DNA from: Ascidia mentula
Taxonomy: Eukaryota; Chordata; Ascidiacea; Phlebobranchia; Ascidiidae
Direction of reading: 5' to 3'
DNA length: 64,000 nucleotides
NCBI GenBank assembly: GCA_947561715.1
Contig: OX387204.1
Span: 8,065,001-8,129,000 of the forward strand
Within the stretch, counting starts at the first letter, position 1, and each line of letters opens with the position of its first letter. Positions 1 to 64,000 of the stretch are shown piece by piece. A program made the position numbers and the translations under genes. The notes beneath the pieces are model-generated. The model was not told where the DNA came from and made no database searches. It saw nothing but the letters and a program-made list of their open reading frames with translations.

Positions 1-467
1 AGTGGTTATTCTCACAAGGCGTTTATTTTACTGTACGTTGCTCCCTACCTCGATTCCTACGTGTATTTGTTTGTTTTCTCTAATCCGGAAAAGATCAATC
101 CCGTTTGGTGTTTTGGTGGAGAAATGTTGTTTCACGTCCTAGATGTATGCATTGACGGTGGTACTAAAAAAACACAATAGCTATCGAAATATATAGCCAT
201 CGTCTTGTACAATACACGCCTGGCTGGTGACTGATCTGCATTGCATGGGCATGACTTGGTGAAAATCGCTTCAGAAGCAGGAAGTGGAGGCTTTATGTTG
301 TCCTTTTCACTCTTGTATATTACGAAACCATTCACAAAATACAAAGGCAATCTTACGAATAGGGAACCGAAAATGCCCCAACAAAAATAGCCATTGGCCG
401 TGTGGTCATTCATATTAGACGGGTTTGGAATAACTACATAAAATAGATCAAGTAATTGCACAAGACT
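1..467 (+). promoter_or_regulatory. Upstream region of receptor array unit 1
   Basis: This non-coding stretch lies before the first receptor ATG and has close relatives before units 2-5 (for example about 6510-6920, 10440-10819 and 14580-14952). The last 40 bases before the ATG are nearly identical in all units and contain an AT-rich CATAAAA-type element about 35 bases upstream of the start, a possible TATA-like core promoter. The distal part (1-130) is shared with unit 3 only. Units 2, 4 and 5 instead join directly to the 3' flank of the preceding unit. Promoter function is inferred from conservation and position. Confidence 0.4.
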
Positions 468-3400
468 ATGGATGGTAAAATTAAAGACTGCGATCCGACT
501 CCGTTCATCTCAGCAGGAGTTTTGTCTTTCATTCCATTGCTTCAGGTAAGCCGTTTTTTGCACACTGGTAATAGAATCACTTAATTTGGAAAGAGTTAAA
601 TATTTGCAGCCTATTTGTAAACAGTCTGACCATAACTGTGAGCGTGGTCGGTTGAAACTTTATGTAACTTGTGCTTCATTATGTACAGGCGCTGCTGAAT
701 GGTTTTGTGGGTGTTGCAGCTATTTCAAGTCGAAAGAAACTTGAAAGCAATTTTGTTTACATACATGTGACAAGTTTGTTGTCGGCCAACATGGTCTACG
801 GACTTGTTACCTTCTACAGTTTTTTCTGTAAAGCATTTGGATTGGAGCACAACGGCACACCAACCAATGCTTACGTGTGAGTTTTTACCTATGTTCGTCT
901 ATCTATATGTTCAGTACTAGTGATGCAACGAAACAGCTATTTTTATATTCGGCCGAAACCGAATATTTGGCAAAAGTTGCCGAAATAATACGGGCAAATG
1001 AACCGAAACTAATTTTGGTATTCATCTCTTTAAACGCCAAAAAAATAAACAAAACATGTACTGGATTGGATTGGATCCTATCATACAGCCTTTCATTGGC
1101 GCTTAAAGAATAACCTCGTCTTCTGTACCAACTGCTTAAAAGTTGATTTTTATCATTTCTGTTCAAATAAATAAATGAAACGAACACATTTGCACAGTTT
1201 AAACAATGATTCTTTTAGCTTTTTTAAAAATTGCTTATCAGCGTTATATGCAGTAAAAAAGTTTCGGTTTCGGCCGGATTTTGCAGAAATATTAAGCGCA
1301 ATTGTCATAAGGCGCGACATTAATCCCAGCTGCAAACGCTAAAAAAAGGAATTTAATAGCAATATTGGAAATAACTCCAATGCAAGTAAAATTTTCAACA
1401 TCCTTTGCGCAATGTGTATGTTTTTGAAAATGAAAGCACCTCATATTTGATGTAAGTGACTCCTGGAAAGTTTCTTGCAATCTAATTCGATGCTTGTGAA
1501 TTAATAATGCACTGATAGGTTAAAACACAGTGACTGTCTGGAATTCACTTTTCATTACTAGCTCTATTGATTCGATAGTTATGACTTGTTTTAACAACTC
1601 AAATATTTTCAACAAACCAACTCCGTAACAAATAAACAAAACTGTTTTTATTTAGTATCGGCAGTGGACAGGCCCTGCTTAAAGGGTGGTGGGTATTTCG
1701 GACAGCTTTTCAGATCTCTCTGTTTCTCACGATGAGTGCCAACGTATCAGTTCTAATCTACGCTTTGCGGAAGAGCTCCTACTTTATCCGATCCAGTCAT
1801 CACAGCCGCCGAGGACATATCGCCACGTCAAGTCCAAACAAAACAGTTGTAGGGTTGTTTATTATCGGGTGGATATATGCACCATTTTGATATATAAAGT
1901 ACATTAACGATGTTCTGTATTTAAAAACTGACATTTTTATATTTCATTTGATAACATTACTTGTGGTTAAGGAAGATGTTTAACGTATATGCATTATTAC
2001 ACCCCTCACAACAAAAATATACATAATGGATTTTAATGGATAAAACTCTGCTGTATTTTATTGGTGACATCTTCCGTCTTTCCATGCAGGAAGTAGACCC
2101 ATCAACGCTGAAGGTTAAACGATACCAGGCAATTGGAATCGCCTTTGTGACGTGGTTGTTGCCTTTGACGTTGTCAACGGCAGTATCTACACACTGGAAC
2201 TGCTTGGAGTCATGCATTTGTTACGACGCATATTACCTCGACAAGTTCGCATGTCAAGGAGGTATGACAAAAAAATAACAATTTTTTTATAATATCTTGA
2301 CCGCGGACACCCCTTTAAAGCGCTTTGTTTGTGTGCTTCTTCTTAACCTTACGTGCAACGCGAGTAAAACATTTTGGCGATGCGCGACAGCAATATTCGG
2401 TATTGCAATGACTGGTGTTGTATAAGGCGGCGCTTTGCTTTTACTGAGTGATGATTGTTGGTCGTAGAGTGTACCCGCGAATCTCCCCTTAGCGTTTAAT
2501 TCTGTTGTATTAAAGGCATATATTGTCCAAGGTCAAAAGACACAGCTTCCTGTCACATTTTCGGAAATATTCCCAGTCGTTCCTTTCGATTTCAAGATGT
2601 AGGTTATTATTTGTACTAAGCTTTGGAAATACTTCATTTATACGACACGGAGTTAGCATTGCACTTGGTCTTTTGGTATAGCATAGAAAACAGAATCTAC
2701 AACGGCAAAGCATCAGCTTACGAACATAGCGCAAATGAGAGGAAGCTGTTTACGCTCTATTATTAACTGACATATTTCGCATAGGAAAGCCGGGTTTGAT
2801 TGACGAGCATCCGAATTGAATATTTTACGTGACATAGGGGTTGGCTGGCACCATGCAGCGACGTAACAATTTGAGCTTTGTGCATGTAATCTGTGTTGGT
2901 TGTTACCAAATTTTTGCGCTGTCATGATTATGCTCGTTAATCATGTCAAAGCACATTGTTTTCAGATATCCACCGACATTGCAGCCGAATTATTGAATCG
3001 GCGCCAAACAGCTTTTTGATAACCGTCATAGTATTCTGGATTCTTTTGACTGTGACACTTGTACTGACATTGGTATTTACTTTCCTTCAGTACCGACGTG
3101 CCACTAGCTTTCGGGATGGTGGTGAGTCCTATCCGCATGTCAATGAAGGTTGTTTTTTTGATTTAAACTTGTAAATTTAAAAGAAACGTATTTGAAATAC
3201 TGAAACCTTTTTTCACCGAGTAAAATTTTGTTTAGGACTCCAAGAAATCACAGAAAATGAATCTTTCTCAACCAACGGAGTGGTTGATTTTAAGGTTGTT
3301 GAATTTTACTCGACTGCACGAAAAAGTACTTGGAGCGCATGGATTTAATTTTGACTCGACAATTCTGTCATAAATATGAACAGATTTAGGATCGCTTAAT

Positions 3401-3880
3401 TCGAGTATGTCATAAATATAATGTTGTTCCGCTGCACACTTAGTAGCATCTGTAAATTCGCAAAAAGTCTCAAGGCATAAAAAAACTGCAAATAATTTTA
3501 TGCAGATACAAATCACCAAACCGACTCGGAGAATACCACGCTTTAGCCACAGCATTAAAGCCATGATACTCATCTCCATCATCTTCTTCGTCAGCACAGC
3601 TCCGATCATGATCATAATATTCGTCGACATCGTGGCAGAAACTTACGTTCTCAACACAGCATCTGTAATGATCAGTCTTCTTCTTGTTTATGTGTACGGA
3701 ATAGCAAGTCCCGCTATTCTCATCTATTACATGTACGGCCTTCGTTGTGCGGTAATCAGTCTCCTGCAATCCCTCTCATGCTGCACTAAGACTGTGGTCG
3801 TTAGAGGAAAACGGATGAAGGCTTCTGATAAACGCAAGGTCAAACCACCTGGTCATCCCACAGAAGTTCAAGAAACCTAA
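468..3880 (+). CDS. Seven-transmembrane receptor, array unit 1 (7 exons, 406 aa)
   Basis: Exons: 468-545, 689-876, 1656-1848, 2090-2261, 2966-3121, 3236-3294, 3506-3880. Lengths sum to 1221 bp and all phases close. The product is a divergent rhodopsin-like (class A) receptor of the plasma membrane. TM1 lies at about residues 13-38, TM2 at 49-72, TM3 around 100-122, TM4 with W and P around 161-185, TM5 around 228-252, TM6 around 301-323 and TM7 around 336-360. After TM4 it has a WNC motif and a cysteine-rich second loop, as in lipid-receptor-like groups. The DRY site reads like RKS, CWxP reads STAP, and NPxxY reads SPAIL. The tail carries a CCTKTVVVR motif with possible palmitoylation cysteines. 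The exon 3 donor (gtaggg) and exon 6 donor (gttgtt) are weak but occur in every unit. Intron 2 contains a transposon relic. Ligand is unknown. Confidence 0.8.
918..1290 (+). mobile_element. Degraded hAT-type MITE in intron 2 of unit 1
   Basis: The left terminus TAGTGATGCAACGAAA and the following 350 bases match the complete element at 59376-59794. The other units show the uninterrupted intron at this point, so this is an insertion specific to unit 1. The right terminal repeat is missing and about 90 further bases up to about 1385 are not explained by the other units. The boundary at 1290 is approximate. Confidence 0.75.
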
Positions 3881-4371
3881 AAGCAAGAATATCACTCTAA
3901 AACTATATGTGCGCAAATATCTGTACCGACACATTTACGAACATGTTCTTGGTTTATATGTGCAGCTTTAAGTTCCTTTTGTCTTCTTTCTGGTATTACC
4001 CTTAAGTTAAACTTCCTGAAACACATGCTTTTAAAAAAATAGGAATCAGTGGTTTTATACATAGGAATTTGTCATTCGGATTTCTATGAGATTTTCTCAA
4101 AACAAGCGGTGAATTCAGCTTTACCCACGAATAACGTCTGTTTCGGTCAATTTAAAGTTCAAATTCTGTGTTGTAACCTGAGGAACTTTTGCCTTCTATG
4201 GTAGATGGGCTTGATATAATTTAGAACTAACAAACCACTTTTTCAGCTTTCTGTCGAGACAAAATATACACTATACATATCGTCATTGTAAAGAATATTA
4301 TCGTTGACAATATTGACATTTCTTTCCTGATCAACTTTGCTATGGTTAACATTGTAATGTATATATGTTTG

Positions 4372-4377
4372 AATAAA
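4372..4377 (+). terminator. Polyadenylation signal AATAAA, unit 1
   Basis: AATAAA lies about 490 bases after the stop of unit 1 in a 3' flank conserved between units. The same hexamer occurs at the equivalent place after units 3, 4 and 5. Confidence 0.5.
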
Positions 4378-4803
4378 GCATGTTATTTTTAAAATCAAAT
4401 TTACAGTTGTATTGTTTTTCGTCGGGTGTTTTGGTGAAGAAATGTTGTTTCGCATCTTAAATGTGTGTATTAAACGTTGGCAATAAAAAAGTATAATAGC
4501 TATCGAAATATGTAGCCATCGGCTTGTACAATACACGCCTGGCCGGTGACTGATCTGCATTACGTAGATATCATTAGGCATGACATTTTGGAAACCCCTT
4601 CAGAAACAGGAAGTGGACGCTTTTTATAGCAATTCTCACTCATGGATATTGCGAAACCATTCACAAAATATAAAGGCAAGCCCACGACTAATCAACCGAA
4701 ACTTGAATGCCACAACAAAAATAACCATTGGCGTTGTGGTGATTCATCTTATACGGGTTTGGAATAACTACATAAAACAGATCAAGTAATTGCACAAGAC
4801 TAC

Positions 4804-6103
4804 AATGGATGGTAAAAGCAAAGACTGCGATCCGACTCCGTTTTGCTTTACCTATGAACATCAATTGTTTCGTTCAAGTTCAAGTTTAAGTTCTGTGTTG
4901 TAACATGAATAACTTTCTGCCTTCGAAAGTGCCGATTTACCTTCTGTGGTATACCACCGATCTACAGATGAGCTTAATATAGAACTAACGAACCACTCAT
5001 TAAGTTTTCTGTGGTGACAAAATATACATATTAAATATGATAATTTCGTCGTTGTAAAGGATATTATCGTTAACGATATTGACTTTTCTTTCCTAAGCAA
5101 CTTTGTCAGGGTTAATATAGTGATTTAAATTTTAAATCAAATTTACAGTTGTATTGTTTTTCCGTGGGGTGTCACCAACGAGCAAAATTTTCAACGGCTG
5201 TTCAATTTCTTAAATTAGAGTCAAGTCATTTCAACAAAAAGATAATAACGTTTCTCCTGTTTCCCCTCAGATTGAGGTAATTTGTATGGGCATATATTTA
5301 AGACTTTAACAACAGTAGCCTGCATAACATTAACTGTGTTGCAAATTCCCTGTGGTGAAAGTGATAAGTTTGCTATCAAAGAATCACGAGACTCCGGATA
5401 AATGGTTATGGAGCAAGGTTTTAGTAGCACAAGCTGAGAAAAAAATATCTCAACGACGTTTAGACAATAAGACAAAAAAGATATGAGCGAAAGAGCCCTA
5501 CTTATCGAGGAGAGCTGTTTCGACGTACAAGGGCTCATCAGTGCAGATGGTGGCTGTAACACTGGACAGGCGTTTAAACTAGCATGTACGTTAATTTTAA
5601 CTTTGTTCAACCTTTCAGTCAATTTTGATCCGTTGGGTACCCAACTGGGTACCAAACAACAGAGACGAAGCATTGTGGAGCGCGGTATTGATGAAGAAAA
5701 GCTAGTGTAACATCAAAAGTCAATTTGCAAATTTATTCTAAATTGTTTACCTTCATAAAGGCGGCGCTTTACACTGCTAAACAAGATTTCTCGATTGAGT
5801 CACAGCATCAAGTCCATGATCCTCATCTCCATTCTCTTCATCGTCTGCTCAGCTCCGGCCATGATCACAATATTCGTCGACATAGTGGCAGATGAGTACG
5901 TTCTCAAAATGGAAACTGTGGTATTTGGTGTCCTGGTCGTGTACGTATATGGAAGGCAGTCCCGTTGTTCTCGTTTACTACATGTACGGACTACGTTACG
6001 CGGTTATCAGCATCCTGCAAGCTTTCTCGTGCTGCACGAAGACTGTGGTTGTACGGGGAAGCACCAGTGGAAGTCGTGGAGACCTGTCGAATCCGTGAAG
6101 TAA
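4804..6103 (+). pseudogene. Array unit 2: chimeric receptor remnant
   Basis: Exon 1 starts normally at 4804 but is cut after about 39 bases. The sequence continues directly with 3'-flank DNA like that after unit 5 (about 18055 onward), so exons 2-6 are gone. After a block shared with 18390-18930 there is an isolated, diverged exon 7 (about 5790-6103). It keeps TM6, TM7 and the CCTKTVVVR tail, but a frameshift near 5955 separates the TM6 half from the TM7 half. It cannot encode a receptor. The exon 7 remnant is more diverged than the other units, so it is older or derives from another subfamily. Confidence 0.8.
5165..5705. repeat. Block X, copy 1 (paired with 18390-18930)
   Basis: This roughly 540-bp segment is highly similar to 18390-18930, and both begin at the same point of the receptor 3' flank. 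The minus strand here holds an unrecognised 150-codon open frame (5221-5673). The matching frame in the other copy is broken, which argues against a conserved protein at least there. It may be an old repeat or the end of another gene carried along by duplication. Confidence 0.65.
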
Positions 6104-6920
6104 TCGTGTTTAAACAAATCGACTTCACATTATGAAAAGCAATGCCACGCTTTACTGAAGGACTATGTATCGCCGTGTTGGGTGTAACCAAAAGTGTTTT
6201 GTTCAACCAAGCAAAAACAAACACTTTTTGCTGTTTAGCGGTTATTCAAAGGAAATCGATTCTATAAAACTATGTTGTTACATTGCCCAGCGGTTAAAAT
6301 GTTTCTCAATTTTATGATTTGACGATAAAACATCGAAAAACCAACGGTTACCAGAAAGTTAACAATCGCCAACATTGAAATATTGCGACCAGTGGTAAAC
6401 CCACACAGAACGTTTGCAAGACTTCTAGGCGGAAGTATCTGAACGAAAGTGACTAATGAAAAACGTTCATTAATATAGGCCTACGCTGTAAGATTATGTG
6501 CCTCCTTAAAGTGGATGTTGTCACAAGGCAATTATTTTACAGTACGTTGCTCCCTACCTCGATTCCTACGTGTATTTGTTTTCTCTGATCGGGAAATGAT
6601 CAACCCCGTTTGGTGTGTAAGTGGAGAAATGTGGTTTCTCATCGTCTTGTACAATACTCGCCTGGCTGGTGACTGATCTGCATTGCATAGGCATGATCTG
6701 GTGGAAAACCGTTTCAGTAGCAGGAAGTGGGGACTTTGTATAGCACTTCTCACTCACACATATAGTACGTGACTATTCACAAAATACAAAGGCCGGGCCA
6801 TGAGTAATGAACCGTACCTTGAATGCCAAAACAAAAATAACCATTGGCGTTGTGGTCACTCATATTATACGGGTTTGGAATAACTACATAAAACAGATCA
6901 AGTAATTGCACAAGACTACA

Positions 6921-9873
6921 ATGGATGGTAAAAGCAAAGACTGCGATCCGACTCCGTTCATCACAATAGGAGTTCTCTCTTTCATTCCATTGCTTCAGGT
7001 AATCCGTTATTTGCACACTGGTAATAGAATCACTTAATTTGGAAAGAGTAAAATATTTGCAGCCTATTTGTAAACAGTCTGACCATAACTGTGAGCGTGG
7101 TCCGTTGAAACTTAATGTAACTTGTGCTTCATTATGTACAGGCGCTGCTGAATGGTTTTGTGGGTGTTGCAGCTATTTCAAGTCGAAAGAAACTTGAAAG
7201 CAATTTTGTTTACATACATGTGACAAGTTTGTTGTCGGCCAACATGGTCCACGGACTTGTTTCCTGCTACAATTTTCTCTGTAAAGCGTTTGGATTGGAA
7301 CACAACGGCACACCAACCAACACTTACGTGTGAGTTTTCATCTAGGTTCGTCTGTCTATGTGTTCAGTACCAGTCGTTTAAATTTTTTTCAATATATTTA
7401 GCACAAAAATCTGTAAAATTTTCAACATCCTTTGCGCAATGTGTATGATTCAAAAATGAAAGCACATCATATTTGATGTAAGTGAGTCCTGGGAAGTTTC
7501 TTGCAATCTAATTCCATGCTTGTATATTGATCATGTACTGAATGGTTAAATTGACTCTATTGCTTCGATAGTTATGACTTGTTTTAACAACTCAAATATT
7601 TTCAACAAACTAACTCCGTAACAAATAAACAAAATTGTTTTTATTTAGCATCGGCAGTGGACAGGCCGTGCTTGAAAGGTGGTGGGTATTTCGGACAGAT
7701 CTCTCTGTTTCTCACGATGAGTGCCAACGTATCAGTTCTTATCTACGCTTTGCGGAAGAGCTCCTACTTTATCCGATCCAGTCATCATAGCCGCCGAGGA
7801 CACATCGCCACGTCAAGTCCAGATAAAACAATTGTAGGGTTGTTTATTATCGGGTGGATATATGCACCATTTTTATATAAAAAGTATATTTACGATGTTC
7901 TGTATTTAAAAACTGACATTTTTATATTTCATTTGATAACATTACTTGTGGTTGAGGAAGAAATTGTACCTATGTGCAAAATTATACTCCACGCAACAAA
8001 AATACATTTAGTGGATTTCAATGGAAAAACTCTGCTGTATTTTATTGGTAACATCTTCCGCCTTTCCACGCAGGAAGTAGACCCATCAACGCTGAAGGTT
8101 AAACGATACCAGGCAATTGGGATCGCCATTGTGACGTGGTTGTTGCCTTTGATGTTGTCAGCGGTAGTATCTACACACTGGAACTGCTTGGAGTCATGCA
8201 TTTATTACGACGCAATTTACCTCGACAAGTTCGCATGTCAAGGAGGCATGACAAAAAAACAACAAGTCTGATCTGTTTATTCTTAACCTTACGTGCAACA
8301 TGAGTAAAACATTTTGGCGTTAGGCGCGACAGCAATATTCGGTATTGCAATGGAAGGTGTAGTATAAGGCGGCGCTTCACTGTTACTGAGTGATGATAGT
8401 TAGTTGTAGAGTGTACCCGTGAATCTTCCCTTAGCGTTAAAGTCTGTTGTATTAAAGGCATATAGCATTAAGGTTAAAATACCCAGCTTCCGTCAAATTT
8501 TTCGGAAATATTCCCAGTCGTTCCTTCTGATTTCAATATGTAGCTGATTACTTGTATTAATGGAAAGCTCTAGACAGGGTGTGTACACGCACTGTTTCGA
8601 CCTGTAAGGTGTACTAAGCTTTGGACATACACCAATTTAGACGTCACGGAGTTAGCATTGCACTGGGTCTATTGGTATAGCATAGAAAACAGAATCTACA
8701 ACGACAAAGCATCAGCTTACGAACACAGCGCAAAGGAGAGGAAGCTGTTAACGCTCTATGGACTGCCACATTTAGCATGGGAAAGCAGGGTTTGATTGAC
8801 GAGCATCCGAATTGAATATTTTACATGACATATGGGTTGGCTGGCACCAGTGACGTACCAATGTAAGCTTTGTGCATTTAATTTAGGATGGTTGTTACAA
8901 AATAATTACACTATCGTGATTATGCTCGTTAATCATGTCAAAGCACATTGTTTTCAGATATCCACCGACATTGCAGCCGACTTATTGAATCTGCGCCAAA
9001 CAGCTTCTTGATAACTGTCATAATATCCTGGATTCTTTTGACTGTGGCACTTGTACTGACATTGGTATTTACATTCCTTCAGTACCGACGTGCCACTAGC
9101 TTTCGGGATGCTGGTGAGTCCTATCCGCATGTCAATGAAGGTTGTTTTCTTGATTTAAACTTGTGAATTAAAAAGAAACCTATTCAAAATAATGAAACCT
9201 TTTTTAACCGAGTAAGAATTTTGTTTAGGTTTTCAAGAAATCACAGAAAATGAATCTTTCTCAACCAACGGAGTGGTTGATTTTAAGGTTGTTGAATTGT
9301 ACTGGACTGCACACAAAAATACTTGGAGCGCATGGATTTAATTTTGACTCTACAATTCTGTTATAAATTTGAACAGATTTAGGATCGCTTAATGCGAGTA
9401 TGTCATAACTATAATGTTGTTCCGCTACACTCTTAATAGCATCTGTAAATTCGCAAAGAATTCTCCAGGCGTGAACAAACTGCAAATAATTTTATGCAGA
9501 CACAAACCACCAAACCGACTCGGAGAATACCACGCTTTAGCCACAGCATTAAAGCCATGATCCTCATCTCCATACTCTTCATCATCAGCACAGCTCCAGT
9601 CATAATCACAATATTCGTGGACATCGTGACAGAAACTTACGTTCCTAACACAGCATCTGTAATTTTCAGTTTTTTGTTGTTTATGTGTACGGAATGGCAA
9701 GTCCCGCTATTCTCATCTACTACATGTACGGCCTTCGTTGTGCGGTAATCAGTCTCCTGCAATCCCTCTCATGCTGCACTAAGACTGTGGTCGTTAGAGG
9801 AAAACAGATGAAGGCTTCTGACAAACGCAAGGACAAACCACCTGGTCATCCCACAGAAGTTCACGAAACCTAA
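6921..9873 (+). pseudogene. Array unit 3: frameshifted receptor pseudogene
   Basis: All seven exons are present at 6921-6998, 7142-7329, 7649-7833, 8074-8245, 8958-9113, 9229-9287 and 9500-9873. Exon 3 is 185 bp instead of 193 because eight bases before TM3 are deleted. Exon 7 is 374 bp instead of 375, with one base lost before TM7. Each deletion shifts the frame. The intron 4 donor has also changed from GT to GC. Outside these lesions it is very close to units 1, 4 and 5, so inactivation is recent. An open frame at 7657-8271 runs through exon 3, intron 3 and exon 4, but it reads exon 3 in a shifted frame at its start and is probably fortuitous. Confidence 0.88.
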
Positions 9874-10390
9874 AAGCAAGAATAGCACTCTAAAACTATA
9901 TGTGAGAAAATATCTGTACCGACACATTTACGAACATGTTCTTGGATTATATGTGCTGCTTTAAGTTCCTTTTGTCTCTATTCTTGTTTTACCCTTAAGT
10001 TAAACTTCTTGGAACACATGCTTTTCAAAAAATAGGAATCAGTGGTTTCAAAAATAGGATTTTGTCAATCTGATTTCTTTGAGATTTTCACAAAACAAGC
10101 GATGAATTCAGCTTTACCCACGAACAACGGCTGTTTCGGCCAATTTCTAGTTCAAATCTTGTGTTGTAACATGAGTAACTTTTTGCCTTCGAAAGTGCCG
10201 AGTTACCTTCTATGGTAGATGGGCTTGATATGATTTAGAACTAACCAACCACTTACTCAGTTTTCTATCGCGACAAATATACCTACAAGATTTGATAATA
10301 TCGTCGTTGTAAAGGATATTATCATTGACAACATTGACTTTTCTTTCCTGATCAACTTTACTATGGTTAACATTGTAATGTATATGTTTG

Positions 10391-10396
10391 AATAAA
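10391..10396 (+). terminator. Polyadenylation signal AATAAA, unit 3
   Basis: Same hexamer and spacing after the stop as in units 1, 4 and 5. Confidence 0.45.
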
Positions 10397-10819
10397 GCAG
10401 GAAAATTTAAAATCAAATTTACAGTTTTTGTGTTTTTCCTTGGGGGTGTTTTGGTGGAGAAATGTTGTTTAACATCTTAAATGTGTGTATTAAACGGTGT
10501 CACTAAAAATATATAATAGCTATCAAAATATGAACCTATATCGGCTTGTACAATACACGCCTGGCTGGTGAATAATCTGCATTGCAGAGAAATTACTAGG
10601 CATGACATGTCGGAAACCGCTTGAGAAGCAGGATGTGGACGCTTTTTTTAGCACTCCAGCATATTACGAAACCAATCACAAAATATAAAGGAAAGCCCAC
10701 GACTAATCAACCGTACCTTAATTGCCACAACGAAAATAACCATTGGCCGTGTGGTCATTCATCTTATACGGGTTTGGAATAACTACATAAAACAGATCAA
10801 GTAATTGCACAAGACTACA

Positions 10820-13800
10820 ATGGATGGTAAAAGCAAAGACTGCGATCCGACTCCGTTCATCGCAATAGGAGTTCTCTCTTTCATTCCATTACTTCAGGTA
10901 ATCCGTTATTTGCACACTGGTAATAGAATCATTAATTTGGAAAGAGTAAAATATTTGCAGCCTATTTGTAAACAGTCTGACCATAACTGTGAGCGTGGTC
11001 CGTTCAAACTTAATGTAACTTGTGCTTCATTATGTACAGGCGCTGCTGAATGGTTTTGTGGGTGTTGCAGCTATTTCAAGTCGGAAGAAGCTTGAAAGCA
11101 ATTTTGTTTACATACATGTGACAAGTTTGTTGTCGGCCAACATGGTCCACGGACTTGTTTCCTGCTACAATTTTCTCTGTAAAGCGTTTGGATTGGAACA
11201 CAACGGCACACCAACCAATACTTACGTGTGAGTTTACATCTAGGTTCGTCTGTCTATGTGTTCATTACCAGTCGTCTAAAATTGTTTCAATATCTTTAAC
11301 TCAAAAAATTGTAAAACTTTTAACATCCTTTGCGCCATGTGTATGATTCAAAAATGAAAGCACCTCATATTTGATGTATAAGTGAGTCCTGGGAAGTTTC
11401 TTGCAATCTAATTCCATGCTTGTGAATTAATAATGCACTGATAGGTTAAAACAGTATTTTTCAACCTTTTTGAACCACGGAACACCATTTTTATTAAAAT
11501 AATCTTGCGGAACACCAAATTGTTGGAAGTACTGTGCCGCAATGCACTTAACCAGCAACAGGCTTGCGCAATTAACAATAGAACATTCAACATTGAAACA
11601 GATGATAGTGGATGATTATTTCATAAAAAAAAAGATTATCGACCCGTGTTCTACGGAACATCAGTCAAACCAATAAATTTCTTGCGGAACACCTGGGGAT
11701 CTTTCACGGAGCACTGGGGTTCCGCGGAACACAGGTTGAAAATCACTGGGTTAAAACACTGTGACTGTCTGGAGTTCACTTTTCATTATTGGCTCTATTG
11801 CTTCGATAGTTATGACTTGTTTTAATAACTCAAATATTTTCAACAAACGAACTCCGTAACAAATAAACAAAATTGTTCTTATTTAGTATCGGCAGTGGAC
11901 AGGCCGTGCTTAAAGGGTGGTGGGTATTTCGGACAGCTTTCCAGATCTCTCTGTTTCTCACGATGAGTGCCAACGTATCAGTTCTTATATACGCTTTGCG
12001 GAAGAGCTCCTACTTTATTCGATCCAGTCATCATAGCCGCCGAGGACACATCGCCACGTCAAGTCCAGATAAAACAATTGTAGGGTTGTTCGTTATCGTT
12101 TGGATATATGCACCATTTTGTCATAAAAAGTATATTAACGATGTCCGTATTCAAAAACTGACATTTTTATATTTCATTTGATAACATTACTTGTGGTTAA
12201 GGAAGAAATTATACCTATGTGCAAAATTATACTCCACGCAAAAAAATACATTTAGTGGATTTTAATAGATAAAACATTTCTGCATTTTATTGGTGACATC
12301 TTCCGCCTTTCCATGCAGGAAGTAGACCCATCAACGCTGAAGGTCAAACGATACCAGGCAATTGGAATCGCCATTGTGACGTGGTTGTTGCCTCTTTCGT
12401 TGTCAACGGTAGTATCTACACACTGGAATTGCTTGGAGTCATGCATTTGTTACGACGCAATTTACCTCGACAAGTTCGCATGTCAAGGAGGTATGACAAA
12501 AAATTAACAATTTTTTTTAAATATCTTCACTGCGGACACCCCTTTAAAGCGCTTTGTTTGTGTGCTTCTTAACCTTACGTGCAACATGAGTAAAACATTT
12601 TGGCGATGGGCGACAGCTATTTTCGGTACTGCAATGGCTGGTGTAGTATAAGGCGGCATTCATTTTTATTGAGTGATGATAGTTAGTTGTAGTGTCCACC
12701 CGTGAATCTCCCCTTAGCGTTTAATTCTGTTGTGTTAAATAAGGGCATATATTGTCCAAGGTTAAAAGACACAGCTTCCAGTCAACTTTTTTCGGAAATA
12801 TTCCCGGTCTTTCTTTCCGATTTCAAAATGTAGCTGATTACTTGTACTTAGTTTCCGAAATACATCAATTTATACGTCACGGAGTTAGCATTGCACTGAG
12901 TCTTTTGGTATAGCATAGAAAACAGAATCTACAACGGCAAAGCATCAGCTTACGAACATAGCGCAAATGAGAGGAAGCTGTTTACGCTCTATTATTAACT
13001 GACATATTGCCCATAGGAAAGCAGGGTTTGATTGACGAGCATCCGAATTCAATATTTTACGTAACACAGGGGTTAGCTGGCACCAGTGACCCAACAATTT
13101 GAGCTTTGTGCAAAATTATTGCACTATTATGATTATGCTCGTTAATCATACAAAAGCACTTTGTTTTCAGATATCCACCGACATTGCAGCCGAATTATAG
13201 AAAGTGCGCCAAACAGCTTCTTGATAACTGTCATAATATTCTGGATTCTTTTGACTGTGGCACTTGTACTGACATTGGTATTTACTTTCCTTCAGTACCG
13301 ACGTGCCACTAGCTTTCGGGATGCTGGTGAGTCCTATCCGCATGTCAATGAAGGTTGTTTTCTTGATTTAAACTTGTAAATTTAAAAGAAGCCTAATTGA
13401 AATGCTGAAACCTTTTTTCACTGCATAAGAATTTTGTTCAGATCTTCAAGAAATCACAGACAATGAATCTTTCTCAACCAACAGAGTGGTTGATTTTAAG
13501 GTTGTTAAATTTTACTGGATTGCACAAAAAAATACTTAAAGCGCATGGATTTAATTTTGACTCTACAATTCTGTTATAAATTTAAAAAAATTAGAATCGC
13601 TTAATGCGAGTATGTCATAAATATAATGTTGTTCCCCTGCACACTTAATAGCTTCTGTAAATTCGCAAAAAAAATCTCGAGGCGTCAAAAAACTGCAAAT
13701 AATTTTATGCAGATACAAACCACCAAACCGACTCGGAGAATACCACGCTTTAGCCACAGCATTAAAGCCATGATCCTCATCTCAATCCTCTTCATCGTCA

Positions 13801-14087
13801 GCACAACTCCGGCCATAATTACAATATTCGTCGACATCATGGCAGAGACTTACGCTCGCAACACGGCATCTGCAACGTTCAGTTTTCTTCTTGTTTATGT
13901 GTACGGAATAACAAGTCCCGCTATTCTCATCTATTACATGTACGGCCTTCGTTGTGCGGTAATCAGTCTCCTGCAATCCCTCTCATGCTGCACTAAGACT
14001 GTGGTCGTTAGAGGAAAACGGACAAGGGCTTCCGATAAACGCAAGGACAAACCACCTGGTCATCCCACAGAAGTTCAAGAAATCTAA
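10820..14087 (+). CDS. Seven-transmembrane receptor, array unit 4 (7 exons, 406 aa)
   Basis: Exons: 10820-10897, 11040-11227, 11887-12079, 12319-12490, 13171-13326, 13442-13500, 13713-14087. Total is 1221 bp and exon lengths are identical to unit 1. The architecture is the same divergent class A receptor with RKS at the DRY site, STTP in TM6 and SPAIL in TM7, ending in the CCTKTVVVR tail and a basic, Pro-rich C-terminus. Differences from unit 1 lie mostly in TM1 (IAIG rather than ISAG), the exon 6 linker and TM6-TM7. Intron 2 carries a clean transposon insertion (11452-11748). No coding lesion is seen, so the gene is probably functional. Confidence 0.82.
11452..11748. mobile_element. hAT-type MITE with intact target duplication, unit 4 intron 2
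   Basis: Terminal inverted repeats are CAGTATTTTTCAACCT at the left and, read inward from the right, CAGTGATTTTCAACCT. The element is flanked by a perfect 8-bp duplication GGTTAAAA (11444-11451 and 11749-11756). Unit 1 shows the empty site with one GGTTAAAA. At 297 bp with no open frame, it is a non-autonomous hAT element that landed after the units separated. Confidence 0.92.
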
Positions 14088-14524
14088 AAGCAAGAATAGC
14101 ACTCTAAAACTATATGTGCGTAAATATCTATACCGATACATTTGCGAACATGTTCTTGGTTTATATGTGCAACTTTAAGTTCCTTTTGTCTTCTTTCAGG
14201 TATTTTCTTCCAGTTAAACTGCCTGGAACACATACTAACAAGTGGTGAATTCAGCTTTACCCATGAGCAACAGTTGTTTCGGTCAAGGTTAAGTTCAGAT
14301 TCTGTGTTGTAACTTAAGTAAATTTTTGCCTTCGCGAGTGTCGATTTAACTTTTATGGTAGATGGGCATGATATAGTTTAGAACTAACGAACCACTTATT
14401 CAGTTTTTTGTCATGACAAAATATACATATGCGATTTGATAATATCGCCGTTGTAAAAGACATTATCGTTGACAATATTGACTTTTCTTTCCTGATCAAC
14501 TTTGCATTGTAATGTATATGTTTA

Positions 14525-14530
14525 AATAAA
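14525..14530 (+). terminator. Polyadenylation signal AATAAA, unit 4
   Basis: Conserved position in the 3' flank of the array units. Confidence 0.45.
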
Positions 14531-14952
14531 GCATGCAAATTTTGAAATCACATTCACAGTTCTATTGTTTTTCCGTGGGGGGTGTTTCGGTGGAGAAATG
14601 TTGCTTCGCATCTCAAATGTGTGTATTAAACGGTGTACTAAAAAATATAATAGCTATCAAAATATGTAGCCATTAGCATGTACAATACACGCCTGGCTGG
14701 TAAATGATCTGCATTGCATAGAAATCATTAGGCATGACATGTTGGAAACCGCTTCAGAAGCAGGATGTGGACGCTTTTTTTAGCACTCCAGCATATTACG
14801 AAACCAATCACAAAATATAAAGGAAAGCCCACGACTAATGAACCGTACCTTGAATGCCACAACAACAAAAAACCATTGGCGTTGAGGTCATTCGTATTAT
14901 ACGGGTTTGGAATAACTACATAAAACGGATCAAGTAATTGCACAAGACTACA

Positions 14953-17882
14953 ATGGATGGTAAAAGTAAAGACTGCGATCCGACTCCGTTCATCTCAGCA
15001 GGAGTTTTGTCTTTCATTCCATTGTTTCAGGTAAGCCGTGTTTTTGCACACTGGTAATAGAATCACTTAATTTGGAAAGAGTAAAATATTTGCAGACTAT
15101 TTGTAAACAGTCTGACCATAACTGTGAGCGTGGTCGGTTAAAACTTTATGTAACTTGTGCTTCATTATGTACAGGCGCTGCTGAATGGTTTTGTGGGTGT
15201 TGCAGCTATTTCAAGTCGAAAGAAACTTGAAAGCAATTTTGTTTACATACATGTGACAAGTTTGTTGTCGGCCAACATGGTCTACGGACTTGTTTCCTGC
15301 TACAGTGCTCTCTGTAAAGTATTTGGATTGGAGCACAACAGCACACCAACCAATACTTACGTGTGAGTTTTTTTCTAGGTTTGTCTGTCTATATGTTCAG
15401 TACCAGTCGTCTAAAATTTTTTCAACATCCTTAGCACAATGTGTATGATTCAATAATTAAAGCACCTCATATTTCATGGCAAAACACTGAATGGTTAAAA
15501 CACTGTGACTGTCTGGAGTTCACTTTTTATTATTGGCTCTATTGCTTCGATAGTTATGACTTGTTTTAACAACTCAAATATTTTCAACAAACAAACTTCC
15601 TAATAAATAAACAGAATTGTTTTTATTTAGTATCGGCAGTGGACAGGCCCTGCTTAAAGGGTGGTGGGTATTTCGGACAGCCTTCCATATCTCTCTGTTT
15701 CTCACGATGAGTGCCAACGTATCAGTTCTAATCTATGCTTTGCGGAAGAGCTCCTACTTTATCCGATCCAGTCATCATAGCCGCCGAGGACACATCGCCA
15801 CGTCAAGTCCAGAAAAAAAATTTGTAGGGTTGTTCGTTATCGTTTGGATATATGCACCTTTTGTCATGAAAAGTATATTTACGATGTTATGTATTTAAAA
15901 ACTGATATTTTTATATTTCATTTTATAACATTACTTGCGTGGTTATATAAGATGTTAAACTTATGTGCATTATTATACGCCACGCAACAAAAATACATAT
16001 AGTGGATTTTAATGAATAAAACATTGCTGTATTTTATTGGTGACATCTTCCGCCTTTCCATGCAGGAAGTAGACCCATCAACGCTAAAGGTTAAACGAAA
16101 CCAGGCAATTGGAATCGCCATTGTGACGTGGTTGTTGCCTTTGACGTTGTCAACGGTAGTATCTACACACTGGAACTGCTTGGAGTCATGCGTTTGTTAC
16201 GACGCATATTACCTCGACAAGTTCGCATGTCAAGGAGGTATGACAAAAAATTAACAAGTCTTATAATATTTTGACCGCGGACACCCCTTTAAAATGTTTT
16301 GTTTGTATGTTTATTCTTAACCTTACGTGCAACATGAGTAAAACATTTTGGCGTTGGGCGCCAGCAATATTCGGTATTGCAATGGGAGGTGTGGTATAAG
16401 GCGGCGCTCCACTTTTACTGAATGATGATAATTAGTTGTAGAGTGTACCCGTGAATCTCCCCTTAGCGTTTAAGTCTGTTGTATTAAAGGCATATATTGT
16501 TCAAGGTTAAAATACCCAGCTTCCTGTCACCTTTTTCGGAAATATTCCCAGTCTTTCCTTCGATTTTAATATGTAGCTGATTACTTGTACTAATGGAAAG
16601 CTGCAGACAGGGTGTGTACACGCACTGTTTCGACCTGTAAGGTGTACTAAGCTTTGGACATACATCAATTTACACGTCACGGAGTTAGCATTGCACTGAG
16701 TCTTTTGGTATAGCATAGAAAACAGAATCTACAACGGCGAAGCATCAGCTTACGAACGCAGGGCAAAGGAGAGGAAGCTGTTAACGCTCTAATATTGACT
16801 GGCACGTTTCGCATTGGAAAGCAGGGTTTGATTGACGAGCATCCAAATTTAATATTTTACGTAACATATGGGTTAGCTGGCACCAGTGACGTAACAATTT
16901 GAGCTCTGTGCATTTAATTTATGATAGTAGTTGCAAAATAATTGCACTATCATGATTATGCTCGCTAATCATATCAAAGAACATTGTTTTCAGATATCCA
17001 CCGACATTGCAGCCGACTTATTGAATCTGCGCCAAACAGCTTCTTGATAACTGTCATATTATTCTGGATTCTTTTGACTGTGGCACTTGTACTGACATTG
17101 GTATTTACATTCCTTCAGTACCGACGTGCCACTAGCTTTCGGGATGCTGGTGATTCATGATTTAAACTTGTAAATTTAAAAGAAACCTAATTGAAATACT
17201 GAAAACTTTTTTAACCGAGTAAGAATTTTGTTTAGGACTCCAAGAAATCACAGAAAATGAATCTTTCTCAACCAACGGAGTGGTTGATTTTAAGGTTGTT
17301 AAGTTTTACTGGACTGCACGAAAAAAATACTTGGAGCGCATGGATTTAATTTTTACTCTACAATTCTGTCATCAATTTGAACAGATTTAGGATCGCTCAA
17401 TGCGAGTATGTCGTAAATATAATGTTGTTCCGCTGCACACTTAATAGCATCTGTAAATTCGCAAATAAATCTCCAGGCGTGAACAAATTGCAAATAATTT
17501 TATGCAGATACAAACCACCAAACCGATTCGGAGAATACCACGCTTTAGCCACAGCATTAAAGCCATGATCCTCATCTCTATCATCTTCATCGTCAGCACA
17601 GCTCCGATCATAATCATAATATTCGTCGACATCGTGGTAGAGACTTACGTTCTAAACACGGCATCTGTAATGTTTAGTTTTCTTCTTATTTATGTGTACG
17701 GAATGGCAAGTCCCGCTATTCTCATCTACTACATGTACGGCCTTCGTTGTGCGGTAATCAGTCTCCTGCAAACCCTCTCATGCTGCACTAAGACTGTGGT
17801 CGTTAGAGGAAAGCGGACGAAGGCTTCCGATAAACGCAAGGACAAACCACCTGGTCATCCCACAGAAGTTCACGAAATCTAA
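14953..17882 (+). CDS. Seven-transmembrane receptor, array unit 5 (7 exons, 406 aa)
   Basis: Exons: 14953-15030, 15175-15362, 15631-15823, 16066-16237, 16994-17149, 17236-17294, 17508-17882. Total is 1221 bp with all phases closing. Exon 1 resembles unit 1 (ISAG), and exon 3 ends SPEKKF where the other units have SPDKTI or SPNKTV. The motif set is the same as in unit 1. A deletion of about 30 bases just inside intron 5 changes the donor from gtgagt to gtgatt, which may weaken splicing of exon 5. This is the last unit of the array, and its 3' flank leads into Block X copy 2. Confidence 0.8.
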
Positions 17883-18343
17883 AAGCAAGAATAGCACTCT
17901 AAAACTGTATGTACATTTACGGAAATTTATTTTTTGTGTAACTTTAAGTTCATTTTGTCTTCTTTCTAGTTTTACCCTGAAGTTAAACTTCTTTAACCCC
18001 ATGCTATAAATCAGTGGGTTTTTCTGACTTTCATGAGCTTTTCCTAAAACAAGCGGCGATTTTTGCTTTACCTATGAACACCAATTGTCTCGGTCAGTTA
18101 AAGTGCAGAAGTGTTGTAACATGAGTAACTTTTTGCCCTCGAAAGTGCCGAGTTACCTTCTATGGTAGATGGGCATGATATGATTTAGAACTAACGAACC
18201 ACTTATTCAGTTTTCTGTCGTGACAAAATATAAATATAAGATTTGATAATATCGTCGTTGTAAAGGATATTATCTTTAACGATATTGACTTTTCTTTCCT
18301 GATTAACTTTGTTATGGTTAACATTGTGATGTATATATGTTTT

Positions 18344-18349
18344 AATAAA
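18344..18349 (+). terminator. Polyadenylation signal AATAAA, unit 5
   Basis: Conserved position in the array 3' flank. Confidence 0.45.
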
Positions 18350-18389
18350 GCATGTAAATTTTTAAATCAAATTTACAGTTGTATTGTTT

Positions 18390-18930
18390 TTCCGTGGGGT
18401 GTCACCAACGAGCAATATTTGCAACGGCTGTTCAATTTCCTAAATTTGTGTCAAGTCATTTCAACAAAAAGATAATAACGTTTCTCCTGTTTCCCCTTAA
18501 AATATGCGGTAATTTGTAGGCGCATTTAAGACTTTACCAACAGTAGCCTGCAAAACATTAACTGTGTTGCGAATTTCCTCTGGAGTAAGTGATAAGTTTG
18601 TTTTCATGGAATCACGAAACTCCTAATAAATGATTGTGGAGCAAGGTTTTAGTAGAATAAGCTGAGAGAAATTATCTGAACGACGTTTAGACAATAAGAC
18701 AAAAAAGATATGAGCGAAAGAGCCATAATTATCGAGGAGAGCTGTTTCAACCTACAAGGGCTCATCAGTGCAGATGGTGGCTGTAACACATGACAGGCGT
18801 TTAAACTAGCATGTACGTTAATTTCAACTTTGTGCAACCTTTCACTCAATGTAGATCCGTTGTGTACCTTACTGGGTACCAAACAACAGAGACGAAGCAT
18901 TGTGGAACGTAGTATTGTTGAAAAACATTG
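18390..18930. repeat. Block X, copy 2
   Basis: Partner of 5165-5705. It follows the 3' flank of the last array unit, at the same junction as in unit 2. The minus-strand frame is interrupted relative to copy 1. Confidence 0.65.
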
Positions 18931-19569
18931 GGCATCAGCAATAATTTCTCGGAAAACGTTTTGCCGCATTAATTATAATTATGACAATAGTTGTAACACG
19001 AGCCACTACGTCTTGAACAATTGCCAAAACAAGTCATTATTTCATGCCGGAAACGCTCTCTTTGCTGGGGTTTGTGGGTGTGTTGTCCACAATGCCCACG
19101 CGTATTGCAGGCGAACGCGTGGTTAATTAGATTTCCCAGAGGTATTTGTTGACTGTATGTAGTTGGTGTCTCTATAAACAACCGCAATGAGGATGAGGCT
19201 ATAGCTGAGTCCGAGGCGAGAATGACGAATGGTCGATTGATTGAATTATGCTCATGCAGCCATTGTGGGTTTGACGGCGTGCCGCGTAAATCCAAAAGGA
19301 AGTAACGCAAAGCGTTGTATTGATGAATTTGGTGGTGGCTAATATGCCTTGCATCAAGAAAACAACGGAAAGGATCAAAGCAGTGAGTCAAAAATATAGA
19401 CTGTAATTTTTGACGTTCTCAAAGACATTGATGGACCTGTTGCTTTGCTCAAATACTTCAGTAGTATTCAATGCGATTATCTGTTTCAGACAGGAAAGTA
19501 TTGCTTTGACGAGTTATTCATTGGTAAATTTGGTGTAAAAATAAACTTTCAGTCATCAAAAGCAACATC
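18931..19569. other. Spacer between array and second receptor gene
   Basis: No gene is recognised. A 140-codon minus-strand open frame (18969-19391) has low-complexity His/Asn-rich content and no visible domain. The stretch should contain the promoter of the gene starting at 19570. Confidence 0.4.
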
Positions 19570-21921
19570 ATGAATTCAAGCAATGAAACGTGTACACTCC
19601 AAAGCCTGGATTCTATGATAGCCGCCCTTTTTGTACCCTTGATACAGGTTGAACAAGATAATTTGCTTTTGCGTTGAGCTACTTTCATTAAATGCGTATT
19701 TTGATGCAGGTTATTTTGAACCTTGTGGTCACGGTGGCAGCTGTGCGCAGTCGCTCCAAGCTTCGTAACAACTATGTGTACATGTATGTGGTCAGCATGC
19801 TCACCGCCAACATCGTGTTTGGACTCTTCGCCTTTTACCTCATTGCCAACCGTGCATTTACTTTCGAAGAAGTGAAACGCTAGTAAGGCTTTTCGGTTCA
19901 TTATGTATACAAGGAAATTCTTTAGCACGTAGGTTTATGACCTATGATATAAGAGGTTGTACAACTTTATTAACCAAAGCAGTAAATGAGGCATATTCAC
20001 TAAGTCAAAAACATAAACTCCAAAATATCGCAACAAAACGTAATACAATCGAGCCACATGTGACAGTGTCTATTCTTATTTTAAAGTGTCAGAAGAAACC
20101 CCGAAGACAGACACCAGCAGCGCTGGTGGGCCATGCGCAACTCTGCCGTCATGAGCATGTTCCTTGTAATGAGCGCAAACGTGTCTTCCCTCATATATGG
20201 TCTGCGTGAGAGTTCGTACTTTGTCGGACCTGGTGCAGCAGCAGTTGCGCAAAGAAAGGTCGGTTTGATGTAATTACATTGTTCCTTAAACTGAAGGGTT
20301 TATCTTGTGTAGAATTCAGGGTTAAGTGAGCGTATATGAACAAAAACATCTATGCGATGAGTTTAATAATACCATGGAATTGTTTTCAGGATCGATGCCC
20401 AAAATCGATTCGTCAAAAACGAAACAAAGCGATTGTAATTGTCACAACAACCTGGCTTGCACCCCTTGTTCTTGTGGTCGCTACAGTATCAGGTTGGAAT
20501 TGTGTATCCCGTTGTTCTTGCCACGGACAACAGGCGGATTGGCAGGAATTGTGTCACAAGAAACGTAAGTTTTAAAACTTAACAAAAATTGTGAGACTTT
20601 GCAAATGCGTATGATTTGTACAGCGGGCGATGGATGTTCTCGAACTACTCCGCCCTTGACGACTCTCTTTCAGCTAATAATTGCGATCTTATGGTTCATT
20701 TTGGCCATCGGAATCGGTGTCATGTTGTGGACCACAGTCCGTAAGTTTGAAGAAGTCAGCAAGCCAGATTCGAGTCATGAAAACACGGGTAAGATGAGTG
20801 TGTATGTGTGTTAAGATCTCCAAAGCAATTTTCATTCAAATCAAACACTTCTATAAACAACAGACAGTGGATAATAAGATAATAGTTTACCGTATTGCCT
20901 TATGAAAAGAACTCCTTTTTATTGTCAAACACCATTATGTGTATGACGGTTGATTCATTGTGAGAAATCAAAGCCATCAGCATTTCCCCTACTATAATAA
21001 AATTTGTAGAGGACGTCGAATTTTCAGGACAGACCAACGTCGAAAATCGACATCACAACATCAGTGCAACTGATGATACAGTAAGCTAATTTGTTTGTTG
21101 TGATAGCGTTACTAATTGTTGTTTATGTCGTACCTTGGTGTTACTCATATGCGTTGGCTACCTCACATGACGCGCTTATGGGAAGCAAACAATTTACGTC
21201 AAAAATAGAAAGTTCCACCGGGTGCGTAAAACATATGTTGAACAATTCGGCTCTCTCTTTATGCAAATGTCACCCGGAAATAGCAGACAGCCCCATGCAC
21301 AAGATGTTTTGGAGAATCTGCGCAAGTAATCGATTATGTCTGTCCCATTTACCTGTAATTTACACTGTACGACAGTTAATAGGCCGTTGATACAATGTTT
21401 AAACATACCAAAAAATGTTTCAAAAGTATTGCGGGTTGATGTTAGTAGATATGGTGAGATATTAGTTTATGGACCGTGTGGTGCCAAAAGTCGGTCTTAA
21501 TTGGCCGCCACTCCCAATGTTATCCCCAGTCGCAAGGATCTATGTTACATTTACCTTCACCACATTTCAGACACAAGATAACAAGGCTGAAGACAAAGTG
21601 AAGATCACCTGCTGCAATTCTGCAAGGCTTAACTACACCATACGCCTGATGCTGGTTATATCAGTGCTGTTCGTGGTATGTTCCCTTCCAACCATCATTA
21701 TAATGGTGCTCGACTTTGCATCGGAAATTCACATCGACGCGAACGCAGCTACTATAAACTACGTCCTAAGCCTCTTCTATTGCATCGTAACGCCCGTGTT
21801 GCTGGTAGTGTATATGCCGAGCTTGAGACAGGCAGTCATCGACCTTTCACACCTGTGCACATGTTGTACGACCACTGTGGTTCGAAGCGGGGATACCCCT
21901 AGTCACGTCACTTCCAACTAA
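19570..21921 (+). CDS. Seven-transmembrane receptor, second locus (7 exons, 388 aa)
   Basis: Exons: 19570-19647, 19710-19882, 20087-20258, 20390-20564, 20624-20788, 21028-21080, 21571-21921. Total is 1167 bp. Exon number, boundaries and intron phases match the array genes. The N-terminus has two potential N-glycosylation sites (NSS, NET). TM4 ends in GWNC followed by a CSC loop. TM3 is followed by RESSYF, TM6 has SLP, and TM7 has TPVLL in place of NPxxY, then the CCTTTVVR tail. The exon 3 acceptor was placed at 20087 because the next AG would create a stop codon. It is a receptor of the same divergent class A family, ligand unknown. Confidence 0.8.
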
Positions 21922-22330
21922 AAGAAGTTTCTCACATATTACCAACTTTGTCTATGTGCACATATATAAATAATATACCTCACATTTTTTATTTGTCAGT
22001 GTGTAACTCAGTGCATACCGGCGATTTTTTGTATCTTACTTTTGCAAACACCACACACAATAATTTGCACCCTCAGAAGAAAGTTACAAAACATACTACA
22101 AAGTTTTCACACAGTTGTGGTAAATATAGATGTAACCATTGAATGTGTTCGTCAACAAAGCTTTTCAACTTACTTTTAAGCAAATTCGTTCTTTTTTCTA
22201 TATCAAGCGCATTATTTTTTCATGACTTACAAATTATGAAGTTGGTGGTCAACATGTCATGCAGATGTTTCAAAAACGACTGGGATTTTTTCAGTCCAAG
22301 GTTGTTAGGCAGCAAAATTCGCATACAGAT
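21380..22330 (+). repeat. Segmental duplication, copy 1 (paired with about 29990-31010)
   Basis: Exon 7 of the second receptor gene and its 3' flank are repeated near 30.0-31.0 kb with very few differences in the coding part. About 90 bases after the stop codon (about 21925-22012) are missing from the other copy. Confidence 0.8.
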
Positions 22331-22431
22331 GAAATTAGCGTCAGATCTTGAACGTAAATTCAAGGCCATTAAGATACAAACATATTGTGCAGACGTTTTC
22401 AACATGACTGAATGCGCACATTTTTTTTAAT

Positions 22432-22480
22432 TTTGACCACACCGGGATTTGTACCCAGGATATCCTGGGCACGAATCGCC
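22432..22480 (-). mobile_element. tRNA-like SINE fragment (B-box end)
   Basis: On the minus strand this contains a T-arm-like GGGTACAAATCCCGGTGTGG, related to the better copies at 26690, 56110 and 56180. Only the B-box end is recognisable. Confidence 0.5.
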
Positions 22481-22775
22481 AATGTGTCTTCCCTTATATA
22501 CGGTCTGCGGGAGAGTTCGTATTTTGTCGGACCTGGTGCAGCAGCAGTGCCCAAAATCACAGCAGCAGCAGTTCCCAGGATCTTAATACAATTGCAAATT
22601 GCATTAAAGAGGACGTCGCATTTTAGAAAGTTCCACCGGGTTCGGAATATATCTGCTGAACAATTCGGCTTTTCGCTTTATGCAAATATGTCCCGGAAAT
22701 GGCAGACGGCCACAACGTATTTTTGGCAATCTGCGCAAGTAATCGAAATGTCTGTCCCGTTTACCTGTAATTAAT
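22478..22775 (+). pseudogene. Scrambled fragments of the second receptor gene
   Basis: 22478-22555 encodes NVSSLIYGLRESSYFVGP, the end of TM3 in exon 3 of the 19570 gene. 22621-22775 matches intron 6 sequence of that gene (21205-21360). Neither has its neighbouring exons. It is a rearranged partial duplication and cannot make a receptor. Confidence 0.75.
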
Positions 22776-22789
22776 GTCCCAGATTGCAC

Positions 22790-23175
22790 CTGTTAAGTAT
22801 ATGCCGATAGTATGATTTTTGGTGTAATCCGATTCAAAATTGGAATATAACTTCGAACAAGGTGAAGAATTCTTCACGAATTATGTTCTCCCAAAACAAC
22901 TCCATACGTTGCGACTGCGTTAGCTGAGCTGGTTCGCAAAGAAAAATTTTATCAGAAAATCACAGACAAGCAACAAAATACCTTGATGTTTAGTTTATAA
23001 TACAACAAATGCAGTACAATAACACGAAGGCACGAGCCACGGTGATCACCCATTTGTCGGAAACAAGATATCCTCCAACCCAAAAATCCTGCTGCGCCGG
23101 GTCGGTGAAATCTTGTGGAACCTCGGAACGACACAGAGCCACTCCGTTCTCCACAGCATATAGTCTAATTTTTTG
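22790..23175 (-). pseudogene. Chimeric fragment of the dead-protease gene
   Basis: On the minus strand, about 23080-23170 matches the start of exon 4 of the 24389-29381 gene (VALCRSEVPQDFTDPAQQ). It runs directly, in frame, into a sequence matching the end of its exon 9 (VGGYLVSDKWVIT). Then 22786-22850 matches the start of exon 10 (VQSGTL), where similarity stops. Two extra bases at the exon start shift the frame relative to the parent acceptor. It is probably a broken copy of an ancestral trypsin-like domain whose N-terminal strand is now split in the intact gene. Confidence 0.7.
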
Positions 23176-23224
23176 TTCGGTTATTCTCTAGTCCTGTAGC
23201 AAAAATGGGCACAAAACGAATTTA

Positions 23225-23440
23225 CTACTCACAGATTTCTCTGCACCAGGGTGGTGTATTCAAAGGCACAGCAAATTCACAAGTTTTGTTCACGATGCAC
23301 GTGGAGACCACACCGTCCTTATACTCGAGAAAAAAGGCGTGCCTTTCTCGAGTAAAAATCAGCCTTTTTGCGTTTACCACGTCGGCCTGAAGTGGTAGGT
23401 TGTAGATCGTGTGGCTACCAACTGACGCCAGAATAAAGAT
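23225..23440 (-). other. Possible coding exon, minus strand, unidentified
   Basis: An open frame without ATG runs through this stretch on the minus strand. It contains RLIFTRERHAFFLEYKDG and several cysteines and ends at a strong donor (gtgagt at about 23225). A possible further exon with IGGKRI lies near 23500-23560. Together with the fragment at 22790-23175 this may be the remains of a second gene related to the 24389-29381 locus. No domain is recognised. Confidence 0.35.
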
Positions 23441-24099
23441 AACGTCACCAAAGAAATGGACATTTATACACTATTCATCAAAGAACTGCAATCTTACCCA
23501 ATACGTTTTCCGCCAATCTTTACCTGCAGTGTTGTAACGTCAGACCCATTGATGATGCTATGTCGGAACCATGGTTGAATTCAAGCAGCAGAAGTTGGTT
23601 GTGTAAATCGCGAATACGACGCCAAAAAACTTGGCTGGTTCGTTTTACATATTAAATGCGTCACAATTCATTGATCACATTATGAAAATTGTCCTCGTAA
23701 TGGAATTTGTTCTCTTAATAATTGCAGTACTTTATTCCCGTCTACGATTCGATCTCGACACCCAATAGGCATGTACTGTCCTACAGACATACTGGTGTTT
23801 GGGTCATAATTCTGCGGCGAACTATGTTACCTGTAGCAGTCTGGACATAACAATCTACCCGCAGGTGAGTTTACTTACACCGCCTAGTTACTTTTATTAT
23901 GGGCAGCGTGCAATGGTACAATTTTATGAAAAACTTAGTGAAAATGTGCAGTTTTATGCCCCCTTGTGTGAACTATAGTTATGTCCGCTCATGGGTAAAT
24001 AGACAATGTTATGCATTGTTACTGGGTACAGCAATCCAAAATTATTGATTGATTGGTTGACTCACATAGGTTACTTTGTCTGTGTTCCCTAAAGAACCG

Positions 24100-24170
24100 T
24101 CCCCGCACCCAGGCACGCCGCACCCCCGCATCTCCGCACCCCCACACCACCGCACCCCCGCACCAGTTCG
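24100..24170. repeat. CCGCACCC-type simple repeat
   Basis: A short, C-rich imperfect tandem repeat of 6-10 base units, strikingly unlike the AT-rich surroundings. Confidence 0.8.
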
Positions 24171-24388
24171 TTCACCTATTTCATATCTGTTTTAACCCCT
24201 TAAAGCAAACGACAAACATTGGTCTCGTGCATTGTTTATTAAATCTGAGTATATATTGCTTCTAGCAAGCCGCCAGATGTGGCGTTGCGTCCTGTTTTAA
24301 TGTTAAGCGCAAATCACTCCGTCAATCCACACACGCATGTCTGCTACCTGTGTGAGGAAATTGCCTATTAGTGAATTACAATTTTTTT

Positions 24389-27300
24389 TCAATCACAGTT
24401 GGGACTGGGAGTACTAGCACGAACCTTGTCATAGATGTCTAAGCTACCGCAGAATTCCACTTCGTAGGAAAAAACCCCATGAAGAAAGAGCTGATTTCCT
24501 TGATTGGAATGGCGGCAGACAAGAGGAGATCCAAGGTCGAACTACATTGAATGTTCGGATTTAAACAAAATAACTTTATTTGAAACTGCTTAAAATGTGA
24601 AACTTCTTGCTATTGGCAATTTTGCTGGCGGCAAGTTTTTGTAGCTTATTTTCATTGGCACATAACATATTTTCTTTTTTCTCGTTTCGCATCTTTCCCT
24701 GAACATTTTACTGTGCATCAGAAATACTAACATGGCAAAAGGTTCCCGTAACCATGCTTTCAGCACAAAACTTTGGGTCTCCGGCAGACACGTGGAGTGG
24801 TTCCTGCGATGCAGTTAACAAAGAGCAATTTGTGATTGAAACGATGTCAGAGGCAAGTTGGAGCAATACGTCGGAATCTGTTGGTCCAGCAGTCCTAGCT
24901 GCAATCAATCCAGGTTTGTCAATAATTTTTATTAATGTACTTTTGGTATTTATTTATCAATTTTTTGTAGTTTGCAGTGTCGAAGAAGCAGGATTAATAC
25001 ACATGTTTCTGTGCAAGCGCCAATGAAGAACCAAAAGACAAAAGCGTTAACTCCAAAAGTTGTAAATACAAACTTGTAAATCCCCAGCTCGCTAAATGGC
25101 AAGTTGTCCCGGCAAACGGACCTCCAACATCGTCTGTTTGAGTTCCACTTGGCACCAAATTGACTGGCATCACAAACTGGTTGAATGTGGCTTTTCTCGA
25201 TAGCTGGCAAATTAATAGTTCACGTTATAACGCACATCCCATTTATTAGTACGTGGTCGCTTTTTTATTGTAATGTCAATGGTCTGTGTTAAGCAACAAA
25301 ACTATTCGTAGTTGTGAAATGAAAGGGTGTTGCGACAAAAACCAAGTGCTCAAATGTAACCATTCAACTATCAAGTTGTGTCGGTTCTTTGACAACTTTT
25401 CTGGGCCAAAAACCACAAATGTTTTAATTTTTAATGTTCCAGATTGCACCTGTTTAGTATTATCCGATTCAAAACTATACGCTTACCCTGAAAAGTACAA
25501 GATTGAAGCTTAATACTGATAAATTATAGTTCGGATGGAATATTTCTTCGGAGATGGTGAAGAATTGTTCTGTACTAGAATTCTTCAATCGATTATGTCC
25601 TCCCAAAACAACACCATACGTTGCGACTGCGTTAGTTCCGCTGGTTCGCAAAGAAAATGATTATCGGGAAATTGCGTTTAGGAAGTCAATGAATACAGAC
25701 AGGCAACAAAATATATTGATGTTCAGTTTATAATACAACAAATGCAATACAATTACTCGAAGGCAAGACCGGAGGTGATCACCCATTCGTCGGAAATAAG
25801 AGAACCTCCAACAAAAATGTCCTGCACATTAGGAATTCGGTAAAAGTAAGCCATAAACGGATAATCTCCTTGACACGTTTCTTGCACACCTGCATTATTC
25901 CAAAAACAAGAACTTATATATCCAGTCACCAAGCTACAGTCATGACACCGAAACGGTCGCATTGGTGCACTTGTCTGCAGCTAACTTAAATACTGCCATA
26001 GTGCCTTCCATCAAGGTTTATCACTGGCGGTATGTCCTTTAATGATGGCCACAGCAATAGTCAGACTTCGCTTCGCGATTTGGCTGGTAAGGCCATCAGC
26101 AGCCTCTCTAAGCCGCATTTATAAAACTTAATTGTTTGAAACATTGTCCGTGTCTGAAGCTCATTCAAGAATTATTGCAATAAAAATATTGATTTGGACG
26201 TGAAATTTTTTAAGAGATCAATGTAATTTTTTGGTTGTGTTTTAAAAATTTGTGTAAAGACTTTTCACATGCTGAATAAAACGATCGCAATTACAACTGA
26301 AAAAAAATGTAAGAAACCTTATTGGTTACCAATGACTGTAGGTAAAGTTGTTCTGGGTAAAGGAGTTGCTCGTTCCAGGCAAGTGCAGGGATCCAGAAGA
26401 CCAAAAAACTTAGTTCCTGAAACAAAACAGTAAATGTTGTGCGGGGCGAAACTAGTTACAAACAGTATTGTAATAAATAACAACTTCTATAGTTACGTTT
26501 ACATACCGTGCTGTGACTTGCAACTTGCTACACATTCATCACAGCTAGTACAATCACAATTTTGTGTGACGCAATCTGTTGAATCTGCGGTACCTACAAC
26601 AAAACCACCTAATTGAGTTTTTGCGGTTTATACACTACATTGTATCATAATAGCGAATTTAATTTGTTTATTTTTATTATTGTTTTACCACACCGGGATT
26701 TGAACCCAGGGTATCCTGGCCACGAATCCCTATCACGTTTTCCTCCAGGTAAATGAGTCGGGCGCTTATGTGTCAATAACAGCAAGATGCACATAGTTTG
26801 CGCCTCCTGAACAGGCATTGGTCAAACTGCACTCCAAGAGTAAAAATACTTACATAAACTTATTAAGTGGCGACGGAAAGCAATTCTATTGATCTTTGCC
26901 TAAAAATTTGGCCGTCAGATAGTTGTATGCTGACAAAAACTCACCTGCGCACAAGGCACGACAGAGGGCACACGGAACGTCGTCAGGAAAAGGAGGCCGT
27001 TGATCTTTGCATGATTTCAAACACGCTGACATACCTGAAAACGAGCAGCAAATATTGTGACATTTTGTGATGTGTATCAGTGGAGTAACATTTGATGAAA
27101 TGTAGAACACAGTCAAAGTTTTGTACCAGCACATTCGCCAAAACAGATGCCGCATTCGGTCAGACGGTTTGTGACAGTGTCGTTTATAGGTGTGCATGTT
27201 GAACCGCCATCTTGCCATGCCTGGATCATGCATGTTGAATTGAAACCTGTGAAGAAAGCCTCAGTTTTTATTGAACATCGCATCTCCTTAAACGTAACTT

Positions 27301-29381
27301 TTAACAGAATGTTATGCGAATTTAAAGAGCGGCAGGCGATCAGCTTTAGTATTAGGGATTTCCTACATGCAAATTGCATATTTCAAATTTTACAAGCAAT
27401 TTAGCGTTTATAGAGTTAGCGCTACTATCTGTATTTAACCGAAACCGAAATATTTGAGGTTTACTGTGTTTGAACATTAATGAAACTGACGATGACAGAA
27501 GACAAGTTATTTTTTTCAGTATTATGTTTCTCTTGCTGCCAGGCACGTTGTATTTTAATAATCTGTCATTCTGGCACAATTAAACGTAACTTTTATTGAC
27601 CGACGTTTCATCTGCTATCCAGAAGCCTAGCTTACGTTCAATTGTGTCAGAAGGACAGATTATCAAAATATTCTTTCAGTTTTTGAAATAAATATTAAGA
27701 GATCAAACTGGCGCGTGCGTCTGCCTTTTTTGGAATATTTTTGGATATTGACAAGCGAAGACACCACCGAGCAGCACTTCACACATTTTTACTCAGTATC
27801 TTACATGTATTGACAAAATTTGAAATAAAACTTTTTTTTTGATTTTCAGAAAATTTGATCTCAATTTTGCGAATTCAATCCCCCAAGTCGCAAATTTATA
27901 TTCTTCTAAGGTTAAGAGGTGGCGATGCTCTTTGACGCAACATAATCCTGCGCGGAATATACCACAAAGGCTGTTTAACTGGTGCTCATATGTGACTAAG
28001 CTTACTTCCTGGACACGTAGAATCCAAATGTGCACTGCAGCTCGCCTCCAGTTCATCAGCAATAAAGCACATATCGTGTCGGTAGCAGCTTCCGCACTCA
28101 CCAGTAACCTCATTGGCTACACACTGCTGCGCCGGGTCGGTGAAATCCTGTGGAACCTCGGGACGACACAGAGCCACTCTGTTGTCCACAGCATAATCTA
28201 TTTTTCAAAAGAAGGATAATGTATTTCTTGGAATGATTACAAGGACAAGTTCTGCGGTTGAGTGGGAATTAGCGTGAGCGTAGAAAAGCGTGATTTCGTC
28301 CAAGAAAAGTGTTGACGTTAACGTAAATTATAAGAAACACTTTCACAAAGTGCGAAGGCCATTGCGAAAAATCTTGCACGTAAACGTAACGACATCAAAC
28401 ACGTCCAACGGAAAATTTCTCTGTGGAGGTTTTTGTACACCGCCCACTGGCGACTACTTCATCATGCTATATGCACTTACCGACACAGGGACCCAAGCAA
28501 GATTTGAAGTCCATTAATCGTTGTTCGTGTTGAGTAGTAAAATTGGGACAAGAAGACGAACACAAGCTTTCGTTCATCCAACTTGTTTTTATGCAGTCGA
28601 CTCCTTTCAATGCCAATTTTCGTAAAGAAAACTCCGTCTCTGATACATTATGACATAAAAATAAAACTATTGTACTGACTTAATGTTAAACGCACGTACA
28701 CATAGCTTTTTGTTCTGGTTCTATCGCAATATGCTTCATTATTAGGCGAGAACCACATGCCAATCACACACATTACGTAAATCATATTCTATTGTTATAC
28801 CGCATTTCGATCTGATGCAACTCCAGCATGCTTCGTTAGGGTTGCCTGCTGCGGTCGGTTCTTCACATGACAACCCTCTGAAGCACCACTCGCACCCATC
28901 TGTGAAAAAAATATTTGTGATTTGTGAAGTTGGCTTAACACGATGAATAAAAACGAAAAAAACAATTATTTTAGCAATATTTTAGCCCTTTCCACGCAAG
29001 GTCTTTACGTTGTTATTCTTTATCTGAGTATTTTAAGTAAATTGCTTTGCATGGAAAATAGCCAAAGGCACTTGCCGACTTGGAGGGCGCTTTAACTACC
29101 TATTTCCATTACTGAAAAACCGTTTAGGAATATGACAGTAAAGGTTGATTCTGAGCATTCATCAAACTTTGAAATTTCCAAGTTTTGTTTTGGTTCGATA
29201 CCCGTACTTTAATGTTGTACACTCTGGTAATAAACCCAATATTTGTTTGTATAAAAATCTTCAGGAACCTTATTTAAAACAATAACATTCTGGTAATAAA
29301 ACTAACAAAGAAAAACTTACTTTCGGCCCCGGCACATTCCAAAAATACGAAGAGTGCGACCAAAAACCAAACACACTTCAT
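24389..29381 (-). CDS. Secreted Cys-rich protein with inactive trypsin-like domain (13 exons, 570 aa)
   Basis: Exons in coding order: 29321-29381, 28777-28899, 28481-28603, 28006-28197, 27127-27246, 26945-27034, 26507-26593, 26337-26416, 25757-25974, 25298-25474, 25074-25195, 24732-24898, 24389-24541. Total is 1713 bp and the phases close. Exon 1 is a signal peptide (M1, then WFLVALFVFLECAGA). Exons 2-7 are symmetrical phase 1-1 exons, most carrying a C-x2-C-x3/4-C motif (GECGSC, TECGIC, VPCALC, TSCDEC). Exons 9-13 form a trypsin-like fold: VGGSLISDEWVIT, then HLASWG, then CHFDLGSPLVC. The catalytic His region reads TSGLAF, the Asp strand is degenerate, and Ser is Leu in DLGSP, so it is a serine protease homologue without activity. 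Exons 8 and 10 have weaker splice sites. An extracellular defence or adhesion role is plausible but unproven. Confidence 0.72.
26690..26765 (-). mobile_element. tRNA-like SINE fragment
   Basis: On the minus strand a B-box-like GGGTTCAAATCCCGGTGTGG is preceded by a CCAGGATACCCTGG stem-like palindrome. The same module occurs at 22432, 56110 and 56180. It lies in an intron of the dead-protease gene. Confidence 0.65.
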
Positions 29382-29989
29382 TACTCTTTAGAAACCAGAA
29401 GTAAGCAACCTGCAAAATTGTAATTGTTTCTTCTGATATCTGGACTGCCTGTTCAATAACGCAGTACGTTGATACTAATTCAATAATTGTTGCATTGCCA
29501 CGTAGGCTGCTAATACCTAGGGACAATTAAACAGGATGTTTCGCCCCTACAGTATTATTTCCGTGATTCATACCCGTATTGTAATAATGCAGCTATAAGC
29601 ACGTTGAAAACACGAGCTAACGCTATTGACATTATGGCTGGATTTAAAATTGCCCCGACAAACTTGGAGACAAGATTGTAAAAGCGCAATACGATTTAGG
29701 ATAAAGAATAAAACAAATATTTCAAATTTTAAAAATATATTTTCAACTAGTTAACCACCACAGACATACATAAAGCGAACATTACCATTTACTTTTGACA
29801 CGTTGCCTTTACTCGGGAAGAACGAAGGATTTTTTGGCGAGGGGAATCTATCTATTGATATTTTGTATTGCTCGGTCTGTGATACTTTTTAGGTGTAGCG
29901 CCGTGTGAATCTGAACGGTTGAATGTGGTATATTGTGGTGTCAAAAATAAAGTATGTCGTCTTCCAGCAGGTGGGAGTTTTTTGCGGGA

Positions 29990-31010
29990 TGTTTAACAAT
30001 ATACAACAGTTTATAGGTCAGTGATACAATTTTAAACATACAAGAAAGGCTACAAAATATTGCGGGTTAATTGCAGCAGACGTGGTGAGAAATTAGTTAA
30101 TGGACCGTGTGGTGCCAAAAGTCGGCCCTAATTGGCCGCCACTCCCAATGTTATCCCCAGTCGCAAGGATCTATGTTATATTTACCTTCACCACATTTCA
30201 GACACAAGATGACAAGGCTGAAGACAACGTGGAGATCACCTACTGTAATTCTGCAAGGCTTAACTACACCATACGCCTGATGCTGGTTATATCAGTGCTG
30301 TTTGTGGTATGTTCCCTTCCAACCATCATTATAATGGTGCTCGACTTTGCATCGGAAATTCACATCGACGCGAACGCAGCTACTATAAACTACGTCCTAA
30401 GCCTCTTCTATTGCATCGTAACGCCCGTGTTGCTGGTAGTGTATATGCCAAGCTTGAGACAGGCAGTCATCGACCTTTTGCACTTGTGCACATGTTGTAC
30501 GACCACTGTGGTTCGAAGCGGGGATACCCCTAATCACGTCACTTCCAACTAGTGCATACCGGCAATTTTTTGTGTCTTTTTTTTGCAAACACCACACACA
30601 ATAACTTGCACCCACAGAAGAAAGTTACGAAACATACTGCAAAGTTTTCACACTGCTGTGGTAAATATAGATGTGACCGTTGAATGTGTTCGTGATCAAA
30701 GCTTTTCAACTTACTTTCAAACAAATCCGTATTTTTTCTATATCAAGCACTTGATTCCGACCAGGTTTGGGCTTCAGTAACACGACTCGTACGTAACCAC
30801 TGAATTGGAATATATATTAACTTTTAAATGAAAAATGTAAAAGCCAAACTATGAAGTTGGTGGTCAACATGTTTTGCAGATGTTTCGAAAACAATTTGGA
30901 TCTTGCAAGGTTGTTAAGCTGCGAAATTTGCATACACTTAGATTAAATTAGCGTCTGATCTTGAACGTAAATTCAAGGCCATTAGGATACAAACATATTA
31001 TGCAGACCTT
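29990..31010 (+). repeat. Segmental duplication, copy 2
   Basis: Partner of 21380-22330, including the sequence before exon 7 and the 3' flank. Low divergence in the exon suggests a recent event or gene conversion. Confidence 0.8.
30202..30552 (+). pseudogene. Orphan duplicate of receptor exon 7
   Basis: This stretch is almost identical to exon 7 of the 19570-21921 gene, keeps its acceptor and full frame (TM6, TM7, CCTTTVVR tail, stop), and is flanked by the same duplicated DNA. No exons 1-6 of this type are visible upstream. The nearest upstream receptor exons belong to the 19570 gene, with the minus-strand protease homologue between. It is therefore an isolated exon, unless it serves as a distant alternative last exon. 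Confidence 0.75.
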
Positions 31011-33164
31011 TCCGAAATGACTGTGCCCATCTTCAGTGCGAGGTTGGTAATAAACTGTCTACTTGACTTTACCATCTAGTGGCGTAATATGTTTCAAAAT
31101 GTTTCCGCATAGCCGCGTGCAAGAGCCTGTTGCGAAAGGCGTAAAACACAAGCGGCCTTGTGGTTGCGGAAACAATAATGTTATTAGGAATCAGCATTGT
31201 GGGTTAAGGTTGTCGTTTTTATTTAGATACTACCTGTAAGGGTTTTAGTTTTGTTAGGCACCTGGCAAACATGGTGTATCGTGGTATTTTGCTTTTGAGC
31301 TCATTGCGATAAACAAAATTGTCGACACATATTTTTCAAATGTGTCTTTGTTATTTCGTCGGTGTATAGCTGTCTTTGACGCTATAATTCCACATACGCT
31401 GGCGGCGCATCTGTATCTAGTTCATCGAAAAGTGAAAAGCAATAAAAAAAACATGAGCAGGTTACTGAAATTATGCGATCAAATGACAAAGGTAAATAAC
31501 TTTGGACTGGATAAGTTCCCTATGAGGGGCAACACGTACAGTTAAAAACCTGAAGTTTTTGTAACAAAGTGTTGTGTGAAGTTGCTCAATAAAATAAATA
31601 ACGTGACAAAATGTTTAGTGCTCGCTTAATTCTTTATTGCAATCACCAACCGTAAAGTTAATCAATTGTTCCAAAATTGAAACAAAAGTTTGCCACCGAA
31701 ACAATTTGCCTGGAGGAAAATGGGCAGACAAACGTATGTTTGAAAATTTATGTGCGGACCAACTTTAGTATTTGCATCATAAGGATGGGAGGGTGGATTC
31801 CAGTTCATTGTTGTAAGACCAAGAAAGTTACCGTATTTAGTGTGAAGCGCGTGATGCGGAAATACACTGACTTGACAGACTATACGTTTGTTGAGATTTC
31901 GAAGCGGAAGTTTTGATCAAAGGTTTTAATACCAACCGATATCCATTGTTTATCTTGTGTTACGGAATTATTTCGGCAGCTTTGCGATTCGGCGGTTAGA
32001 TGTTTTTGGGTGGCGATGTTATCCCCCAATTAACCCTTCTGCCTAATTCGGTACTTCTTACAAAGCTGCCTCCCTAATTCTGATACTGCCCAGAACCCTG
32101 CAATAACGGCTCACCACAAAGCCAAAGTAATCCAGACTGATTTAACTTATTGGACGTCGTGTTAAATTAAGACGATTAAAAACATTACGAAACGTTACTG
32201 GCCAAGATCCCGAGCCTTCCCGACACGCGGCACATCCGGGGCATACAAAAATAAGCGGAGCGTTAAATAATAGGAAAAAGAGGGGAGATGAAGGTAATAA
32301 AATAGTGTGGTGAAAATAAGTGAAGTGCGAGACTTAAAAGCAATGTACGTGGGTAAAACAATATATTAAATAAAGTGGTACCAACGAAAGAAAACAGTGA
32401 AATTACAAGGTGACAGGAAGAAAGGTGAAAACAATGAAATACAAACAATAACAATAACTAACAAAAGTGAAAGGTGACGTGGAGTAAATAAAATTCGTTA
32501 CACTTGCATTACACACATACAAATCTGTGAGCGTTAAATCCTGTTATAACTGATTGCTTACAAAAGCCCAAGTTTATTTAACGTTACATTAGAAACAAAA
32601 CGTTTAATTGTTCGGGTTTTCGCAACAACGCTTGACCGTGCTTCAGCTCAGTTTGTGAGCAGTTGTTACGCAAGGATTTTCCGGAGTGCTCTTATGTTGC
32701 CGTTTTCTGCAACATAATACTAGGGCGTGACGTAAAAGATGTGACAAGTTGTGCCAAGTGCATGATGCTCTGGCTCTATAAGCCGCATGATAGTAATACA
32801 GTTCAAAAGTACGGTTAATCAATGCCTGCACTGGTGTAGTCAACTCATGAATCAGCACGCACAGGAACTGCTCCGACAAGGTTGCTGTTTGTTATTTTAA
32901 CACAACTCTCGCCCATTGTGTGCGATGAGACATAGAAGACCGCGCAGTGCGGATTTTTACAAGCTTCCATCATGAGCTCTAAGAGCAAAATATAGCAGGG
33001 CAAGCTTCCGGTGCGACACAAGAAAAAAGGCATGACGGCAATGCTTATATCCCCATGGTTGCGGTCCCTTCAGTTTATATGTTGTTGTTAATGCAGAAAG
33101 GAGTATTACTACACTGTTTACTACTTTGTTAAATTGAGTTACTGTCACAAAAAATATTATTAAA
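31011..33164. other. Intergenic, no gene recognised
   Basis: Only short open frames without domains are present. 32260-32470 is a purine-rich, AT-rich stretch on the plus strand. No RNA gene or complete transposon was recognised. The end of the stretch should hold the promoter of the third receptor gene. Confidence 0.5.
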
Positions 33165-36100
33165 ATGAATGCGACAATTGGATGGAATGTTACTTGCAAC
33201 CCACAAATAAGCAGGACTTCGGCCTACTTTGCTGTTGTACCAGCTGTACAGGTATGTATTTGTGTGTTTACTGACCAAGAAAACGTATACCATTTGTTTT
33301 ACTTAAAACGTATGCATTCAGAAATAACCGTGCGTAACAATTGCTTTCTTAATTTTAGTTAAATGTTGAGAGATTGAAGACTGTATAGTTTTCCACCGAA
33401 CGATTATTAGAACTTGAAATCGAATCATTCTGTTAATGTTTGGTTTTAAACTTACAATAACTGACATATTTATTTCATTTATTTATTTATTTATTCATTT
33501 TGCCTCACCAACACAAGTTTAAACACATTATATTTGAGCAAATACCAAGGTTAAGGATGTGAAGGTATGTAAGGTTATATATCAACAGTTAAAGTATCCA
33601 ACAATAAGAGAAATACACAAACATGTTGATTAATTAATTAACTCGTTGAATTACTACTATCAATCCCACAACAGTTGCTTTGTTTTGTTGCTGTTTATGT
33701 AAGCGGTCATTATGTATTTAACGAGTAGAATTATTGTGGCAACAGAGAGACATATGACTATTACAAACATACATTAAACACTCAAAAAATCAATTTAACG
33801 AAACAACCATTTGCGTGTTTCGTTTATTATTTGTTGGCAAAGTTGCAAAAGGTTTATTTACTTACAGGTGATTATAAACGCGGTAATTGCGATAGCCGCT
33901 TTACGACATAGATCTAAGCTGCGAAACAACTTTGTTTACGCTTACGTAATCAGCCTTATGGTGGCCAACGTCGTTTTTGGCATTTTCTCGATTCTTGGCC
34001 TCGTAAGCAGGGGACTAGCGATTGAAGCTATTTACCATCCAGTCGAGACGCACAAGTAAGTCGGATTTGGGAATGTATTTGCGTAATATCCCGACGTTTA
34101 ATTTGCATCAACGATTTGATTTCTTTTGTTCTCTCGTCGGAATCGAAAAGTTATTTCGACGTTTAGCATTAGCATGCAATCCGCTATTGTCCGACAAAAC
34201 ATCGAAAGTTTTGTAACTTGAAGAGTAACGGAAACGCAAAATATAATATTGCAGTATTTAATTAATATAAACAATGTTGCAACGTAATGTAACCAATGCA
34301 AGAGGGTTTAACTTTAAAACGGAATTTGAGATCATGCTTTACATCAAACCACAGTCGGAATTGATTTTTATTAAACTTTTTTAAGGTTTTTGTTAAGCGT
34401 CCACAGCATAGCAAAAACACCTCCATCTTACAGAATCCTCCACGGCGACCCGAGCCACGAGCATCTGAAACGGTGGTGGGCGTTCCGCTCCAGTTTTAAT
34501 ATTTGCATCTACCTGGTAATGAGTTCCAGCGTGTCTTCGTTGATCTACGGAATTCGCGAAAGCAGCTACTTCATCGGGCCAGGCGTTCGAAGACGTAGAC
34601 TGGCCAGCGACAGCAGCAGTGTGAGTACTCGCAAAAGTAAGGTTTTGCACGTCAGCCAAAACCACCGCGTGTCAACGGATATGTCACGTCATCTCTGTTG
34701 ATAATAAATCGCTGATATAAGTGGCTCACCTGTTTTAAGTTAGTGACAAACAGCACGTTCTAGTTGAGTTTCCGGTCAAGGAACGAATATAGTTATAGGA
34801 CCTTAAGCAGAGGGGCTAACTAGACTCAGATCGGGCCATGCTTTTAGGGTCGGGTTCGTTCTTAAATCTGAAATAAAAACACTGGATCGGGGCCTAATAC
34901 TTACCTTGTCACTTTTGCGTAATAAGTACACTTTCCTTACACTAATGTACATGCGGTAATGTCATTCACGTAACTCCTTATTCAGAGATTCAACCTTGCT
35001 ACTTCACAACTGCTTGAAATAATTGCTTGCAGTCTGTAATTTTGGCGCCGTAATTACACTTTCGTGCCTGATTTAGGGTTCAAATAAAGTTAGGGTTTGG
35101 CCCTGGATCAAATCTGGAACAAACACATATATGGGCACTACGCTGGTGTTTGATGCCGAAATAGCATAAATTTATCATTTCTTCGGGTACTTTTACCCTA
35201 TTTAGAAGCGTATAGCGATAATTTGTTTTTTTAGACTCGTCGGTGTGTCTAAAACGTCTTCCGCAGCGCTATATTACTAACCATCCGTATGTGCTAAAAT
35301 AAGCACGATTAGACGACAAAAACAAAGCACGCAACTCCAAAATAAGCACATTGGTATTTTCGGAGACACATGAAAATAAACACTAGTCATCTTAGAAATA
35401 AGCACAGTGTGACAAATTAAAGTTGATTTTGCTCACAGGAAAACTCGACCAGACTCAAAAGAAACATAGCTTTTTTTCTCATTGCGGTTGGTTGGGTTGG
35501 ACCTTTTGTCTTATCGATTGCTGCAGTGGCGGGGTGGAACTGTGGCGGAACATGCAGCTGCTTCTCTGGTTACTACGGACAATCTGTCAATCTTTGTCAT
35601 AGCGGTAAGAACGCGCACTCGATGATATATGTCACGTTTGAAAACCACAACATGTTCCAAAGTCATGCGCAATGGTTTCGGCGTTTCGGTTCTCATCTAA
35701 AAACAGCTCAGGCCACCAGTGCACAACAGCAAACAGTGATGAGTGCCATTTTTGTGGTTTACCATCTGTCGCGTTCCAAACATATATGTGTTTATTTGTA
35801 ATGTTTGAAACCAAGTGTTTCTGATTACCGTCAGTCGGTTAATTCGTTTATTTCGGTAATTGTGTTTATTTCTTTTAGGGGTGATGTCTCAAACCATGTT
35901 TACAAGAAAGGTTTCAAAAATTAACTTTAATTGTTGAATCTAAACAACATACAATTAAGGAATATATTTTCTTACATTCTTGATAAAAACCAGCCCGCGT
36001 ATCACTTTTGGAACGATTGTCGTGCCCTGTGTTGTTTACCCCAGGCTAAGACAGACCAGAAACTACATTGTAGTTTCGCACCATTGTAAACGCAAAATAT

Positions 36101-38336
36101 GACACCAGAAATTTTAGTCCATGCTAAAAAACAATAACCGCAAACAATGAGACGAAACAACGAGGTGTATCAAAGCAAGAGCTATCGACAAGCACAAGTA
36201 GAATAAATACTCAAACAGTACACACCGACATTACATTTTATAATCCGTCGATTTATCGTGTAACTTGTATGGAATGCATTGGCCACTTTCAAAGCAAAAT
36301 CTTAAAACCCGACCGGTCTGGTACCGATCCATGAGCCATTAGTTACCAGGAAGTACAATAACAATCCATTATTTAAATGTTTTCCGATTTATTGTTTAGA
36401 TTGAGTTAGCGGTGAAATATTAGGCTATTGACTCGGAAACTATTTTGCGTAAAGGCAATTTTTGTACGTGCACTAAACGTTCTATGCACTATTTATGTTG
36501 CTCTTTTTTGTCAAACCGTTTTAATGCAGAAGAGGTTTGATTACCTTTAAAGTGATTTGCAACTCAGGATTATTGGCGCATGCTGGCAACTGAGACCTAC
36601 ATGAAAACATGGCATAATGGCTCCTATGCCCACTTCTTGCAAAAAACGCAAATTCTGTAAATTAATGTTAAGAATAAAATGACTCGAAAATAACGAAGCA
36701 TGGGATGTATTATTTCTGTTCTTATTTTAGACGTCCTGATACATTGCTCTGGTCTCCACCCACCATTATCTCAATCATTCGTCGTTACGTGCATCGTTTT
36801 GTGGTTTGTTCTGACGTTCGGGATCTTGCTGATTCTTTCCTTAACCGTCAGAAAATATCGGCAAATCACGAAGCCGTCCACCACGGCCACAGTAACACAC
36901 AGACCTTCCCGTATGTAAATGTTGTCGTTATTAATACCCCCGAGAACAACGTTTGTGGTAGTGGAACTGTATTGTGTCATTTCACAGAAATTAATTCACC
37001 AAACGACTCTGCATCGGAAAATGAGAATCCGAACAACAACCTGGAAGCCATAAAGGTACGTTGCGTGTTATGAGATATGACAAATCATATCTAGTTTTGG
37101 GTATTATATTTTGATATGCACGCCAATCACTATAATGGTCTAACGTATAACATTAAGTAAACACAGTCCAAGTGAATGTCTGTAACAATCAAGTTTATAC
37201 GACACACAAGCAATGATACCAATTACTTCACGAACACCTCACAGGTATATAAACGTATTAATAGACTGGTGTCGACAACCCCTGCATGGCACGAGAGCTA
37301 TATGGTTGGCACGGTTGGTTATTATTAATGACACGCCAAGTGATTTATCAGCTCATATTCGAGCACTGTTTATGTAAAAACCTAAGCTACACTCAAAAAT
37401 GTTGGCACTCAAAGTCATTAACAAAGGTACGTTACGTGTTATGAGATGTGACGAATCATATCTATATAGTTTCTAAATATTATCACTACAATGGTCTAAA
37501 GTAAGAAAAAGTAACCACAGTCCAAGTTAATGTGTAACATTACGTGTGTTCCTTGTGCAACTTCCTTGTGGTACAAAGCTACACATGGCTTTAATTATGA
37601 CTAGCTGTTCAGATTAATAGCACAAACAAGCATAGTAGTCAAACATTCTGCGAATGCCAATTTGCACACGAGACATTTCGTTGACAAAATCACCCTGACC
37701 CTCTTTGAGTAAAACGACAATAGGGGTAAATACTTAGGGCGGATTTTCATAGAAAGACGTGACAGAATATCACGAAAATTCACAGAAGATTTCCCTTAAA
37801 ATTTTTTTTTTCTTTTCTTCATATCGTAAGTTGCTGCTAGTGGTACCGTAAAAATATGATTTGACAAAGGCTGTTTAGCGTTTACTGGAACGAAAAGTTA
37901 CATCTAATTCGACCAAGTATGTTTAAAGCCACCAGCCCTTTAAAAAATTTTTTTTAAATTTCAGCCGAAGAAAACTTCGTGGAAGCGAAGTGTCGTGCGA
38001 TGTCTCAAATTCCGCAATTACAATGTGACAATTAAGTTGATGCTCCTCATTTCCCTGCTATTTGTACTCGGCTCCGCGCCAACCATTGTGGTTATCATTA
38101 TCGACGTTGCATCGAATGGACAGGAAATTCCACTTGCCCTGGTGTTGAGCGCCTACGCCATTTCGATGTTCTACTGCATTATTTCGCCCCTTATTCTGTG
38201 CTACTATATGTCGGGTCTTCGCGCAGCTGTCGTAAACCTTTTTACTACGTGCTGCACCAAGACGGTTGTACGCAGACCAAGCATGCAACCAAACTTACAC
38301 ATCTCTTTAAATTCGCGCGATTTGGCCAATAATTAG
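33165..38336 (+). CDS. Seven-transmembrane receptor, third locus (7 exons, 415 aa)
   Basis: Exons: 33165-33251, 33868-34055, 34434-34620, 35439-35604, 36731-36910, 36988-37055, 37965-38336. Total is 1248 bp. Intron phases are as in the array genes, but introns are longer. N-glycosylation sites NAT and NVT lie in the short N-terminus. TM1 contains Asn (IINAVIAIAAL), TM2 has MVANVVFG with Asn in place of the usual Asp, TM4 has GWVGP, and the loop has GWNC and CSC. TM3 ends RESSYFIGP, TM6 has GSAP, TM7 has SPLIL, and the tail is CCTKTVVRR. Clear splice signals make this the best-supported receptor model. Ligand and G-protein coupling are unknown. Confidence 0.85.
37051..37180 (+). repeat. Duplicated intron 6 start, copy 1
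   Basis: The exon 6 donor and about 120 bases of intron 6 recur at 37424-37550 in the same orientation, including the donor AAAGGTACGT. A transposon-like sequence lies between the copies. Confidence 0.75.
37254..37427 (+). mobile_element. hAT-like MITE fragment in intron 6 of the third receptor
   Basis: This is highly similar over its length to 39856-40023 and related to 60705-60848. It begins with CTGGTGTCG-type sequence resembling a degraded CAGGGGTCG hAT terminus. The far end is missing here. Confidence 0.55.
37424..37550 (+). repeat. Duplicated intron 6 start, copy 2
   Basis: Second copy of 37051-37180 with a preserved GTACGT donor-like site but no exon coding sequence before it. Confidence 0.75.
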
Positions 38337-39425
38337 GTATTCTTTGGCTTGTATGATTAGCGCCACGAAAAAAGAATAACTGTTATTACAGTCACCCTTT
38401 GTTTGGGCTGAAATGCGCGGTTTGGAATAAGTATGCGCGGTTTGGAATTATTTCGTCGAATCAACCAGTAAATTCGTAGAATTTGCGTTATCCCGGTTAA
38501 TAGACTAAACTCGACATCAATTGCGTTGTTGTCTTCCTTCGAAACATACGTTAAAACCTAATAACGGCGTTTCCTAAAATTGAGAAGGAAATTTAATGGT
38601 GTAGTTGATAACATTTAGATATGAAGCAGCTCGTGTTATTAATATCGACGTCATCAACATAAAAAACAAATACTTTTTGTAATTTTTGTAATTATGCGAG
38701 TTACAGGGATGCTTTTTGTCTTGTGATGACCCGTCTGTGCACAGTTTTGCTGCCGAAGCTCACGAGATTTTTAATAAAACATAATTTACGTGTCGATGTG
38801 GTGACCGCCGAGACAAAGCAGCAAGCCAACTAAACAAATGGAGAGCAATAATGACATCGTGCCTTGCCTCATGTCTTTATAATTAATCGTATTGAAAAGT
38901 CACCCCACGCTTAGTGAACGATCGCAATTATACAGAAGCAGCTGGATTCTTCATATAGCGAGTCGACTTTAATTAGAGTCTAGAAATGACCCGCTATCTG
39001 AATAAAAGCTTCTAAATACTGTCCATCGGATTGCCATTTATTGAAACAACATGATTCGTTTCTTTGGGCATGTTACTAGGATAAAACAATCAGTATTTCA
39101 CATCAGATGTTTGTAATTTTCCATAATTGGGACAAACAAAGTCTTCAAAAATTGTATAAACGTTTCGTGATGATTTGATTACAATGTTCGTCGAATGATT
39201 GTCCCACAAAATGCACATCGTAATGACCAAGACTTAGTATGCTGGTTAAGTATAGGTTTTTACACAAAAAGACTAAATACCAAGTAAAATAACAAAGAAA
39301 GGGCAGGATGTATTTTTCACCTCTTTTGGAGGCAAACTTTAACTGCCTCGTAATCTAGAACGTTACATATTACAACATAAACTTAGGATGATTTAAAATC
39401 CACTACAAGAATAAACCGAACGACG
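38337..39425. other. 3' flank of third receptor and spacer
   Basis: A candidate AATAAA lies at 38773-38778. A 20-base unit (ATGCGCGGTTTGGAATAAGT) is repeated about twice at 38411-38450. No gene is recognised. Confidence 0.45.
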
Positions 39426-41346
39426 TTATCTTTGCCAGTGATGCAACACCCCTGCCATGACAGCTGGCGTTTTGTCTGACAGTTGGCGCGCAGAGTCCGT
39501 TACGTATTTTTCCTCTTCCGCTTTGCGCCAGTTGGGGTCAACCAGACTTTCACGATCGGTGAGGACAAGTCCGTGCTTCCAAGCTTTTTTCAGAGATTGT
39601 TCGGCGACATCTCGCTCTTGCAATATCACTGCGAAAAGTTGCAAATACCTTGCTCTTTAATGAAAGTTAGTCTATAGGTTGAAGGGCAAATTTGTTTGGA
39701 TACAGAAAAACACTAAAAACTTTAAAACGTGGAAGTTGGCTTCTATCTTCACATTGATTTCAAATCCTCACAAAAACTATTTATTAAATAGGTAGATGTG
39801 TATAAGTTTTGGGTATATACATAGGTAAGGTGTAAGTGTTATACTGCCGGAAACCACGTATTAATAGACTGGTGTCGCGAACCCCTGGAACGAGAGCTAT
39901 ATGGTTGGCACGCAAGGTTATTACTAATGGCACTCCAAGTGATTAATCAGCTCATATTCGAGTACTGTTTGATGTAAAAACCTGAGCTATGCTTAAAAAT
40001 CTTGGCATTCCAAGTCATTAACATTTTGAGATAATTTGTGACGTCCGAAACCGCGCCCGAAAGGTTGCAGACCCCTCATATATATAAAGAAATACAACAA
40101 GCGAGTTGGTAAAAAGGAACTGCAGTCCTATACCTTCCATCGAAGGAAGTCGGTTTAAAACCCTCGTCGTGGTCTTGTTCATCAGTTCAACATTGAACTT
40201 TTCTACGTCTTGAAGATAAATGGGCAAATTGGGATTTGCCTTCGGGAGAATATCGGGCAAGCTGGACTTACATCTACACAGAGAAATATTTTGGTTTCCT
40301 AAAGAATTCCCCAAAGTACTTGCACCTATAAATGAATTTTTCAATTGTGCCTTAACCTACAGTAATGGGTCAAACGTAGATAAATTCATCCCCTTGTACA
40401 ACGCATGCTTTACATGTATATTTCAACGATTTGTGCTTTTTTTAAGAGGAATTTCTTTGAATCTATATATGAGGTTGTTTCTAGGAGATATGATTATGTT
40501 ACGTCAATGTGGGTGCTTTTATAATTAATACGGCGAACTGTGGCAGATGCATTTTTGATCCAAATCCCAGAATTTCGGAAAACGCAAACTTTTAGAACCA
40601 TTACGTAAAGATTTGCACAGCATAATTTTTAACAAGTTGTAAAACCTACTGCGTCATCGACTAGGAGCCCCTGTAGCGATGTGTGTTCTGTTATTTCGAA
40701 TCAAAAATGTGTGAATATTCCCACGGGAAAAGTAGTAACATGTCATCAACACATCTTAAGCCACTTCAACAACGTTGAATATTTGATTCCCACGTGCGGT
40801 TTTTACACAAATATAGGACCAGGCAATGTTTACAAAACGCGTCACGACGAACGTGATTTTGTTTCACCTGCGATATCGCTTCTCAGAGCTACTGAGACCA
40901 AGCTGATGCTGCTCCGCACGAAGAAAATTGGTCATGTCAACCACAAAACCAGGTCCATAGTTATTTGGGTCCTCCTAAAATATTTAGACATTAGTCATAC
41001 CCTGGTTAAGCTGAGACATCCGTGTTTCACTAAACCAGACAGTACCTCATCGCGCAACCATCTGCAAGCTTGAAACAGCACTGGGCTTATTGAGAAAATA
41101 AACGAAGTGAATCCAAACAGCTACTTACACAGGCTAAAAAGTTATTTGGACTTGCTGTACCTAAAACTCTACTGTTTCGTAACAGTTCCTCACCTTTGTC
41201 GTTCGGCTATTTATAGCAAATATGATTAGCCATATTTGAATGTCAACACCCACCTCGTTTCGAATCTTCTTCCACAAATCCAAAACAGAATCAGTATATC
41301 GTTCTGGGAGGTTTATTTCCTCTTGTTCAGAATGCAGAACATCCAT
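39426..41346 (-). CDS. Unidentified intracellular protein (5 exons, 204 aa)
   Basis: Exons in coding order: 41250-41346, 41001-41068, 40868-40974, 40134-40273, 39426-39628. Total is 615 bp and all phases close. The protein begins MDVLHSEQEEINLPERYTD and ends LHHWQR. It is hydrophilic with many Glu, Lys and Arg, and has no signal peptide or membrane segment. The regions NNYGPGFVVDMTNFLRAEQ and SLKKAWKHGLVLTDRESL look like real protein rather than chance frames. The last exon may form an alpha-helix. I do not recognise the family, and a small cytoplasmic or axonemal protein is only a guess. The exon 1 donor (gtgttg) is the weakest signal. Confidence 0.68.
39856..40077 (+). mobile_element. hAT-like MITE
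   Basis: Related to 37254-37427 and overlaps the intron between the last two exons of the 204-aa gene. The right end reads, inward, GAGGGGTCTGCAACCTTT, a typical hAT terminus; the left end is CTGGTGTCGCGAACCCC. The target duplication is unclear. Confidence 0.6.
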
Positions 41347-41944
41347 GCTGTTGGACAGAATCTACCCTAACTTCGGCCGGGACCTATTGTAGGTCCGGTT
41401 AAGTCGAGCGCAAGAACGACAAACCTCTCCCACTGAATCAACACTTGACGAAACAAAACACAACAATTCGTATGATGAAGTCATAATGGTTCCATTGTTG
41501 GCCCTAAGCCTTCAGGCATTCATTGTTATCAACGTTGCTAACTAAATACAGTAGTATGACCATAGAAAAGACTTTTGTTTTGCCGTGACACATTAGCATA
41601 TTGCGTTATTTTAACGACTGATGTAAAGCCAAGTCTAATTCGACCGGGGCGAACCGGAGGGGTATGTAATTCGACAAGCCATTGTTGTGGAAACAATGTC
41701 CAGCAAACGTCCTTTGAGCGTCTTTTGTAGCACTAATGCCGAACACACTTTTACAACGGTTGCCTTGTACCCACAATATATGACCGACATTTGCTTGTGT
41801 ATTACGTAGCAATGGTAGCCAGGCTTCCAATCAACAAATTGTAAAATCAAAAACTGTATCAAATATGATATATAGTTCATCTGACATTAATTACGCAACT
41901 GTGAGTACAACACATATTTGTAGGTGAAGTTTTAGATCTACTGT

Positions 41945-42175
41945 CAGTGCTGGATTACGGCTCTGTTGGCCCCAAAGCATGCAAAAGAGTAAATATACAT
42001 GTGTTGTGCTCAACAGGCGCAAAAAGACATAGCGATAAGCTTGTGAAGGAATAACTTTCGACGCAAAGACGTCGTTGACGGTTTGACCTCTTTACCTACG
42101 TCAGCATAGGTGGCCGGAATTTTTGTTTGGCCTCAAAGCATGCGCCTTCTTTGCCTGATGTGTAATCCAGCACTA
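41945..42175. mobile_element. Short inverted-repeat element (MITE)
   Basis: The left end CAGTGCTGGATTACG is mirrored at the right by GTAATCCAGCACTA. Similarity of the arms extends inward through CCCAAAGCATGC and its counterpart. It is about 231 bp with no open frame. hAT-like ends make it a probable non-autonomous element. Confidence 0.65.
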
Positions 42176-42756
42176 CCCAATATACGTTGATATAATAAGG
42201 GTTCGTATCAAGCAGCACAAAGCACAAAGCATACAGTCGCGTACACCACACTAAACTGTCACTCTACTGATATGTAGGTGGGATGGATTGACTTAAACCA
42301 GTGCTTCTGTTCTTAACCTGTTTCGATTCTAGTTAGTAGCATTTCATTCGAATTTTATAATTTTATATTTGATCAATGTTTTGAGTTTAAACGAGGGTAA
42401 ATTTTGTTGAAAGCGCGCACATAACCACACTGAAATTTTGAGACACATAATGATGCTGCGGGCAACCGGGTTAATTCCACATGCACACGAGGGACTATCA
42501 AATTTCACAATGAGCAGAATGAGAGGCAGCAATTTTGTGCGCCAAAATGAAGGAAAACTAAAACCAAAACTGCTGTTTCAGATTTACATATTGCTGATGC
42601 CCAGCAATCAGTGCGCGAAGTTTTTTAGTTTTGAGTACAAATTGTTTGGCGGAGTTCTTGGGTATGATTATACTATTGGGTTGTAACTTCGTTTTTCGTC
42701 GATAATACAAGACCCAAATTTATCTTGAAAATATGCACTTCGATCTAAGAAAGACA

Positions 42757-45700
42757 TCAGGATTTAGTGAAACGTAGCAGTAGGCGATTTGTCGCTTGCT
42801 TTAAATCGGACAAATACTTTACCAAAAACAGCGGGCAACTGAAAACATGAACAAATACAGCAGCATAAGATAAATATATGATGACAGGGTTCAAAAACTG
42901 GTCGTCGGGCATTACCAAATCACACAACGCTACAATGGCAAAGGGGAGTGTGCTTAGAGTCACCGACGCCGAAAGAACTATGACAAGCTTGAGTGACGGA
43001 CTGAGGGAAGATGGTCGTTGCCCTGGTTGCTGAAAGTAAGACATAATTGTTTAAAATATTACTTAGTATGTTATCACTGTACGTTTAGACACGCTGTTCC
43101 CAAAACATTTGCTGTTTACCGCTAGATCTTCAGGCAAATCAGTAGTTGTGGACAGGGTCTCCGATCTACGGTTTGTTTCTATTTCAGACGCCACAGGAAG
43201 CGACGTGTCAGTTGTGCTGACAGGCTCTTCGAAAATCGTGGATAGTCGTGGCCGGTCAATCACGTCCTCTCCAAAATCTGATTCTGTGCAATATATTCTG
43301 TAATTACTGGACCGGGTCTGCACAACTACAAACAGCACACGAGCCACAATAAAAAAATGTACATGTCACGTGTGAAAACAAAAAAATTATTATGCATAAA
43401 TGTCTACCAGGCCACATGTTGTGCAAGCCTATAGTACAAGATTATCGAGGTCATTTTTGCTCCCAAAACTTCACAAATTTTCTACGCGTGAAAAGAGACT
43501 ACATATTGACAATGTTCACCCAATGGTCGGAACGACTGCATCCTTCCTTGGCGAATAGCTGCGTGATGCAACGTCATGTCACGTGGGATCATTGGACGGT
43601 TGGGGATGGTAACATTTTTGAATGCAATGTGATGTCTTGCGAACTGTGAGCTCCTGAAAGTCCAGTATAACCATGAGAAAATGCATTTATATATACACTT
43701 TCTGATTTAATACGATTACCATTGATAGGATCTGATGCTTCGGACAAGCATAAAAATAAGAATGGTAGACTGAACAATCCAAATCCCGAGAAACAAGACG
43801 AGGAAACTTCCGGACATTGGCAACCATTCTTGGGAGCACCGATACATTTCTGAGTCTGTGGGAGAAGGAGGCAAATTAAAAACACATCACAATAACGCAT
43901 AGGAACATAACTTTATTTTATAGATAGAAGGCTCTAAATCAGACTTCAGCTGCAAGTAAATTTGTGGTTGTAAATTTTGTGGGGTTTTGCGTCCGCACAG
44001 GTAAGAACTATAAAACAAACAAACAAACAAACCTGTTTTAGGAACAGTGCATTGTAGCTCGTGGTAGGTCGCTGGAAGGCAATTGCAAACATCGAGACAG
44101 TTCCATGAAAAGGTGGATAAAAGCGAGCAAGCAGCCGGAAGGAGCCATGACGCACCGACGATAATGTATGCCTGGGATCTTCGAAACTGTCGCGAAAGAA
44201 AATTTAATTTGCATAGAGAAAAGAACTGGTATCATTTTATTACTTATACATTTGATAAACTTATAGCATAACATAACTAAGATGTTACTTTTGACAAAGT
44301 TAAAGCATGTTTTTCTCGAATGCTCGCTTAACATTGCTTTGTAAGATATAATCGAAAAGACTGCTAATCACCTACAAGGGTTTTTGGTGGCGTGTTTTGG
44401 GTTCCAATGTTTGCAAGGCTGCCGAAAATATTGTGGAAAGACATCGACATACTTCTGCTGCTCACGCGGGAGCTGTGTGAAAATGTGGTGAGAAAAGTGC
44501 GCTGTTTCAGACCGTAGGTAAGGCCAATGACGCTGTTTTCCATCACAAACAACATGCACAGGGTGAAGGATTTGCGAAAGGTCCACCACATCATTATCGA
44601 TCGGTGAGCTGGGTTTTCTTCGTCATATCTGAAACGTTTTCAAAATCAACTGTGTAATTACACAAATGTGAAACGTCTTGTATGAGATGCTGTTTTGGTT
44701 CAGCAAGGATATATTTCGATACTATAGTTTATAATATGAAATTATACAGGTGGAACCAAGCCTTTACAATAAAAATCATTCAACGCAAACAATGCGTGAC
44801 CGCGATTTTCCACTGATGGCGCAACTCTGATAAATTTTCGTGACACATCACGTATCATGAACAGCAGAACCCAAGGTACGCATAGTTTTATGTACATTTA
44901 GGAATGAGACGATTGTTCAAAACCGATGGGTTCAAAAAATGCACCTAATGATATTAAATCTAAACACTGTATACAGTCATTTAAGGATAATATTTACTAG
45001 AAGTTAACATGTATGTTTTTATCGTTTCCTTGCTATATCGTTTTTTACAATTTAACATCAAAGGCAACCAAAGTAGAATCGCGTTCCCCTTATTGCTGTC
45101 GCCATTTTTGTCTGCGCCTTTGTCAGTCGTTGCGGTTACTTCATTCATAAAATTAAAGTTATTGAAGTTTTGAGCTCGTATGTCTGTGAGGGGAACTGCA
45201 GTGCTTTTACCAATTGTTTAACTATGTCTGGATTTTCATTACATTTAGTTGTTAAGGCTATAGTTAGTATTAGTTTGGGAAAACTATCACATTAAGATCC
45301 TGAGTAGTTTCAGATGATTTTGTACATATCAAAACAAAAGGGCTTGAATTTTAAGGAAAAACAACTTTTTACAAAATACACTTGTTCGCGTGTAAATTAC
45401 TGATCTATGGAACGATGGTCATAGCAGGAAAAATATGTCCATATTTTGAACTGTGCACAGACATGTGATGCTGTGTTATTTTGATAGGGGCAAAAATAAT
45501 AACAGGTGTCACAAAATAGTTGATCATAGATGCCAGCAATTACCGTCTACAACGACCAAATGAATTGATATCGCAAATTTACTTCATGCATGACATATGT
45601 CCATATTTCGAACTGTGCACAGACATGTGACGCTGTGTTCTTTTGACACAAGCCACGTTAGACACGCCAATCCACAAGCAAGGTGGGCCAGTTTGGGAGT

Positions 45701-46904
45701 GCGACGCCATCGATTTAAACCAACTATAGTTGTCAACACAAACAATGTATGTTTGCGCTAAGAGTGGGCCGTGCAGATCTATTTTCAACCCCGCACAAAT
45801 AACATAACATCCTTCACGTCACATTCTAATGACAAGTAGAGTCACATCTTAATTTACGCAGCGACTACATATGTAAAGAGAGCTAATGTTTTATGTCAAA
45901 CAAAAAAATTTTAATATGATAGTAAACACGTGCTTGAATAACCACCCACTGACAGAACTATTCCAGCTGATGTGATTGACGCATAGTATACGTTCCATAG
46001 CGGTAATTTATTAAAATAGTTTTTCTTACAAAACTATTGGCTCCAAAGGTAGGTTACATCCATATATATTGGCTTACCGATTTGGATTTTCGCTTCCATC
46101 GCGAGTCGGTCGTTCGAAAACAAGGGCAAAGTTGAGCATTGTGTAAGCAACAAAAACTCCGAACACAATGTTGCAAAGCAATGTGTTTTTCACGTAAATG
46201 TATACGCTGTTGAGACGACTCAACCTCTGCCGGAAACATATGATGGCCAACAGTGGAACAGCGTTGACAAAAATCTGAAGGAGAATTGTGAGTTGAAAGC
46301 AGCACTCTTATTTTTTATATCAGTGGTTCCCAACCCATCTTTTCCTACAACAACTCTACGTAATTTGTAAACATTTCCCAGCAACCATAAGCGGCAAACC
46401 AACAAGCGACTACCGCACATCAGCCTTTCTCATCTCATTCCTAATGAGGTTATAGTAGCACAATAAAAGTGTGCCCTGGAGATAGCATTACTGGCAAATC
46501 CAATATAACATTACCGTATAAACCGAATGGTGAAAAGTTACCTGAGTGAATATAAAAAAGCCCGAGGCACCCCTGAAGGTTACAAATGGCACTCGGTTAG
46601 GAACCATTGTCATAAAATTTTCTCATATGACAACACAACAAATCTACATATACGGTATATAAATACATAGTCGTCGCTGAGAAGAAACACAGGACATGGC
46701 GTTGTCGTTTACCAGCAGCTCAACCCAGACCAAGCGCAGTGCCATAGTGACTTAAAAATCCTTCGACATTTTAGCTAGATTTATTGTATACCAACCATTT
46801 GAGAACATGTTTATAACACAAACAAGTACCTGTAATATCGGTAGAATAAATGCAACACCACTTAGTATCTGGTATGCTGGCTCACATTGTACAGTGTTAT
46901 TCAT
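42757..46904 (-). CDS. Seven-transmembrane receptor, fourth locus (7 exons, 438 aa)
   Basis: Exons in coding order: 46830-46904, 46078-46274, 44376-44628, 44033-44186, 43720-43855, 43078-43306, 42757-43029. Total is 1317 bp. Exon order and junction positions follow the other receptors, except that intron 5 is phase 2 rather than 1 and the exon 6 linker is long (77 codons, Ser/Thr-rich third intracellular loop). TM4 ends FSWNC followed by CNC. TM2 has NIVFGVF, TM6 has STLP, and TM7 has CPLFL in place of NPxxY. The tail is short (LLLRFTKS) and lacks the CCTKTVVR motif. The exon 6 acceptor at 43306 was chosen because the better-looking AG at 43317 breaks the frame. It is the most diverged member and is inverted relative to the others. 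Confidence 0.76.
45430..45645 (+). repeat. Direct repeat of about 50 bp in intron 2 of the fourth receptor
   Basis: ATATGTCCATATTTTGAACT and the following 32 bases at about 45435-45485 recur at 45596-45647 with a few changes. The 110-base spacer is unrelated. No coding role is seen. Confidence 0.75.
46321..46609. mobile_element. hAT-type MITE, intron 1 of the fourth receptor
   Basis: The left end is CAGTGGTTCCCAACC. The right end GGTTAGGAACCATTG is its inverted repeat with two changes. The internal right half matches 55668-55913. No clear target duplication remains. Confidence 0.8.
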
Positions 46905-47330
46905 TTCGAAGACGCTGTCAGCTTCTTTGAACCAACTTCCATTTACCAGTACACATGCCTGATTGCACCACAGCCTTTCATGAGCGAATAACGTAACGAA
47001 GGAAGCAATGTGGGCGGTAGTTTTATTTTCGTGGTAGGCGTGGGTATCACTGTACAGCATGATATGATAATGCCTTGATTTCCCTTCAGTGGTTTGTTTG
47101 TACCATCATGTAAGCGCAAGCCGGAATAAATTATTTCGTCACAGCTTTAACAGCGATGCGGTTTTTACGAGATAAACACATTTGTTTATTTGCTCCGTTG
47201 TGCCATAATTTAATGCATAATGTTTAATGTCAATGACTTTAACTTGTGTGTATCTCACTGGTTAGCATGAGGCACATAAACAAAATCCACGTATGCTTAC
47301 GGTAATTGTAGTTTTTCGCTCATAAATGAC

Positions 47331-47420
47331 ATCACGTGCATTTGGAATCCCGCGTAAATTGAATTTGAATCCCCGCCATATTTCAAAGCCAATAAGATAC
47401 AAGCAGCGCGTGGTGTAAAA
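47331..47420 (+). promoter_or_regulatory. Promoter-like element, copy 1
   Basis: This is a roughly 90-bp block with an E-box (CACGTG), a GAATCCCGCG motif, CCGCCATATTTCA and an inverted or direct CCAAT (GCCAATA). It is repeated at 48411-48500. It lies about 430 bases upstream of the fourth receptor start and could serve that gene or an unseen plus-strand transcript. A TATAAAA occurs at about 47502. Confidence 0.45.
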
Positions 47421-48410
47421 GGTTTGGGTGAATTGCTTTCTTTAAATTTCATGTCAACGCCCATAGTTGTTAATTGTTCACAGTGGAAGCAGTCTTCAAC
47501 TATAAAATGTAAACATGCTTTCAAAACAACGCAGAAACTTTGGAGAAATACAGCAAGTAAGTTATTAAATTTATTTATTATTTGTGAAATAGTTTTCGTT
47601 TCGATTTATTTCAAAATGAAAAATCGTGGGCGGTTTGATTCTGGTATTTACGAAAATAAGGCCCGCCGTCGATAGTTTTTGGATATTATGGTTTTATTAT
47701 TACTATCGCTACAATTATAGTTTTAATTTAATGAGCGAAATGGCTGTTTACCTATTTCTTTAAAAAAATGTAAGATCAAGTTAGAAATGGCATGGGTTAT
47801 GTTCAGGGTTACAACTTCAGATTTTTTTTAAACTTTTACTTGCTTCCTAGCAATGACTTAAAATATGAACGCGCATTTGATTTTAGAAACGCGCTTATTT
47901 CGTATTTGTGTACTTATATTTTGATTTAATTTTACATTAATTCGGTTTGTCAAATGGCATAAGTTGACAAACGTATATGGAAGTATACATTTATATCCGA
48001 AAATCTAGAAACAAGCTTACGTAAAATTTAAAAAAACCATATTTAACAAGTTGCACCATTGCCAAGCAGCGTTTTTTTTGTAATATGAGTAATTCTGGTT
48101 TTGCTGCTGAAGTAGGTTTGGTTGCCTACCAAACTTAAAAATAATCTTGATATGTATTTAGAATTCGGTTTAGTAAAAACGCAGTAAAAATAAGTTTAGA
48201 ATTTTGAACACTCACCTGGTTTAGTCTTTTGTAGTCGTGGAATTTCTTTTTTTATCATCTAAAAAGGTATTTCTGAAGTTATTTTGTACCAAAAAGAAGA
48301 ACCTTGAATATACTATAGGAGGGCAGTTAGTGCAGCACATATGCGCAAAATCTTTTGCCAACAACTAAAATACTGTACATGGGTAAATTAGTGCTAAGAT
48401 GCTGTTATCG

Positions 48411-48500
48411 CCACGTCACGTGATAAGAATCCCGCGCAAATTCGATTTGCATCGCCGCCATATTTCATTGCCAATAGGAGATAAAGCAGCGCGTGATATA
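48411..48500 (+). promoter_or_regulatory. Promoter-like element, copy 2
   Basis: It has the same ordered motifs as copy 1 (CACGTG, GAATCCCGCG, CCGCCATATTTCA, GCCAATA, GCAGCGCGTG). About 95 bases downstream comes a strong donor-like GGTAAGA at 48594, as expected for a non-coding first exon. No linked coding exon could be found. Confidence 0.45.
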
Positions 48501-48610
48501 CAGATTTACATTGTTTCTAAACCGATGTATTTTAGTAGTCAGTAAACTAAGCCGTAAACAGTCTTAACCAAGAAAGGATTAAAATTCGAAAAAGGTAAGA
48601 CATATAATAC

Positions 48611-49029
48611 ATGACATAATCTTTTGTGTAAACCTGTTGTTGGTTCTACTAGAAAATTATGCATTTTTTAAATTTCTTAAAATGAAATTCTTCACAAAAA
48701 TGCATAAACTCAGAGAAAAACTTTCGTCATACTTTTCTAGTAGAACCAACAACAGGTTTACACAAAAGATTATGTGTCATACTGTCATAATTTTGCACTA
48801 AACCTATAAGCATACATAAACACCTTCTATTAGAACTCCTACTTTTTGTTTAGTGGCTAAGTTTACACAAAAGATTATTCGTCATACTTTCGTAACACAT
48901 ATAGACTGCAATAGTAGTCGCGATAAAAGTTAAAAAAAGTTGGCACGCGCTAACTAAACTTAGCCACTAAACAAAAAGTAGGAGTTCTAATAGAAGGTGT
49001 TTATGTATGCTTATAGGTTGAGTGCAAAA
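48611..49029. repeat. Nested foldback (two long inverted repeats)
   Basis: Hairpin 1 has arms at 48611-48656 and 48733-48780, identical apart from a 2-base insertion. Hairpin 2 has 74-base arms at 48791-48864 and 48956-49029 with one mismatch and a 91-base loop. A direct repeat (GTTTACACAAAAGATTAT) ends hairpin 1 and recurs just after the left arm of hairpin 2. The near-perfect arms imply a young foldback transposon or palindromic duplication. Confidence 0.9.
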
Positions 49030-51168
49030 TTTCTGTTAAACCAAACAACCAAACATGTTCTTTTTCCTTTTTAACGAAAAATTTAAAATTCATCGAGCCA
49101 GACAAAATGGCGCGGCAGTAAAAAAACGAAACGTCGGCAAAAACAGTGTTACAGACCTTATAAGAAATTTGGTACTTACTCAAACTATTACTTGTGTTTT
49201 TAGCTGTAGGCTACGTTTTCCCAACATATAACTTATTGCTAGTATTAATGTGAAAAGAAGGAATACGTGCATGCTGGTTTCTTTTTTTCACGATTATTGT
49301 ACGTTTGTTGACATTATCAATAGACTATGGACCGAATCCTTTTCACACAACCAACTGTTAAAGTTTAGTGAGTTTATTGAACAAATGTTGAATAATTATT
49401 TGTTCTGATCAAACTTGTAACTCTCTTGTTTTCATACAATTTGGGCCACATTTTTGAGCAGAAAACCGTTGAATCTTAAAATAATAATTGTGAAGATATT
49501 TATCAATTTGGTCAGCACCAAAGCTTGTATCGATGTTGCAGTTGCCCATAAGTTAACATTTAGCTTTATTTTCTCCATATGCGAAACGATTGGCGAAAAA
49601 TATCACATTAGGCTGGGAATTGTACAGATTGTGTATCCTTACTAAAGAATGGTGATGGTGAATGGGTAATTAACTACGTTGGTTTACTCAAAGCATATAA
49701 GTTCAAAAAAGCAAATTATGGTTTAATTTAAAATAAAACGGTAGCAAAATACATAAGCTTATTGATTTTTGAGCATATTGCTTACCCGTACTCTCTTGTC
49801 AGTCGCACTTCCAATTGTAGAAGCAGACAGCGAAAATAAAGTGCATTTAACTGACTACCAGTCATGGCTCCCTTCCATGAAGCTGTTCAAGCAGTTGGAT
49901 GTTGAGCGTTCATAGTGAATGCACCTAATCTATGTCCGTTACATCCAATTTCTGGTTTTGCTTCACAATCACCACATAATTTGTAGCCGATCATCTGCAA
50001 AAAAACAGCACGAAAAAACATTTTTGGGAGTAATCAGTATAAATTTGCGATTCAAGGTCACAATGTACAAACTTCGCCCAAAGAAACAACTATTTAAAGT
50101 AAAGCTATAGCCTAACCTTCTCCCAACGGCTTAAGAATTATGTGCTTAACAGGTTACAGAAACAATCAATTGTATTTCATGAATCATATTTTTTGTTTCT
50201 GTTTAAATTTCCTCAATGTTTTCTAAACTGCCTAGAATTTAGTACTTATAAGATTACCAACTGTGCGTTATTTTTTTCGATCATAAGGTATAGTTATTAT
50301 TCGGCAATTTTAGTGCACAATAATGTATTCGTGGTTTGTTTTAATTCCACACCGCGACTGCGTAATTGTGCACTTCGTCTTGCGACAACAGCCCAATTCT
50401 ATTTGTTTAATGCCTGTCCTTTCACAAATAGTTTTCTGTACACTTTGCTGGTAGGTAGGGCTGAAAGGAATTCAAAATGGCGACAGTATAAAACGAATCA
50501 TATCCCTTGCCACAGAACGCCTGATCAATAGGCTCCGTTTCCTCAATTGATGGCAAACCAACCAAGAGATGTTTAGAAAATACATTTCTTTGTGACGCGA
50601 AAACTTCATGACCAGACTGTCTGGCACACCCACGACCTTCAATCCATTCTATCTTCTTCAGTCATTCTGTGCATAAGTGCATGCTTCAGTCCTCAAACTA
50701 TGACTAAACACCGCTGATCTGTCGGTCTTTAACCTAGCTCCAGCAGTAGAAGGCCGTATTAGCCTTCAAGTTTTACAGCAGGGTCGTGTCTTATCGTGTG
50801 GCTTTACCGCAGAAGCGAGTCTGTCGTGTAACACATCAAACGGTTGTCACGGTACTGAACTCAATCAAATTGTAGTGATTTGCACACTGCCCAAAGTGAG
50901 CACTCGTAAATTGGAAAAGCTCGACAAAGCAGTTATTTCATGGCCACGTAACAGGCATTTATTCCAGGCGTGAAATGCGGCAAATTTCACAAACAAGTTA
51001 AAAAGTAAATGATATCAACACATTTTATTCTTTCTTATCGTTTGAAAGGTACATTTTTACGATTCCCAGTTCTCATTCCAGGGACGTTGGTGTCGACAAT
51101 ACTGGCGCAACGCGGAAGTGCGTACATCGCTTGTGGTTTCAAATTGCGATTCAACAGAACACTTTACA
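49030..51168. other. Gene-poor stretch
   Basis: No supported coding exon, RNA gene or complete transposon is seen. Two AAAATGGCG motifs (about 49105 and 50476) resemble YY1 sites, and the second is followed by TATAAAA. Longer open frames here (for example 50142-50531) have no domain and biased composition. Confidence 0.5.
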
Positions 51169-52528
51169 TCAACACTGGAAACTGCGTTTTGTCTGTATGT
51201 CGTCGAGCACTTGTTGGAGCTCGTCATCTTCGAACCGACCTTCCAAGCTGGGAACAAGGGCCTTGGCCTCTTCGGCCGACTCTGGGCACAGGTTGGCGAG
51301 AGATGCAAGCTCAAACTTGTGCAGTCGTTTTTGTATCAACAAGCTTCGAACGCTGGCGATAGTTTCGCGGTTTTTAAACCGGCTGAACCGCTGGGTGTAG
51401 TTGAGGGTTTTCATAAACACCTTCATACATTTAAATACTATTTGGAGACTGGGCAAAACACATATATAACTTACAACCACATGATTAAATATAATGTTGG
51501 CCTTGTTCCCACCAACCTTTAGTTAATGGCATGGTCAAACACAAACTATTGGTTTGTTTTAAGGCAAGGGGTCACCTAACTGTTTTCACAAAGGGTAATA
51601 TATACTTGGGCGTAGTAATAATCAGGGGACCAATAACCACAAAATGTAGTGATTTGCAAAATATAACCAATATTTATCTGACAGTCCTGTGTAAACACCT
51701 ATTTTTTCCTTCGGCATTCCTGGTGCACGGGCTAAAGCTTGGCGACCCCTGGTTTAGGCATAGTAAATGCAAAAGTAACTATATGTCTGTATGTAAATGT
51801 ACACGATAAAATTATTCCTTGTGTGCTTGGCAGTTTAACCAAGTCTTTATTTTACATATTATTGTGACTGTTTTGTAATGTTACAGTTTTTTTTCGGGCT
51901 TCAGAAAAACTTTACAAAGATTGAAGACATTTAACTCCTTATCGATTGAATTGTTGTGGTTTCCAAATGAAATTTGTTTGTGCTTGATAACAAAAGTTTA
52001 ACAGATTTGCTTCACCAGATTTGAAGCAGCTGGTCTCACACCCCTTGCTGGGTCAATGTGTACATTTTCCTATTTATAAACAAAGTTTCGTGTACATGAA
52101 TTTCCGGTAACTACAATTTTTGTGAGGCTTGACCTTGTATGCAAACTTTTAATTGCTGGAAATACATGTTTGCTTAGGAACACACAGAAAAATTAACATT
52201 CACTTATCAGTTTTTGAAAGTTTCGGCTTTTGACTTGAAAAAAGCTCAATTTATTACTTTACAGCATGTTTGCCGACTTTAAAAAAAAACCTGATTGACA
52301 ATCATGGTACAACAATATTGAGCACAGATGGTTTTATATTACCTCGGACAATTCTTGATCATCTTCAGCACTTTCATTCTGTGTTTTTCTATGTTCCAGC
52401 AGCATATGTACTTCTGAATTCAACAGTGTTTCAGCATTTTCAAATTCTTTTGGAAACTGAAGTTGTGATGAATCTTCTTCCTGTTCATCCAGCACAGCTG
52501 AAAGGGCTTTCGTTGATCCGGCAGCCAT
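51169..52528 (-). CDS. POLR2D: RNA polymerase II subunit RPB4 (2 exons, 145 aa)
   Basis: Exons: 52343-52528 and 51169-51420, 438 bp in total. RPB4 pairs with RPB7 to form the stalk of nuclear RNA polymerase II. The N-terminal half contains [20 protein letters not shown]. The C-terminal half has the family signature [17 protein letters not shown] and LANLCPE, and ends [10 protein letters not shown], nearly as in vertebrate RPB4 (142 aa). Both splice sites are clear (GAG|gtaata, atgaag|GTG). The single intron of 922 bp contains a small MITE. It is head-to-head with the CNOT7 gene, about 840 bp between start codons, so a shared promoter is likely. Constitutive expression is expected. Confidence 0.97.
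51565..51751. mobile_element. Short hAT-like MITE in the POLR2D intron
   Basis: The left end CAAGGGGTCACCTAAC is mirrored by GGCGACCCCTG at the right. Flanks TTTTAAGG and GTTTAGGC are only loosely alike, so the target duplication has decayed. About 187 bp, non-coding. Confidence 0.6.
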
Positions 52529-52762
52529 TGAATGTGAGATTGTAGTAAATTAATGTGAAGCTGTTCTTACATTGTACTGCAATGATAAAAATAAGTGAAA
52601 CATGATGTAATTGATTTCAGGGTTATGTCTATTCTTTACTATTTGAAACTTGTCAGGAAAACAACGCGAACGCAACAAATTCCGGCCCAAACTAAAATGT
52701 TGCCTTAAAAAAAACCGGTTAACAAAAAAACTTCTCCCGCCGTTGGTCTGTGTACCTAATTA

Positions 52763-52770
52763 TGACGTCA
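52763..52770. promoter_or_regulatory. CRE palindrome between POLR2D and CNOT7
   Basis: TGACGTCA, a perfect CREB/ATF site, sits 235 bases upstream of the POLR2D start and 600 upstream of the CNOT7 start. This is a typical place for a bidirectional housekeeping promoter. Function is inferred. Confidence 0.5.
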
Positions 52771-53368
52771 CAAGTGTGTGCTGACCCAGTGTGGGAACTA
52801 ATTTACTTTTTTGCGATACGTTTTTATTTCAAAGAAATTGATTGCTGTTGCAATTACACACGGATTAGACTTCACGCAAATAATTTTTAATTAATCTTGT
52901 AAAGGTAATTAAAGTTGTAATTAATGTGTCATATGCTTAAGAAAGTTTATAATGTGTCACATTTTTAACACACAAGGTTTTAATTTTTTGAGCAAAATAA
53001 TCGAACTATGATACATATAAACGTCTAGTTGTTGCGAAATGCTATTTAATTCTTGTCATTAAATTCACAACGCTTGCGTATAATCAGCCATGCGTATCCA
53101 CCAATTCGTACAGGGCTTTTCCTGTTTTGCGATTGTAAAATTATAACAATTGCCAGCACAGCAGGTAAGATTGTTCGAAATAAAGAGGTATAACCCTACC
53201 CAGGAAGAAAACATACTGTTGCAATACAGATATGGTAAACAAGTTTCCAACGGTGGTTTGGCTTTGGTTGTTTCTGTTGTGTTTCGTGGTTACTTTTTAT
53301 AACTCATACTCTTTCTTTTGCAAGGAAAAGGATTTGCCATATTATTTTTAGCTGTAAAATCATTTGCA

Positions 53369-55246
53369 ATGCCTGCACAGCAAACAGATGACCCAATTAT
53401 AGAAGTGTGGTCAACTAATATCGAGAAAGAATTTAAAAAGATCAGAAAAATCATCAAACAATACAACTATATTGCTATGGTAAACCATGTATGATGCCAG
53501 ATTGGAAAGTTGTTTTTTTGCGTAGAGGATTTTGTTTCGGTGATCGGTAATTGCGCGGACGATCGCAACATTTTTTCGTATGTTAATGCATTAGCTCATT
53601 AATATTGCACTGAATAGCGGTAAATTTTCGCAAAAGTGAGCGGAGGATAAGTCCGACATTTTTTCCAATCTGGGTATGATGTATATAACAATTTTTAGCA
53701 TTTTTAATTTAATGATTTCATTTACATTATACATTTCTATCAAAAACATCACCCATAATGGTATGCAGGATACAGAGTTTCCTGGTGTTGTTGCAAGACC
53801 TATTGGGGAGTTTCGCACCAACTCTGACTATCAGTATCAGCTTTTGAGATGCAATGTAGACATGCTTAAAATCATACAGCTTGGACTAACATTTATGAAT
53901 GAAAGTGGAGAAACGCCACAGGGAATCTCAACTTGGCAGTTCAACTTTAAATTTAATTTGACGTAAGTTTTCTAGAAGCAAATGATTAGTTTCTGAGCCA
54001 GCTGTTTGCAGGGCTTTCATGTTTCTGAAACAATCAGTTTCAATTTTTATTTCTCAAACTCATGTTATGATGGGTCTCGAACATTTTAAGCCAGAGAACA
54101 TCATTCTGTTCAACAAGTTTTCGGCTAAACCTCCAACATTATGTTTTTCGTTGCATGCATTATAATTTTGAAAAAAAAATTATTGCAGGGAGGATATGTA
54201 TGCCCAAGATTCAATAGAACTCCTGCAGGAATCTGGTATTCAGTTTAAGAAACATGAAGCTGAAGGAATTGAACCATTGTACTTTGCTGAGTTGCTAATG
54301 ACTTCTGGAGTGGTTTTAATGGATGATGTTCATTGGGTTTCATTTCACAGGTTAGTTTTTGACTGCAACTTCAGTGGAAAACTTTTATTATGATACTGAT
54401 TTTACTGATTACATCTAATAATATAGAATAGTCACCTACTTCTGACTTGGGGTTTCTGACCTATAAATGTTGTTCATAGTTGTAGGCACAGTGAACATTG
54501 TATATATTCTATTCTTTAATAATGAATGAGGCAGCAACTCTTCACCTTCTACATTTACTTTCGCGATGATATGCCTTGTATTTTGCACTTAAATCAAAAT
54601 GCATTATTATGCAAAATATGTAAATTAATTTTAATCTGAAAACCAACAAGGAATTAAATTCTTACACAGCAAAAATGTTTGTTTTGTTAACCCTTTGGAG
54701 TAAGTTACACTTAAATTATGTTTTGCAGTGGGTATGATTTTGGATACTTGCTCAAAATTCTTACCAACAACAATCTTGCCACAGAAGAATCAACATTTTT
54801 TGAATTACTCAAGTTGTTTTTTCCAACAATATATGATGTAAAATACCTCATGAAAAGTTGTAAATCGCTAAAGGTATGTTGTTTGGCTTGATGTGGTATT
54901 TGTAACAATGTGCATAACACCTTGCTTCTATGTAGGGTGGCCTTCAGGAGGTTGCTGAACAATTGGAAGTGAAAAGAGTTGGGCCCCAGCATCAAGCTGG
55001 CAGTGACAGTTTACTTACTGGATTAACGTTTTTCAAGCTAAAAGATGTAATATATATTTGTTTTTCTATACTCTGCTGTTAGAAAAATATTTCTTGTCAT
55101 GAAACTATAACGAATTTTGTTTTCAGAAATTTTTCGAAAACCAAAGCGAGCTTTCCAAACACTCCGGACACCTGTATGGCTTAGGAAGCTCCTATGTCCA
55201 AAACGGAAACCCCTACAGCGCTGAAGAATACAATAAAAACTCCTGA
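53369..55246 (+). CDS. CNOT7: CCR4-NOT deadenylase subunit CAF1 (6 exons, 280 aa)
   Basis: Exons: 53369-53479, 53769-53962, 54189-54350, 54729-54873, 54936-55046, 55127-55246. Total is 843 bp. It is a DEDD-type 3'-5' exonuclease that shortens mRNA poly(A) tails in the CCR4-NOT complex. Catalytic residues are in place: D38 and E40 in DTEFPG, D159 in SGYDFG, H223 and D228 in PQHQAGSDS. The order and length agree with vertebrate CNOT7/CNOT8 (285 aa, two residues longer before the first Asp). An acceptor at 53350 just before the ATG suggests a non-coding upstream exon. As an invertebrate gene it is probably the single ancestor-like copy of CNOT7 and CNOT8. Confidence 0.97.
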
Positions 55247-55490
55247 ACAATTCCACTCATATTATCCAGTAAGATGAACCCGAATGCAAAGTGAGTGACT
55301 CAAGCACACTCTTCGATTTGATTCTGGCCAAGGGACACTGCATGGTAGACAATAGACTTTGTTTCAGTTGGTATATATTGCCTAGCTGAAAAGATATGTA
55401 CCAGATTGATTTCCTTGACATCCGTTTGGTGTCTAGGGCATATTTAAGGCCATTAGAAAATGATTGTTTATTTTCTGTTCAATAAAATAA

Positions 55491-55496
55491 AATGCT
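55491..55496 (+). terminator. Polyadenylation signal AATAAA for CNOT7
   Basis: AATAAA (repeated as AATAAAATAAA) lies about 245 bases after the stop codon, followed by T-rich sequence. Confidence 0.6.
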
Positions 55497-55667
55497 CTTT
55501 AGTACTGTCAACATGTACTTTATTTTTTGTGTTCTCTTCAGATATCAAAGTAGTAAAGCATATGGTGTCAATTAGGCAATTTTAGTAAACTTTTCAAAAG
55601 CCGTTTTTTACACTCTTATATTTTGATTAATATATAAACACATGATGGATTATGCGAGTGCTTGAAT

Positions 55668-55913
55668 CAGCAGCTTCCAACCGTTCTTGGCAAACAGCAC
55701 TTCTACGCACTTTGTGAAGATTTTTCTACAAACCAATAAGCGAATGCAACAATCAGACTTCTTTAGGGGTTAATATCGTAATAAGATTTTTTCCCTCGAT
55801 ATAGCGGTACAATACTGACAAACCGAATGGTGAAAAATTACTAGAGTAAATACAATGAAAAACTCGCGGCACCCCTGGTAGTTTACGAATAACACTCAGG
55901 TTGGGAACCACAG
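55668..55913. mobile_element. hAT-type MITE, diverged
   Basis: The right end GGTTGGGAACCACAG and the preceding GCGGCACCCCTGG region match the element at 46321-46609. The left end CAGCAGCTTCCAACC is a decayed version of CAGTGGTTCCCAACC. Confidence 0.7.
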
Positions 55914-56104
55914 GCCCAAAACTTAACGATTTTGGCAATTTTTTGCTTTTATATATATATGTAGCCTATACAATTTTAAGTCGTAGACGGCTGACTTAAC
56001 GTGTTGTTTGCCTCCAATTTCGCTATAAAAACTCTTTTTCTTTGTTCAAGTTGTTACGCGAAGTCCATTGAAACTCAGAACGACACACCTGGGTGTTTTG
56101 TTTT

Positions 56105-56330
56105 TTTTCCACACCGGGATTTGAACCCAGGATATCCTGGCCACGAATTCCGATCAAGTTTTCTTATTTTTTTTTAGTTGACCACACCGGGATTTGAACC
56201 CAGGATGTCCTGCATGGGCACGAAACCCGGTCAGGTTTTATTCTTGGTATACGGGTCGGGCGCTTGGATAATGCTGCCAATCACCCGGCGCTCAAATAAT
56301 GCTGCCATCTGGTTGATTATTCCTTCAAGC
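56105..56330 (-). mobile_element. Two tandem tRNA-like SINE modules
   Basis: On the minus strand two copies of GGGTTCAAATCCCGGTGTGG (B-box type) lie about 75 bases apart, each followed upstream by a CCAGGATATCC-type palindrome or its derivative. The second copy keeps a longer tail shared with 26690-26765 (CGCCCGAC). Probable SINE ends, not functional tRNAs. Confidence 0.65.

Positions 56331-64000
<7,670 letters not shown>

Follow-up and report, generated by a model that had tools for sequence, protein, structure and literature searches.

The window, a stretch of 64,000 nucleotides from Ascidia mentula (contig OX387204.1, positions 8,065,001 to 8,129,000), contains six full-length genes that are predicted to encode seven-transmembrane receptors, each in seven coding exons. 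One pseudogene and two relics of such genes are also present. All coordinates below refer to the window.

468..3880, plus strand, receptor gene A1, 406 amino acids from an ATG at 468, modelled on an open spliced frame, GT-AG introns and paralogue conservation; exons 468-545, 689-876, 1656-1848, 2090-2261, 2966-3121, 3236-3294, 3506-3880 (including the stop)
4790..6060, plus strand, relic of an A-type copy, found by blastn of the A3 exons against the window
6921..9873, plus strand, A2, a pseudogene copy of A1
10820..14087, plus strand, receptor gene A3, 406 amino acids; exons 10820-10897, 11040-11227, 11887-12079, 12319-12490, 13171-13326, 13442-13500, 13713-14087
14953..17882, plus strand, receptor gene A4, 406 amino acids; exons 14953-15030, 15175-15362, 15631-15823, 16066-16237, 16994-17149, 17236-17294, 17508-17882
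19570..21921, plus strand, receptor gene B, 388 amino acids; exons 19570-19647, 19710-19882, 20087-20258, 20390-20564, 20624-20788, 21028-21080 (weak), 21571-21921
22477..30552, plus strand, relic of a duplicate of B, found by blastn
33165..38336, plus strand, receptor gene C, 415 amino acids; exons 33165-33251, 33868-34055, 34434-34620, 35439-35604, 36731-36910, 36988-37055, 37965-38336
42757..46904, minus strand, receptor gene D, 394 amino acids, starting at 46904; exons 46830-46904, 46078-46274, 44466-44628, 44033-44186, 43720-43855, 43120-43306 (weak acceptor), 42757-43029

The gene models are predicted exon chains, with weak points at exon 6 of B and at the junction of exons 5 and 6 in D. 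A preliminary description of this region had counted four loci, A1, B, C and D, with seven coding exons each. The exon number stands for all four, with open chains and GT-AG introns, but the locus count is too low: A1 has two complete tandem copies, A3 and A4, with proteins 90-92% identical, and the frameshifted A2 and the A and B relics are present as well. The intron phases after exons 1 to 6 are 0, 2, 0, 1, 1 and 0 in A1, B, C and D, the exception being phase 2 after exon 5 in D. As described earlier, exon 4 of these four genes carries TM4 and the WNC motif and exon 7 carries TM6 and TM7, while the Leu/Val-Gln dipeptide said to end exon 1 is replaced by Ile-Gln in B and Phe-Gln in A4. Despite identities of just 26-33%, BLASTP gives 3e-30 for A1 against D and 7e-59 for A1 against C, a likeness far beyond chance.

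The broken copies differ in how much is left. In A2 we found a net deletion of 8 nt in exon 3, a frameshift in exon 7 and a GC donor instead of GT at exon 4. The A-type relic retains a fragment of exon 1 together with the sequence just before it (4790-4842), plus an exon-7-like stretch that is 75% identical (5792-6060). The relic of the B duplicate consists of part of exon 3 (22477-22555, 90%) and the whole of exon 7 (30202-30552, 97%), the latter with an open frame and 6 amino acid changes; the remaining B exons were not found there by blastn.

Eleven further loci of the family were identified elsewhere in the same genome, whose mitochondrial code is that of a tunicate. The seven-exon plan is not family-wide, as F1, F2 and F4-F6 depart from it: in F1 a single exon extends from a point inside TM3 as far as the C terminus, and introns 1 and 4 are apparently absent in F2 and F4-F6. 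F7 (L055) has an apparent frameshift in TM3.

Switch positions were tabulated over 13 non-redundant family members, with the register of 2.50, 3.49-3.51, 6.47-6.50 and 7.49-7.53 taken from a profile alignment to CB1. None of the 13 has D2.50, Trp 6.48, Asn 7.49 or Tyr 7.53, and Arg 3.50 is found in one, D. The replacement set is N2.50 (12/13), N3.39 (11/13), S3.50 (11/13), T/S6.48 (11/13), Y7.45 (10/13), S/C/T7.49 (13/13) and L7.53 (12/13). Five positions, N1.50, W4.50, P6.50, D6.58 and P7.50, are kept in every member; all of these but D6.58 are backbone anchors of class A receptors. The motif losses do not come from mis-modelled exons, as in the tabulated members the sites concerned fall within uninterrupted open stretches of exon.

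The DRY site had been read as RKS or RES, which is one residue off; in the CB1 profile alignment positions 3.49-3.51 are KSS for A, ESS for both B and C, and QRT for D. The claimed loss of DRY in all four loci fails for D, which has kept Arg 3.50. The TM7 motifs reported earlier, SPAIL (A), TPVLL (B), SPLIL (C) and CPLFL (D), are correct, and F7 has CPFIL; in TM6 of A1, B, C and D the Trp is indeed lost and the Pro kept. The earlier description made no mention of Asn in place of D2.50, of the changed sodium pocket or of the additional cysteines.

By profile similarity, the family is a group of class A seven-transmembrane receptors. With a 10-member profile, the best 60 of 126 PDB matches are led by CB1 (E 1.5e-8), S1P3 (1.6e-7) and S1P1 (1.5e-6); among them 5-HT1A and A2A come just ahead of LPA1, followed by opioid receptors. 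With a 6-member profile, the best 23 of 31 matches are CB1, S1P3, S1P5 and GPR6 alone. The resemblance to MECA-type lipid receptors noted earlier is borne out in that CB1, then S1P3 and S1P1/S1P5, are the best among solved structures. Pfam 7tm_1 is listed for B (35.6 bits, cut-off 30.5) and for none of the other nine of ten members scanned; of the six proteins modelled in the window, B alone has such a match listed. The distance of the PDB matches is consistent with the absence of a close vertebrate orthologue.

The cannabinoid, S1P and LPA receptors (MECA or EDG-CNR, class A alpha) share some features with the family, not all of them in every member. Atop TM4, 13 of 16 aligned members have WNC, and F2, F4 and F5 have WSC, LSC and LNC, respectively. 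The second cysteine, as CS before TM5, is present in 16/16; a Pro follows as in CSxxxP in 7/16 and one residue later in 5/16, and there is none in A0, A1, A3 and A4. In TM6, the Pro is followed by Asp 6.58 as in CB1. The lack of a cysteine at 3.25 in TM3, a feature of lipid receptors, is seen in 10/13 members. Unlike the lipid receptors, the family has replaced D2.50, Arg 3.50 (12/13), Trp 6.48, Asn 7.49 and Tyr 7.53, and has extra loop and N-terminal cysteines, a Cys at aligned 3.25 in F4, F5 and F6, and multi-exon genes.

In the same genome, five conventional receptors (L060, L062, L064, L067, L072) carry a similar cysteine-rich W[NS]C second extracellular loop, in the form WxC-x3-C-x-C in L062, L067 and L072 and as variants in L060 and L064. 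An N-terminal cysteine was seen in L062, L064 and L067. Unlike the family, they keep the standard motifs where these were seen: D2.50 in 5/5, Arg 3.50 in 4/4 with that part of TM3 found, and NPxxY in 3/3 with TM7 found. Trp 6.48 is present in L060 only, of three seen, and D6.58 is present in L060 and absent in L062 and L067. Judging from the similar loop and the N-terminal cysteine, the family probably descended from MECA-like receptors that are still in the same genome. L062 and L067 may represent an intermediate state, with Trp 6.48 gone and D2.50 and NPxxY kept; DRY is kept in L062, and that part was not seen in L067.

In the phylogeny, the 16 family members form one clade (100/100) with a long stem of 2.5 changes per column, in agreement with the earlier proposal that the shared loss marks one lineage. 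The tree nests the clade with the conventional group, at supports of 80/70 and 88/84 on the joining branches; branches are long, and the tree holds only one vertebrate receptor. An alternative with the family outside the conventional receptors and CB1 is not rejected by the AU test (p 0.27), and the exact placement of the clade is weak. An origin from another class A branch, with the WNC loop alike by convergence or long-branch effects, would fit this result and the stem length, as well as the single 7tm_1 match among ten members, the profile matches to 5-HT1A and opioid receptors, and the Cys at 3.25 in F4-F6. A search of the genome with a CB1 stretch (E up to 0.01; 130 of 194 candidates scored) also found 45 places, none at family loci. 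We nevertheless consider such an origin unlikely, given that CB1 and S1P receptors top both profiles, that most members lack the TM3 cysteine, and that the WNC/CS loop and D6.58 are common to the family and CB1.

To describe selection, the older copy A0 was compared with A1, A3 and A4, giving a dN/dS of 0.16-0.17 over 344 codons; selection is purifying. Among themselves, the near-copies A1/A3/A4 have a dN/dS of 0.51-0.58 (Fisher p 0.012, 0.073 and 0.016), so their constraint is only weak. These latter values, together with the broken A2, the A and B relics and the apparent frameshift of F7, are what a relaxed, decaying family would produce, in which the motifs were lost with the function. We regard this as highly improbable in view of the values against A0, the open frames of the six window genes, and the conservation of the replacing residues (N2.50 and L7.53) and of D6.58.

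Part of the inner side shows good conservation, namely ICL1 (0.51), inner TM2 (0.46), helix 8 and tail (0.40), inner TM7 (0.39) and inner TM3 (0.38). On the outer side, conservation is low, at 0.07 for ECL3, 0.15 for outer TM7 and 0.18 for ECL1. ICL3 (0.19), inner TM5 (0.22), ICL2 (0.27) and inner TM6 (0.28), the usual G-protein contact parts, are also low. This poor conservation lowers our confidence in the preferred reading, that of receptors which signal through a re-wired activation core, and raises that of atypical, G-protein-silent receptors, in which ligand binding would lead to scavenging, arrestin recruitment or modulation of a partner of the conventional kind. The latter is a possible but less likely explanation. 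It agrees with the replaced Arg 3.50 (12/13) and altered NPxxY (13/13), and the conventional relatives with a similar loop would be possible partners. However, decoy receptors are usually few and this family is expanded, with tandem copies, and conservation extends to inner TM7 and helix 8. C5aR2 and the atypical chemokine receptors, the models for such receptors, belong to a different class A branch and are not known to be an expanded family. According to the accessible part of one account, C5aR2 has Leu for Arg in DRY and an altered NPxxY, the same two kinds of change as the family, and has lost G-protein signalling while still recruiting arrestin (PMC10235453).

The shared switch replacement, with constraint elsewhere, would also suit an obligate partner, as had been proposed earlier: a seven-transmembrane subunit that depends on a second receptor or a channel for its function. 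This seems improbable: no partner candidate was found among the window neighbours, and the diversity and tandem expansion better fit a receptor repertoire.

A receptor that has lost its motifs need not be silent. In the available text on TAS2R46, this bitter receptor is described as being without DRY and NPxxY, with HPFIL in TM7 and its own activation mode (PMC10695916). The family has [SCT]PxxL at this place, as in the CPFIL of F7. No TAS2R match was obtained in Pfam at E up to 1 for the six window proteins and 10 family members; the resemblance is likely convergent. Among tunicates, the accessible part of a Ciona survey lists one 'Unclassified EDG/CNR-like' gene and 23 'Other Rhodopsins' (PMC2396169). 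Compared by description only, these are likewise divergent class A receptors, one of them near EDG/cannabinoid receptors, but that part gives no account of motif replacement or of such a loop. Melanocortin-like tunicate receptors have DRY and NPxxY intact in the portion available (PMC11430673). The portions at hand of the literature on tunicate orphan or motif-less receptors contained no description of this family.

Our preferred reading, to which we give a probability of about 0.45, is that these receptors are functional and have a re-wired activation core, much like the bitter receptors with their HPFIL. By parsimony rather than reconstruction, replacement of the sodium pocket, and of the Arg/Tyr relay, would have preceded the radiation of the clade. 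The new set at 2.50, 3.39, 3.50, 6.48, 7.45, 7.49 and 7.53 would then have been largely retained, and the backbone prolines, N1.50, W4.50 and D6.58 would have stayed unchanged throughout. The data establish the family, how closely it is related to other receptors, the replaced residues and the purifying selection. As to ligand class and coupling, we infer that a small, perhaps lipid-like ligand may still bind under the loop lid, and that the signal could pass via a TM3-TM6-TM7 packing core without Na+, Arg 3.50 or Tyr 7.53, with the bitter receptors as the analogue. More doubtful is the wider proposal that a chordate clade exchanged most of its activation core, including the sodium pocket, the Trp toggle, the DRY arginine and the NPxxY tyrosine, for another conserved one and still signals, as a tunicate chemoreceptor repertoire derived from lipid receptors and an independent counterpart of the bitter receptors.

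Class A activation is taught as resting on nearly invariant switch residues. A selected and expanded family in an animal closely related to vertebrates, with most of these switches replaced by a different, largely fixed set, would make it possible to ask which switches a receptor can do without and in which sequence they may disappear; conventional relatives in the same genome, whose extracellular lid is similar, would provide the comparison set. If the wider proposal is true, the route to a switch free of the textbook residues would be reconstructable, and testable stepwise via L062 and L067. The family could show how a receptor works without the textbook switch, and it may point to a repertoire of sensory or immune receptors in tunicates.

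The receptor genes of the 64 kb window (C72:8065001-8129000) were modelled by splice-aware reading; the host genome comprises 195.8 Mb in 79 contigs. Six full-length genes with open spliced frames were obtained (window positions).

468-3880, plus strand: A1
10820-14087, plus strand: A3
14953-17882, plus strand: A4
19570-21921, plus strand: B
33165-38336, plus strand: C
46904-42757, minus strand: D

Every one is divided into seven coding exons by GT-AG introns and reads as a single open frame of 388-415 codons; the intron phases are identical in all six at five of six positions, the exception being D after exon 5. The four loci of the preliminary description correspond to A1, B, C and D; both their coordinates and their seven coding exons were right. 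In pairwise comparison A, B, C and D share 24-40% identity (BLASTP E about 1e-23 to 1e-95). A2 is a broken tandem copy with a net 8-nt deletion in exon 3, a frameshift in exon 7 and a GC donor. There are also two relics, one partial A-like and one partial B-like (a piece of exon 3 and the whole of exon 7). The exon 7 of this B relic stands isolated at 30202-30552 (plus strand), 97% identical and open in frame, the product of a recent partial duplication; for most of the remaining B exons no copy turned up near it. Other genes in the window are the following.

51172-51522, minus strand: exon of RNA polymerase II subunit Rpb4 (POLR2D), Pfam 7.9e-25
53640-54390, plus strand: CAF1/CNOT7-type deadenylase exons, with a weak Pfam match (6e-5, below cut-off) for 53640-53963; the remainder we take to be of this type from its look
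58051-63585, plus strand: Hsp70 superfamily gene (Pfam HSP70 1.5e-11 for 58051-58350), presumably Hsp110/HSPA4-like from its look

Used as protein queries against the genome, D, C and the family gene F4 gave 31, 59 and 27 matches, respectively, which converge on a single set of loci. Outside the window these are:

immediately upstream of the window: A0
C72, 8.007-8.015 Mb: three genes, F8-F10
C72, near 1.0 and 4.97 Mb: F2 and F3, one each
C52: three genes, F4-F6
C1: F1 and F7

They were read one exon at a time. In A0, counterparts of exons 1-5 and 7 are present, and by this reading no exon 6 counterpart was found. In F1 a single exon covers everything from TM3 to the C-terminal end. Introns 1 and 4 appear to be missing from F2 and F4-F6, and F7 seems to be frameshifted in TM3 and was excluded from every count. 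At C73:8392989-8393093 (minus strand) a stretch of 35 aa weakly resembles the WNC exon of C (E 0.001) and marks a possible further relative. Elsewhere in this genome, COX1 on the 19.5 kb contig C79 requires TGA to be tryptophan and contains 18 AGA/AGG codons, glycine under ascidian table 13; at least 10 of these fall at glycines that are presumably conserved in COX1. This mitochondrial code marks the genome as that of a tunicate.

The register of the activation motifs was set by profile alignment to CB1, and residues were counted in 13 non-redundant members, leaving out the near-copies A1, A4 and F10 and the damaged F7 and A2.

Residues at class A positions in 13 family members.
1.50: N 13
2.50: N 12, H 1
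3.39: N 11, S 2
3.50: S 11, T 1, R 1 (D)
6.48: T 8, S 3, F 2
6.50: P 13
6.58: D 13
7.45: Y 10, F 2, H 1
7.49: S 6, C 6, T 1
7.50: P 13
7.53: L 12, V 1

The DRY site had been read as RKS or RES and as lost in all four loci. That register was one residue early, the true triplets being KSS, ESS and QRT; the loss holds for A1, B and C (KSS/ESS), while D retains the arginine (QRT). With the sodium pocket taken as D2.50, S3.39, N7.45 and N7.49, as named in the TAS2R46 study (PMC10695916), three positions are changed in all 13 members and 3.39 in 11. Since the replacing residues are themselves conserved, motif loss through neglect is unlikely.

On the extracellular side, all six modelled window genes share, without exception, one N-terminal cysteine and five in the second loop (WNC-x3-C-x-C...C...CS). 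The loop disulphide of vertebrate lipid receptors joins the WNC cysteine to that of CS; the additional cysteines here may form two more bonds. Close to the outer end of TM3 the window genes read WW.FR or similar and the usual cysteine is absent; position 3.25 of the alignment is a cysteine in F4, F5 and F6, which argues against a clean lipid-receptor signature.

Pfam 7tm_1 is listed, over cut-off, for B alone. With a six-gene profile run against solved structures, the best 23 of 31 matches (E up to 0.39) are all to CB1, S1P3, S1P5 or GPR6, and chemokine, vasopressin and motilin receptors follow. The best 60 of 126 PDB matches of a ten-member profile are headed by CB1 (1.5e-8), S1P3 (1.6e-7), S1P1 (1.5e-6) and S1P5 (5.6e-6), then 5-HT1A (7.3e-6), A2A (8.5e-6) and LPA1 (1.4e-5); opioid receptors rank below these. 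A CB1 stretch used as genome query found at least 45 places (E up to 0.01; 130 of 194 candidates scored), no family locus among them.

These places include the conventional receptors L060, L062, L064 and L067; a search with L062 added L072. Two of them are located as follows.

C52:19370255-19371870: L062, cysteine-rich WNC loop, DRY and NPxxY intact
C69:8214270-8217512: L067, cysteine-rich WNC loop, NPxxY intact

All five have a WNC or WSC loop with added cysteines, in three of them exactly WxC-x3-C-x-C. D2.50 is kept in all five (in L067 on an upstream exon assumed to belong to the same gene), Arg 3.50 in the four where that part was found (the L060 exon stops at DR) and NPxxY in all three with TM7 found. 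Trp 6.48 is present in just one of three; in L062 and L067 it is replaced by Thr, possibly an intermediate state or an independent loss. Dense arrays of other 7tm_1 matches lie at C72:13689428-13728456 and C69:808400-912429.

The 16 family members group as a single clade (100/100) in a 26-row tree, and its stem measures 2.5 changes per column. Nearest to it are three conventional loop receptors (88/84), then all five (80/70), then CB1. This suggests, rather than shows, that the family is nested among the conventional loop receptors, because the AU test rejects neither a family outside these and CB1 (p 0.27) nor the five conventional rows as one clade (p 0.31). A Ciona survey counts 5 MECA receptors, 1 "Unclassified EDG/CNR-like" and 23 "Other Rhodopsins", and its trees omit the latter two kinds as divergent (PMC2396169); the window family may be among these kinds. 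Searches of open-access literature listed no description of a tunicate family with these replacements, which does not in itself prove novelty.

The dN/dS ratio is 0.16-0.17 for A0 against A1, A3 and A4 (344 codons; dS 1.7-1.8, near saturation) and 0.51-0.58 among the young copies A1, A3 and A4 (Fisher p 0.012, 0.073 and 0.016). Across 13 members, conservation is highest in ICL1 (0.51), inner TM2 (0.46), H8/tail (0.40), inner TM7 (0.39) and inner TM3 (0.38), and lowest in ECL3 (0.07), outer TM7 (0.15) and ECL1 (0.18). It is also low in the usual G-protein binding parts, ICL3 (0.19), inner TM5 (0.22), ICL2 (0.27) and inner TM6 (0.28).

Two precedents point opposite ways. In C5aR2, an Arg-to-Leu change and an altered NPxxY accompany loss of G-protein signalling (PMC10235453). 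The low values in ICL2, ICL3 and inner TM5/TM6 speak for such a loss, which we nevertheless consider the less likely of the two here, as the family is expanded, with inner TM3, TM7 and H8 conserved and the outer face variable. For the same reasons we favour, at slightly below even odds (about 0.45), the alternative offered by TAS2R46, a receptor with neither DRY nor NPxxY that employs HPFIL and an activation mode of its own (PMC10695916): the ascidian receptors, too, may be activated in a way of their own.
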